Shown: positions 1 through 64,000 of the stretch, in pieces | Layout of the letters: every line of letters begins with the position of its first letter | Numbering within the stretch: position 1 is the first letter of the stretch | Assembly: GCA_029204225.1 (NCBI GenBank) | Contig: CM055108.1 | Location: 24,993,803 to 25,057,802, forward strand | Origin: Diphasiastrum complanatum | Taxonomy: Eukaryota; Streptophyta; Lycopodiopsida; Lycopodiales; Lycopodiaceae | DNA: 64,000 nt | Direction: 5' to 3' | Position numbers and translations under genes: made by a program | Notes under the pieces: generated by a model | Database searches by the model: none | The model's input: only the letters and a program-made list of their open reading frames with translations | Told to the model about the DNA's origin: nothing

Positions 1-68
1 CGAAAAACCCGACTCCCGACAATATCGCCTTTCCACCTTCGGGCCATCATGAGCAACTAAGTGTTCCG

Positions 69-1065
69 TGACACTTGTGCTAACTCGGGTTTTTGGCCAT
101 TTCAAATACTTCCAGAAATGCGACACTGCATTTTTACATGCAATTTCTGACACGCGACAAAAGCGAAAAATGAGACACTGCATTTTTACACAGGATTCCA
201 CACAAGCGAAAAATGCGACACTGCATTTTTACATGGGATTCCACACAAGCAAAAAATGCGACACTCTGTAGAAATACATAGGATTCCAAGTACAGATTGT
301 CTACGTCTTCACGCTCCAATAACAACTGTTCTAATTAGTCAGTTAATCAACTGTTAAACAATCTTGTAAATGCAAAGATAGAATAATGCAAGATCTTCTA
401 GTTGCTATATATATGTTAATGAGCGACTGAAGAATATAGAGATTCAGATAGAGAATTTTTGAGAAAATGGATACTCAAGCCATAATTTTTAAGAAAATGA
501 TACTGAAGCAGAGATCAAACAACTAGAACGGGTCTTCTAGTAGCTGACTCCTCAGAGTTAGTGATTATAGAGAAAGGGAGATATTCAGAACTTTAGCAAT
601 TGAATTGAATATGTAAGTAGGATCACGCGAGTATATTGTGGTTTGATTGTCGTTTTACAACATTATTATATGGATTTGCTATTGTTCTACATCTTTGCAT
701 TCTTGTTGAATGAAATTAACTCTCACTCCTCTTACGCAAACATCATTATAAAGAAAAATGTATGGCTATCTCTGACGTCTAGATTATTTCTACATTCTCT
801 TCATATCACATTATTAGCAATAGAGGATTGCATGGCTGTCTCAGACGCCTAATCGTTTCTACATTCTCTCTTTCACGATAGTCTAAGACTCCTACATTGA
901 TAATCTTATTCAATTTAAAAAAATAGCTCGTAATCTCTGTTCTCTAAATAATCCACGATTCTATTAACACAATTATTACTGTGCTTTCATGATTCATAAT
1001 TGTCTTTCATCTTGTTGATATGTAGTAGCTGACGATCTCCATACAACCAACATACTCACCCAACA
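69..1065 (+). repeat. Copia-1 5' LTR
   Basis: About 1 kb. It begins TGACACTTGTGCTAACTCGG and ends CACCCAACA, a canonical TG...CA pair, and is followed 4 bp later by a tRNA-Met primer-binding site. It is similar throughout to 4460-5381. The U3 side contains short tandem repeats (118-290). Confidence 0.85.
118..290 (+). repeat. tandem repeat in the Copia-1 LTR (unit about 41-53 bp)
   Basis: Units begin ATGCGACACTGCATTTTTAC or close variants at about 118, 171, 212 and 256, each followed by a GATTCCACACAAGC-like spacer. The 3' LTR (about 4545-4665) carries fewer units. Their place near the start of the LTR fits U3 enhancer-type repeats, which is an inference. Confidence 0.75.
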
Positions 1066-1069
1066 GATG

Positions 1070-1084
1070 TGGTATCAGAGCACT
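1070..1084 (+). other. primer-binding site (initiator tRNA-Met type)
   Basis: TGGTATCAGAGCACT lies 4 bp after the 5' LTR end and matches the sequence complementary to the 3' end of plant initiator tRNA-Met. This fixes the right edge of the LTR. Confidence 0.85.
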
Positions 1085-1182
1085 GGTCTAGTGGATTTAG
1101 GATTTATAATAGAACTTAATACGTTTTTGTTCTATAGAGCTAATTCATTCTGGTTCTGTTCTATCTCTGCTACTCGATTACA

Positions 1183-3823
1183 ATGGAAAGTTCAACCTCA
1201 GAGATCCACTTGATCAACAAATTCAATGGAGATGACTTCCACATGTGGAAGTTCAAGATGAGGATGATCTTAATCGAGAAGGAGCTTTGGACGTAAACGG
1301 TGCAATAGCCAAACTCAAATTAACAAATAATCTATTATCTATTAGCAAGATCACTGATCAAGGCTATAGAACTTTGTTTACTGCTAGTCGATGTACTATT
1401 TTTTATGAGAACTCTAATGAAATCCTCTTTGCACACAGAGAAGGAAATTTTTATATTCTGAGTCACAATTATGCACTTTTTGTGAGTAACTCTGATGCTC
1501 ATGTTTGGCATCAAAGACTAGGTCATTTAAACATGCATTCAATCTTGTACATGCATCATAACAAATTGGTCGAGAATATGAATATCAATGCTGTTTCTAC
1601 AGCTAATCAGACTGTCTGTGAAAATTGTCTACTAGGGAAACAACCTAGAACAAAATTTTCAAGAGGACAAGCCAAAAGAGCAAAGTCCATTCTGTCACTA
1701 ATTCACGGTGACTTATGTGGTCCTATGAGCATACCGTCTTTGGTTCAGACTCTATATTTTATAACATTTATTGATGACTTCTCCCGGTTCACCAGAGTCA
1801 TGTTCATAAAGAACAAGTCAGAAGCATTCAATTGCTTCAAAGAATTCAAGCAATATGCTGAGAATCAGACTGGTCAGAGAATCAAAGCCCTGCAGTCTGA
1901 TTCAGGGGGAGAGTATCTATCAAATAAAATGGCGTACTATTTATCATCATGTGGCGTGCACCATCAGTTCATAGCCAGCTACACTCCACAACAGAATGAC
2001 ATAGCTAAGTGAAAGAATCGAACACTATTGGAAGCTGCATGATCCAGCCTACTACGGCTACAAACCAAGTTTGAAACATTTATGTACATTCAGATGTCTC
2101 TACTATGCTCAAATTTTGTCTGATCTGAGAAAGAAGTTAGACCCTGTAAGTTTTAAGTATATCTTTATCGGCTATTCAGTGTCACACAAGGCATATCGTA
2201 TCTATGATATTGATACAGGTCAGATCTTAGTCAGCCGTGATGTTGTCTTTCTTGAAGACAAATTTCATGATTTCAAGCAAAAGCAGCCAATGTAGGAGTC
2301 TGTCACAGCAGTTCCATTCTCCATCGATAGACATCGACCTATGAATGTTCAAATACAGGAGTTTGTCCCAATAGCTCCATTAAACATCAATGGGCCTAGA
2401 CCCACGATTGTTCAACCACAAGCTGAAGCTATCCCAGTCATTTACCCAAAAGAAACATCCACTCAAGCACCTGCAGTTTGAAGGCCTGCAAGACAACGAC
2501 ATCAACCTGATCGTTTTGTCCCTCAGGCGTTCATCAGTCATGATGAATCTGCCACTGTTGCAGAAGCACTATCAATGCACAATGCAGACGAATGGAAAGC
2601 TGCCATGGATGCTGAGTGCCATTCCTTGATGAAGAACAAGACCTGGAGTCTTATTAATCCTCCTGTAGGTTTTAAACCTATTGACTCTAAATGGATCTTC
2701 AAGCTAAAGCTTAAGCCAGATGGATCAATATCCAAATGGAAAGCTTGATTAGTGGTTAAAGGATTTGAGCAAGTTTATGGAATAGATTACTCTGACACCT
2801 TTAGTCCAGTGGTAAAGCATCAATCTATTCGCACCTTGCTGGCTATAGCTGCTGCATAAGATTTGGACATTCACTAGATGGACGTCCAGACAACATTCCT
2901 TCATAGATATATACAAGAAGACATATTCGTTTATCAACCAGAAGGTTACGTCCTTCAAGGCAAAGAGCATTTGGTATGTAAATTGCATAAGGCATTATAT
3001 GGTCTTAAGCAAGCTCCCAGGGCTTGGTATGAAAGAATCAATCATTTCTTGTTGCAGCATAATTTCACTTCTTGCTCCGCAGACTCTAATGTGTATCTCA
3101 AACGTAAAGGGTCAAGCTATGTAATAATAGCATTATGTGTTGATGATTCTTTAGTATCAGCAATTCAGATCAGTTGTTGCGTGAAACCAAGTCCTTGCTT
3201 TCATCAGACTTTGAATGACTGATTTAGGCCCAGTTCATTACCTTCTCGGTATGGAGATCTGCAGAGATCATGCAAGCAAAAGGATCGCCATAAGTCAAGA
3301 GTCCTATTTAATCAATGTGCTTCGCAGATATGGCATGGAGGACTGCAAGCCCATAGACACACCTATGGATCCAAGATCTAAGTTGTCCAAAGACATGTGC
3401 CCCAGAACTCAAGCAGATCAGCAAGAAATGTGCATGTATCCTTATCAGTCTGTCATAGGATCTATAATGTATTCTATAGTCTACACACAACCTGATCTAG
3501 CATATGCAATAAGCACACTGTCTCAATACATGTCCAATCCAGGCTTACAGCACTGGAAAGCTCTTGAAAGAGTACTGAGGTACATTCAAGCTTCAAAGCA
3601 CTATGCTTTGAGCTACAATGGTAATACAGAAGCTGCACTCACACTAATCACATATTCAGATTCAGATTGGGCAGGAGATGTCGATACCAGAAAATTCACA
3701 CCGGGTTATATTTGTTTCCTTGCAGGAGGATCCATTTCATGGAACAGCCAAAAGCAGAAATACATTTCGTTGTCCTCCACAGAATTCGAATATGATGCAG
3801 CTACATCAGCAGTGAAAACTTAA
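1183..3823 (+). pseudogene. Copia-1 gag-pol remnant
   Basis: The ATG at 1183 starts a gag-like reading frame (motif FHMWKFKM). After about 30 codons it jumps to the protease/integrase linker (LTNNLLSISKI), so most of gag, the zinc knuckle and the protease are deleted. Integrase keeps its HHCC finger (WHQRLGHLN ... CENCLLGK, about 1505-1640), HGDLCGP and SDSGGEY. The catalytic-Glu motif reads IAK then a stop instead of IAERKN, so the Glu is lost. Reverse transcriptase fragments follow (2640-3200), with CVDD in place of YVDD. RNase H (about 3650-3823) still has YSDSDWAGD. Several stops and frameshifts show that it is dead. Confidence 0.88.
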
Positions 3824-4459
3824 AATAGAGTGGGAACCCATTCAAAATTGGAGGGAACCAATTTGAAATTGAATTTGAACCAATTTTGGTAGGAGACCCA
3901 ACTTTATTCACTAACTTGACATTTAGGCCTGCGACATCAAAAGTCTCGCAAAAAGGCCTAAAGTCCTTTTCTTGACTTTTAACTAATAAAAAAACTATGT
4001 GATTATCGGGTTGGACTTAGAACGCAGGGTGCCAAATCTCTCTCACTTATTAACTAGGGTTAGGGTTGCCTCGGGATTCGCAAACCCTCCAACAATATCC
4101 CCCACCAAAACTGGTGGTGGTCCCACAACACCTCGCGAGATTGATTTATTGTGGACTTTTATTAGCATCCTGTCGTATTTTTATCATATGATGCTGCACC
4201 TTCTCCACGAAGTCAAGTTGGGCAGTGTTGAAATCCAAATTGTGTGGTAAGAAACATCTATGTGCTTCGGAGATCCACTTTGATGTTGTCCAAGCAGTGA
4301 ATCGGGATTCCCAAGAGCCTCGTGCGACAATTAGAGCTGCATAGCTCTATCTCTGAACCCACGTACGCATACTAGAACGAAACACATAGGAGTTTAGTTC
4401 CATTTTTTTATAGAGAAAGTTCAGAATAAAGATGTTTTGTACTAAGTTACTGTCATACA
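3824..4459 (+). other. Copia-1 3' non-coding stretch
   Basis: About 640 bp between the RNase H end and the 3' LTR. No coding similarity was recognised, and no convincing polypurine tract just before 4460. Parts near 3840-3900 are AATTTGAA/ACCAATTT-rich. Confidence 0.5.
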
Positions 4460-5381
4460 CGATACTTGTGCTAACTCGGTTTTTCGGCCATTTCAGACAC
4501 TTCCAGAATTGCAACACTTCTTTTTTTGCAAAAAAAGCAAAAAATGCGATACTGCATTTTTACACAAGATTCCTCACAGGCGAAAAATGCGACACTGCAT
4601 TTCTACACAGGATTCCACACAGGCAAAAAATGCGACACTCTGTAGAAATACACAGGATTCCAAGTACAGACTGTCTACGTCTTCACGTTCCAATAACAAC
4701 TATTCTAATTAGTCAGTTAATCAACTGTTAAACAATCTTGTAAATGCAAAGATAGAATAATGCAAGATCTTCCAGTTGCTAGATATATGTAAATGAGCGA
4801 TTGAAGAATATAGAGATTCAGATAAAGGATTTTTGGAAAAAAAGTTACTCAAGCAGAGATCAAGCGACCAGAACAGGTCTTCTAGTAGCTGACTCCTCAG
4901 AGTTAGTGATTATATATAGAGAGAGATATTCAAAACTTTAGCAATTGATTTGAATATGTATCAACGCGATTGTATTGTGGTCTGATTGTTGTTTTACAAC
5001 ATTATTGTACGCATTCGCTACTATCCTACATCTTTGCATTCTTGTTGAATGAAATTAACTCTCACTCCTCTTACACAAACATCATTATAAAGAGAAATGT
5101 ATGGCTGTCTTTGACTACATTCTCTTCATATCACATTATCAGCATTGGAGGATTGCATGGCTGTCTCAGACGCCTAATCGTTTCTGCAATCTCTCTTTCA
5201 TGCTCCTAAACTGATAATCTTATTCAACACAAAAGAATAGCTCGTGATCTCCGTTCTCTAAGTAATCCACGATTCTATTAACATAGTTATCACTGTGCTT
5301 TCATGATTCATAATTGTCTTTCATCCTGTTGGTATCTATAGTAGCTGACGATCTCCATACAACCAGCAGACTCACCCAACA
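4460..5381 (+). repeat. Copia-1 3' LTR
   Basis: About 920 bp, alignable with the 5' LTR over its whole length, with shared blocks such as ACTTGTGCTAACTCGG, TTAATCAACTGTTAAACAAT and CTCACTCCTCTTA. It ends CACCCAACA at 5381. It is shorter because it has fewer tandem units and small deletions. Confidence 0.85.
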
Positions 5382-5831
<450 letters not shown>

Positions 5832-6024
5832 TGCTATGCAGGTGAAGGTGGGGTTGACGCTCCTAGCGTTCGGACCCTATGCTACACGTACAACACAACA
5901 GTTACAAAAAGACATAATCGATTTTGTCACAAAACATCCACTTGCAAACGATAAATGTTTTGGAATTTACTTTGCCACATGAGATATTCGGCACACTCAT
6001 GGCATAGACGAAATTTCAAAGACT

Positions 6025-6490
6025 TGTTGGCAATGGTGAGATATTGGGGCTTGCCAGATTTCTTTCTAACATTGACAAGCGACGAAAGAATTGAGTTACG
6101 ATAGTCAAAAATCAATAAAATAGAAGACCGTGTGAGAAAATATAATACCAATTTTGATTGGAAAAATTGCCCATTTGAATGTTCGAAGTTTTTCGTTAAA
6201 AAATTAGAATTATTCATGAAAATATTCATTGTTGCAAAAACAACAATTCTAGGCCATATTAAACATTATATGTTACGATATGAATTTCAAAATCGAGGTT
6301 CTGTACATGCTCACATCATGTTGTGTGTTAAAAGAACGAATTGGAAATGAAATCATCGCATTTATTCTTACCAAATTTGAATTGACCAAAAGAAATGTTG
6401 AAGTTCTGTTAGAACCAGCTCAAAAACAATTGTACGGACTAGTTGTACGAAAACAAATACATCAGTGTCGATTATCCTGTACAAACTAGC
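6025..6490 (+). pseudogene. Helitron Rep (helitron-like N-terminal) relic
   Basis: Two blocks recall the Rep/helicase-like N-terminal domain of plant Helitron proteins. The first is GLPDFFLTLTSDERIELR (about 6052-6105), at the place of the family's PDxFLTFTCNPxWPEI motif. The second is YEFQNRGSVHAHIML (about 6279-6323), at the place of the FQKRGLPHAHILL motif that carries the HxH metal-binding pair. Stops and frameshifts separate them, and no helicase domain is visible downstream. This would be a short relic of a rolling-circle element; no TC...CTRR ends were located. Confidence 0.6.
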
Positions 6491-8278
6491 CCAAAAACTG
6501 AAAAGATTCGTACATATGGATTCAAAACAGGTGCGTCGTGCCCTGAGTTAGACACAAAAGCTGAATGGTGGAAGCTTGCAATAAGAATATTTCGAAATGT
6601 TTTTCAAATTTAAAACTGCACAAACTTCCGATGGCCATAACTGTTGCTACAGAACTTTGATTTGGTCGCTGTAAAGCACATTACATAGGGAGAATGGGTT
6701 AGCAAGATGGTTGCCATGTCACCCTGCCACCTAGACTTCATACGTGTGAGCTGTAACAGCCAGAAAAACCAGCAAGACAAGGAGAATTTACAAAAATCCT
6801 ATCCCAGCCCCACATGCCTTCAATCGAGGTTGCAAGCACTCTTCTAAGGTTCATTAGAGAGGCAAATAAGTTTCTAACAATCCAGCAGCCAAGCATAGGC
6901 TCATATCAAGCAAAATTTGCTTTTATGGAAGGCGTGAACAAGCAAAACTTCAAGATAACGGTGCCTAAGCCTCCCACCACCAAATTGGGTGCACGAAGGC
7001 TCAAATGAGAGGCAATCCATCATATCTTTCAGATTGTATACAGATTCATATATCCACTAACAAGAGTTATTCATGCTCAAAAATCACCAATAATACACTA
7101 ATTTTTGATTTTTTTGAGGTCCTTAACGGTGACCAAACACCACCAAAATTTATGACAACCCCTGGAAAACTTCATTACACCTTTGAGAATGTGCATGCCT
7201 TCATTACAACCTTTGTTTTGAACATTTTTTTTGACTTTTTTGTAATAAACTTGCGGATCAAATTCACATGCAAGTGAAATCAGACCCGATCTATTGTAAT
7301 TTGGTAGCATGCAAGCATAAAAAGTTTCGATTCCATCAAATATTGGTTTAGAACTGATATGGACCAACTGCTTGTAAACTGATCAGCATGGCACTCGCCC
7401 TGATACGGTAATATAACGACTTGGCCTATTGCTAAAATATTGCTTGTTTGGAAAGACTGGACTACAATTTAATTTACAAATTAAAGCTGTCAAGTAGTAT
7501 AACTTCTTTTGGACATGAATAACAACTGACGTTCAACTATGACACTTGTCTTCCTCATTAAACTAACTTGAGCGGTTTTGTTTGGTGGGATGGTGGCAGT
7601 GGACATCTTGGAAGTGGTTATGCTTTATGGTGCTTTATAGTACTGTATTTTATTTTTCAACTATACTTTACCTTGTTGGATTATGAATAAAAGCTTTAAA
7701 AGATTTCAGTCTTGCTTTGTCAAGATTCCCTCCTCCTTGCCTGCTTGCTAGGTGGCATGGGTCATTTTATTTGATAGACTTATGGGAAATGTGGACGTGC
7801 TCGTATGTATACTAAAAAAGCACCACCTTCTTGCATGTGTGCGTGAGGGCATGAGCACAAATGTCATTGTGTTGCTGTGCATGCTCGGGGAAATGGTCTC
7901 CCGGAATGGTGCCAGGGACCAGGTGGCACTGGTGCCCCCAAAAAAGTGGGCCCGGGATGTATGGGACCACACAGCTTGGGGCCCGCCAAAAATTGGCCGT
8001 GGGACCACACGGCCTGGGACCCACAAAAAAATCCATCCACGCAACCCGTGGGACAGGTTCCCTCACGACCGTGGGAAAATTCTTGTCCCCTTCATGGGCA
8101 CGTGTCAAGAGCTTACTTGTAAGGTCCAAAGATGGCCTCCTGCCAATAAGAGAATACCATACATGCATGCACCATTGGCTCATGTTTTATTATTATTAGT
8201 TCCATTGACCTTTTTGTTTGTTTCTCATGACCTACTTTTTGTCGCCAAAATCATCAATTCCCAAACAATCTATATACA
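6491..8278. other. intergenic upstream region of the GTF3C2-like gene
   Basis: No supported gene. A 64-codon + reading frame at 6814-7008 resembles nothing I recognise. Around 7960-8030 a motif GGGACCACACRGCYTGGG occurs twice in a GC-rich patch. Sequence closer to the gene is less repetitive and probably includes promoter. Confidence 0.5.
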
Positions 8279-8300
8279 CACACACACACACACACACATA
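8279..8300 (+). repeat. (CA)n microsatellite
   Basis: About ten CA units followed by tatatacacac. It lies roughly 450 bp upstream of the proposed start codon, near the likely transcription start. Confidence 0.9.
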
Positions 8301-8309
8301 TATACACAC

Positions 8310-8748
8310 GATATCAGATCCAGTTCAATTCAATCCTCCTAGCTGCAACGAGAGGAGAGCTTCACCCAAAACCGGCATAAATATTTTGAGAGTTGCAACA
8401 ATCGCTGATCAATTTAGCTGATGGGAGATCCGATCAGAGCAGCCGAGCTTTCCAGCTTGTGCTTGCTTCAATTTAAGTTTTGTAAAGTCAGAAAATATTT
8501 CTCGTGTTTTTACACTAAAGAATCATCATGAATTCCCATACCATCTCCAATCCATCTTCCAAATCTTTGCTCAAGTTCGGACTAGGGTTTCTGCAATTGC
8601 CAAGCTGCCACGCTGAAAACCCAATCAATACATCGGTTTAGACTAAAAGAATTTGGAAGCAGCGCATGGAATCTCAGTCTTGAACCTGAAGTAGTAAGAA
8701 GAGCATGGAATTTCACCATTGAACTTGGAAGTCCCTAGAAGGGTTTGC
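8310..8748 (+). promoter_or_regulatory. probable 5' leader with upstream ORFs
   Basis: This stretch precedes exon 1 and has a plant-leader look (CTAGGGTTTCTGCAATTG). It carries three upstream ORFs: 8528-8641 (37 codons plus stop), 8666-8683 (MESQS) and 8705-8722 (MEFHH). The first may lie in a leader intron. The transcription start is not visible; a position near 8300-8350 is a guess. Confidence 0.45.
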
Positions 8749-9263
8749 ATGCAAAGCATGGAATCTTCTTTCGAACTGCAGCAGCTCGACGCAGAAGCTG
8801 CTGGTGCATTCTTCATGTATAACGAGTCTGGCGGGGCTGCAGGAGAGTTGAGACACGATCAATTCGAATGGGTTGAAGATGAAGAAGAGGGGAGGGGAAG
8901 GGGCAGAAACAGGGGAAGGGGAAGAGGAAGGGGACGGGGACGGGGACGGGGAAGAGGAAGAGGAGGGGTCATAGGGATGGAGTCAGCTCAATTTGTTGAA
9001 GAAGCATGTTTAGCTGAAGAAAGTGGCGCATCAAAAAGAGGGAAGGGGAGAGGGAGAGGAAGAGGAAGAGGGAGAGGAAGAGGTGGAAGGGGAGCACAAG
9101 GAATAGGAGAAGAACACCAGCCTCTTTCAACAGAAGGACGTACTCCACAATCACTAAGGGGGCATCCCGTGATCCACGATGGCCAGAATCAACAATTTGA
9201 AGATAGTTTTACTGAAGCAGACACAATGCAAGCGCAATGGGCTTCCGAAATCAGCATGATACC
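8749..9263 (+). CDS. GTF3C2: GTF3C2-like exon 1 (acidic and RG-repeat N terminus)
   Basis: It encodes 171 codons plus two bases. The ATG at 8749 is the first in frame; a second at 8758 is possible. An acidic patch (VEDEEEGRGRG) precedes two Arg-Gly arrays at about residues 47-69 and 93-115, AT-hook-like GRGRGR repeats that could bind nucleic acid. N-terminal AT-hook-like segments occur in plant relatives of this subunit. The donor is ATACC|GTTTGT at 9264, leaving phase 2, which matches the acceptor at 31662 (CC+G gives Pro). Linking this exon to the rest rests on phase, on strand and on finding no nearer partner, so an undetected exon inside intron 1 is possible. Confidence 0.7.
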
Positions 9264-10299
9264 GTTTGTCTCTAAACCCATTTTTTTTTTCAAGAAATTG
9301 TTGTTTACTTCTTTATACTCCTTTGCATATAAAAACGGAATACCTTAATATTTGGTAATTCGTTTGAGGAAGTAGTTGAGAGTGGCATTATTTTAAACTA
9401 TCCATCTCTAATCTCTTAAGATCAAAATTGATGAAAAGAAACTTCAAAAGGACTAGAAATTTAAGAAATCTATGTATGTATGTAGTAATCTCACTTGGAT
9501 GGTTGCTCCCAATGTCTCACTTCAAGCATCACTTAGTTGCATTCAATTTTATCAAAGGACGAATAATCTTACACTTTCAGACAAAACTTGGATTAACCAG
9601 GACCTGCTACTAAATGAGGATCTCCAATTCTACTTATGCTCTCTAAAATAAGGGCCAAAACCCTAGCATAGAAACCAAAGAGACTGCGAGTTGGCCAACC
9701 CTAATCCAGTCCATCTGCGTCGATCGAATAGAGGCCCAGCGACACGTGGATGAAAGCAATAACTGCTCCCTACCGAAGAAATGGGCAAGGTTGCCCATGA
9801 TGTCAAATAAGCCCTAAGTTTCTCGTATGTCCATGATACTCCTGTACTAACACATTTTTTTTCACTCAATGTGGGTAGTAAAACAAAAGAGCATATTTTG
9901 AAATGATTGAAGAAAGCTGTTGTCAATGCAAAAAAGAAATGTGGTCTCATAGTTAATGTGGAGTAGCCAAAACCGTCTAACAAACAATAGTAGCTTTGAA
10001 GTTATGAACTACAGAATTGCAAATGCTGGAAAGGTAGTTGGAAAAATATCCTTGTTGAATACAAACTTCTGACATCATCGACTTCTCAAAATCAAATTTG
10101 TGAATTTGGATATATTCCAATCTCAAAAATAGGTGTATATGAATTTAAAGTTGCAAGATTAGGAGCATTACTGCTAAATAGTAACATGAAGGTTTGTTAG
10201 GCTATACAGATGGACTAGGAATGTCAAAAGAAGGCATTATGCTGAGAATGAATGTCGGTTTGTCCTAGAAGGATGATGTTGCAAACAAGTATGCACCAA
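9264..10299. other. start of intron 1, no feature recognised
   Basis: A/T-rich intron sequence before the first LINE. No coding similarity or repeat structure was recognised. Confidence 0.5.
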
Positions 10300-10787
10300 G
10301 CTAATTGTATAGACCAAAATGCCACATAAAGGCATTTTGAATGTATAGGAGGTTAAAGCTCAATAATCTATAAAAGCAATAATTGCAAACTAAAACCGAA
10401 TATACAATGCATGAGAGATGGCTGTCCCAGTCAGGGTCCATCAGCCCGGTATAGTACATCATGGTGTCCATCAGCCTGGAAGAAATAATGTAGGGTATGC
10501 TGTGAAGGTAGCACTGGATGTGCTGTAGACCTCTGTCTCCTGGTGGACTGTCAATGTCGTCTCTGCTGCTGTGGCACTCTGGACTGTGGCTTGCTGGCTC
10601 TCTTTGGGCGTCAACACTGTTGCTACCGATGTATGGAAGCATTCGGAATCTCAGCCTCTCCATCTGATTCAGTACCCTGGGATACCTTGGATCTCTGTCT
10701 TCGACGGGATATGCACTCATTGATGCTCAGCTGAATCAAGAAATGTCTATCAATTTCTAGTCTCCTCCTCCTCAAGTCCGACATCTC

Positions 10788-12209
10788 TCAGATCATCAGT
10801 GCGACACTAGGGTCCTCATAGGATATCAAGGTGGAAAGTGTGCCTGGGTGCTCCCTGAACAAACAATAGTACTTCCCCCGAATCTCATAATACGTTGGAC
10901 ATCTGAAGAGGAAATGTGACTCGTCCTGTAACTCATGCATATCACACATGCTACAAAGCCGAGCCTCTCGTGGGGTGCCGCTATATCTGCCGGTCTCAAT
11001 GGCCAGCTGGTGTGAGGAAACCCGAAACTGACCCATCACTATCTGCAGTTTGTGTGATATACTCCTTAGCTATTAATTAGGTACTATGGGGCATCCAGCT
11101 GGATCAAGGGATAAAAAGTGCATGCGATAGAAATCACTCTAGGTCCCCAGTGGACCCTACCAGGTGCTTTGAAGATACAATTTGTACAAGTGACCCCTGA
11201 TATACTGGTGGGTGCCCGCAGGTAGATCAATAATATGAATACCCAAGGTGGAGAGAAGACGACAGACCTGAGAATACCATGAGAAGTGGTGTCCTGAGTG
11301 CAAACTCCTGGAGGAAGACAGAGCAGCAACAACATAGTGTGTACCCTCGACTTGAAGATCATCCAACCGCTGTATAAATATGACAATATGAAATAGGGCC
11401 TCAATCTGAATGGGGGGGACCGCATACTCCACCAATATAATCTGATGCAGCATGGAGGGCTTAGATTGTATTATCCGAGAGAGCATATGAATCTGGAGGC
11501 GGGAGATGTGTGTCCAATCAGTAGTTGTCAGACCCGTACTCCATGTCTCGGCTGCCTACATAGCTGAGGGCACAACCATAGTGTCAAAGAGTCGGCACTT
11601 ACTGGTTGCATCTCTAATGTGAGCTGAAGCATAATCTCTCTAGATCTACAAGTGAGGCATAGCCTTTCTGTACCCAAGAAATAACTACATGTCTCATGCT
11701 GAAGGTGGGACTCGAGAATACGACCCCCAGGTACGTGTAGAAGTCAACAACCTCAAGTGGGTGACCATCCCATAGAAGCTCCTGTCGCATCATGAAGGAC
11801 TTGAAGGTGTTAAACACCATAACCTTAATCTTGGCCACATTCACTGACAGACCCCACCATGTACAAAAGGAGAAAAGAGCATCCAAATGCTGCTGCAAAC
11901 CCTCACTCGTCCATGAAAGCAGAACCACATCATCAGCATACAAGAGGATAGCAATAATGAGGTCGCCCAGTGTACAACCCTCCCCTCCATCACTCCGTAT
12001 AACATGCTCCAACTCATCAATGTAGAGACCAAAAAGTGTACATGAGAGTGGGCAGCCTGTATCCGCCCATCCATAGGGTCACAACCGACCCACTCCCATG
12101 CACTAGAGCTATCGTGCCTGATCAAGCCTCCTGCGATAATTGGCGTCCCATACCACCAGCCATCGCCCTTGGCTCTCCCTAGCACACATCGCCTGGCCTG
12201 GAGATACAT
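10788..12209 (-). pseudogene. LINE-B ORF2, reverse transcriptase to C-terminal finger
   Basis: The minus frames share blocks with LINE-A ORF2: YIDELEHVI, YADDVVLL, VMVFNTFKSFM, TYLGVVFSSPTFSMRH, SSHQLAIETGRY and the CX2C...HX4C finger. Several frameshifts occur, for example near 12010 and 11500-11600. Everything N-terminal to the GLYIDEL block is missing on this side of the 12.2-13.6 kb insertion. Confidence 0.85.
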
Positions 12210-12214
12210 CCTAG

Positions 12215-12859
12215 CTAATGCACGTGCTCTCCATCCACCAACTCCCGGGTAGACTGAGTGAATGGCAAAAGGGAAACCCCACCACTATATAGGCATAGCA
12301 TAGTGGGTCCCATCAAGCACGGTGCTGTTGGCGACACGTGACCACCTAGGATGGTGACGCGTGGCACCAAAACATGTTGATAACACCAAACCTGTGTCAT
12401 GCCCCTTGAGAGGCCGTCACTGAAGGGCGTACTGTTATGGTACATAACATTCCCTCCCCCATAAAACTTCCTTCTATGGGAGAAAACTAGGGAATCTAAG
12501 TCGTAAATCGTCTTTGTTCTCCCAGGTGTCCGAATCAGATGTTCAAAAATCAAACGATTTCTCAGCTGATGATGTCGGGTATCCATGATCCTCTCCGATT
12601 CATGGGGTATAAAGGCAGTCAAATCCTCCAATAACACTAGATCATCTGTTGGAATCAGGTTATCCTTTCCACCAAGTCGTTCCTTTAAACGACTAACATG
12701 GAATACAGGGTGAACCTTGGTTCCAACAGGGAGTTCTAGTCGATACGCAGTCCTACCAATCTTGTTAACAACCTTGAAAGGACCGCTATAACGTGGAGAT
12801 AACTTCGGACATTTCGCCGTTCGAAGTGTCTTAGAGTCCTTTGGGATTCTAAGATACAC
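12215..12859 (-). pseudogene. Ty3/gypsy integrase C-terminal fragment plus PPT and partial LTR
   Basis: The minus frame contains SPRYSGPFKVVNKIGRTAY and LPVGTKVHPVFHVSRLK, the GPF/Y module and linker of Ty3 integrases. After it come a purine run GGGGGAGGGAA (about 12450-12460) and TGTTATGTACC, a classic PPT plus LTR start. Within the LTR part, CCTATATAGTGG (about 12285) is a likely TATA box. The fragment sits inside LINE-B and lacks the rest of pol. Confidence 0.8.
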
Positions 12860-13610
12860 CCAATCATTTCAGTATGAGTGAAAACGGGCGATTGACGCTA
12901 GCGTGGGAGTCCTTGCAGGCGTAAAGGAGTGTAGTGCAGGCCTAAACCACGCTGCTGGTAGATGCTCCACGCCCAAACCCTAAAAAACATGGAATTAGGG
13001 CATGGAAATTGAAATTTGTGATACGGACGTAGACGGGCGGAACGGAGGTCAGAGGAGTCTCTGCAAGCATGTGGAAATGCATTCTAGGCTCAAACATCAC
13101 CTGAATTGGTTCATTTTGTGAAAACGGCAAAAAAAAACAAGCATTTGGAATGTGGTGTTCAAATCTCGCCTGGCGTGCCGTAACGGCTGAAACTGATGCT
13201 GTAGGAATCACCGTGGGCATGAAGTAAGGTGGTCTAGAGGCAAACTACGCTCGATTTGGTTGCCTACAGCTCAATGTCAACACTTGCAAAAAATCAAGCC
13301 TACACTTACCAAAAATCGAAAACTGATCGTTTCGCTCTCCACGAAGCTCAGATCCCCTTGGCACCGTGCACACTACCTCCGTATCGCCGAGTAGATGCCT
13401 GCCGATTATGCACACGCCTTGATTGGACACCTGTAGCTCAAAATAAAAAAATTTACCTCCTCCACAGCTGGCGCGATTCTGGCCGTGAAGAGGAGCAATT
13501 TTTTTTTTTATAAACTGTTTTTTTTTAATCACGTTTTTGGGAGGAGAAACGCGTTTCTCAGAAACGCAGTTTCCAAAACGTGTCCTCCAGAAACGCGTTT
13601 TTGGGCATCT
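12860..13610. other. unassigned insert in LINE-B with GAAACGCG hairpins
   Basis: No protein similarity was recognised. The right end (13530-13610) is dense in GAAACGCGTTTC-type inverted repeats, including a perfect 16-bp palindrome GAGAAACGCGTTTCTC at 13544-13559. Related GAGAAACGCG and GTTTCTGAGAAAC pieces occur at 50943-51830, so this may be one end of a MITE-like element. Confidence 0.4.
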
Positions 13611-13619
13611 ATGATCCAA

Positions 13620-14422
13620 ATATAGCGAGCCTGCTCGTCAGTGTATAGTAGCTCAACCCAAGGCTGGAGGGAGTCTCAGAATAAGTAGGCAACACCACCC
13701 GAACCGCGACTAGTCAGTGCCCTCGTCGTCCCTCGAGATGTAGAAAACAATCAAAAGCCCTCAATGAAAGGAAGTCCATGTGTCTCTGTAAGCATAAGGA
13801 TATCAGCTGTAGTGCAAAGAGCTCTAAAATCTCTTACTGTAGCTGAGGAGCGGATACCACTGCAGTTCCATAAGCTCAACCGCAATGCTTTTGCGAGGGC
13901 CCTCGAACTGCTCCTAAGTCCGGGGGCCCCTACTCCCTATTTCTCAGCTTTCTTAGGATCAATGTACCAAGCCTACCATCTTGGTAGACCACCCTTCTGC
14001 CCAATGCTTTGGCTTTGCTAAGAACCTTTCTCCTTTCCGCAACTTGCACTGGTGTGAGATCATCATCCATAAAGATAAGGGTACCTCTCGGCTTAGCCCG
14101 TAGCTTAAGGGCTATTGACGCTCTTCCAAACTCGTGAACCGTACAATAAGTGTAGGGGAAAAAGAGAGGGGAGCTTGATAGGGGGCAGGAGAGCCGAGGA
14201 GAGAGGAAACGGGAGCCGTCAGAGCCGAAGAAGAAGAAGATAGAGGAAAGGGAGCTAGGGGGGCAGGTGGCTGCCTGCTGGACAGGCAGCACTTCGGCCT
14301 GCTTGTCAGCCAGTGCGGCTGCATGCTGGGGCAGAGCGCCTGCCTCAGCGGGCAGCCGCTGCCACAGCGGGTAGCCAAGGGGAGCCGGGGGTGGTGAGCA
14401 TCGGCGGCTTTGCAGCAGCGCA

Positions 14423-14424
<2 letters not shown>
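13620..14424 (-). pseudogene. LINE-B ORF1 and 5' end of ORF2
   Basis: The first minus frame, from near 14424, is rich in Pro, Cys and Arg. It ends with an L1-ORF1-like C terminus (LKLRAKPRGTLIFMDDD, then AERRKVLSKAKALGRRVVY; stop at about 13930). ORF2 begins almost at once with WNCSGIRSS, the same start as other LINEs here, and runs to ARYIWI near 13620, where homology is cut. Confidence 0.75.
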
Positions 14425-14484
<60 letters not shown>

Positions 14485-14510
14485 AAGAAAGAAGAAAGAA
14501 AGAAAGCTTT
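14425..14510 (+). repeat. (GA)n / GAAA tract between LINE-A 3' end and LINE-B 5' end
   Basis: About 28 GA units (14425-14481), then AAGAAAG repeats. On the LINE strand this is the (TC)n that follows AATAAAGCTTTC of LINE-A and directly precedes LINE-B. Confidence 0.95.
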
Positions 14511-15023
14511 ATTAATGTCTTTTCCATGCCAAAAGGCATATAAGACTAGTAAATGTACCTGTCAAGTATGTGGTAACCATAGGAGCGTATGAAATGTCTC
14601 CAAAACAGTAACAAAAGTAGCAAATCTAGAGCTAAAGCTATAAACTGAAATAGATGTGATGCTACAAGAAACATGTGGGAGCATGTATATTGCTAAAAGT
14701 CATGCGTGAGGCATGACGCCATCATCTAGTCCTGTCCTGCTGATGCTGATGCTATAGAAGGATGTAATACGGCCTGCGGCATGAAGGGCCACTGGTGGTC
14801 TCTGACGTCGTCTGGGAGGATGAAGAGGTCTCCTCGTGATAGGTCGAGTAGCTCGTGCTGCAACATGGGTATGTGTGGGACGCTGTCTTTGGTCTCTGTG
14901 GGCAAGTAGGTCATCATCATCATCATTGTCACTGTCATCAAATCGTCCTCTCCTCCCGGAGAAGAAAGAAGTGATCTGAGGTTGAGAAACCTGACTCTGC
15001 TGGGCTGTCTGATACAAATCTTG

Positions 15024-17748
15024 TCATAGTATACACATCTCTCGTATCATGAGTGCCGCGCATCGGGAATCCTCATAAGCTATGAGCGATCGTAAGGTGA
15101 CAGGTGTGTCTCGGAACAAACAGTGGTATCTCCCTCTGATCTCATGATATACCGGGCACCTAAAGAGAAAGTGCTCCTCTGACTCCACCTCCTCTAAAGA
15201 GCATAACTGGCAAATCCGCTCCTCTCTCGGGGTATCCTGGAATCTACCAGTCTCAATAGCCAACTGATGTGATGATACGCGGAGCTGTCCCAATGTAAAT
15301 CTGAGGCAATGTGATAGTCTCGAGTCCAAATAATGTGGTAAGACCAGGAACCCTGCTATGTCAAGCTCAATAAAATGAGTCCAGTAGTAGCCAGGTTTAA
15401 TCCCAAGCTGTCGCCCCCAAGTACGGTCGGGAGGAAATGGGATGCCTGAGAGAACCACGATAGTCGATAACCCTGGTCCTGAAGAAAGTGTGAGGAAACA
15501 AGTGCTGTCTGTGTATATCTCATATCCTCATCGGGCAGAGCCTGGATTCTCTGAATGTATGCGATAAGCTGGAACGCGGCATATATTTGAATGGGTGGAA
15601 TGGCAAACTCTGCAAGAAGGATCTCATGTGGAACTGAGGGCTTCGCTCGAATCATACAAGCTAACGTGGTGGTCTGCAATCGTGAAATGCTGGCCCAATG
15701 TGCTGAAGGGAGGCCGGTACACCATGTCTCTGCTGCATATAAGGTTGTGGGGGTGACAATAGTATCAAAGAGTCTACACTTACTGCGAGCATCTCGGATG
15801 AGCTTCCTGAAGCAAAACCGCTCAAGCTGAACAAGAGAGGAATGCCCCTTCCCAAGTCGGGTGGTGGCAGCTTGCCGCATGCTGAAGGTAGGACCAGAAA
15901 AGAGTATCCCCAAATAGGTATAAGAGGAAACTACCTCTAAGGCCTGTCCATCTAGGATGAGCTCCTGGCGCTGCATGAAGGCTCAAGAAGTGTTGAAGAC
16001 CATAACCTTGGTCTTCACAGTATTCACCCCCAACCCCCATCTGGTACAAAATCCCTGTAAACAATCCAGCTGCCTATGCAAACCCTCTCTGGTCGGGGAT
16101 ACTAGTACTACATCATCCGCATAAAGGAGAATAGCGATCAGAATGGTGCCAAGTCTACAACCACCCCCGCCATACTGTGAGATGACTCGCTCTAACTCAT
16201 CAATATACAATCCAAAGAGAACCGGTGAAAGAGAGCACCCCTGTTTCACCCCAATGGTGCTCCAAATGTGATCAGATAGGCTACTGCTATGTCGGAAACA
16301 TCCCAAGACCTTCTCATAAAGAGCCATCACTGCTAGAACAATATCTGTGGAGAAACCAAGGTCACGAAGTCTCTGAATGAGCAGGGAGTGTGGTACAGAA
16401 TCGAAGGCTTTCCTGAAATCCACAAAACAGCAGTAAACCCTCTCTTTCCTGTACTTAGCTTCCTCAATCAAGGCTCGAAGTGTAAAAATATGGTCAGCGG
16501 TAGAATAATGAGATCGGAAACCTGCCTGCCCCAATGCATGTAATCCCCGAGCGTCCGCCTTTGAACTCACTGCAGACTGGAGTATGGTACCATAGAGCTT
16601 CGTGAGAACATGTCCGATCATGATGGTGCGGTAATTACCAGGAATCATGGAATCACCATTTTTATGAATAGGGTGGATGATGTTGGTGCACCAGGATGAG
16701 GGGAAACCAGAGACAACGGCGGGATTGAGGAGACTGGCTAGTGTGGGAGCAAGGAGGTCGGAAGCATGGGTTAGGAGTTCAGATTCAAGGTCTTCGATAT
16801 CTCTTGTTTTATGGGACTTCATTCTCTTGATGGCCGTAAGTACCATGTCAGATGTGAAGAAGGTGAACTCAGAGGGGCGTGGGGAGATAGAGATGGGTGC
16901 GTCAGTGGCTATGTTATATAGGTTGGTAGCGTATTCGGTCCATATGCGGAGGTCATCCAGGAGGGGTGGTGGAGCACGAGGGATAAACTCACGCCAAAAG
17001 GCGCCTGAAGAGGAAATGAAGAGAAGATCAACAAGACTCGTTCCTTCGGAGTCATCATAGATACACTTTTTTCGGCGGAGTGTGCGATGGTAAGAGCGCC
17101 TGGCGGAGTGGAGGAGATGAGGATCGTGAGTACGGGCATGGTGACAAGTTGATGAAGAGAGCGACATTCAGCATCATACCACAGGGGGTGTGGGGGTCGT
17201 ATCGATGAGGAACGGGTGCCTCTGCTTTTATGGGGTTTAGATGGAAAAGCAAGGGAAGCAGCGGTATGAAGAGAAGTGCTAAGAAAGGCAGCTTGAGTCT
17301 CGACTGTACTATCGTGAGGGAAGAAATGGAGCAAGGAGGTTAGGAACTCCTGGTAGATTGGTGTATAGAGAGAACTGAATGTATACCTGGTGGGTGCCCG
17401 TGTAAACAGGGGGTGTGAGGCTGGCTGGGGAGGTGGGAGGCGGCCGATAGCGAAGGAGAGAAAGGAATGATCAGAGAGAGTGGTGGGAGATACATGAAAA
17501 TCAGAGATGAGAGGTATGGAAGATGGTGATCCCATGAGATAATCCACAACACTATGTCCACCACTGTGAGGGTGACAAGTATAACTGCCGGATTTTGGCC
17601 AACAAGTTAGGCCATTGTAAATGGCTAACTCATGGGCCTCTCCAAACTGCAATAAATGCTCATCGTAAGGGGTAGTAGGTCCCAAGCTGTCCTCTGAAAT
17701 CCTGGTAACTCCCATGTCATCGCTGTCAAGGGCATGAACGCGGAGCTG
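15024..17748 (-). pseudogene. LINE-A ORF2, distal part (endonuclease end, reverse transcriptase, CCHC)
   Basis: It continues the endonuclease from the far side of Copia-2 (ELAIYNGLTCWP, HSVVDYLMGSP, LSDHSFLSF). It then has the reverse transcriptase blocks GNYRTIMIGHVLTKLYG, LGQAGFRSHYST, FVDFRKAFDSVPHSLL, GVKQGCSLSPVLFGLYIDEL and YADDVVLV. The C-terminal finger is CQLCSLEEVESEEHFLFRC (about 15150-15210). A nonsense TGA follows VMVFNTS, where relatives read Arg. Two frameshifts disrupt it. Confidence 0.9.
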
Positions 17749-17753
17749 GTCGG

Positions 17754-18095
17754 TGATAATTTGCAAGACCCAGCTATGGAGTATCTTAACTCAAATACTA
17801 GATCAACTATGAAAGCTTGAGAAACTTGGCTATGGAAAACATCACACACAAGGAGAATTGCATAAGCACCTCACAAACTCAAAAGTCTGAAGAAGAAATG
17901 AATTGCTAGAGAGAGAGAGGAGGGCGTGGGTCCTCCAAATCCCTTGTGAGGCAAGCACCTCCTTTACGTGCATGGAAAGTCTAGGTGTCAACCATAGGAG
18001 TGAGCTACTTGCCAAGTGGGCCACTTGCACTATGAGTTATGTACAACTTAACTAATGCTTAGCCAAAGGGGTAAAATAGGCATTACTCTTCAACA
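17754..18095 (-). repeat. Copia-2 3' LTR (342 bp)
   Basis: It matches 22182-22576 almost base for base but lacks a 53-bp block after CCACTTGCACT. Confidence 0.93.
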
Positions 18096-18110
18096 CCCCC
18101 CCTTAATGGC
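18096..18110 (-). other. Copia-2 polypurine tract
   Basis: On the minus strand TTAAGGGGGGGTG lies directly before the 3' LTR. It comes within 20 bp of the pol stop codon, so the usual spacer is missing. Confidence 0.85.
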
Positions 18111-18114
18111 AATT

Positions 18115-21100
18115 TTATTCATCACCTGCCCAATCAGAATCTGAATAACCCTCCAGCTGAAGGTCCCCGTCATCTGTGTATCCAATCCCATAAGTCACTG
18201 TCCCTCTCACATATCGTAGGATCCGCTTGGCTGCCTTCCAATGTGCTTCGGTAGGCTTACTCATGAATTGACTTGCAATTCCAACCGCATAAGCAATATC
18301 TGGCCTGGTGGTAGTAAGGTAAATCAGGCTGCCCACTAACTGACGATAGCATCTCATCTGCAAATGCTGAACCATCATCTTTTGATGGCTTGTTGCTTGC
18401 ATCCATGGGTGTGCTGATTGGTTTGCTTTCTTGCATGTTAAACCTCTTCAATAATTTCTGTGCATACTTTGCATGTGAGATAAAAAGACAACGCTTCCCT
18501 TTCCAGACTTCAACTCCTAGCAATAGTGTAGCAAACCCAAATCTTTCATCTCAAACTCACTAGAAAGATTCTTCTTAACACAAGCAATAAGCTTCTTATT
18601 GCTTCCCGTGATGAGTAGATCATCCACATAGAGCACAACAACCACAAAGTCTTCTCCTTCCCTGAAGACATAAAGATTGCAATCAGACTTACTCTTCTCA
18701 AACCCTTGCCTTGCAAAGTACTCTTCAATTCGGCTATACCAAGCCCTTGGCGCCTGTTTGAGCCCATACAAGGCTTTCCTAAGCCTGCAAACCAGATTCT
18801 GCTTGCCTGTTATTTCAAATCCCTGCGGTTGTTCCATGTAAACCTCCTCCTGTAGGTGCCCATTCAGAAAGGCACTCTTGACATCCATTTGATGGACATC
18901 CCAATCAAAATATGAGGCTATAGCCAAAACGGTCCTGATAGATGTCATCTTAGCAACAGGTGTGAATGTCTCATCATAGTCTAGCCCCTCCTGCTGAGCA
19001 TAGCCTTTCGCCACCAACCTTGCCTTGTACTTGTCCACTGTTCCATTGGCATGAAACTTGGTCTTATAGACCCACTTGCAACCTATTGGTCTGGCAATGT
19101 ATTGAGCTCCCATGTGTCATTCTTGATGGAGTCGTACTCCTCCTGCATGGCATGTTGCCATACCTTTTCCTTCACGGCTTCGTGAAAGAACTGTGGCTCA
19201 TCTGCATTCAGAATAGTGGACATAAGAGCAAAGTTAGTCTCTTGTCTCTCATGAGACCTAAGAGATCTTCTGACACCCTGTTCACTGCTCTCTCCTTCTT
19301 CCATCATTTGACCTTCTTTGATTGTTTCCCAATACCACCTAGGTAGCTTCTTCCTAGCAGTAGGTGATGTGGATGGTGACCACGTATCCCAAGTTACTGT
19401 CTTAGTCTTCCGTTTGTCCCCAACTTCGGCTTCTGGTACTTGGCCAAAAAGAGGTCTCGAACTAGTAGGTTCGATTTCCTGTTGTTGCTCCTGCACTTGA
19501 GGCTCACAGGACTCTTGACTAGGATCCTCATCCGTGGAATCAATCAAGGGTATGAACTCAGTAGTTCCTTCCTTCTCCTGCTCCTGTATCTTGGGTGAAT
19601 GCTCTTCATCAAAGATGACATCTTGACTTAGGATCTTCTTCCTGTTTTCGAGATCATATAGCACATAAGCTTTCTCATCTTCACTATACCCAAGAAAGAC
19701 ACACTTTACGGATTTTGTATCAAGTTTCTTCCGCAAGTCCTTTGGTATATGTGCATATGCTATACACCCAAATACTCGAAGGCTGCCCACTTTGGGCTTG
19801 TTGCCACTAAAAACTGCTTTGGTTGGACTTCTATTCAATAGAAAAACAGCAGTTGCTACCGCTTCCGCCCAAAAAGAATTTGGCAACCCCTTTGCCTTGA
19901 GCATGCTCCTCGCACACTCAACTATAGACCTGTTTTTCCGCTCAGCCACGCCGTTCTGCTGCGGTGTATGTGGAGCAGTAAACTGTCTCTTTATCCCACA
20001 TGCTTTACAAAGATCTTTGAACTCATCAGAAATATACTCACCACCCTTATCTGACCTGAGAGTCTTTAACCTCTTCCCTGTGTGGTTTTCCACCATAGCT
20101 TTCCATTGTTTGAAGTATTTGAACGCTTCAAATTTCAGTTTCAGAAAATAGACCCATACCTTCCGTGCGAAATCATCTACGAAGGTCATGAGATAGTATG
20201 CCCCCCCTGCTGATTTGACCTGCGTGGGACCGCATAAATCTGAATGCACAAGTTCAAGAATGCCCTTGGCCCTGGTAGCTTTCTCCTTTGGAAACTTTTT
20301 CCTCTGTTGCTTCCCTAATGCACAAGCCTCACATGTATCTGAAGAAGACTTAATGCTAGGAAGATCTACTACCATTTTGTGCCTGTTCAAAACTTGCAAA
20401 CTTTTATAACTCAAATGACCATATCTCTCGTGCCAAAGCTTGTCCCGATTAGTATCTCTTGCAGACAAGGCCTCTTGGCTAGGAATGGTTGTGAAAAGCT
20501 TGTAAAGACCTCCTTCTTGCATTCCCTTGGCTACCACCTTGAAGTTTGATCTTTGTCTTTTACCAAACATGTAGAATCATCAAACTCTACCACCATGTTC
20601 TGTTTGGTAATGGCAGCTAGCAAGTTCTTAGCCAACCCTGGTACATGCAACACACTTTTAATTTCCTTCACCTCGCCTGATGACAGCTGTACTGCAACTG
20701 TGCCTTTGCCCCTCACCATACGTGTAGAATTATCTCCAAGGCAAACATGCTGACCATCTTCTGTCTCCTCATAGGTGTTGAACCAATCTCTATGAGGTGT
20801 CATGTGCTTTGAGGCTCTAGAATCAATGTACCATCCACCAAATGTGGATTCAGATGATAGGGCTGCGGTGAATAGCTCAAGCACACCAGATTGCTCCTCC
20901 TCTGCAACTTTGTCAACAAAGTGACCCTGCTGGTTCTTTCCCTTCTTCTGATCACTTTGCTTCTTCCTGCATTCAAAGGCAAAATGCCCATACTTACCAC
21001 AATAGTTGCAGTTGCCCTTCCTCTTGGGTGTAGATGAGGAATTGGTGCTTGACTCCTCTCCAACCTGTAACTTGGACACCTGCTGCTCCAAGCTTTGCTT

Positions 21101-21715
21101 TGAGTTCTTCTTTTTGCCTTTACCTTTCTTCTGAAAGTTTTGCTTCTTCTTAGAAGCAAAAGCAAGCTCTGGATTATCTTCCCTTTCAGAAAGATTCTTC
21201 CTTCTACCACATAACTCCCCAAAGGTTGGGAGTTTCTCCCTAGCAGAAAGGGACATCACATAGTCTTGATAGTTGAATGACAAGCTGTTCAAGACTATGG
21301 GGACAATACTCCTGTCACTTACTTTCTCTCCAACTGAAGCAAGCTGATCCATTAGGTCCTTGACCTTTGTAATATGATCACCAATTGTTGCACCTGCTTC
21401 CATCTTGAGAGTATGTAACCCGTTTTGCAAATACACCAACTTGGCTGTCCAAGCATCAGCTGCATCCCTTGCATTGCAAATGTGAGGAATAATATTGTCC
21501 TTGACAGAAAGATTGATTATCCTATGAGCTTTCTGTCTCCTGTTCATGTAGTCCTTCAATTCAGGATCAGATGTTGGTATAGGTTCTGTACCTGTCATCA
21601 CCTCCCAGCAATTCTTGTCCATCAAGATATTAGCCATCTTGAACTTCCACACTCTGTAGTTTGTGCCATCTAGTTTGCTAGATTCACCCAGCAAACTCTC
21701 CCCAAGACTAGCCAT
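18115..21715 (-). pseudogene. Copia-2 gag-pol polyprotein, frameshifted
   Basis: The gag start is probably 21715 (MASLGESLLGES). Then come gag (LDGTNYRVWKFKMANILMD), zinc knuckle CNYCGKYGHFAFEC (about 20970-21010), protease active site DSRAS where DSGA/DTGA is usual, integrase finger (WHERYGHLS ... CEACALGK), intact catalytic motifs HSDLCGP, LRSDKGGEY and NGVAERKN, and reverse transcriptase with FDWDVHQMDVKSAFLNG and LYVDDLLITG. RNase H stops right after [10 protein letters not shown], about 100 residues short. Frameshifts lie near 20550, 19100, 18520 and 18350. The Gly-to-Arg change at the protease active site would by itself be expected to abolish cleavage. Confidence 0.9.
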
Positions 21716-22166
21716 GCTAAAATCTGTGGTCAAACAAAAGCTCAACCTGAAAAAGATCAGAAAAGAAACAACTTCCAACAAGGGTTTGACCACAAACTAG
21801 GGTATGTAGCCACTTCAAGGCAACCCTTTAGCTCTTGCTTTTGTCTTTGCCACTTGGTATGGCCTCACTAGCACAAGCACTAGGCCCCATTGGAACAGAA
21901 ACCAGAAGCCCCTACAGAAAGTGCGCCCTACTTTTGGGTAAGCTCCTCCAGAAAGACTCCCCAAAACTTAGCCAGATTTAGAAAGTTTTTGGTTCATCCC
22001 ACTCCCCTTGCCAATAGCTCTCCAACAGTGCAAGACTCCACCTGATCTGACACCTGTAGATCAAATGCTCCCTCTTTCAAGATTGAGGTGCTTGTAGAAG
22101 ATGAGAATCTTCTCAAGAATCTAAGCACTGAAGTTTCTCTCACTCACAGACCCACAGGCTAGACAA

Positions 22167-22181
22167 CCTGCTCTGATACCA
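22167..22181 (-). other. Copia-2 primer-binding site
   Basis: The minus strand reads TGGTATCAGAGCAGG directly after the 5' LTR, the initiator tRNA-Met type. Confidence 0.88.
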
Positions 22182-22576
22182 TGATAATTTGCAAGACCCA
22201 GCTATGGAGTATCTTAACTCAAATACTAGATCAACTATGAAAGCTTGAGAAACTTGGCTATGGAAAACATCACACACAAGGAGAATTGCATAAGCACCTC
22301 ACAAACTCAAAAGTCTGAAGAAGAAATGAATTGCTAGAGAGAGAGAGGAGGGCGTGGGTCCTCCAAATCCCTTGTGAGGCAAGCACCTCCTTTACGTGCA
22401 TGGAAAGTCTAGGTGTCAACCATAGGAGTGAGCTACTTGCCAAGTGGGCCACTTGCACTAATTTACTCAACTTACAAAAGGGGGTCTCATGCATTTAATT
22501 AAAACATGCCCCATGAGTTATGTACAACTTAACTAATGCTTAGCCAAAGGGCTAAAATAGGCATTACTCTTCAACA
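22182..22576 (-). repeat. Copia-2 5' LTR (395 bp)
   Basis: The complete LTR, TG...CA bounded, 5' in element orientation. It is followed by the second GTCGG target-site duplication. Confidence 0.93.
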
Positions 22577-22581
22577 GTCGG

Positions 22582-23090
22582 TGATGTCATAAAACTCTGA
22601 CTGTCGTGAAGAGGTTCGGGCATTAAAATCCCCAATGAGGAGAATATGCCCCCGCTCTGCGAATCTGATAATATCAGGCGATAAATCAAGGTAGGGTGAA
22701 CCTGTGCCCTCAGCAAAGGACGAAGACTTTGGAGCAAAAATAACATGCCGCCACAAAGAGGTCCCTGTCGAAACCAATATCCTGCCCTGCAATACGAATC
22801 CATATATACCGTGCATGCTCGTCGTGTCTGATGAACTCGATGCTCGGATGAAGAGACTCTCTGTATAAGCATGCAATACGTCTGGATCCACGACCTCTAG
22901 CTGATCTAGTCTCAAGTCTGTATACGGAATCCCATACGTATCCTGGAAAAATAGGTAATCCTCTCTCTTGACTCTCATGAGTCTCCTAAAGAGCAGTAAA
23001 TCTCTATCAGTGATGAAATCGATCAAGTCGCCAGCAATGGAAGATGAGTGTAAACCATCACAGTTCCATACTCCAATCCGGAGATGGTGT
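22582..23090 (-). pseudogene. LINE-A ORF2, N-terminal endonuclease
   Basis: It starts near 23090 with a WSMEL/LHSSSIAGDLIDF block equivalent to WNCNGFLSSSSAGDF of LINE-D. It carries the AP-endonuclease residues ILLIGDFNARTSSRQ before the Copia-2 junction. It is less well kept at the QDTYGIPYTDL region. Confidence 0.8.
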
Positions 23091-24357
23091 GGATGGGGCC
23101 CCGGGGCACTCCCGAACCCGGGGACCCCAAATCCCTAGCACTGGGAGCTGCTAGGTGCGCTGTCAAGAAAACACACTCGTCCATCTCAGTAAATGACTCG
23201 TCTGCCAGACTCACGGGCTGCCTGAAAGGCCTTACGCCTCTCCTCTACCTGGATATATGTGAGGTCATCGTCCATATAGATAGTGGTACCACGTAGCTTA
23301 GCTCTGCACCGCAAAGCATCTCGACGGCTCTCAAGGGAGGTGAAACGAATAATGAGTGTGGCTGCATCTCTAGTGGTCCTCCATGCGGTGTCCAACCCCT
23401 CTGTCCTGTGCCCGAGAGTGATGTCGGGAAAGTGTTTGGCTTCAGCCAATGCATCCTGTGTATCTAGAACTCCACGAACTCTAATATTGTGGGCTTTTTG
23501 GTCTCGAGATTTCTATTCCGAGATGGTGGCTGAGATAACCGAGGAGATGGGAGCGTTGGGTTTGGTGCCCTTTCTCAAAACTGATGCCCAAGAAAGGGCC
23601 TCTTTGTGTTGCTTCTCAATCTTGGTTTCTAGCTCCCGTAGCATGTTGGTGGTGGATTCCGAAGCTGCAGCCTGTTTGATCCCGATGGATTGTTCGAGTG
23701 AGGCAACCTTGGACTGCAATAACTTCTTCTCGTTGATCAAAGAAGTAACCGTTTCTTTCAGCTGTGAAATTTCATGCCGCAAAAACTGGAAATCTGCCTT
23801 GAATTGATCAATCTGACAAGATGAAAAAAGTTCAGTTGATTTAGAAGGCGTATACGGAATATTGGCTGTAAACTGTGGTGCCGGTAAGGAGGAAGAGTGA
23901 GCAATGGTCGGTGTGGGAAGAATAGGGTCAGAAGACGGAAGAAGAGCCGAATCAGGGGAGCAGCCATTAGAGAGGGGGGTGGGAGTTGTAGCAGGAGAGG
24001 GAGATGGGTCATCGAGGGGGTGAGGTGAAGTGGCAGCGAGGGGGGGGGGGCTGGAATGACTATGAGAGGAGGTGAGGGATCAGCGAGGGGGGGTGAGGGA
24101 TCAGCGAGGGGGTGAGGTGAGGGGGCAGCGAGAGGGGGGGTTGGAGTGGCAGCGAGAGGGGGTGAGGAGGGTGGATGGGTGGAGGGGTCAGCGAGGAGGG
24201 TGGGTGAGGGGGTGGCAGCTATAGGAGAGGGATCAGTGAGGGGGAGATCGGGGAGGTCAACGAGGGGGGGGTATGGAGCAACGAGGGGGGAAGGAGGAGG
24301 AGCAGCGAGGGGGGGAGGTGAATGGTGAGCGAGGAGGGTGAGTGAGGAGGTGACAGG
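23090..24357 (-). pseudogene. LINE-A ORF1
   Basis: The N-terminal third is a Pro-rich low-complexity region (24040-24350; units like PSPPLADPSPPL). A coiled coil follows (QLKETVTSLINEKKLLQSKV, about 23700-23770). The C-terminal half resembles L1 ORF1p RNA-binding modules (GLDTAWRTTRDAATLIIRF, LRGTTIYMDDDLTYIQVEER). The start codon lies in the inverted block at 25009-25011 (CAT on the + strand reads CCATGG in context). After mental re-inversion the frame continues exactly at AGG TCC CCT GTC. Confidence 0.75.
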
Positions 24358-24380
24358 GGACCTTGACTTATTTTGCCTAC

Positions 24381-24390
24381 ATTGGGGGCA
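24381..24390 (+). other. Gypsy-1 polypurine tract (inverted)
   Basis: ATTGGGGGCA directly precedes the LTR at about 24391. Its orientation is opposite to Gypsy-1 because of the microinversion. Confidence 0.7.
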
Positions 24391-24866
24391 ATGTTCTTTA
24401 TAGCCAGGGACTACAGGATACAGGCCTACTGGGCTACTCTGCATATATTCCGCAGGCCTCTTTACATTTGCTGTTGGTTATGTATATTTCTGGTTACGCA
24501 TTTTATATTAGTCATGTACAAGCCCCAGAGCCTTTTTATATGCTTATGACCCGCATTGGGTCCTTTTTTATGACATTGACTGGCCTTGGGCCCTTATTAT
24601 ATGGTTATATGTGGAGTGGGGGCCCGTAGGAGGGCGCACTATTTTCCCTCCACATTTTGCCTCCCTTTACTATTGAATTCCTATTTTAGGGTTCATTGGT
24701 ATGGTATTTATAGGGGCATTTGTACACTCATTTTTCAGATTATTGATTGGTATTGCTTGGGCTTTTCGTGGGAGAACCTATTGTCTTGTCTATTGCTTGT
24801 AGGGCTTTAGTCTATTGCTGTCTTTTATGCTTCATTGATTCAACACCTGAGATTTTGATCATAACT
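24391..24866 (+). repeat. Gypsy-1 3' LTR (inverted)
   Basis: From GGACTACAGGATACAGG onward it is the reverse complement of 30341-30786. It ends GATTTTGATCATAACT, followed by AAAGA (24867-24871), the same 5 bases that adjoin the other LTR (TCTTT at 30787-30791 on +). The first 20 bp differ from the 5' LTR. Confidence 0.85.
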
Positions 24867-24879
24867 AAAGACGTCAATA

Positions 24880-24920
<41 letters not shown>
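24867..24920 (+). repeat. LINE-H 3' tail and (CT)n (inverted)
   Basis: AAAGACGTCAATAAAGC followed by about 19 CT units. It matches the LINE 3' terminus AAAGACATTAATAAAGCTTTCTC seen at five other sites, and is the distal tail of LINE-H separated by Gypsy-1. Confidence 0.8.
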
Positions 24921-24923
<3 letters not shown>

Positions 24924-25044
24924 GGCTGCTCCTCCAGCTCCTCCAGCGATGGCTGCTGCCCTGTCCTAGGCCCTGCCCTTGCCCTGCCCTGGTCGGCCCT
25001 CTCTCAACACCATGGCCCCTCCTCCTCCTCGCGCCCCTGCTCGT
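24921..25044 (+). mobile_element. LINE-A 5' end (inverted)
   Basis: It follows (CT)n directly with GATGGCTGCTCCTCCAG and includes ACCATGGCCCCTCC (about 25007-25020), the probable ORF1 start. The frame joins ORF1 at 24357 when re-inverted. Confidence 0.75.
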
Positions 25045-25059
25045 AGGTCCTAAGAACCA

Positions 25060-28000
25060 GTGCCAGAGAAAAATACTGCATCAAGATATCCCATCTGAGA
25101 AAGGAACATCAAGAGAAGCCGGAGCATCCCGAGAAGCAATGGTAGCTGCAAGTGATTGAGCCTGATCAGCCAGGATAGGGGTATGATAAAAAACATCAAT
25201 GGGCTCCCAAGTAGCCTCCTCAATAGGACGACCATCCCACTGGACCAAAAACTGAACCTACCGATGGCGACGACTATGCAATAAGCGCACCTGTAAAATA
25301 GCAGCTGGCATGAATGGAAAAAGCTCTGGATCTGTAGGAAATGAGGAATCTTGAGGAGCATCATCCTCAATAGCAGCACGTAATAAACTGACATGAAAGA
25401 TATCACAAGCCCGAGTAGCAGCAGGTAACTCAAGACGATATGTAACTGAACTAAGGCACTCAAGAATCTGAAAAGGCCCATAATAGCGCGGCGCAAGCTT
25501 CTCAGTAGAAGCAAGACCCTGTACAAAACGATGGCGAGCAAAGCGTAACCAGAGAAAAACAGTATCTCCCTCTGCAAACTCAACATGGCGCCGATGACGA
25601 TCAACAATGGTCCTGTACCGCTGCTGAATATGCTGTAAATGAGTAGCAGCTCTAGTAATAATCTCCCGAGCACTCGAAAGATAAGATGAAATAGTAACAG
25701 GTGCATCATCTGGAGGAGCAGGTATACCGGGTAGAACTGGTGAGTATCCATGAGCAAGCAGGAAAGGAGAAACACCTGTGCTGGAACTAACAGAACTGTT
25801 ATAACTATACTCAGCCAAACATAAATGCTGATCCCAATCACGACCAGAAGGAGAAACATAATGTCGTAAATAATCCTCCAATACCCGATTAATAACCTGA
25901 TGTAAACTTGGTATCCCGATTAGTAAGTATAGATCGTGGGAGACCATGTAAGCGGAAAATCTCAGAAATAAATATACGACCACACTGCTCTGCTGTAATA
26001 GTACGTCTGACTGGTATGAAATGAGCTTGTTTAGAAAACCTATCAACTACCACCAAACAAGAGTCATGACCATGCTGAGTACGAGGAAGACCTAAAATGA
26101 AGTCCATAGATATATCAGTCCACTGGCGGGAAGGAATAGGCCAACTTTGAAGGAGACCGCCGGGTTTTTCACGGGAATACTTGTTACGAAGGCAAAAATC
26201 ACAAGTATGAATAAGGTGGGAAAGCTCACGCTTCATGGAAGGCCAGTAAAAATGTTCTTTCAAACGGAACAAGGTGAAAACCAAAATGGCCACCAACAGG
26301 AGAGGAATGGGCATCAAGGAGGAGCTGTGGACGTATGTCGAGAGTGCTGGGAATACATAACGAACCATAGTGAAACAAACGATGATTAACAATGGAATAA
26401 ACCCGGTGAGGGTGAGAGGAAGGATGAGAGGCAGACGACATAACATCACGAAAGTCTGGACATGTAGCATAAGCCTGAGGAAGATCATCATACCAAGAGT
26501 GGGGAGACGTAACAAGACTGTAAGTAAGAGAAGGTAAACGAGACAAAGCATCAGCAGCAGCGTTACTTTTACCAGGCTTATAATGAATATCAAAATGAAA
26601 GGACTGTAAAAACTGAAGCCAACGGTACTGACGATCACTAAGATCCTTTTGTGTATACAAATAACGAAGTGACTGGTGATCAGTAAAAACATCAAACGGA
26701 ACACGATACAGATAATGACGCCACTTCTTTAAAGCAAAAATGATAGCAAGCAACTCTTTTTCATGAGTGGAATAGCGCTGCTCATACGAACGAAGACGAC
26801 GGGATTCATATGCAATAACACACTGACACTGACATAACAAAGCACCTAATCCTGTGGAACTAGCATCAGTCTCAACAGCAAAACGCTGGGAAAAATCTGG
26901 AAGACATAAAACAGGGGTAGTGGTAAGCTTAACCTTCAAAGTATGAAAAGTTGACTGACATGCGGGAGTCCAAGCAAACGAAGTTTCCTTTTTCAACAGA
27001 GCATGCAAAGGAGATGCAAGAGTGGCAAAATGAGCAACTGGTTTACGAAGATGGATAGCAAGACCAAGAAACATACGAACATCATGAACATCAGCAGGCA
27101 CAGGCCATGAAAGAATAGAACGGACCTTACGAGGGTCGAGACGAACAGTACCATTAGTAACAAAGAAGCCCAAAAACTCGATTTGTACAACAACAAAAGA
27201 ACATTTAGAACGTTTAGCATACAGATGATGAGTAACTAACAAAACCAAAACAGAACGAACGTGCTGAACATGAAGAGAGAGAGTGGTGCTATAAATGAGG
27301 ATATCGTCAAAATAAACAACGACACACTTTCCAAGCAGAGGACGAAAGATGTTATTCATGACATTCTGAAAAGTGGGTGGGCCATTGGTAACACCAAAAG
27401 GAAGGACACGAAACTCATACAGACCAAAGTGGGTACGGAAAGCTATCTTGTGCTCATCAGGAGGATGCAGACGAATCTGGTGATAACCGGAACGGAGGTC
27501 AAGTTTAGAAAAGATCTCGGCTTGGCCTAACTGGTCAAACAGGTCATCCATATGAGGGATAGGGTACTGATTACGGATAGTAAGTTTATTTAAAGCACGA
27601 TAATCTATACATAGACGTTTAGTACCATCCTTCTTATCAACAAGTAAAATAGGAGCACCAAAAGGACTGTGGCTAGGAACAATAAGGCCTTGACGTAATA
27701 AATCAGACACCTGACGCTGGACTTCCTCGCGCTCAACAATAGACATACGAAAAGGAGGACGAGAAGGAGGTGATGCAGAGGAAACAAGGTCTATATGGTG
27801 GTTGACATCTCGTAAAGGTGGTAACTGAGTCGGCTCTCTAAAAACATGCTCAATTGAATTCACGCAGCAGTTCAGAAAATACCTGTGGCAAAGGTGGTGC
27901 ATCTGCAGTAGGCTGAACTGGCTGAACAGAAAGAATAGCCGCACAGTGGGCCTTCGGGAGGCTCCGTATGAACTGCTTCCCGGAAATAAGCTAATAGTCC

Positions 28001-29592
28001 TGTCGAGAATCAATACCGGAAAATATATGCTGAGTACCATCATGAGAGAATGTCAATGTCTGCTGCTGGAGGTCTACTGTAACCGCACCAAGGGATGCAA
28101 ACCAATCAGCACCGAGGATAAGATCGTACCATGTAATTGGAATAATATGAAAATCTGCCTGACCAAGGAAGTCTCCAATCCGATATAAAAGCTGCTGATA
28201 CATCTGCGTGCTAGGAAAAGAGTGTGCGCTGGCAACCTCAACATGCAGGGGATGAGGCGTAGTGACTGGCATAGCACGAATGCGTGTAGTAATATGACTG
28301 CTGAGAAACGTGAGTGCTACCCGTGTCAACAAGGGCAATAAACTCACGACCAGTGATACGTACGCGAAGACGGATATGCTCGACCCGGCTTACCGGCCCA
28401 AGTAGCATAAGAAAGCTGAGCATGGCATACAGCTAGATCAGGGGGATCAAGAACAGGCTCAATGGGTGTGGCAAACTGATCAACAGGTGGGTCATCATCA
28501 AGAATATGAAGGCATATGGCAGAATCAGGACTATCATCAGGTGTGTCAGCATCATGGAAATAGACGGCAGTAGCAGTGGCAGGCTGTCGGCAATCACAAG
28601 CGATATGATCAGGACTCTTACAGTTGAAACATAAGCGCTTCTCACGGATCTCAGACATCTCAGGCTGTGAGTAGCGACGAACAAAAACAAGACGAGGAGA
28701 AAAAGGAGGACGTGGTGTAGAAGGAAGAGTGGACGAAGGTGAACTGACAGATGTGGGACTAGCAGAGGATGGAGAGGAAAAAATAGGACGTGTGAAAGGA
28801 CGAGAAACAGAGGAAGAGATGGGAGAGTACTTGTGCTGCAGTGCGGTAGCAAGGGAGATGGCGTGAGAAAGAGTGAGTGGAAATAAAAGAAGAACCAACT
28901 ACATGAGTGCGCCTCGTCAACGTAGCGAGAAATGAGCTCCAATGTAGAAATATTTGGGAATAGATAGGAAAGCTCTGTAAACCGTGTCGTATAAGCAGCC
29001 AAGGCACCAGTGTGAGATAAACTGCGAAAGATGTCACGCTGTCGAATAAGCCACTGAGGATCAATCATCGCTAGGCGGAGTGCTGTCATAAACTCTGTCC
29101 AACTAGCAAGGCCAGGGTGTGAAGCCGTCTGGCGAAACATGCGCCACCAAGTAGCACACGGCCCTCCAAATGTAAAGCAGCCAAATGTATCCGCTGAATG
29201 TTAGTCTTAGGAAACATAAGGAAGTAGGTCTCAAGCTTAGAATACCAATTCTCGAGCTCATTCCCATCGGATGACCCAAAATACACAGTAAGCTGAACCT
29301 TATCCTTAAAGTCTCGTGGCAAAGGACCAGAAGATGAAGGAGTCTCGGATGGTGGAAATGTGCGCTGTGGGGGAATAGGTGGAGATAGTGGAGAAACACT
29401 GGACTGTAATGATAGTGTAGCAATCTGGGCAGAAAGAGCAGTGAACGTCTCTCGTAAGTCCTGGCGTAAATCAGTGCGTACATCACTCATGGCTTCCCTA
29501 AGATGATCTCGGAATTCATGCCGTACTTCGTCAAGGTAAGTGGAAGACGGTATGCGAGGCTCAGACGATGTAGGGGAAGTATCCATGGTCAA
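25060..29592 (-). pseudogene. Gypsy-1 gag-pol with chromodomain
   Basis: Gag starts at 29592 (MDTSPTSSEPRIPSS) and includes YFGSSDGNELENWYSKLETYF. The zinc knuckle is CFNCKSPDHIACDC (about 28600-28640) and the protease motif ALVDTGSTH (about 28340). The reverse transcriptase has FSKLDLRSGYHQIRLHPPDE and VVYFDDILIYS (about 27280-27560). RNase H has ETDASSTGLGALL and HEKELLAIIFALKKWRHYL. Integrase shows CDFCLRNKYS, WTDISMDFILGLP and FRLHGLPRSILTNRD. The GPF module is YYGPFQILE. The chromodomain (about 25150-25260) is FLVQWDGRPIEEATWEP, preceded by a stop codon. Further stops and shifts occur near 28040, 28430, 29140 and 26000. Confidence 0.9.
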
Positions 29593-30327
29593 GGAATGCA
29601 GGAAGTGAAGAGAGTGTAAGAAAAGCTTAATATCGGAGGGAGCGGACTTTTGTCGTCACCCCAAATACGCTTTAGGTACACAAACGACATTAAGAGCAAG
29701 AAAGGAAATGACAAATGTCAAGAAAAGGTGTGGAAAGCAAGGAAAAACCAGCAAAGATACTTCTTGATAGAGCTCCAAGCGTGTGCGAAGAGCTGGCTGG
29801 AAAATGTGACCACAAGGAGAATGAAAGTGGGCGCTGGACAGCCTCCAATCAATGCCAAAAATATGGCTGGAAATCTGTAGAAAACGTGATGAAATAGGGC
29901 GATGGACAGCCTCCAATCAAAACTGAAATATGGCTGAAACTCTGCTGGAACAATGGCTGAAAAATGTGATGAAGTAGGGCGCTGGACAGCCTCCAATCAA
30001 TGCTGAAAAGATGGCTGGGAATCCTCTCCCTGAATCAAATGGAGGATTCAAAAAAAAGAGGGAAAAGGATTTGGAACTTGGGCGCCGGAAATAATCTGCC
30101 CAATTTTTTTTTTTTCTGGCCGCCAAATTTAGCGGAAGTACTTCCGCTAACTATCTGCTAAAGCTCCGCCAACGAAAATGCTCTGATGAGAGTTGGTCCT
30201 CCTCCAAACTGTGCTGAATGTTGCTGAAGCAAAGAGACGAAAGCTCTCAGCAAAGAGAGAAAAATCAGCAAGGAAAATGGGCACCCAATCAGAAAATCAG
30301 ATCTGAAATTCAGCAATCAGGAAAGTG
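29593..30327 (-). other. Gypsy-1 5' leader with tandem repeats
   Basis: Non-coding leader between PBS and gag. GGACAGCCTCCAATCAA occurs three times (about 29836, 29903 and 29984), each about 70-80 bp apart and followed by an ATGGCTG-rich stretch. Near 29640, GGACTTTTGTCGTCACCCC recurs in the degenerate element at about 46710. Confidence 0.75.
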
Positions 30328-30340
30328 CTCTGATACCAAG
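30328..30340 (-). other. Gypsy-1 primer-binding site
   Basis: The minus strand reads TGGTATCAGAGCA immediately after the LTR end AACT, with no spacer. It is the initiator tRNA-Met type. Confidence 0.88.
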
Positions 30341-30786
30341 TTATGATCAAAATCTCAGGTGTTGAATCAGCAATAGACTAAAGCCCTACAAGCAATAGAC
30401 AAGACAATAGGTTCTCCCACGAAGAGCCCAAGCAATACCAATCAATAATCTGAAAAATGAGTGTACAAATGCCCCTATAAATACCCTACCAATGAACCCT
30501 AAAATAGGAATTCAAAAGTAAAGGGAGGCAAAATGTGGAGGGAAAATAGTGCGCCCTCCTACGGGCCCCCACTCCACATATAACCATATAATAAGGGCCC
30601 AAGGCCAGTCAATGTCATAAAAAAGGACCCAGTGCGGGTCATAAGCATATAGAAAGGCTCTGGGGCCTGTACATGACTAATATAAAATGCTTAACCAGAA
30701 ATATACATAACCAACAGTAAATGTAAAGAGGCCTGCGGAATATATGCAGAGTAGCCCAGTAGGCCTGTATCCTGTAGTCCGTAACT
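30341..30786 (-). repeat. Gypsy-1 5' LTR (446 bp)
   Basis: In element orientation it begins AGTTACGGACTACAGG and ends GATTTTGATCATAACT. These are AGTTA...TAACT inverted termini, not TG...CA. It is flanked by AAAGA (TCTTT at 30787-30791 on +). Confidence 0.85.
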
Positions 30787-31020
30787 TCTTTTCCATGCCA
30801 AAAGGCATATAAAACAAAATAGTAGATGTGAAGTATATGTTAGAAATGGAAGTGTATGAAACGTCTCCAAACAATAAAGAAAAAGATACATGAAGTATGA
30901 CTGCTAAGATCAAAATGAATCTATTGCAAGAATATCTGACTGCAAATATAGATGTAATGATAATGGTATGACATGCTATCATAAAATCGTACTGCTACTG
31001 AAGAAAGATGTAATGTGGAC
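30787..31020 (-). mobile_element. LINE-H 3' UTR fragment
   Basis: On the minus strand it ends with TATGCCTTTTGGCATGGAAAAGA, the LINE 3' hairpin, where Gypsy-1 begins. Upstream it shares the AGACGTTTCATAC and CTTTATTGTTTGGAG-type blocks of other LINE tails. It is 5'-truncated near 31020. Confidence 0.75.
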
Positions 31021-31661
31021 TAGTGTTGGAGGTAGGCCCACTACGTGCTGCTGATGTCATAGTTGTTTGTGAGATGTGTGGGTCCTCATGAGGTAGCTTT
31101 TGCTTAGTATAAATACCCGCTAGGGCTCTTCATTATTTAGTCATGAGTTTGGAATCTTGAGCTCTTTGTTGGGGAGGGGTAACAACATGCAGAAGCTGCC
31201 TAAGGTACTAAGACATTTATTAGTGTTATTAGCATCTCCTAAAAGCATACAATTAGTAATCCCAGCCAACTTCAGCTTGATTTTGTTTTTAACCTCATTC
31301 ATGCCCACATGTTGTCCACAACAAGAATTGAAGAATTGAATGGGTTCTTGGTTTCTAAACTTGGTCTGAAAGTAAACCATCTATGTCGCTTTGCTTTTGC
31401 TATATAGGGATTAAACTTGGTGCAACTTTCAATCTTCTGACCAATTTTTTTTGTTTAGAACGAGAGGTACTCATAACAGGAAGCACAACTCCTTGAGCAT
31501 ACTTAGAAGTTACTAGCATGCAGTCAATTATCATTTATTGATTTTTGGTAGTGACTTGTGATATGCATTGTAGCACGACTATGAGCTATGAATGTGCATT
31601 TCTTGATGGTTTTTGATTATAGAAGCCATAGCTTGTTCACAGCAATTGCATTCTATTGCAG
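31021..31661. other. end of intron 1
   Basis: No coding or repeat feature was recognised. The polypyrimidine and acceptor TTGCATTCTATTGCAG end at 31661. Confidence 0.6.
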
Positions 31662-31794
31662 GTATTGGCAACCTTATTGTCGATATGAAAGACACTCAAC
31701 AAAATTGCAATATGTTTTTGAGAAAGAAGGCAATCCATTCTTAGAAAACGTTGATCATGTTCTTTCTATCTTCCAATCGGAGGCAATTTCCTCG
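31662..31794 (+). CDS. GTF3C2: GTF3C2-like exon 2
   Basis: 133 nt. It starts with the third base of a codon and encodes YWQPYCRYERHSTKL and then NVDHVLSIFQSEAISS. Acceptor TTCTATTGCAG, donor TCG|GTACGC, ending in phase 0. The segment precedes the WD40 core; I recognise no domain in it. Evidence is the clean open frame, both splice sites, and phase fit to exons 1 and 3. Confidence 0.72.
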
Positions 31795-34792
31795 GTACGC
31801 TTAATGTATCTATTCTTTTATAACATGATCCAGGTCTCAAGTAAAGATTGGAGTTCTTGCTTTTATGGAATTGTCTCGTTTTCAAGGATGTTTTAAACAT
31901 GTCCTACATCTAGCATTTTATTCCTATCATGGATACTTTTTGTTCATGACAATGGGGTGGATCAGAGATTCTTCTTTTTGTTCATGACAATGGGGTGGAT
32001 CAGAAATTCTTCTATGTATGAGGTGGAAACAGAATTTTTAATAAAGATAATTTTTTTGGGAAATTTTTTTTCTCACGTTCTTAAGCTAGTTTTAAGTGTA
32101 CGTGAGTGCCTGTACATTGTAATATGGTAAGAGAAGAGGGCTCAGTCAATGTTCTCATGTTTGGAATTTTCTATATTATATTGACCACTTGGATTGTGAA
32201 CTTAGCACCTAAAAGGTTTTAAGGATCAAGTTAATGTGGAGATTCATACACAACTAGTAGTATTGGTGCTGGGCATGGAATTTGTGATTAAGAAAGTAGT
32301 GGCCTCTTCAAATCTGCATTGTGTAACTCTAACTTTCCTTTTCTCAAATCTCAATCAAGCAATACCTTATGCTTGTTTGATCTCTGGAGGAATCTAGTGG
32401 CAGTTCTTTGATGTGACTAAAAGTGGTTATGAAACACATTTGCTGCATGCAACCATGAATAACGTTTCTTGTATGTCCCTTTTTTGTGTACCTGATTGGA
32501 ATCCAACTCCAAACCTGGACTAGAAGAAAGGAGGTTTTTAATCACTTGCTCGAGGAGTCAACTCATGAATACTTAGTTCACAGCATTTGAGTATTTTAAC
32601 ATTGATACCCAAGATTTAGCTGATTCGTAGATATGATGGCCAGACCAATCAGTTGCCAGAGGACCAGTTGATTGTAAGCAACAGTGATGGCTAATAACTT
32701 TAGATAGGCATCAGGCCCAAGCAACATTAGGTGTGTTGCAAATAGTGTCATGATCAAAGATGTAGGATTGAGATGATCAAATGCCTTAATGTGCCTGTCT
32801 GTGAGTGCTGATGTTAGCCGGGGGTGATGAGAGGCTACCTGGCAAGTTGATTGATCTCCTACTGCATGGGCACCATGTTCCTTAGAGCTATAGATGCTTC
32901 ACACAGAGATTAGGCAAAGTATGCTAAGTTTATATCCAACTGCCTACATGCTGCTATCTTGAGTGTTGGCCCAGCCAACACCATGCATGTCAATGGTCAT
33001 TATGAACAATGCCACAAACTACATGTGAAGGTGGATGGTGACGAGAGAGTTGCTCATTACTGTGGGGACATCATGCGTGTACCATTGCATCGATCAGCTC
33101 ATGTGTGACATAGGCCACCTTGACCGAGTATCTATTATCATCATCACAACCATGTGCATTGTCACCTTTGTGACAGACAAGCGGTTAATGGAAGTGGGTA
33201 GTGCTTGCTGTATTGTGCACTGATAGTTGCTTGGACTTGAAGAAGCATGCTTGGAACAAGTTTGTCTTAGACATGCTGAACTTATATTGTCAATTTGAGG
33301 AAAAACTAGTGGTTTTGGCAAATACTTAGATCTTCTCTGCATTTTGGAGATTGTGTTGTCCCTATACCAGCATGTAGTAAAGGAGTCCAAACTCTTTGAC
33401 TAGATAGTGATTCTTATTTGTTGTGATCTGCCTTTGTTGCTCTCCCTTTCTTCTAGTGATGTCACTATCAAGATAGGCGATTGTCAAATTGATTACACAT
33501 TGCTAAAACTAGTTAAAGCAAGTAACTAGCTTTATTTAGAGTGGTATAAGCTAATTAGAAGTCGACAATTGTTGATTTGAGCTGGAGTGAAATTAGCTGG
33601 AGTTAGATTGAAAAAGGTTCGAATGTTCGATTAGATAGTTGTTCAAAACGAACATTCGGGCTTTTGTTGATAGTCGATAGTTGACACTCAATACTCCTTT
33701 GATAGTTTGACGGTCAAGACTCCGTCAATAGTTTGTATTGAAATCTCACAATTCTAGCTTGTCTAGTTTGATGTAGTTCCACTTCTAAGTGGTGATGTGG
33801 CACATGCCACGTGTATAGATGCCTAGCCCTATGCCTAATCATGTTAATTCCTCACACGAGGTCAGATGGCAACCTTATTCATATTCTCTCCACGTGGTAG
33901 AGAGGATGGAAATAGTGGCTTAGAGCTACTGCTTATTGATAAGGTTTTGGGTGCTGATAAAATCTAAAGGTTGAAGCACCGAGTGTTGCTGCTAAGAACA
34001 TAAGTCCTACATGTCAAAAACAAAGTTGGATAGTTCCTTCTTGTAGAGTGCTTCCTCATGTATCTTCAAGATACTTGAATCTGCATGTCGTAGAGCCATA
34101 GATTTCTTGAAGAAATCAATCTTTGCACTTCTGAGATTAGGTTTGTGATAGTCTCAGTTCTTAAACTAAGAACAAGCAACAAATTTTTTTGGTTACACTT
34201 AAAAGTGAGATAAAAAGCACCAAATTTTTTTGGTTACACTCAACATATTGCTAAATGTCTTTAGAGGTTTTCTATCGGAGACGTCTTTACACTCCCTTGG
34301 TTCAAAACATATTTGAGATGTACTCTTCATTCTTATGCATCTTTTGGTACTCCAAAGACATTTAAAATTCTACCAACCAATAATCCGGGACGTAACAAAA
34401 ACGATGAGTCCCAAAGTGGTACGTAGGATTAACGACAAAGTTGAAACCATTGCAAGAACATCTGATGCAGGATTGACACCTTGCCAGCTATTAGTCGTAG
34501 CAGATAGAGACCCAAAGCTTGGACAAACATGGTTGTAGACACTCTGGTTCTAAAATATACTTCGATAGATAATTCATACATTTACAAATTACCAGCGATG
34601 TTATAACATTCGCATAGGCATGCAATTTTGTCACTTACTGTGCTGATAGCGTGAGTCATGTTGTTAGGTCTTTAGGTAAGAGTGGCTCTGTGTTCTTCTC
34701 TTGCTAATGTGAATTCTTCCAAACACTTGTTCTTGACTTTGCTTGAGCTCGTGTCAATCCACACTTCTGGTCTTAATCATTGCTATGATCAG
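31795..34792. other. intron 2, no element recognised
   Basis: 3.0 kb without recognisable transposon or coding similarity. A short + reading frame at 34335-34538 was considered as an exon and rejected. Confidence 0.55.
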
Positions 34793-34836
34793 GTAAACAA
34801 GGATTCTGCTGAAGAAAGTGGAAGGCGAAAGTCTTG
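34793..34836 (+). CDS. GTF3C2: GTF3C2-like exon 3
   Basis: 44 nt encoding VNKDSAEESGRRKS plus two bases. Acceptor GCTATGATCAG, donor TCTTG|GTAAGT (strong). Phase 0 in and phase 2 out, matching the neighbours. It is too short to be recognised by similarity; the phase fit and strong donor are the support. Confidence 0.65.
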
Positions 34837-35033
34837 GTAAGTTGGGTGAAAATATTGCAAATTCTGTAGTTGTTTTGAGAAATTTGTAGTTCTTGGATAC
34901 CGTAATGTGAAGACAGTGCAAACTCACTTACTGACACATTGATGCTTTTGAAATGAGAGGCTTTGTGCTACAGTGTAGAGCGTTATGAAGTATGAACAGT
35001 TTATTGCTGATTATATATATGGCTTGTTTACAG

Positions 35034-35142
35034 TGACGACATACTTCTTCATGTTGGTGGGCCTGTTTGGTCTTTAGATTGGTGCCCAGAAAGGCCAGGT
35101 TGGAGAACATGGAGAACTCATGCCAAGAAACATGAAAAAGAG
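35034..35142 (+). CDS. GTF3C2: GTF3C2-like exon 4 (first WD40 hallmark; possible GC donor)
   Basis: After acceptor TTGTTTACAG it encodes DDILLHVGGPVWSLDWCPER, the highly conserved VGGPVWALDWCP block that opens the WD40 region of this family. It continues to KKHEKE. No GT donor gives the phase 0 needed by exon 5. AAAGAG|GCAATT at 35143 does, and would place Glu before FLAVGAHP as in relatives (EFLAV). The 5' part is confident; the 3' end is an inferred GC-AG junction. A GT donor at 35099 with an unseen micro-exon is the alternative. Confidence 0.75.
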
Positions 35143-36143
35143 GCAATTCACTCTTTCATAATGTAGAGAGCCTTATTCTTCTAGTGGAGAGATCATATGT
35201 ATTATCCATTTTTTCAAGCCTTTTTTGCTGAAAGGAATGAGCTTGTTATGGTGCTTTAAATCTTAATTTGGTGCTTTATCATTTTACCTCTTCTGACAGT
35301 TTTGTAGGTAAGCTTCTTGCTAGTCTTGGGGTCACTTTCATGCAACACGTCCGATGGCATTCATTTCCATGCTACTGTTAGAACATTTCAATTTCCTTGT
35401 ATATCTCTTTTATCAAGGGTTGTCAGTGATCTTTCTTTCATTATCTGTCAAAGATGAGTCACAACTTCTACCTTCTTTCACTTACATCTTCGTTGCGTTC
35501 TACTGTTCTATTTCAAACCATCAGTCACCTTGCATAATTGGGATAAGTCACTGTTATCGTTCTACCGTATATTTTTCAATAAGTCCCCTACCACTATAGC
35601 AAAGTGTATGATTAGCTGTACTTACCTCCTCTATATGTTTGTAAAGATAGTTTGTGATACGCGTTTTCTTGCCCAATTGTGGCTCATTGCTTACTCATCA
35701 AGGATATGGGAGGTTTCCTAGTCTCACTAAAGGAACCAAATGTATTCCAAATGTGAAATTTTTCTGTTCCTAGATTTCCGTAGCTCCAATGAATATGTTT
35801 CTACAGCATTCTGTTTCTCTGTAATTTACCCTTGGCAACAAACTGGCATGTAGCTTGCTTAGTCTTTTCTGATTACTTTGCTTATAGAATTTTCAGCTTT
35901 TGTATGCAACTCCTATTAAAGAGAAGATACTGAGACCGCTTCAGCTGTGCTATTTTGTGGTCTTTCCAATGAATCTGGAGATGTTCCATAAGTATTAGGC
36001 TTTGTTGTAGAAGTTTTAAAACCTTCCTTTTAATCTTACAATATTTGAGTGCACAAGCTACCTCATGCTGTTTGTACAAAGGTTAGCTTGATAACAGATT
36101 TTGGCTTTTGAATCTGTTCTCATTGTTTTATGTGTCCTTGCAG
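35143..36143. other. intron 4
   Basis: 1.0 kb, no transposon recognised. The acceptor TATGTGTCCTTGCAG is strong. Confidence 0.55.
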
Positions 36144-37057
36144 TTTCTTGCTGTAGGAGCACATCCTGTTCGTACTTCTTTGGAAAGGTTTGCTGAACCT
36201 TTGACAGCGAATCATAGACTTGGTGAGCCTTTGTCAGGGAAAGGCTTAGTGCAGATTTGGGGATTCAGTTTCAATGCGAAATGCGATTCAAGTTCAGATA
36301 AGCTGAAAAAGGACCAGTCTGCTTCAGTCAACGTACGAGAAAAACATTCCACAGCTTTAATGCACATGGGAAAAAGAAGTTTTCCTCTATCTGAGCAACC
36401 TGGAATAATTGGTCATAGTGGAGAGGCATCTTTCAGAAAGCAAGGTTTTGACTTGAGCAACAATAGACACGAGGCTACTTTTCTCAGTGAGGCTGGCAAT
36501 GCCGTGCATATGATTCTTAATAATGTCTCTAATATAACTGGACTTGATGGTGTAGGTAGTCCATTGGGTGCAAAGAATGTCGATGAGATCAGCAATCGAA
36601 GCGGAAAAAGGACAGAACAATCAAAGCAAAATTTTGAACAAGGTATAGGGACATCCTTTTATAACAGAGATCATGTGGGAGCACAATCTATAGGTGATGT
36701 CTGTTTGGATGAAGGCTTTCTTATGGCTTCATCTAACTTGATGGGAAGTTGTTTGCATCCTTGTCACACTGAGCATGGAAAAGGATTGAACAAAAATGTG
36801 ATCAAACTCAAAGACATGGCTAGAGGGAAAGGTTCAGACGTTTCTGGAACAACTTTATCCTCTGGCAAGCAAAAATTAAATGTGTCTGGTGGTCAACACC
36901 CGGCCAAAATGGTCCTAGCCTTAGTCCATGAAGGAGAGGTCACTTGGGATTTGAAATGGCAACCTGTTGGAGATATTCCTGGAGAAGAAGCAGACGATCG
37001 TGAATCTTTGCGGTTGGGTATCCTGGCACTAATTCTAGGAGATGGGTCACTACAAGT
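36144..37057 (+). CDS. GTF3C2: GTF3C2-like exon 5 (large WD40 exon)
   Basis: 914 nt, fully open. It begins FLAVGAHPVRTS and has GEPLSGKGLVQIWGFSF, the signature where the second blade ends. A long polar, weakly conserved insert (about residues 40-240 of the exon) follows, then MVLALVHEGEVTWDLKWQPV and LRLGILALILGDGSLQV. The donor CAAGT|GTAAGA at 37058 leaves phase 2. GT plus G from exon 6 makes Val, so GDGSLQV continues into LDVPNP as in relatives (GDGSLEVWEVP). The polar insert is longer than I would expect for this loop but stays open, which argues for function. Confidence 0.9.
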
Positions 37058-37690
37058 GTAAGAAACTTTACTTTTTCATGCCATTTCATTTTTTTAATTA
37101 CAATCGTTCTATTTTATTTTTGTGGAGTGTCTTGTTTTGGTTTACACATTTCGAAAAGTTCTTTGGCATTCAGAACAGTTTTCCTGTTTTTTGAAAGGTG
37201 CTGGCTACTTTTTCCTGTTTTAGATGCATGTCTTCTCAAGTTCAACTCATGTTTTGGAGAAGTGTGTCACTGATTGTTATATGAGTGGTCCGAGCTTTGT
37301 ATGCTGATGTATTATCGACAAATAGTTATACACGAATGTTTGGAGTCTGGACCTTGGGTCCTTTTTGGTTTTTAGTAACCTCTATAATCTATTATGCAAT
37401 AAATAATTAAAGGACCAAATACCATATATCAGGGGTCCAATCTCTTATAAAAACTCTGGGACCCACTCTACATAGATCTTTTTGAAAATAGATATGCTAT
37501 TTGCTTATAGAGCATAGGCAACTTCAATGTGACCCATGAGATGGTTACATCAAATCTTAATTAGCTGCAGTGCAATTTGAATATTTATTTTACTTGTTTT
37601 AGGATTCCAAAATTGTCTTTGTTATTTGCTATATTTTTTGTAAGCTAGGGAACATGTGAGATGTAACAGAAATGTCCCTAAGGAAAATTT
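37058..37690. other. start of intron 5
   Basis: A/T-rich intron sequence. No feature was recognised before the LINE fragments. Confidence 0.5.
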
Positions 37691-38226
37691 ATGCTATCAG
37701 CCAGTGACCCTACGATCTTTGGTGGCCTATGAGGACCAGAGTTGTGTAGCCTTGATGATCAGATAGGTTCCGGTTGAGGAGTACCACATGCTCTACCAAG
37801 ATTGATAGAGGACAGAGTCTAAGGCAACGATCCATCACCTCATATTTCTCTTGACGCCGCGCATGGTACGGTGAGTCTTCATTCTCTTGATGGCCGCTAG
37901 GACCATATCACAGGTAAAGAATGTGAACTCACATGGACCAGGGGGGGGTGGGGGGTGGGGGGTGGGGCGCGGTGGGTATGGTGTATAATGTAGTCACATA
38001 TATAGTCCAGGTGTGTAGGTCTTGAAGGAGAGGAGGTGGAGTGTGGGGAATAAACTCATGCCATAAAGTACCTCTGGATGAACTGAAAAGAGAATCGACA
38101 AGACGTTTCCCTTCTTGTGTTTCATATACACATTTTCTACAACGGAGTGTGCAATAAAGTGATCGACGGGCTGTATGAAGAAGATATTGCTCATGTAAGG
38201 AGCGGCACTCGGCATCAAGGGGGGGG
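37691..38226. mobile_element. LINE-C: two opposed LINE ORF2 scraps
   Basis: 37694-37767 on + encodes PVTLRSLVAYEDQSCVALMI, the last residues of LINE ORF2 (compare LINE-A near 15070-15110). From about 37870 to 38220 the minus strand carries an endonuclease/RT linker (compare 16820-17170 of LINE-A, around the gatggccg and cggcactcggcatca blocks). The two pieces point in opposite directions. The minus piece ends at the (GA)n at 38227. Confidence 0.7.
37941..37966 (+). other. G-quadruplex-forming run
   Basis: Four G runs (8, 6, 6 and 4 G) are separated by single T bases, the shortest-loop class of intramolecular G-quadruplex motif. It lies inside LINE-C, on the coding strand of the host gene. 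Confidence 0.8.
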
Positions 38227-38246
38227 GAGAGAGAGAGAGAGAGAGA
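38227..38246 (+). repeat. short (GA)n between LINE-C and a LINE tail unit
   Basis: About 10 GA units, then AAAGAAAG and AAGCTTTATTAATG, the LINE 3' end. Confidence 0.9.
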
Positions 38247-38552
38247 AAGAAAGAAAGCTTTATTAATGTCTTTTCCATGCCAAAAGGCATATAAGACTAG
38301 TAAATGTACATGTCAAGTATGTGGTAACCATAGGAGTGTATGAAACGTCTGCAAAACAATAACAAAAGTAGCAAGTCTAGAGCTAAAGCTATAAACTGAA
38401 ATAGATGTGATGCTATAAGAAACAAGTGGGAGCATGTATACTGCTAACAGTCATGAGTAAGGTATGACACTATCATCTAGTCCTGTCCTGCTGGTGCTGA
38501 TGCTATAGAAGGATGTAATACGGCCTGTGGCATGAAGGGCCACTGGTGGTCT

Positions 38553-38554
<2 letters not shown>
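38247..38554 (-). mobile_element. LINE 3'-UTR unit between two (TC)n tracts (about 300 bp)
   Basis: A 5'-truncated LINE copy with only 3' UTR. On the minus strand it starts at CAGAGACCACCAGTGGCC right after a (TC)n, and ends ATGCCTTTTGGCATGGAAAAG, ACATTAATAAAGC, (TC)n. It is nearly identical to the LINE-A 3' UTR (14482-14800). Confidence 0.85.

Positions 38555-38636
<82 letters not shown>
38555..38636 (+). repeat. (GA)n microsatellite at LINE-D 3' end
   Basis: About 40 pure GA units. It follows AATAAAGCTTTC of LINE-D on the minus strand. Confidence 0.95.
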
Positions 38637-38640
<4 letters not shown>

Positions 38641-39169
38641 TTTATTAATGTCTTTTCTGTGCCAAAAGGCATATAAGACAGATAAAAGTACATGTCAAGT
38701 ATGTGGTAACTGTGGGAGCGTATATAAATGTCTCCAAAGACTATGCATAAAAAAGAGCAACGTAACTAAATACTATAAACTTAAGCCAGTAAGTAGGAGC
38801 ATAGGAAAAGCTGATGTAGAGCATATCATCCTGCATTGCTGCTGAAAAAGGATGTGATACGAGCTGCAACATGAGATAGTGTTGGTCGTCACTGACCTCG
38901 TCTAGGAGGGCGGAAGATGAGCATGATAGGACGGGTAGTGCGAGTTGCGCCATGAATATGAGTGGTGCACTATCTCTGATATCTGTGAGGGAGTGCATCG
39001 TTGTCATCGTCTAACTCTATATCTCGGCGTGGCTGTCTCCTAGAGAAGAAGGAGGTAATCTGAGCCTGAGTGCTGGGATGTGTCTGATGATGAGCTGACT
39101 GGTACATATTATGTCGTAGCAGGAACATCTCTCGTATCATAAGTGCAACATAGTGAGGGTCCTCATATG

Positions 39170-41188
39170 CTATGAGTGATCAAAGTGTAGTGGGCATGTC
39201 TCGGAATAGGTAGTGGTATCTCCCTCTGATCTCATAATATACAGGGCAACTGAAGATGAAGTGCTCCTCAGACTCCACCTCATGCAAGGAACATAGCTGA
39301 CATAATCTCTCCTCCCTCGGGGTGCCTTGGAATCTCCCAGGCTCGATAGTCTCTGGAAAAGAAGATGTCGTGGAACAGAGTCAAAAGCTTTGCGAAAATC
39401 CACAAAGCAACAGTAAATTCTCTGTTTCCGATGTCGAGCCTCCTCAATAATGCATCTCAAAATGAAGATCTGGTCTGAAGTAGAATATCCCGGTCTGAAA
39501 CCAGCTTGACCCATAGCGTGTAAACCCTCAGTTTCAGCAAAAGATCCAGTGACTGTCTGTAGTATAGAGCCATATATCTTAGCTAGAGTGTGGCCAATCA
39601 TAATGGTGCGGTAGTTTCCTACATTCATGGGATCACCTGCCTTGAGGATGGGGTGAAGGATATTAGTACACCAAGCCGTAGGAAAACCAGAAGTAACAGC
39701 TGTGTTAAAAACATGAGCAATGTAAGGGGAGATGAGATGTGCTACGGGCTTTAGGAAGTCTACACTTAAGGAGTCATAGTCAGTGGCTTTATTTAGTTTG
39801 GCATGTTTAATGGCGTTTTCAACCATGTCAGGGGTGAAAAGTGAGCAGTGGTCAGGTCTCGGTGAGAGTGAGGTAGGAGGAGAGTCCGTGGTATATAACT
39901 CCGTGGCATACTCGATCCAGGATTCGATGGCTATGGGGGCCAATGTTGAAGAGTGTCTGGTGAAATGTTTCCAGAAAAAAGAGGAGGAGGGTGAATCTAA
40001 AGAGTTGATCATTTTTTGGCAGAGTGATTGTAGGTACTTGATCTTCTTTGTTCTGGTGGTTCTATGATATTCTTTCTGGCATTGTTTGAGTGTGGCAGGG
40101 GAGTGTGACCTGGCATATGTCACATGATTGTGAAGAGAGCGGCATTCTGCATCATACCATCTGTTGTGAACACTTCTGTGAGATGATGTCGTTTTGGTGG
40201 GGAAGGATGAGGAAGCAGCAGCTAAGAGGGATGTAGAGAGAAAAGTGGCTTGCTGGTCAATTGGTGCCATGAACGGGAAGTTAGCGAGTAGTTGGGATAA
40301 GATTGTGGTGTAATTAGTGAATCCAGATTGGGTGAAAGGAATACGTTTATGAGTGGGAAGAGAGCAAGAAATTTGCAAAGAAGAGGTTATGTGACCAAGT
40401 GAGATGTGTAAGAGTGAGTGATCGGAAATGGTAGGGGGTGTGATGGAGAAATCAGAAATGTGAGAGATCAAAGCAGGTGATCCAATGAAGTAGTCGACCA
40501 CACTATGTCCTCCACCATGAGGATAGCATGTATATGCTGATGAGGAAGGCCACTGTGTGAGGCCATTCAAAATGGCAAGAGCGTGTGTCTCTGCTAGAGT
40601 GATCAACTGCTCCCCGAAAGATGTAGCTGGAGTGTCTGCATCCTGTGATACCCGGTCTAGCCCCATATCCAAAAGGTAAAGCCTGAGAAGATCCGTAGCT
40701 GCATGAAATTCGGTTTGTCTAGAGCTTGTGCGGGCGTTGAAATCACCTGCTAGTAAAATGGAACCCTGCTGAGAAAAGATAGCAATATCATCTGAGAGAG
40801 CCTGAAAAGGGTCCCCGCCAAACTCAGCAAACACTGAGGTCTGTGGAGCAAAATAGCATACAGCTATATAGATGTCCTGAGGTAATCCCAATAGTGAGCC
40901 AATAATGTGTAACCAAATATAGCGAGCGTATGGATCTTGTTTAACCATCTGAACTGTGGTGTCTCTGTATAAACAAGCTACTCCTCCAGATCCTCGACAA
41001 GTTTTTCCCCTAACAAATGGACGAAAAGCAGAATGCCAAGAGTACTCCTGTATATTTGGAAGAGGATGATATAAGGACTCATGAGTTTCAGCCAACAACA
41101 AAATGTCGCATTTTCTAATAAAATCAGCAAAGTCTCCGGCTGATGACGAAGATAAAAAACCATTACAATTCCAGAAGCCAAGTCTCAA
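39170..41188 (-). pseudogene. LINE-D ORF2 (AP-endonuclease and N-terminal RT)
   Basis: Endonuclease: MRLGFWNCNGFLSSSSAGDF at the start, ILLLAETHESLY, SILLAGDFNARTSSRQTEFH, VVDYFIGSP and TISDHSLLHI, which are the APE-type catalytic blocks. The reverse transcriptase begins with VGNYRTIMIGHTLAKIYG, MGQAGFRPGYSTSDQIF and CCFVDFRKAFDSVP and stops there because of the deletion. The nick-forming half is intact in sequence and the copying half is gone. Confidence 0.9.
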
Positions 41189-41236
41189 ATTGGTAGGGGA
41201 TCTCGGGTAGCTTCTATATCCGGGGGCCCCTAGTTC

Positions 41237-42145
41237 CTATTGTGGAAGGTCGAAAAATCTCGGTTTCCCGTCAATAAAAACAACCCTTTGCCCTTTCTCT
41301 TTCGCTTCAAGGATAATCTTTTTTCTTGCCAACCATTGAGTATTTGTTAAGTCATCATCCATATAAATGAAAGTACCTTTAAGCTTTGCCCTAAGCCGAA
41401 GGGCAGCATTGCGTTGTGAAAGCGAGCGGAACTTGATAAACAAAACATTGTCATCAAATTTACTGCGCCAAGCAGTATCAAAACCGTCAGCCACATGAGA
41501 TAACTTGGAAATGAGCAAATCCGTAGCTTCTTCCAACGGTTTTCCACCATTGGCAATGCCTCTTACTCTAATGTTAAAGGCTTTTTTGGCCCTTCTGGCT
41601 TGTTCACCCAAAACTGTCTCCAAATCGTTTTCCTTCGGAAAAGATGAAATCTGAGAGTGATTACCTTGCTTAAGGATCGATGTCGTTTCTTCAACCTGTT
41701 TTGCGAGTGATGAGAGTTTGCTGCCCATATCATCCGGTTTGAAGAGTGCTGCCCACGTTTTCGTCTCCTCGACTTGTTTCTCCAAGCTATTGATCTTGTT
41801 GGAAGTCTCCTCCAAGGCACTTTTTTCTGCAATTCGTTGCTTAAGATATATATTTTCTTGCTCAAGCTGCTCCACACGTTCCGTGACACCAAAAAGATCC
41901 TTAGCTAACTTGCTATTTTCAGCTTCAAAGAGGTGTAGTTGTTTCTTAAGTCCAAGAATTTCTTGCCGGATAAAACTAAGATCATAAGCAAAAAGACTTT
42001 CGGTAGGTTTGGAAGGAGTGTAGTCAATGGCAGCCATGTTGATAGTTTCTGTCACCGAAGACGGCTCCTCCATCACTACCGGTGATGGGGGGGTGTCCAA
42101 CAGGGAGGGGGGTGTAAGAACACCCTCCTTTTTCTTAGGTGCCAT
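41237..42145 (-). CDS. LINE-D ORF1 (L1 ORF1p-like, intact frame)
   Basis: 302 codons with MAPKKKEGVL as start; the upstream Leu-Ser run is microsatellite read-through and not protein. A Pro/Ser-rich N terminus is followed by a long coiled coil (about residues 55-170; LGLKKQLHLFEAENSKLAKD, VEQLEQENIYLKQRIAE). An RRM-like block FNIRVRGIANG comes next, then a C-terminal domain with FIYMDDDLTNTQWLARKKI. This is the coiled-coil, RRM, CTD layout of L1 ORF1p, a trimeric RNA chaperone. It is the only uninterrupted LINE reading frame of full length in the window. Confidence 0.85.
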   Translation of the reverse strand: MAPKKKEGVLTPPSLLDTPPSPVVMEEPSSVTETINMAAIDYTPSKPTESLFAYDLSFIRQEILGLKKQLHLFEAENSKLAKDLFGVTERVEQLEQENIYLKQRIAEKSALEETSNKINSLEKQVEETKTWAALFKPDDMGSKLSSLAKQVEETTSILKQGNHSQISSFPKENDLETVLGEQARRAKKAFNIRVRGIANGGKPLEEATDLLISKLSHVADGFDTAWRSKFDDNVLFIKFRSLSQRNAALRLRAKLKGTFIYMDDDLTNTQWLARKKIILEAKEKGQRVVFIDGKPRFFDLPQ

Positions 42146-42167
42146 AGGAGGCGGTAAGCAGATGGAG

Positions 42168-42171
<4 letters not shown>

Positions 42172-42217
<46 letters not shown>
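42172..42217 (+). repeat. (GA)n between LINE-D 5' end and LINE-E 3' end
   Basis: About 22 GA units. On the minus strand LINE-E ends GCATGGAAAAGAC directly in (TC)n, without AATAAAGC, and LINE-D begins after it. Confidence 0.95.
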
Positions 42218-42219
<2 letters not shown>

Positions 42220-42700
42220 CTTTTCCATGCATATAAGACTAGTAAAAATACATGTCAAGTATGTGGTAACAATGGGAGCGTATGAAACGTCTTCGAAACA
42301 GTAAGAAAGAAACATCTAATATGAACTGAAATAAGTGCAGTAAGATATGTAGGAGCATAGATGCAACTGGATGTCTACAATAAATGATAACACTATCATC
42401 ATGTCTTGTTGATGCTGATGCTATAAAAAGATGTGATGCGAGTTGCAGCATGGGGGAGCTCTAATAGCTGCTTATGTCGTCTAGGAATGTCAGAAGTGTG
42501 TCTCCTCATAAGAGCTCTAACAACTTGGGCAACAACATGGCTATGAATGGTGCACTGTCTTTGATCTCTGTAAACATGTATGCCGTCCTCATCATCATGC
42601 TTTGGGTCGCGTCGTGACCTTCTCCTAGAGAAGAAAGAAGGAATCAAAGGCTGAGAAATAATATGCAGAGATCTTTGACATAGATCCCACCGCAATAAGC
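42218..42700 (-). mobile_element. LINE-E 3' UTR fragment
   Basis: About 480 bp of LINE 3' UTR, with blocks shared with LINE-A and LINE-D (AGACGTTTCATACGCTCCC, TAGCATCAGCATCAACA). The 3' hairpin is collapsed to ATGCATGG. Confidence 0.8.
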
Positions 42701-42759
42701 ATCAGCGACACAAAGCATCATATAGAGTGACAAAGGTTCAAGATCGGGAAAATCCTTTT

Positions 42760-43085
42760 TTTCAAATGTGTTTTGACTACAGATTGATGAATAGTTGGCC
42801 ATATGATATTAGAGTGGGAGCCCTCTTGTAGGAGGGTGCACTATTTATCCCTTTTGACTAGGTTTACTAACATTATCTTATCCTCTAGAAGCCTTCATGA
42901 AGGTTCCATTTTAGGGCGTCCTTGTGGGTATAAGTAGGACCTATTGTCATTCATTTCATAGCTAATGATATTGATCTCTCTTTAGTCTTCTTAATCATTC
43001 TCTTTGCTGCTTTCTAGGGTTAATTCTTGCTTATATGTTGCTTTCTTAGCTTAGCGATTGATCTTTTGTAAATCTGTTTGTAGTT
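42760..43085 (+). repeat. Gypsy-2 5' LTR (partial)
   Basis: Shares GGCCATATGATATTA, GGGTATAAGTAGGACCTATTG and CTAGGGTTAATTCTTGCTTAT with 48239-48591. It ends TCTGTTTGTAGTT at a PBS. The start is truncated or diverged, and it carries an extra block at about 42811-42880. Confidence 0.75.
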
Positions 43086-43100
43086 TGGTATCAAAGTAGT
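43086..43100 (+). other. Gypsy-2 primer-binding site (mutated)
   Basis: TGGTATCAAAGTAGT, two changes from the usual TGGTATCAGAGCA, directly after the LTR. Confidence 0.7.
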
Positions 43101-43377
43101 TTCCTTGGTGGATCTTAAGCGGAAGCATTTCCGCTAAACTTGGCGGCTTGGGAAAAAAAAAAATCTGGTAGATTATTTCCGACGGCTATTTCAGCAGCTG
43201 CTATTGTTTCTGGTAGCTATTTTGGTATATTTTCTAAGCAGTACCTATTGCATTTTCTAGCATGTTATGAACAGATTCACAAGTATTAGTATCAACAATG
43301 CATAAAAAACAGCAAAAGGCATTCACATAGCATTCTCCAACTAAGAAATTGTATGAATATCAATAGCCGCCGATAGC

Positions 43378-44040
43378 TTAGGCAGATCTCCAACAAAGAT
43401 CTGGGGGACGACCGTCCCATTCAACCAAAAACTGGACAAGACGACGACGACGACGACGTAAAACGACCCAAACCTGTAAAATAGCAGCAGTTAAAAATGG
43501 AAAAAGTTCAGGATCAGTAGGAAACAAAGGATCACAAGGTTCACCAGGAAAAAGAGACAAACGAAGTAGACTAACATGAAAAATGTCACAAGCACGAGTA
43601 GTAGCAGGTAACTGTAAATGATAAGTAATAGGCCTAAGTTCTTCCACAATCTGGAAAGGACAATAGTAATGTGCAGACAATTTCTCAGTAAGAGAACGAC
43701 CCTGTACAAAGTTCTGACGTGCAAAAGATAAACGAACATAAACAGACTGGCCCTCATCAAACTCTAAAAAAGACCTATGACAATCAGTCAAGGACTTATA
43801 GCGATGTTGAGCTCGCACCAAATGTTGTTGTGCTTGCACAATTGAATCATGAGAGTTAGTAAGAAAAGAAGAAAAAGTAACATGAACATCATTAGGAGGG
43901 GTGGAATACGTAATAGTAGCAGAGAATATCCATTAGCCAACAGAAATGGAGACACACCTGTGTTGGTACTAACCTACTTATAACTGTAATCTGCAAAACA
44001 CAAATGATGATTCCAATCGCAAACGGAACCATCAACCATA
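43378..44040 (-). pseudogene. Ty3 fragment (Gypsy-4): integrase C terminus and chromodomain
   Basis: The minus frame contains LTEKLSAHYYCPFQIVEEL, YHLQLPATTRACDIFHVSLL and FLVEWDGRPP. A short integrase stretch (DWNHHLCFADYSYK) lies near 43980-44040. It is opposite in orientation to the Gypsy-2 LTRs, so it is a nested or rearranged element. Confidence 0.8.
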
Positions 44041-45429
44041 TGTGTCAGCGATATAGGTGCCCCAAGAAAGGATAACAACATCAGAAGACCAGCACCAAGG
44101 AGTAGGAACATAAGCAAATGACAGTCACGCTGCAATATCGTGGAAGACCAAGCGATATGCCAGGAAACATGAAGCATAAAGACATCGTCCTAACAAAGGA
44201 TAGCTAGAATGGAGAAATGTGCACCAACATGGTCAAAAGCCCAAGGTATCCATAAGGCCCATGAATGAGAAGTAGCAATGGCACATGGTACCCTGGAGGC
44301 ACTTATCGCGAGAAGATCATCATGCCAAGAGATCCATAAGGTCCAAGAAAGCAACGCATTATCTACAAAAACATGATGCATGAAAGCAGTAGCAACAAAT
44401 CTAGAATTAGTAGAGGCCCCAACGAAGAATAGCCGAAATACTCATCTAGAAGGACCTCATATGGACATACCAAGCCATCATAGGATGCAACAAAAACAGA
44501 TCGAGAATTAGATGACCCATTGGAACTCGCCACAAGTGCCATCCCAAAGTACACACCAGGTGCACAAGTGAGGAATAGAAGAACATGAAAAGTGCAACCA
44601 CATAGAAAGGGCAGGGAGACCGCAACCAGGGAACTAGCATAAGGAAGAGCAGCAACTGAAGTCACTGGAATAACTGAAAGAAGAAATGCATTGGAATGAG
44701 GAGTAGCAAGCTCAACTGATATACGAAAAGTAGAGCAAGAAATCAATAGCAAGTGTCAGAGCAATATCCACCTGTAGCTGGGAATGCATATCAAAGCATA
44801 TGTGAGCAGCACTGAAGTACATGGCGGCAACATCCCAAAAAAATAACCAAGAAAGGAGAAGAATCTCTCTCAAGGTACTCTGATGGTCCAGGAACACCAG
44901 GAAAAAGTGGCAACTCAGTAACAACATCGAAGACCAAGTGATATGGAGCAACCGGAATTGCCAGGGAACCTGAAGATCATCCTGACAAACAGTAGCTAGG
45001 ACGGAGGCAATAACCCAAGCTATCAGGAGATGCCAAGCCTGACAATGAGCAACAATCCAACCAATAGATAAAGAGCCACATGCGTAGTCATGGAAACCAA
45101 CTTCCAAGATATCTGCACCACGGATGATTAGTAACATGGAAAAAGCAGCACCAATCAATAGGTCCAAATGAAATCCAAGCTATACGTAATAACCATGAAT
45201 GCCAAATATCAAGAGGTAAAAATGAATCAGTAGCATGAAAAGCCTCTAGAGCATATAAGGCCCAAAGCGGCAGTAGGGTAGAAACACCATCAAGGTATGT
45301 GGCATCAGTATCCTCAAAGGCTATCCAGATCAAATGTGGCAATGTTTATGCTCAGGATCGAAGAAGTTGAAGGACAAGTCAAGGAAGTCAAAACAAAACC
45401 ATTGGCCAAGGTAAAACAAAGTGTGAAAG
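44041..45429. other. degenerate sequence inside nested Ty3 elements
   Basis: No clear domain. Several phrases repeat in variant form (for example GATATGGAGCAACCGGAAT / CGATATGCCAGGAAAC, and GCAACTGAAGTCACTGG). It is probably decayed Ty3 internal sequence. Confidence 0.4.
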
Positions 45430-45655
45430 ATCCAAAGATTCGGAAGATATAGGGTAAATTTTCCGATGTGTTTGCTGATCGGTTACCCAAAGGTGAACCT
45501 CCTACCGGATTTGTGGACCATCCCGTTGAATTGGATTCGGGGACTAAACCGGTCAATTTACCACCTTACAGACTATCAAAGGCCGAAAAAGAAGAAGTCC
45601 ATAAACAGGTTCAGGAATTACTTTCACAAGAATTTATCGTTCGATTCATGACCAG
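45430..45655 (+). pseudogene. Ty3 reverse-transcriptase N-terminal fragment
   Basis: The + frame includes VFADRLPKGEPPTGFVDHPV and PYRLSKAEKEEVHKQVQELL, the segment just before the RT core in Ty3 elements. It is cut at both ends and sits between opposite-strand gag and integrase pieces. Confidence 0.75.
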
Positions 45656-46381
45656 TGAACATGATATCTGTGAATCAAGGCATATAGGCGCAAGGCACTG
45701 AGCAACATCCTGTAGATATGGAGCAACATCAACCTGTAAAGCTAGAGCAACACCAAGGTACTTAGCATCAACATGTAGAGGTGACTCTAACTCGCTACGT
45801 GTATCCCTCTCGATCTGAGAGTCGATCACTATACAAGAAGACTCAATAGGTATTGATATATGTGACTCAATCTCAATAGAACTATGTGACTCGACAATAG
45901 GACTATGTGACGCGACAATAGGACTATACGTCTCGACAATAGGATTATGTGACTCTATCACTATCTCAGGACTATGTGAAGACTCAACCTCACATGCATA
46001 AGGTAACGCAGAAAGAGTGGTAGCAAATAGAAGATCTTCTAAAAATATGCCCGATATCAGAGTAGGATGAGTGCGACGATAGATGGAAAAGCAAACTTTT
46101 GCATGGCCATCTAACCACAAAGAAGCCATCATGATTTTCATAACATCTGAACATGAATAAGTGAAAAAATAATCCTCAAAATTATTCACCCAGCCGGTGA
46201 ATTCGACAATGCCACAAGATGTAGAGGAAAAATTGAAATACTTAGGAAAAGAAAAATGTAACATCATTTTGTCGTTTATATATTTTTTAACAAAATGGAA
46301 AACTAATAAAGAAACTGGAATCAAAACGGGAAAATGTAAAGTGTTAAGGAAAACGAACAAGAAATGTGACGAATGATCCAA
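45656..46381 (-). pseudogene. Ty3 gag fragment (Gypsy-4)
   Basis: The minus frame has FTGWVNNFEDYFFTYSCSDV and KIMMASLWLDGHAKV, a gag capsid pattern (compare ELENWYSKLETYF in Gypsy-1). It ends in a Ser/Ile/Val/Glu-rich repeat region (SHSPIVESHSSIEIESHIS, about 45840-45970). Confidence 0.7.
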
Positions 46382-47179
46382 CCTTCACTTTAAAAGGTCA
46401 AAAATGGATACAAAATGGTCTTAATTATCAAGGAACGATAGGAAAGAACAAGATCCAATCACATATGCAAAAAGAACAACTGAACAAAATGAAAAGTAAA
46501 AAGAATACCCCTTTGGAAATCTTTGGATGAGTCCTCCGTTTGACATGAGACTTGGATCAATAGTCTTGTCTCAGCTTAGCACCCTCATCCATATGATTTT
46601 GTTGAATGAAAAAGATGGGTTTTTCCAAAAACTAAAAAATAGGGTTTCCAATAAACGACCAGCAAAAAAAATTACATCATCATGCTGAAAAGAAATACAC
46701 AATCTAAGGGAGAGGACTTTTGTCATTACCCCAACTTAGTTGTGGAAAGTTAATTGGGGAAACGGACAGTGTTTAGAAAATTCACCAGAAAAAGTTTGTT
46801 TTGAGTTATATTGGTTGTAAGACGCATGATTTATGAATCATCAAGATTCATCAGTAAAATTGTGTGCATAGAATATATACGAGACATATGGAGTAGTGTA
46901 TGTATGTGTGACTGATGTATGCATGAGGACTGCATGGGAGCTGTGACCTATTTATAGTTGGATTGCATGGGGATTGCATGAGTTCATGCACCTGATTCTA
47001 CTCTCTATATGTTGGAGTAGAAACTCGCCCATCGACACTTTTGGTTCAGGTTACCAAATGCTCTCTTCTCCCCAAGCATTCACATGGCATGGCTCAGGGG
47101 CTAGATCCAAGATTGATCTAGGATTGGTTGGGAGGTTTTGCTCCTATATGTCTCATGTTGTGTTCTCCTATTATCTTAG
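46382..47179. other. Ty3 leader remnant and unassigned sequence
   Basis: GGACTTTTGTCATTACCCCA near 46711 echoes the Gypsy-1 leader (about 29640), so the part up to about 46750 is likely leader of the minus-strand element. Nothing recognised from 46750 to 47179. Confidence 0.45.
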
Positions 47180-48137
47180 GGACTTTTCCTAGTGGTCGTT
47201 ACAGATATGATCTGGGTTCGTAGCAATATCACAACCGAGCAATGTGCATGCTTATTTTTATCAGAGATTTTTCGATTACATGGGTTTCCATGTTCTATAC
47301 CATCTGATCGAGATAGTAAGCTCACTTTTCTATTTTGGACAGAGCTTATGCGTATTCTAGATGTTCAGCTCTTTATGGGTAGTGCTTATCATTCTATGGC
47401 CAATGGACAGTCTGAGGTCCTTAATCGGGTCCTTGAAGATTATCTATGACATTTACTCCTTTAGGGAAAGATTGGAATCAACATTTATGTTTAGCAAAGT
47501 ATAGCCGTAATAGCTCTGCCAGGACTAGCACTAGTGTATCCCCATTTTTACTAGCTCATGGTTATGCTCCTTCTTTACAAGGAGTTCCTCTTCCGCCAGG
47601 TGATACACTTGTTACCCTTGCTGCATTTTTATCAAGTGCCCGCGAGGTTAGTACTTGAGCTAGTATAGATTTACAGCATGTTCAACAACGTTATCAGACT
47701 TATGTAGACCGCCATCGTCACCATGTTTAGTTTCAGCTTGGTGATATGGTTTATCTTCGGCTTCGCTTTGCACAACATCATTTTGTTCTGGGCCATGCTT
47801 CTATTGAGAAGCTTGCACCACGCTACTATGGGCCGTACCACAGTCCAGTGATTTATTGTTTATAGCTACCGCCCATGTTAGTCTATTATGTGCTGCTATT
47901 GAGGACAATGCTCCTCGTGATGCTGCGTTTCCTGATGATCCAGAGCTATTTCCCTTATCACCAGCTGCTATACTTTAGGTTCGTCTTCAACATATACGAC
48001 GTTGACAACAGATTCAGTTTTTGGTCTAGTGGGATGGTCGTCCTGTTGAGGAGGCCACATGGGAGCCTATAGATGTTTTTTTATCTACACTGTTACTTGC
48101 GGATCAGGCTCGTGCTCTATCTGCCCTCGTTTAATCA
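47180..48137 (+). pseudogene. Gypsy-2 integrase and chromodomain remnant
   Basis: + strand pieces: VRSNITTEQCACLFLSEIFR, GSAYHSMANGQSEVLNRVLE, DWNQHLCLAKYSRNS, EKLAPRYYGPY and WDGRPVEEATWEPIDVF. They follow integrase to chromodomain order, with stops at several points (about 47449, 47658, 47728 and 48029). They belong with the + strand LTR at 48239. Confidence 0.85.
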
Positions 48138-48230
48138 TCTACATTTGATATATTTGCTGATCCACCAGAGCTTGTTGTTCCATGATTATATGTTGCATCT
48201 TCATTTAGCCCGAGGGGCTTTGTTTTGCCG
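48138..48230 (+). other. Gypsy-2 3' non-coding spacer
   Basis: Short stretch between chromodomain end and PPT. No feature besides A/T-rich sequence. Confidence 0.5.
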
Positions 48231-48238
48231 TAGGGGAG
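48231..48238 (+). other. Gypsy-2 polypurine tract
   Basis: TAGGGGAG directly before the LTR start AGTTATGG. The equivalent tract of Gypsy-3 reads CAGGGGAG. Confidence 0.8.
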
Positions 48239-48591
48239 AGTTATGGATTAGGCTAATTACATTCGCCACGTTCTTCTTTATTACTTGACTGTTATGCATA
48301 AGCATGCCCCTAGGCCCTTTTTATTCCTGTACTGGCCTTTGGCCCCATTTATTCATTTGTTAGATACTTGGCCATATGATATTATCCTCTGGAAGGCTCC
48401 ATGAAGGTTCCAATATAGGGCCTCCTTGTGGGTATAAGTAGGACCTATTGTCATTCATTTCATAGCTGATGATGTTGATCTCTCTCTTTAGTCTCCTTAA
48501 GCATTCTCTTTGCCACTTTCTAGGGTTAATTCTTGCTTATCTGCTGCTTTCTTAAGTTAGCTATTGATCTATTGTAAATCTGTTCGTAACT
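48239..48591 (+). repeat. Gypsy-2 3' LTR (353 bp)
   Basis: It begins AGTTATGGATTAGGC after the PPT and ends ATCTGTTCGTAACT. The termini AGTTA...TAACT match Gypsy-1 and Gypsy-3. Confidence 0.83.
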
Positions 48592-50046
48592 TGAATAGGC
48601 AACTCTCTTGCAACCTCTGTGTATGACTAATCATCAATTGAGTGTAATGTGCTCAATAGAGTCAAGAGATCTTGGTTGAATGTGGATAAATACGCCTTAG
48701 CCACTAGCTTTGAGGAATCACTACCATTCACTAAAATCTTAAGCTATTTGCTCATTTCATAATCTCTTCCAACTCTTGGAGCCTAGGGTCATCAAGAGTT
48801 TACAAGGTGTCTAAGTATTAAAGTGTTTAAATTCAAAAGCATTTGGATTGAATGAAAAGCAAAATAAATAAAGAACAATATATTGCATAGAAAAATCACT
48901 CCAAAGTAGATATTTTCCTAGAATGTGGTGAAAGTCATCGTTGCCTATGCTTTAGTACTAGCTTGTATGACAATCATTGTAATATATGATGAACACCCTT
49001 GTAATAGCATGCACACAAATTGGCTCAAGCTTCTATAATTTGTTGCTAGATTATATCACTATCTGAGCAAGTTATACGAGGATCGGTAAAGTTTGAATCT
49101 TTCTCTTGGTCAATTTCTAGCCACTTTTTCTTGCACATTTTTAGTTTTCATGTCTTATGCTTAATAAAGTTGTTCATGCTTCTTAAGGTTTTGAACCAAA
49201 TTTAGTTGCTCTAGTTGATATTTCCTAGTTATTATTTCTAAAACAGGTTTGCCTATTTTCTTAGCTAGAATTCTGGTGTTTATGAGTTGGGTCAATAGAT
49301 TGGATAAGTTTTCTGGATGAGTGGGTATCAGTTGGTCATTGTTAGTTCGATTTAGTGATCTTGCTCAAGGCTCATGGTTTGAAATCTGCACAACCAAAAA
49401 AGGCAATGCCTGCTTTAGCATTCAACATCTTTCAAAAAAACTAATGTCAAGCTCTATCTAATCGCCGTAGGTTCTCACCTAGTGTGGATAAAAACTATTA
49501 CAAATTGGATTTGAAATCAAAGTAGTAGTATGATCATCTTGTTCTTGCAATTTGTATGTTTTTTGACACCTCTTTTTAGTGCATTTTCTGGACCCAAGAG
49601 GAGCCAAGCTGGTAGGATAAAAAATACATTAAATTGTTTCAGCTAGTCAAGAGGTTCCTAACCAAGTCAACAACTTTTAGTTTTTGCTTGCTTACTATAT
49701 CGAGTCATAATTATCGTCATTCTGTCGTGGTTTTGATTTATTCATATTACCAAAGGTCTCTCTAGCGGAGGACACAAAACCTCATGCTAGAGGGTAAGTT
49801 TGGAGTGTTGGTTGATGAAGTTTGTCTTGCAATTTTGATTATTGTGTATGCGCAACTACCGTTGGGTATTCAAGAATCTATGTTATGGAGGAGGCGATGG
49901 TGGTTTTGCTTTGTGCATGCTCCGTGAAGTTGAAGCTTGCATATTTCCATCATGTTTGAATGTTATCTTAGATTGAGCATTAAATCTGACCATTTTGCTC
50001 TTAAGCTTTGTATAACTAAGACATGTGGGCGTGAATATTCTTGCAG
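48592..50046. other. end of intron 5
   Basis: No element recognised. Acceptor AATATTCTTGCAG at 50046. Confidence 0.55.
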
Positions 50047-50172
50047 GCTTGATGTGCCCAACCCAAACATCTTAAAAGCTTTATGGAAAAGGAAATCACG
50101 AGATGATCCAACAGTTGTGAAAATTCAACCGGTATTAAAATGTTCTGACCTTCGAAGTGGGGGGCACAAGAG
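50047..50172 (+). CDS. GTF3C2: GTF3C2-like exon 6
   Basis: 126 nt. The first G completes Val from exon 5. It encodes LDVPNPNILKALWKRKS, then DPTVVKIQPVLKCSDLRSG, which matches the family segment after the GDGSLEV strand (relatives: DPRFVKLKPVFRCSxLKCG). The donor AAGAG|GTAAAA at 50173 leaves phase 2, completed by C from exon 7 to give Ser. Confidence 0.9.
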
Positions 50173-52227
50173 GTAAAATTTCATGATAAATTTCCTAGAC
50201 TCAATCCACAACTTAAAGAAAATCGAAACCATGACTACAAGCTTTTATAATTTTCTGGTTTCTCAAGTTCAAAATTGTTGCCCTTAATCACATATATGGC
50301 CATCTTAAGTTTTCAATGTGAAGTGGATATAATAAATTTTTGAAATTTGGGTTGCATCTAGAAAGTGCGTTTGACCTTACCACAAATGACTTACTAGTAA
50401 CAACCCATTTCTCATCTTCACTTTCATACACATTCCAATACACTATGCATTGTAGAAAATATCAATAGATTTGGACACCATTCATAGCTTCTTGGACACA
50501 ACTCTTTGAAGGGGATAGCAAACTGTTCTCATTTCACATGTAGGGTGCCAGAAGTTTTGAAATTGGCATTTCGTCTTGTTTAATTTTTGCTTCCCAAGTT
50601 TTAAATTAAAAAGTTGGATCTACTACAATTCTAGTCTTATAAGGTAGGGTGTGAAAGAAATACTTATGGATCATTATTCATAAGTTGACAATTGAAATTG
50701 GACTTATAGTTGGTTGTCTTCTCTATTAGTTAGAGCCAAAGTTTACCTACTTTTGAGGTGATGATTACATTCTAAATCTCATGAAATTGTCTTCCACACT
50801 TAACAAATTTACTGGCGTAGAAGGCCCAACTTTAGCATGGGTGGTTCAGAAGCTTGGATTTATCTAGATAATAGGATTTTGATGTTTATATTATCATGAA
50901 ATAATGTTGATTTTAAAGTTTATATCATAATTGCCCATAATTGAGAAACGCGATTCTGGGACCAGAATCGCCAAGAAAAAAAAAAAACAGATATTCAAGA
51001 TATTGCATTGCTTTGCAGGTTATTCTAAATTGTACCTTTCTTAGTTCTCCCTCAAAGAAACTCATATCTCTATCAGTAAAAGCTACCCATCAATGGTATT
51101 CACAGTTTCCAATAAAAGTTTCCAGCCTCCCATCCCACGATTTAAGGTCTCCTTTGTAGAAATGCCTGTGCCATGCATTTCAACCTTGAACCACACCATG
51201 CATCACATATTTTTGAGGTTCCAAAATGCACTAAATAAGACCCTTACTGCCAAAACAACTGAAAAGCCCAATAAATCCTTACTAGACACCCTAACTCTTC
51301 CCTATTTAACACAATCAATGTTGTCAACATTTGATTGAGTCATGAGAGCTTCTGATTGAATAGCCATATGACGATGATCCTACAGTAAAGGTTGATGATC
51401 AATCACATCAATGGGCTTCTCCCTTATGGTCTTGTCATTACGTCTAGCTTCCAATGAGCTAAATCTTGAACTTGACGTCAAGGTCAGTTGTGTTGTAGTT
51501 GAACTTGAGAATGGTAACTAGTAGGAATGAGAGCACTCTGGAAGTTTAAGCCAATTGGCATCATAGATTGACAGAAAAAATATCAAAAGTAACACAACAA
51601 GCCACTCTAAATTTTAACCTTGATAGAATCCAACAGGCATTGTTGCACCCTAACTGGACCACATTGTACCCAAAACATTTTGCAACCTACATAAATGAAC
51701 TGCCCTTAATAAATGCTTTAATTTGATACCGATATTGCCCACAAGAAAAAAAAAAAGTTTCTGAGAAACACTCCCCCATTTCAAAGACTCGGTTCAAAAA
51801 TGCGTTTTCAGAAATGCAGTGCAACTATGGTTTATATGCATTGAAAAAGCACTTTTATTGTTAATGTTATATTTAAATTCTATTTTGTTGAACATACTCT
51901 ATATGTAAATTTCGTTCTATTTCCTTGAAGTAGGGACTTCATTGATTGGCTTTGCTCTTTAGTGTTGGTGTTTATCGTGATTGAGTTGGTCGTTCACTTG
52001 TGGAAAGTGAGAGAAACTTAGTATGGTGGTTGTTGTACAAATGTATGAAAGCTAATGTAGAAATATATTTGTGCACCTGCACCTACCCAAGGGCGCTGAC
52101 GACTTGAGTAGGGATGTTATAGCATTTGGTCCATGCCATGCATGATGAAGTTGATGGTCTAAGTTGGTTGGACTCCATAGGGTTGAAGATTGCACGTCTC
52201 CTTTGTTAGCCTGGGCATTATCCTAGA

Positions 52228-52230
<3 letters not shown>
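50173..52230. other. intron 6, first part; possible MITE at 50943-51830
   Basis: Mostly featureless. GAGAAACGCGATTCTGGG at 50944 and GTTTCTGAGAAAC / GCGTTTTCAGAAATGC near 51768-51815 resemble the hairpin-rich end at 13530-13610. They could mark both ends of an approximately 0.9-kb non-autonomous element; no clear target duplication. Confidence 0.35.

Positions 52231-52272
<42 letters not shown>
52231..52272 (+). repeat. (AT)n microsatellite at the hAT-like insertion site
   Basis: About 20 TA units directly left of the DNA-transposon terminus. A shorter TA-rich run lies on the right side (55437-55462). Confidence 0.95.
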
Positions 52273-52274
<2 letters not shown>

Positions 52275-52681
52275 TAGGTCCCGCGGTACTGGGTACCGCG
52301 GATCCCGGTACCGCGGGACCGTACTGGTACCGCGGTACCATGTTGGTACCGCGGTACCATAATATAATATATTATTTATTATTTAATATTTTTTTAAAAT
52401 TTTTTTTAACCTAAACTACCCGCCCCCCTCGCATTTCATCAGAAATGTTTTTGCGCCCTCCTCCGCCTTGCTATCGCTACTGTTTCCGCCTGCCTGCCTT
52501 CGATTCCTTGCGTCGCCCTTCGCCCACGCATTGCCCTGCCTTGCATCTGACTTGCTTCGCCCTGTCTTCGCCCATTTTCAGCGTCTCTCACACAATGTAC
52601 CCTGCTGTTTTTTTTCCAGCGTTCCATCCTTGCAGCTTTCGCTTCATCTGCATTTTGTCCTTAGTTTTTTCCATCGCAATG

Positions 52682-54328
52682 GTGCAATCCGACCTTTCCG
52701 GTCTGTGGGACGAGGTAGACATTGTCAGGCGGGTTGCTGACAAGGCCAACAAGACCGGTCAAAAGATCGTGCGCTGCCGATACTGTCTCGTCGAGTTTGT
52801 TGTATCCCTCACTCGCCTTAAAGGCCATCTGCTCGGTGCACGCGCCAAAAATGGTACCACCTTGAATGCTGCCCCTTGTGGCAGCATGACCGTCCCCGAC
52901 AGGCAGCGACTACTGGACACCTACGGGCCGCGGCTCATGGTAGGGAGAACACCATTTCGGAGGGCATTCTCCGATTTTGCACCGCTCCTTATGTGGCTGA
53001 CCCAGAGTTGCTGCCTGCTTGGCTGGCACGCACGAGGAGAGGGAGTGCATCCTCCTCAGGTCCCTTTGCCCCTCATCCCCCTCAGACAGTTCTGCCTCAC
53101 GCACCCCCATCTGCTCAGATTCCGGTGGATCCCGTCCCATCGCGTCCGCCAGTTGCCACTGCGGTTCCACCACCACCCACTGTTGCTCGCACTCCACCAG
53201 TCTACGACTTTCTCATGGACTCTCCGCCACCCGAGCAGGCCCAGGATGGTACTGGGCGGGCCTTCGAGGATGTGGAAGAGATCCCTTCTTCCTTCCCTTC
53301 CCATCCGGATGACCTCCTCAGCCAGCAGTTTTCGTACCCCATGCCAGATGTTGCCCCTCCACCAGTGCACCCCACCTATGCTGCTGCACCCATCCCTGCC
53401 AGTGCATCCCACTCTCCCCATTCCACGTCTACAGCCGATGCATCCACTAGTGCCCAGCCTGTCGCGTCATCGTCCATTCCCGTCACGGTTGGTGCACCGT
53501 GCTGGAGGTCCACCACCCGTCGCCCACCAGGGAGAGCCCTCGTGCAGCAGACCATTCGCGGCGCGCATCAGCCGCACATGGACAGAGAGGCCACACAGGC
53601 TGTGGCCAATCTGATTTACGAGCTGAACCTGCCCTTTGCCATCACCGACTCTGAGCCCTTTACCATCTGTGCCCAGGTTTTCTCTTGCAGCGCCTACATC
53701 CACAGTGGCTCCTCCAGTTGCAGCACCCACGTCACATCCTCCTCCTTTGGCAGCACCCAGGATGTACCAGTACCGGCCACCACAACGCCCCTTTCAGTAC
53801 ATATCGCCACTGTACTCGCCTCCTGCACAGCCAGTTCCTCCACCTGCAGCAGCCCCACGGGCACACACTCCACGAGCTCATCCTCCTCGCTCAGTTGCAC
53901 AGGGAGTTCCCTCTTTTGCTTCCCTATCCCAGCCGGCCTTAGCTTGGGCCCAGCCTAGCTAGCCAGGTGATTTGCATGGGGGTGACGAGGTATTGATAGC
54001 TCCTCTTGTCCGCAAGAGACCAGGAAGGCCCAAGGGTGCATCGAACAAGAAAGGCAAGGCACAGAAACTGCCAGGGAGGAGAGGACGACCACGCAGGGCT
54101 CCAGGTACAGGTAGAGGTGCAATATCACAGCCAGTTGGAGCAGGTGTTGTTGGTTTGGCCTGCTTGGGGGCTGATGCGGAGGCTGATTTGGAGGATGAGG
54201 ATGACGAGTCTTCCCCCTCAGATACACAGCCCACGCCAGTTCCAGACAGGTAGAGATATCGGCTGCGAGAGTCAGCTCGGGGCCCTGAGTTGTCTCCAGA
54301 ACATTCGTCTGAGTCAGAGCCAGAGCAT
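52682..54328 (+). pseudogene. BED zinc-finger / AT-hook protein of the hAT-like element
   Basis: It starts MVQSDLSGLWDEVDIVRRVA. A BED-type finger follows (VRCRYCLVEF ... LTRLKGHLLG ... APCGSM, about residues 30-65), the DNA-binding module of many plant hAT transposases. A Pro/Ser-rich stretch then carries REATQAVANLIYELNLPFAI, like the hAT block that opens the catalytic region. The DDE core and dimerisation domain are not seen. The C-terminal part has two AT-hook cores (KRPGRPKGAS, RRGRPRRAPG) and an acidic tail. Frame changes near 52940 and 53640 and an in-frame TAG at 53960 break it; some could be introns. Not autonomous as read. Confidence 0.65.
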
Positions 54329-54854
54329 TGATTGTGGCTCTGTTGTTTTAGTTTCAGTAGTTTCTCTCTAGCAGACGGTCTACCATTGTACTCAGATGAT
54401 TTTTCACATTATATACAGTGTTTGGCCTACATTATTTGCTGCACATTGTGCGTATGTCGCTCTGTACATGTGATGCTTTATTTTATGTCGAAGAATTCTA
54501 TGTGCGTGTCTGAGTCCTGTTTTCATTTAATTTCGTTTGAAGTGAATGCTAGCTTCACATATATGCACCTACATCATGAGCACAACAATCACCCCTACAC
54601 CCCAAACAACATTTCATAAACACATGTAATACATCTGCATTTAAAAAAATTACAGACATTGCATCTTACATGACCAGGCTCGCGTTGCACAAAAAGCAAC
54701 TATGTATATATTCAACCGTTGTATCAGGATAACATCACATATACTGTCATTTTTTTAAGTAGCCATCTAGTTATTTGCTGCACCATAAACTGCCGAAAAC
54801 TACATAGCAACAGTCCGCCACATACGGCTGGACCTCATCTATTCTAAATATCTC

Positions 54855-55181
54855 TCACTGATCCTCCACCGACTCCTCGCCCTCGTCTGGTGCATTGTTT
54901 TGTCGCTCTTGCTCTGCCTCCCGGTTAGCCCGAGCTGCCTCCTGGTTAGCCCGACGTCTGGCCGCCCTTTCCCTGACCATGATGAGTTGCCGTCGTGTGA
55001 AATTCATTCCGATCTGCTCATCCAGATCCAGCTCGACAGCGGGGACAGGACCCACAGCGGGGGCGGGTGGCTCCGGTTCCGGATTTCTCTGTCGAGTTTG
55101 TCGCAGCATCTCTCGGATATCTGCCTCTTGCTTCCGATGCCTCTCGTTGTGCCTCTCCCATTGGCCCCTCGGTCTGCTCAC
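54855..55181 (-). CDS. antisense 108-aa charged protein in the hAT-like element, unknown
   Basis: An open minus frame in GC-rich sequence (MSRPRGQWERHNERHRKQEA, DIREMLRQTRQRNPEPEPPA, LDEQIGMNFTRRQLIMVRER, ending EEGEESVEDQ-like). The Arg/Glu/Gln-rich second half is probably helical. It converges on the BED-protein gene from the other end of the element. No family recognised. It could be a second transposon gene or a captured exon, or a chance frame in GC-rich DNA. Confidence 0.4.
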   Translation of the reverse strand: MSRPRGQWERHNERHRKQEADIREMLRQTRQRNPEPEPPAPAVGPVPAVELDLDEQIGMNFTRRQLIMVRERAARRRANQEAARANREAEQERQNNAPDEGEESVEDQ

Positions 55182-55436
55182 TCGCAGTGCCCATGTGCCA
55201 CTGCAACAGTCCCCTGCATCATGTACTGTACCCTCTTTTTTTACACCCAGAACCCCCTTTTCTTACTTTTTTTTGTCCTTTTTTGGTAGTTAATATGCAA
55301 AAAAAAATTATTAAAAATATATTAAAAAATAAAAAAAATATTAAAAATGGTACCGCCCTGGCCAGGGCGGTACCGTACCTGCGGTACCACTGATATGGTA
55401 CCGGCGGTGCCATACCAGCGGTACCACAAGGTACTA

Positions 55437-55609
55437 TGATATATATGTATATATATATAGTGCAATCTAGGTCAGAGACTGTTGATCATCCGAAACATGC
55501 GTTTCAGATTGTCAGTGTAGTAGATCGCGATTCACTGTGGATCTCTAGATTTCTTAGTTTATCTCACAGTTGCCAGTGGAACGTGTTCCACCTTGTTCAC
55601 GTTCAGGAA
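55437..55609. other. intron sequence between hAT-like element and LINE-F
   Basis: A TA-rich start and then unassigned sequence. GTGCAATCTAGGTCAGAG follows the TA run. Confidence 0.4.
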
Positions 55610-56762
55610 CGCTAGCATTCCACGAAGAGTGAAGACATGATATGTGGTAGAATGGTGAGCACAAAAGCCAGCCTGGCTGAATGCAAGTAGTTTCTTGCCC
55701 TCAGCCTCAGAGCTGATCGCTCTCAATATAGTACCATAAAGCTTCGCTATGACATGGCCAATCATGATAGTACGGTAGTTACCAGGATTCATGTACTACT
55801 AGCATATGCCCTAAGCATATTTTCCAAGACCTGGTTCACTCGCTCTATCTAACCATCTGTTTTTGTGGATGGGATGGATGATATTAGTACACCAAGAGTG
55901 GGGGAAGCCCAAGATGGCAACACAATTAAGAAGAGTGGCTAGAGTGGGTGAGAGTAGATTTGCGGCATGGATCAAAAGTTCTGATTCAAGGTCTTCTATG
56001 TCTCTAGTGTGGTGGGTGGGTCTTCATTCTCTTTATGGCCTCACTGACCATTTTAGAGGTGAAGAAGGTGAATTCACTGGGACGGGGGGAGATGGAAATG
56101 GGTGAGTCAGTAGGTATGGTGTAGAGTGAGGTAGCATAGGTGGACCAGACATGTAGGTCGTCAAGAAGAGGGGGTGGAGCACAAGGGATAAATGCACGCC
56201 AAAGGTGCCAGTAAAGGAATTAAATAGGGAAGCAACGAGGCTTCTCCCTTGTTGCTCTTCGTAGGGGCGTTTTTTGCGGCAGAGTGTATGATGGAGAGAT
56301 CGATGAACAATGGAGAGAATAAGTGGATCATGTGTACGTGCATTTGTAACACGGAGGTGTAGTGAATGATACTCATCATCAAACCACGGAGGCCAAGTAG
56401 GACGAGCTGGTGTGATTGCATGACGGTGGGGTGTGGATGGAAAGGAAACCGAGGTGGCTGTATGGAGTGAGGTGGTAAGGAAATGAGCCTGTGACTCAAA
56501 TGTGCTGTCGTGTGGGAAGTGATGGAGTAAAGTGGCAAGGGCTTCCTGGTAAGTCTCGATGTAAGGGTGAGCGAAGGTGTATTTGGGAGCACGGTCATTG
56601 AGGAACAAGGTGAGGTTCGTGGAGTTGGGACAAAACCCAGATGGAAGGATAAAAAGGAGTGATCAGAGAGAGTATTGGGAATGACCTCGAAGTGTGATAT
56701 CAATGGAATGAGGGATGGTGACCCCATGAGATAATCAACAACACTATGCCCGCCACTATAAG
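55610..56762 (-). mobile_element. LINE-F: ORF2 fragment (endonuclease to RT)
   Basis: The minus frames contain MGSPSLIPLISHFEV, LSDHSFLSFHLG, EYHSLHLRVTNARTHDPLIL, NPGNYRTIMIGHVIAKLYG and FSQAGFCAHHSTTYHVFTLR. It is cut on the 5' side by the Gypsy-3 LTR at 56763 (inside GGHSVVDY) and ends near 55610. A 60-75 bp Ty3 integrase scrap lies within it (55793-55860). Frameshifted throughout. Confidence 0.85.
55793..55860 (-). other. Ty3 integrase filler inside LINE-F
   Basis: On the minus strand it reads TDG, stop, IERVNQVLENMLRAYASS, matching the Ty3 integrase segment TDGQTERVNQVLEDMLRAY. LINE homology resumes on both sides (GNYRTIMIGHV on one, the WMILVHQ-type linker on the other). Confidence 0.75.
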
Positions 56763-57143
56763 AGTTACAAGCTAAGATTCACAAGCTATGCTAGAAAGCA
56801 AGACTTAGGCTAGAAAGCATGAAAGAAAGAATAGTTAATGAGGCTAAAGAAGAGCAATCATCATCAATTGAATAAAAGACTACAATGCTGCCCTATATAT
56901 ACCCTACCAATGAACCCTAAAGTAGGAATTCAAAAATAGAGGGAGGCAGAAGATTTGGAGGGAAAATAGTGTGCCCCCCCAATAGGAGGACCGCCACTCC
57001 AAATCAATATGACCAAGTCCTAAAAATGTGACCAAATAGGGCCCAAGGCCAGTACATGAATAAGAAGGGCCCATAGGCCTGCTTATGCATAATAAAGAAT
57101 AAAAGAATGGACGCGACAAATGTAATGAGCCGAGTCCATAACT
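56763..57143 (-). repeat. Gypsy-3 3' LTR (381 bp)
   Basis: In element orientation it begins AGTTATGGACTCGGCTC after PPT CAGGGGAG and ends AGCTTGTAACT. Its interior is related to Gypsy-1 LTRs (TAGGGTTCATTGGTAGGG, CCAAGGCCAGT complements). Termini are again AGTTA...TAACT. Flank ATAAG at 56758-56762. Confidence 0.82.
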
Positions 57144-57844
57144 CTCCCCTGTTGAAAAACAAAGCCCTTCACCGGCTAGCAAGCATAATGACTATCTCAA
57201 AAACAACAATGTAAGTACGCTAAATACTGAAAAAGCATGAACTACTGGAAATATTGATGGAGAGGACATAAGTCGTCACAATAGATACCCCACAAGCAGC
57301 ATACAAGTGTAAAGCAAGTATTAATGTGATGTAGATGCAAAAAAGAAATAGCCATGGCTAGCCAAATCATGAGGTAGAGGGAACATCTGCAACGATATCC
57401 GTGGTAGATGAAATAACCAAGGCCATGAGGGCTTGAGCCTGATCTGCCAATAATGGTGTATGATAAAAAAATATCGATAGGCTCCCATGTGGCCTCCTCA
57501 ATAGGACGACCATCCCACTTTACCAAAAATTGAACCTGTCGGTGGTGCCGACTATGCTGAAGGCGACCCTGGTGAATGGCAGCTGGTAAGAAAGGGAATA
57601 GCTCAGGATTTGTAAGAAATGTGAGATCGCGAGGAGCATCATGGCAGCACGTAACAGGCTAACATGAAAGGTATCACAGGCACGTGTAGAAGGAGGCAAT
57701 TGTAAACGATATGTAATAGGACTGAGGCACTCCAAAATACGATAAGGCCCATAATAACATGGTGCAAGCTTCTCAGTAGAAGCGTGGCCCTGAACAAAAT
57801 GATGTCATGCAAAACGTAGCCGGAGATCAACCATATCACTAACC

Positions 57845-57846
<2 letters not shown>
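57144..57846 (-). pseudogene. Gypsy-3 3' end: integrase C terminus and chromodomain
   Basis: Minus strand: PPT CAGGGGAG at 57144-57151, then upstream WDGRPIEEATWEPIDIF (about 57460-57520), STRACDTFHVSLLRAA and MECLSPITYRLQLP. It is truncated at 57846, where a (GA)n starts, so the rest of pol is missing. Confidence 0.85.
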
Positions 57847-57941
<95 letters not shown>

Positions 57942-57963
57942 AGAAGAAGAAGAAGAAGAAGAA
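57847..57963 (+). repeat. (GA)n plus (GAA)n tract
   Basis: About 46 GA units (57847-57938) followed by about eight GAA units. On the minus strand it forms the tail of the LINE unit at 57964-58960, with TTC next to the element and TC distal. Confidence 0.95.
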
Positions 57964-58958
57964 GCTGTATTAACGTCTTTTCATGCCCTAAGGCACATAA
58001 GACAAAAAAAAAAATAGTACATCCAAGTATGATGGAAATAAGACGGGACAGTACCGTCAGCCAGATAAGAAAACTAAGCTTTAGCTAACCACTATGCAAT
58101 AGTCTAGGAATATATGGTCTGAAAATGCAACCATTTACAAGGTCAACTGGATACTAAACTCAAACTCAAACTCAACTCTATTCTAACTCCAACTTTAAAA
58201 TCATCTATTTCGTTTCCGCTAAATGTTTAGCTTCAACAAAATGGATTTTACCGTCTCTGTAAATGAGATGTTTTCCTGTGTCTCTCGCTTTTTGCAAAGC
58301 CTCTTTTCTTTCCATCACTTGTACTTAAGTGAGGTCTTTGTCCAGGAAAATCTTGGTATCTTTTAGTTTGTGTCTTTGACGCAGTATCTCCTGTCGTGAT
58401 TCCAACGAGGTGAAGCGCAGGACAAGGGTATTAGCGTCTTTCTTGGTACGCCAGGCTGAGTCCAAACCTTTGTCGTGATGATGGAGAGTAGCTTTCAAAA
58501 CATTTTTGGCCTCAGTAAAAGCATCATGAGAATCCGGGATGCCTCTGACATGGACATTGAGAGCCTTTTGCTCGCGCAACCTCCTCTCAGTAAACATAGC
58601 AGAAATGAAAGAAACTGGAGCATTCGCCGATTTTCCTGGACCTTTGAGAATATCTGCCCAAGATTGGATAGATGTAAGATGCTGCTCCACTTTACTTTTG
58701 AGGTCCTCAATCGTAGTTGAAGTAGCTACTTGGGAGGGTACTGCACATTTGATGGCTGTAATTTCCTGCTTCAGTCTGCGGATCCTTCCCTTTCTTGTTC
58801 TTGGCCATATTTCCCTTAGCAAAAGGATCTGGGCAGTTGAAACGTGGACTTTCAGGGCATTGACAGCCAGGCAGCAGTGGTGGATCAGCAGTGAGGGATA
58901 AAGTGCGATGGAGCAGCACTGATGGAGCTAGAGGGCCGCTGGAGCAGGGCGCACCATC

Positions 58959-58960
<2 letters not shown>
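57964..58960 (-). mobile_element. LINE derivative with ORF1 only, bounded by (TC)n
   Basis: About 1 kb between two (GA)n tracts. On the minus strand it begins GCGATGGTGCGCCCTG, carries ORF1, and then goes straight to a short 3' UTR ending TGCCTTAGGGCATGAAAAGACG and TTAATACAGC. No ORF2 sequence lies between. It looks like a non-autonomous form that would need ORF2 protein from a full element. Confidence 0.8.
58200..58840 (-). pseudogene. ORF1 of the short LINE derivative
   Basis: Minus frame: KGRIRRLKQEITAIKCAVPS (coiled coil), IQSWADILKGPGKSANAPVS, ALNVHVRGIPDSHDAFTEAK (RRM-like), LDSAWRTKKDANTLVLRFTS, KIFLDKDLT then a stop, and VQVMERKEALQKARDTGK after it. Compare YMDDDLTNTQ of LINE-D. The single in-frame stop at DKDLT is the main break seen in it. 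Confidence 0.82.

Positions 58961-59015
<55 letters not shown>
58961..59015 (+). repeat. (GA)n between short LINE derivative and LINE tail unit
   Basis: About 27 GA units. CTCTATTAATGTCTTTTCC, a LINE 3' end, follows. Confidence 0.95.
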
Positions 59016-59017
<2 letters not shown>

Positions 59018-59335
59018 CTATTAATGTCTTTTCCATGCCAAAAGGCATATAAGACTAATGAAGTACATGTTAAGTATGTGGTAACCATGGGAGCGCATAA
59101 AACGTCTCCAAAACTGTAATAAAGAAAACATCTAGTACAAGCTAAAATAGACATGTAAGCGAGAGTGTGTGTGCATAATAATCATATGTATCCATGTCAA
59201 GATGTCAAGACTGTGCTGATGCTGTAGAAAGATGTAATGCAAGCCGCAACATGAGAAAGCGCTAGAGCCTGCTGGCATCGTCTATGAGCATGAGCATGTG
59301 TAGTAGTACGTCTCTGTGTAGGATGTCTGGTGATC

Positions 59336-59337
<2 letters not shown>
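59016..59337 (-). mobile_element. LINE 3'-UTR unit between two (TC)n tracts (about 320 bp)
   Basis: On the minus strand it starts CAGGATCACCAGACATCC directly after (TC)n and ends ATGCCTTTTGGCATGGAAAAG, ACATTAATAGAG, (TC)n. Same architecture as 38247-38554 but from a different subfamily. Confidence 0.85.

Positions 59338-59385
<48 letters not shown>
59338..59385 (+). repeat. (GA)n next to the exon 7 acceptor
   Basis: About 24 GA units ending 30 bp before the acceptor AG (59414-59415). Confidence 0.95.
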
Positions 59386-59387
<2 letters not shown>

Positions 59388-59415
59388 GAGATCTGACATA
59401 TTTATAATTATGCAG

Positions 59416-59488
59416 CATCCCTTTGACAGTGGAGTGGTCAACTTCTAAACCACATGATATGCTGTTAGCTGGTTGCCATGATGGAACT
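59416..59488 (+). CDS. GTF3C2: GTF3C2-like exon 7
   Basis: 73 nt. C completes Ser, then IPLTVEWSTSKPHDMLLAGC and HDGT, the conserved IPLTVEWS...PHDLLLAGCHDGT block of a WD repeat. Acceptor TTATAATTATGCAG, donor ACT|GTAAGT. Ends in phase 0, matching exon 8. Confidence 0.93.
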
Positions 59489-59858
59489 GTAAGTTTTCCA
59501 TTCTCTTAGCATATCTATCAAAATTTTTGACTTATGGGCCGTCATGGTGATAAAATCTTCACTTATTCAATGCTGTTAATTTGTGAATTAGAGATTGATA
59601 CTATGCCCGCTTTCTTATTGTTGTCATGCCAACATGAATTATTGATAGCCAGGTGTCCTTCCGAGTTGAAGAGGAATCCCTTCTCCTTTCTCTTATCTCC
59701 ACTTAGATTTCTTGGGCTGTTAAAACAGGCTTAGAAAGTAAAGTATTTTGCTTCCAAACTTGTCCAGTGGATGAAGTGAAGCATGTTCATGTTCTGATTA
59801 CAGCACCCTTACTCATTGTCTGAATCAAACTTCTGATCAAAGACATGCTTTGTGCCAG
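59489..59858. other. intron 7 (370 bp)
   Basis: No feature recognised. Acceptor TTTGTGCCAG. Confidence 0.6.
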
Positions 59859-59901
59859 GTAGCAGTATGGAAATTTGAGCCAAAAGGAGTTTCTTGCTCA
59901 G
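59859..59901 (+). CDS. GTF3C2: GTF3C2-like exon 8
   Basis: 43 nt encoding VAVWKFEPKGVSCS plus one base. It completes the repeat begun in exon 7 (HDGT-VAVWKF, a WD-repeat end). Donor TCAG|GTATTT, phase 1. Confidence 0.9.
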
Positions 59902-61179
59902 GTATTTTGGTTCACACTTTGGTATTCAATATGACTATCAGTGAGCTTTGTGAGAAGTTTTTATGTGAACAAGCATGAAAGAAAAGAATCACATTCTTCT
60001 GGAAAAAATTGTGGTCATGGGTTCAATTCAAGTCATTTGTGAGTCTATGGCAGTTACTTATTTAGTATGAAAATTCTTCTAGAGTGTATGCTTTCCCCAA
60101 AATGCCTATTCTTTTTGCAATTGTCTCAATGGGTGATAGCCTGATGGTCATCATGCATGGCAGGTCATATTACTATTGTTTGCGCTTTCAAAGGGTTGGC
60201 AAGTGGACTGTTGTAGCTCCTTACAGTTTCGTGTTTAGATTGTTGGCTCTTTAGTAGTCATTTAATTTACTAATCCTGTTACAGCCACTTGTAGGCAGTA
60301 CAACTGAGCTGCCCGACAAGTCTTTTTTCCACCCAATTAGCTTACGAACCTTGCACCTGGGAAATGACCTCCATTTTGGGATCAATATGGTTGTTTGAAA
60401 TGAAAATCTCTTTATCATGATTTATGAGGTGAAACAATGCAGACAGATAGAGATTGCTCATCTCCTGGCAGACTAATATTTCTGGAGCCTCCTGTTCAGT
60501 TTCATTTTGTGGAATGTATTGTTTGATGTGGGGAATGTAAGGAGACTGAGAAAATTAATCTTTCACCAAACATTGGAAGCTTCAATCAATGGCATTAAGA
60601 ATGTGAGATTTTTAGGCATGAGCATGTTCAAGTTTAGGTTTTGGCAAGCTCAATACGATTTTTGTCAGGACAATGATGATAGGATTTCTAGTGACTTTTA
60701 CCACTAGGTATTTTGGCTGGTCACAGACTAGTTGCTTCTGTTACATTCTTCCAGATGCATCAGTTTTGTATCATTATTTGGTCAAAAGAGTAGTTGTTGT
60801 GGACAAATGGTTCCCTAGTGGTGGTATTGTCTCTCTTTGACTAACAGATTTCCTAGATAAGGAACTTTTGGACAAGTCTCTGTTGTAGAGCTGCTTGCTG
60901 TGGATTGTGGTTTTTTATATTACGGTCTTGTATCCATTTGCTTACGTATCCCTTTCCCCTCGATGTTATAGCTCACCGTATGGTCAATATTGAAACCTTT
61001 CCGTTTTCTTTCCTACATTTGATCCCATTTTTCTATCCACACTTCTTAAATTCTTTTGTCAATTTAATTTTCTTTGTGTGTTTTAACTTCAGGCTGTCTA
61101 GCTATAGCTTTTTTGATTTGCAAGAAATCAAAAACATCGAGGAAAATGATATTGATGGTATTCTCTTTTCTTCTTGCAG
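59902..61179. other. intron 8 (1.3 kb)
   Basis: No transposon recognised. A strong pyrimidine tract and acceptor TTCTTCTTGCAG end it. Confidence 0.6.
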
Positions 61180-61252
61180 AAACACGTCCAATAATGTTTT
61201 TTACTGCTGACAATTTGCCTCTGCGCACGATTGCATGGGCTCCAGATGGCAG
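61180..61252 (+). CDS. GTF3C2: GTF3C2-like exon 9 (last exon in window)
   Basis: 73 nt. It encodes ETRPIMFFTADNLPLRTIAW and APDGR, matching the family strand FSADTVPIRALAWAP. Donor GGCAG|GTGTTT, phase 2. The coding sequence does not terminate; the next exon is not visible before the window ends. Confidence 0.9.
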
Positions 61253-61869
61253 GTGTTTTTATTTTATAAATCCTACATTATGTTATGCTCTTGAGTGATA
61301 GTTTCTCTGTGTCTGGAAGTTTGGAATGTCATCAGGCTCTTGTATACATTGATGAGATCTTTTTGACTCAAAACTGAGTATATTGTTTGTGAATTCCACT
61401 CAGCAGTTGTATGATTCAGGGAGATCTGTTGATCATTATTTGATCAGCTTGATCATTTTCACATGTGCATTGTAATTCTGTGTTGGCTGCATGTTTTCTT
61501 CGGAACAATAGACCTAAATTTTTTATGGCAATTTAAGCTTTTAAATGGTTTGCTTGCTAGATATTGGAAAAAGCTCAGCTAATGGTGAGCTTTTCTTTCC
61601 ATTTGTTTTATCGGTATATGTGCTTGTACCACTTCAGTGACTTGTAAGCCCATTCAAGTCAAATAGATTTGTGGAAGCTAAATGATTTGCTGCTCTCCAA
61701 AGTTTAAAGAAGCACTACAAAGTATCTTGTTAAGTACAAAAGCTTCAGTTGAAGTGTGAAGTCTTGAGTTCATATCTAGAATGGTGTTAATTGGGAGATT
61801 TCTAACGTACCATCCTGTTATGCATATTGAAGTCTTAATTGGTCTTGATACCAGCCGGATATCAATATT
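61253..61869. other. intron 9, first part
   Basis: No feature recognised. A possible acceptor near 61559 would hit a stop in the required phase, so it is not an exon. Confidence 0.5.
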
Positions 61870-63320
61870 AGCAACCTTACATCGCAACCTACCTGGAGGC
61901 TCTTACCTCACTACTACACCACTTTCCACATGACAATCCGTTGGAGTCACAAGCCGATTTTCTTATCACCTCACTTCCTATTGCTGCTTCAATATCTTTC
62001 CCATCTAACACAGAAGTCAATCCAAATTACCTCGTCCTATTCGGCCTCCTTGTTCGATGAGTGTCACTCCTTATACTTCCGTGTTGCACATGCACACTTA
62101 TATGAACCACTTGCTCTTCATATTGCCCAACAATCTCTCCACTACACACACCGTTGTAAAAAATGTGCCTATGAAGGACGATAAGGGAAATGTCTTGTTG
62201 ACTTTCTATATAGTTCCTCCATAGGTGCCTTTTGGCGTGCATTCATCCCTCGTGCCCCACCTCCCCTCCTTGACGATTTACGTATTTGGACCACATATGC
62301 TACCTTGTTATACACACTGACCCATCTCCATCATTGTAAAGCAATATGGTACTATTCTCCAATCCGTGGTTAGTTCAGAAGCATAGATCAAGAGTTTACA
62401 TGCATTGGGCCAGGCTGGTTTTCGTGCTCATTATTCTACTACAGACCATATCTTCACTCTTCGAGCTATCATCAAGGAAGTTAGACATAGGAGACAGAGG
62501 GTTTACCAGTCATTTTGTTGACTTTAGGAAAGCCTTTGATTCGGTCCGACGGTCCCTTCTCATCCAAAGGTTACGTGATCTTGGCTCTTCCACTGATAGA
62601 GTCTTGGTGGAGATGGCACTTCATGAGCGAGTCCTTGGTTGTTTTTGGAGTGACGCTAGCATTTTAGCCCATATATGGAGCACCATTGGGGTGAATCAGG
62701 ATTGCTCCCTCCCCCCCACACTATTTGGACTATATGTTGATGAGCTTCAGAGAGTCATTGAGCAGTGTGACGGTACGAGCTGCAGACTTGGAGATATTTT
62801 TAAATGCCATCCTCCTTTATGCAGATTAGGTGATTTTAGTCTCTATGACTACAGAGGGCCTTTAGAGACAATTAGACAGTCTTCACACCTTTTTCACCAG
62901 ATGGGGATTAGGGGTTAATATTGCGAAGACCAAGATTATGGTCTTCAATACATCTAGAGCCTTTATGCAGCGACAAGAGATTATCTTTGACATCACATAC
63001 TTACCTAGGGTCCTTTATTTGGTATGTGGTAGGCTGTTGCATCTAGACTTGGGAAGGGTCATGCTTTCTTGTCCAGCTGGAGGGATTATGTTTTTGGAAG
63101 TTTATTTGGGATGCCCCAAACAAGTGTTAGCTCTTTGATACTCTTGTTTTTTTCCCACAACATTATATGCAACAAAGGCTTGGTGAACAGTCTCACTTCA
63201 GTTGACTAGGCCAACATTTCATGCTTGCAGATCCTTATGCTATCACGTATATATCGGGCTAAGCCCTTCGTCCCTCATTCTATTTGCACCACATACCATG
63301 TACTATTCGTACCCTTTGTA
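61870..63320 (+). mobile_element. LINE-G: decayed LINE on the + strand
   Basis: + frames contain LHALGQAGFRAHYST-like, VDFRKAFDSVRRSLLIQRL, HIWSTIGVNQDCSLPPTLFG, LYVDELQRVIEQCDG and VFNTSRAFMQRQEI. Many stops; the YADD region is degraded (LCRLGDFSL). Internal deletions join the endonuclease end to the RT. It is the only LINE here in the host gene's sense orientation. Confidence 0.85.
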
Positions 63321-63334
63321 TATTTTCGACCCTT

Positions 63335-63800
63335 TGTACTGTCAACTCGGAATTTTTCCGAGGGATCGAATTTTTCCAATGACTCGAATTTTTCCAAAGA
63401 CTTGAATTTTCCAAAAGACTCGAATTTTTCCAAAGGATCGAATTTTTCCAAGGACTCAAAGTTTTCCAAGGACTCGAATTTTTCCAAAGAATCGAATTTT
63501 TCCAACCCAACGTTGAGCTCCGACCCTTTGTACTGTCAACTCAAAATTTTTCCAAAGACTCAAATTTTTTCAAAGACTCGAATTTTTCGAAGACTCGAAT
63601 TTTTTTCCAAAGACTCGAATTTCTGACCGACTCAAATTTTTCTAAAGGATTGAATTTCTCCAAAGACTCGAATTTCTGATCGACAGTATCAGATTTTACA
63701 ATGGGTCGGATTTTATACACTGGGTCGAAAAGTAACGTAGTATCGAAAAATATACAAAGGGTCAAAAATTTATACTGGGGTGAAAATATGCACATGGGTC
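63335..63800 (+). repeat. A/T-rich minisatellite (about 18-bp unit)
   Basis: More than a dozen imperfect GACTCGAATTTTTCCAAA units (63350-63680). A longer phrase GACCCTTTGTACTGTCAACTC appears at about 63330 and 63521, so a higher-order unit of about 190 bp exists. From 63690 it degrades into GGGTCGGATTTTATAC-type variants. Confidence 0.9.
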
Positions 63801-64000
63801 GGATTTATCAGATCCGATTTGTTTGTTTGCTTAACTTTCATTCTAGCACACTGATCGGCACCACATATCTCCTAGTACGGAGATATTTTCATTCAAAGTC
63901 ACACTCTATTTCCCTCATCTATCAAATTTCAAACATATTCACATGTCACATTTCTAATCTATCATCTATGTATCTCAAAACTAGCCTCACACATTCCCTC
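63801..64000. other. right edge, nothing recognised
   Basis: A/T-rich sequence with no coding or repeat signal that I can name. Confidence 0.5.

Follow-up and report, generated by a model that had tools for sequence, protein, structure and literature searches.

TC-rich tails and same-strand arrays in an abundant LINE family of the clubmoss Diphasiastrum complanatum

LINE units and (TC)n tracts in the window

The window, a 64-kb stretch of the Diphasiastrum complanatum genome, holds units of a large and very abundant family of non-LTR retrotransposons (Table 1). The family has a reverse transcriptase (RT) and an endonuclease, no LTRs, 5'-truncated copies and a 3' tail, as LINEs do. Counting (TC/GA)n tracts from 16 bp upwards, the window has nine, of which eight adjoin LINE ends. 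The tract coordinates given in the initial annotation were correct. It had counted eight minus-strand LINE 3' ends running into (TC)n; seven LINE 3' ends do, among them the one at the tract at 24883, which is on the plus strand. The tract at 5736-5828, which is located behind TATAAAAG/AATAAAGC-like sequence, had no LINE-family match by self-comparison or tblastn and was set aside.

Table 1. LINE units, adjoining tracts and the inverted segment, by position in the window
Feature	Position	Strand	Remarks
LINE H, other subfamily	10300..14424	-	interrupted at ~12.1-13.6 kb
Tail of A, (TTTC)n(TC)n	14425..14503	-	5' end of H directly after
LINE A	14504..24357	-	ORF1 (~23917-23162 and upstream), endonuclease, RT; RVT_1 (PF00078), E = 1.5e-28
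Inverted 693-bp segment	24358..25050	.	edges GGACCT/AGGTCC
(CT)19, tail of B and 5' flank of A	24883..24920	+	within inverted segment
LINE B, 3' part	30787..31120	-	gypsy element inside 3' end; remainder of 3' end at 24867-24882 on +
LINE E, 5'-truncated ORF2 fragment	37850..38226	-	3' end broken
Tail of T1 and 5' flank of E	38227..38254	-	adjoins both units
Tail unit T1, 5'-truncated LINE 3' UTR	38255..38554	-	94.3% to A
(TC)41, tail of D and 5' flank of T1	38555..38636	-	adjoins both units
LINE D	38637..42171	-	26-nt leader, ORF1 (41240-42145), ORF2 with endonuclease and partial RT
(TC)n, tail of C and 5' flank of D	42172..42217	-	adjoins both units
LINE C, 3' part	42218..42760	-	LTR-like sequence at 5' side
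Tail of F, (CTT)n(CT)n	57847..57964	-	gypsy sequence after
ORF1 unit F	57965..58960	-	ORF1 and LINE 3' end; without ORF2
(TC)n, tail of T2 and 5' flank of F	58961..59015	-	adjoins both units
Tail unit T2, 5'-truncated	59016..59337	-	LINE 3' end
(TC)24, outer 5' flank of T2	59338..59385	-	non-LINE sequence on the tract's 5' side

Seven tracts sit 3' of a LINE end, and six of these directly precede another LINE. Units B, A, D, T1, C, T2 and F each have a 3' end that continues into sense (TC)n, so that 7 of the 8 units with a readable 3' end are TC-tailed; the exception is H, whose 3' end near 10.3 kb has no (TC)n after it. Seven units also have their 5' end directly behind sense (TC)n: A, H, D, F and the 5'-truncated T1, T2 and E. 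These 3' and 5' counts are not independent, since six tracts are at once the tail of one unit and the 5' flank of the next. A LINE had been claimed directly on the far side of each tract, which stands for those six of the seven 3'-end tracts; two of the nine 5' boundaries in the window, those of B (~31.1 kb) and C (~42.76 kb), are without (TC)n. A 27-base motif from the 3' end, allowing up to three mismatches, matched four times in the window, against a mean of 0.00 in 100 shuffled sequences.

A copia element is inserted in LINE A at ~17755-22576. LINE D has an internal deletion and is missing the end of its RT and much of its C-terminal part. Unit F was considered as a 3'-truncated fragment, an explanation ruled out by its own LINE 3' end and tail. 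It resembles HAL1 elements, the ORF1-only derivatives of mammalian L1, in pairing ORF1 with the family 3' end in the absence of ORF2, but belongs to another family and has a TC tail. A presumed intron ends at about 59415.

An inversion within one array

The plus-strand orientation of the tract at 24883, which reads as (CT)n, is accounted for by inversion of a 693-bp segment, and we therefore rejected it as a minus-strand site. The segment contains the 3' LTR of a gypsy element, the terminal 16 nt of the B 3' end, (CT)19, and the 5' leader and ORF1 start of LINE A, whose 5' end thus falls inside it. Undoing the inversion in silico gives the order B 3' end, (CT)19, A 5' end; it also opens the ORF1 of LINE A (MAPPPPRAPARRSPVT...) and rejoins the gypsy end to its own 3' LTR. 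This gypsy element, inserted in LINE B, has AAAGA at both sides as read from the sequence. The array that the initial annotation had placed at 10.3-31 kb as H-A-B is therefore restored in the order B-A-H, without (TC)n at the 3' end of H.

Proteins and clade affinity

The family carries two ORFs. In the ORF1 protein a long helix is predicted to precede an RRM-like part; ORF2 encodes an APE-type endonuclease and RT. The endonuclease domain of LINE D matches PF03372 with an E-value of 1.4e-14. Against solved enzymes the RT of LINE A scored better with R2 (9nl2, 1.9e-24) than with human L1 (8sxt, 3e-12); these are scores and not a tree. The four best Foldseek matches to the predicted ORF1 model were all human L1 ORF1p (best E 3.3e-5, TM 0.2-0.4). 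Confidence in the model is low (mean pLDDT 65.9), so this likeness to L1 ORF1p is suggestive only. Together the RT and ORF1 matches do not establish the L1-like affinity implied in the initial annotation.

In a PF00078 profile search of the genome, in which 150 of 47,709 candidates were scored, the eight loci inspected by eye were gypsy-like. Runs of Ser-Leu and the like, signs of translated (TC)n, were absent from the 147 proteins of relatives that were scanned.

3' ends across the genome

The LINE 3' motif matched 7,018 sites in the 1.74-Gb genome. A pyrimidine tail, defined as 14 pyrimidines starting 6 nt past the exact 3' end, follows 4,125 of the 4,963 exact ends (83%). We sampled 30 copies, the first perfect-motif copies listed, all from a single contig (C1); the 100 motif sites tabulated from among those listed are all on the same contig, spread from 1.2 to 59.7 Mb. 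In 26 of the 30 a perfect (TC)n, 10 bp or longer, lies within 60 nt of the 3' end, and 28 count as tailed if three TC units are taken as enough. In most copies the 3' junction is thus at a microsatellite, seen as perfect (TC)n in the sample and as a pyrimidine tail genome-wide. The tails are often (TTTC)n, (TC)n or both. These counts support, throughout the genome, the proposal of a tail in place of poly(A), in the form of a TC-rich pyrimidine tail.

In most of the 3' ends that we folded, the 3' UTR is closed by a predicted two-part hairpin (GUCUU...UAUGCC-UUUU-GGCAUG...AAGAC), about 10 nt upstream of the pyrimidine tail. The hairpin is maintained across subfamilies, one of which swaps AUGCC/GGCAU for GUGCC/GGCAC.

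Array neighbours

Among the 28 tailed copies of the sample, seven have another LINE starting within 15 bp past the tail. All seven neighbours are on the same strand, stacked head to tail, and none is on the opposite strand (two-sided P = 0.016).

Such arrays might have arisen by tandem duplication or by unequal exchange between (TC)n tracts instead of by repeated insertion. Long (TC)n tracts are able to recombine, and the inversion at 24.4-25.0 kb is itself a local rearrangement. However, neighbours in the window are only 68-91% alike overall (68% for A-H, 78.5% for C-D and 84.4% for B-A) and are truncated at different points, while the closest match of T1, at 94.3%, is LINE A in a different array. 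Comparison of their sequences indicates that array neighbours are not duplicates of one another, and because of this divergence we rejected duplication as the origin of the arrays; it is very improbable.

5' ends of genomic copies

The 5' boundaries of the sampled copies were called from coverage by other copies, protein matches and tract positions. Ten of the 30 start at a sense (TC)n that is 12 bp or longer, and (GA)n was seen at none. The chance expectation is 0.21% per copy, which gives P = 5e-20. In a strict set of five (p06, p11, p16, p17 and p19; 5/30, P = 6e-9), homology to other copies begins right behind the tract. In the other five (p02, p04, p05, p14 and p24) other copies give little or no coverage of the sequence right behind the tract, and the 5' end was placed at the tract because ORF1-like sequence comes next. 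The longest copies read from TC to TC, p02 (~4.5 kb) and p14 (~5.2 kb), belong to this second group. That half of the TC-bounded 5' ends rest on downstream ORF1 instead of direct homology slightly lowers our confidence in insertion into (TC)n.

Most of the sampled 5' ends are either not resolved or non-TC. The 5' side is readable in 24 copies, of which 10 are at sense (TC)n and 14 have no (TC)n at the LINE boundary. Several of the 14 are internally deleted, interrupted by repeats or unclear, although these do not account for all, and the count of 10 in 24 therefore neither proves nor refutes insertion into TC. Sense (TC)n is strongly enriched at LINE 5' ends, but is not universal. The 5' flanks of genomic copies, proposed by the initial annotation as a check on its reading, favour it in 10 of the 24 readable cases, against a chance level of ~0.2%, and fall short of a majority, the other 14 counting against it.

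One locus pair bears on whether the tract or the LINE came first. A repeat, here called X, has (TC)n at the same spot in two loci; in L041 the spot is LINE-free, and in L045 a truncated LINE lies directly behind the tract. The comparison suggests that the (TC)n target existed before the LINE was inserted, and we count it as support for targeting.

Template jumping would join two units in one event, the RT passing from the 5' end of a first RNA onto the (UC)n tail of a second. R2-type RTs are known to do this, and the truncated units that start directly at another unit's tail are what it would produce. It leaves unexplained the (TC)n 5' of p06, p16, p17 and p19, none of which has a LINE protein match within 4 kb upstream, the (TC)n 5' of T2 in the window, and the (TC)n that repeat X has at both loci. 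As an account of the junctions we consider it improbable, although some junctions within arrays could have formed in this way.

Discussion

The TC-rich tail could be no more than the counterpart of poly(A) in other elements, with insertion showing no sequence preference, tails expanding later as microsatellites and neighbours meeting by chance. The tails are very frequent, their common (TTTC)n start suggests that they are partly copied from RNA, and 14 of the 24 readable 5' sides are non-TC, all of which fits. Preference-free insertion does not fit with sense (TC)n at 10 of 30 5' ends, or 5 of 30 by the strict set, where 0.2% is expected and (GA)n is not seen. Nor does it fit with array neighbours sharing one orientation in seven cases out of seven, or with the TC-flanked, truncated copies p06, p16, p17 and p19, which have no LINE protein match within 4 kb upstream. 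We regard it as unlikely.

The best reading, to which we give a probability of about 80%, is target-primed insertion into (TC)n, by way of a (UC)n RNA tail behind the 3' hairpin, with a same-strand target added each time. RT would bind the 3' hairpin of the LINE RNA, and the endonuclease would open a genomic TC tract by nicking its (GA)n strand. The 3' end freed by the nick could then anneal to the (UC)n tail of the LINE RNA to prime cDNA synthesis, after which the LINE 5' end, often truncated, would be joined to the remainder of the tract. The new copy would have (TC)n at either side, into which a further LINE could insert on the same strand, and same-strand arrays would therefore build up. 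The earlier proposal that each insertion into (TC)n supplies the next target gains from the 5' enrichment, the strand bias and the seven-to-none neighbours, and lacks a 5' majority (10 of 24).

Upstream (TC)n may also double as promoter or initiator. This is speculation, arising from the short distance of ~9-119 nt between (TC)n and the ORF1 start, as measured in four copies (p14, D, A and p02). A wider and more tentative picture, to which we give less than even odds, is that (TC)n is tail, address and promoter together. The LINE would then write its own landing pads and start sites, with insertions seeding further insertions and the internally deleted and ORF1-only units sharing the address, and LINEs would have made a substantial fraction of the long (TC)n microsatellites in the clubmoss genome.

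Kibi and Koshi, reportedly described by Kojima and Fujiwara in 2004, are said to be (TC)n-targeted LINEs of the animal Tx1 clade. The likeness to the present family is that of a LINE with a (TC)n target; the differences are the clubmoss host and an RT that by scores, without a tree, is closer to solved R2 than to L1 enzymes. Elements of the Tx1 clade have an APE-type endonuclease (PMC4640811). The Togen elements of fish are (TG)n-specific and are discussed in the same paper alongside NeSL-related families, which have a restriction-like endonuclease (PMC4640811). They too target a dinucleotide microsatellite, whereas the clubmoss LINE has an APE-type endonuclease, a (TC)n target and a plant host.

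Zepp and ZeppL of green algae insert into existing copies, giving nested arrays rich in 5'-truncated 3' ends, and Zepp in Coccomyxa forms one cluster per chromosome, at presumed centromeres (PMC8226300 and PMC3446292). The clubmoss LINEs also nest into arrays with 5'-truncated units but differ in their thousands of 3' ends and TC-rich tails. Among flowering-plant LINEs of the L1 clade, one lineage has a stem-loop conserved at the 3' end, interpreted as stringent RNA recognition, and others are linked to poly(A) and relaxed recognition (PMC3747384). The 3' hairpin is comparable to that stem-loop; the TC-rich tails, and an ORF1 that is L1 ORF1p-like by predicted fold, set the clubmoss LINE apart from those lineages.

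We found no (TC)n-targeted LINE in plants in the literature searched. LINEs of this kind are known in animals, and within these searches the clubmoss lineage seems new. If the reading is correct, a vascular plant has a well-populated family of LINEs that target a microsatellite, and the family offers natural material for asking how an APE-type LINE locates a simple repeat and whether (TC)n serves as both target and promoter. It also bears on how retrotransposons make microsatellites and enlarge introns and genomes in lycophytes. The family has perhaps been active recently, as the ORF1 of LINE D is 97% identical to another annotated D. complanatum protein, P0026.

LINE ends and TC tracts in the window

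The initial annotation proposed a family of LINEs that insert into (TC)n, carry a (TC)n tail instead of poly(A) and stack head-to-tail. In the window, eight of the nine perfect TC/GA tracts that measure 16 bp or more adjoin LINE ends, and three chains lie on the minus strand, made up of LINE copies (A-E and H), 5'-truncated tail units (T1 and T2) and a short ORF1 unit (F). On that strand the 3' ends read TATATGCCTTTTGGCATGGAAAAGACATTAATAAAGCTT or a variant, followed directly by TTTC, TTC or TC repeats. Seven of eight 3' ends, H included, have (TC)n, and seven of the nine readable 5' boundaries fall within it, with six tracts entering both tallies. The initial observation is right with corrections. 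Exceptions occur in the window: no (TC)n lies near the 3' end of H or at the 5' boundaries of B and C. The 3' end of E is missing, and two further broken copies with unreadable ends were left out of the boundary counts. Neighbouring LINEs in the window are 68-91% alike and the closest relative of T1 there sits in a different array, which fits independent insertions.

Features of the window and of two sampled stretches
Feature	Strand	Position	Remarks
Chain 1	minus		C-(TC)n-D-(TC)n-T1-(TC)n-E
Chain 2	minus		(TC)n-T2-(TC)n-F-(TC)n
Chain 3	minus		B-(TC)n-A-(TC)n-H; B/A junction inside the inversion
Inversion		24358-25050	693 bp; 6-bp inverted repeats GGACCT/AGGTCC at edges
Likely host exon	plus	36087-37061	ORF ends ...VLALVHEGEVTWDLKWQPVGDIPG...
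Likely host exon	plus	~59416-59488	reads IPLTVEWSTSKPHDMLLAGCHDGT; splice-like edges
F		57965-58960	family 3' end and TC tail
Broken copy		~55.6-56.8 kb	
Broken copy		~61.9-63.5 kb	
18-bp tandem repeat		63345-63675	at the end of a broken LINE copy, plus strand
(TC)46 tract		5736-5828	no link to the LINE family; a TATAAAAG...AATAAAGC stretch precedes it, with a copia LTR upstream
Repeat X		L041 ~2317-2640	~280 bp, ends in (TC)n
Repeat X		L045 ~5400-5716	~280 bp, ends in (TC)n

Turning the inverted segment back lets the ORF1 frame of A read on from MAPPPPRAPARRS past the breakpoint into the sequence that lies downstream; it also places the 3' LTR of the gypsy element in B next to that element's internal end again. 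This gypsy insertion splits the 3' end of B, with AAAGA flanking both sides.

The two likely exons appear to belong to one host gene, whose product may resemble a GTF3C2-like subunit of plant TFIIIC, a WD-repeat protein. If so, arrays E-D-T1-C and T2-F would sit in its introns, antisense.

Tails across the genome and boundaries in a sample

Allowing two mismatches at most, the 29-base 3' motif has 7,018 matches (3,435 + 3,583) in the 1.74-Gb assembly, where the same pattern read backwards has none. The window occupies 24,993,803-25,057,802 of contig C17 in this assembly. Exact GGAAAAGACATTAAT sites number 4,963 (2,444 + 2,519), and in 4,125 (2,021 + 2,104; 83%) six bases and then 14 pyrimidines follow.

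We examined the first 30 motif places listed, all zero-mismatch and all on contig C1, with 1.5 kb on each side of every copy (L009-L038) and, in the case of the first 20, 7.5 kb of upstream sequence (L039-L058). In 26/30, all but p00, p01, p06 and p12, a perfect TC run of 10 bp or more begins no further than 60 nt from the motif. Under a looser rule of three TC units, 28/30 are tailed and p00 and p01 fail; measured from the motif, these tails span 18-148 nt.

By our own reading of the 5' boundaries, 10/30 copies start at a sense TC tract that is 12 bp or longer. In p06, p11, p16, p17 and p19 the tract directly precedes sequence homologous to other copies; in p02, p04, p05, p14 and p24 there is little or no coverage behind it and ORF1-like sequence comes next. 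The chance that a random upstream position falls on the 3' side of such a tract, no more than 12 bp away, is 0.0021, giving P = 5e-20 for 10/30 and P = 6e-9 for a strict 5/30. No boundary at GA was seen among the 30 copies. Six copies (p21, p23, p25, p26, p28, p29) have no 5' TC tract within the 1.5 kb examined, LINE homology reaching to or near its end; leaving them out makes the count 10/24. In the other 14 (p00, p01, p03, p07, p08, p09, p10, p12, p13, p15, p18, p20, p22, p27) there are internal deletions or other repeats, or the flanks are unclear or plainly non-TC. The proposed TC-rich tail is supported across the genome; in the sample, the 5' association is seen in fewer than half of the readable copies.

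Another LINE begins within 15 bp past the tail on the same strand in 7/28 tailed copies (p03, p08, p09, p10, p11, p20, p26) and on the opposite strand in 0/28. A neighbour was accepted only if at least two library copies matched; p04, p22, p24 and p25, with one match each, were not counted, that of p04 being an overlapping neighbour window. Within 4 kb upstream of p06, p16, p17 and p19 no LINE protein match was found; the upstream end of p17 weakly resembles a LINE end (AATAAAAC), and the coverage of 1.0 upstream of p06 is repeat X, a separate repeat.

Repeat X carries (TC)n at the identical position in L041 and L045. In L041 no LINE lies directly behind the tract, and in L045 the truncated LINE p06 starts right after it. 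This single case shows that the tract can be present at X without a LINE. The right flanks differ, as expected if X is a TC-tailed repeat, perhaps another TC-tailed retroposon family.

When 17 terminal stretches were folded, 12 formed a four-base loop closed by an inner stem, UAUGCC/GGCAUG or a near variant, and an outer stem, GUCUU/AAGAC or shorter. In two more the inner stem alone formed: one carries GUGCC/GGCAC, and the other is B, in which the gypsy element interrupts the outer part. H folds into a different hairpin, and neither C nor the end lying upstream of p17 adopted the family hairpin. As several stretches came from motif-selected loci, we treat the folds as supportive only.

A model for insertion

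A TC-tailed LINE family inserting into (TC)n is the best reading, with a probability of about 0.8. The tail is probably copied in part from RNA, since many copies share a (TTTC)n start; the rest may come from target DNA or slippage. A nicked (GA)n strand could prime reverse transcription on a (UC)n RNA tail, and such target-primed reverse transcription would jointly explain the tail and the 5' flank as well as the strand bias and the arrays. Here we infer the nicking of (GA)n, its pairing with (UC)n and promoter activity of (TC)n.

Zepp clusters are described in PMC8226300, as products of nested insertion, and in PMC3446292. Togen is given as (TG)n-specific in PMC4640811, which cites Kojima and Fujiwara 2004. 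According to PMC3747384, one L1 lineage of plants has a 3' stem-loop and other lineages have poly(A). The titles and abstract beginnings searched contained no (TC)n-targeted LINE in plants.

Coding capacity

A short leader precedes ORF1 (D, 26 nt; A, 91 nt; p14, ~9 nt; p02, 119 nt). ORF1 of D has 302 residues and is 97% identical to Diphasiastrum complanatum O6H91_02G138100 (99% in a second alignment); a near-identical slice of its frame reached no Pfam family above its cut-off. Its low-confidence model (mean pLDDT 65.9) has a long helix, an RRM-like part and a C-terminal part, and best matches human LINE-1 ORF1p trimers in the PDB (E 3.3e-5, low TM-scores). ORF2 encodes an APE-type endonuclease (PF03372, 1.4e-14 in D), a reverse transcriptase (RT; PF00078, 1.5e-28 in A) and, close to its end, a C-x2-C-x9-H-x4-C stretch. 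The RT of A scores 1.9e-24 against solved R2 proteins and 3e-12 against human L1; these are scores, and with R2 ahead the name L1 should await a tree. It has 593 relatives at E <=1e-3; among the 120 listed, unnamed proteins reach 53% identity and those of Adiantum nelumboides 49-56% over part of the query.

Short ORF1-only or ORF1-bearing units that share the family's 3' end and have a TC tail are F in the window and, assigned by eye, p24 (L033) and p20 (L029); possibly they form a HAL1-like non-autonomous class. Among the RT relatives, the LINE ORF2 of P0005 has a PHD-finger-like stretch, read by eye, and those of P0053, P0062, P0095 and P0096 carry a precomputed PHD domain (PF00628).
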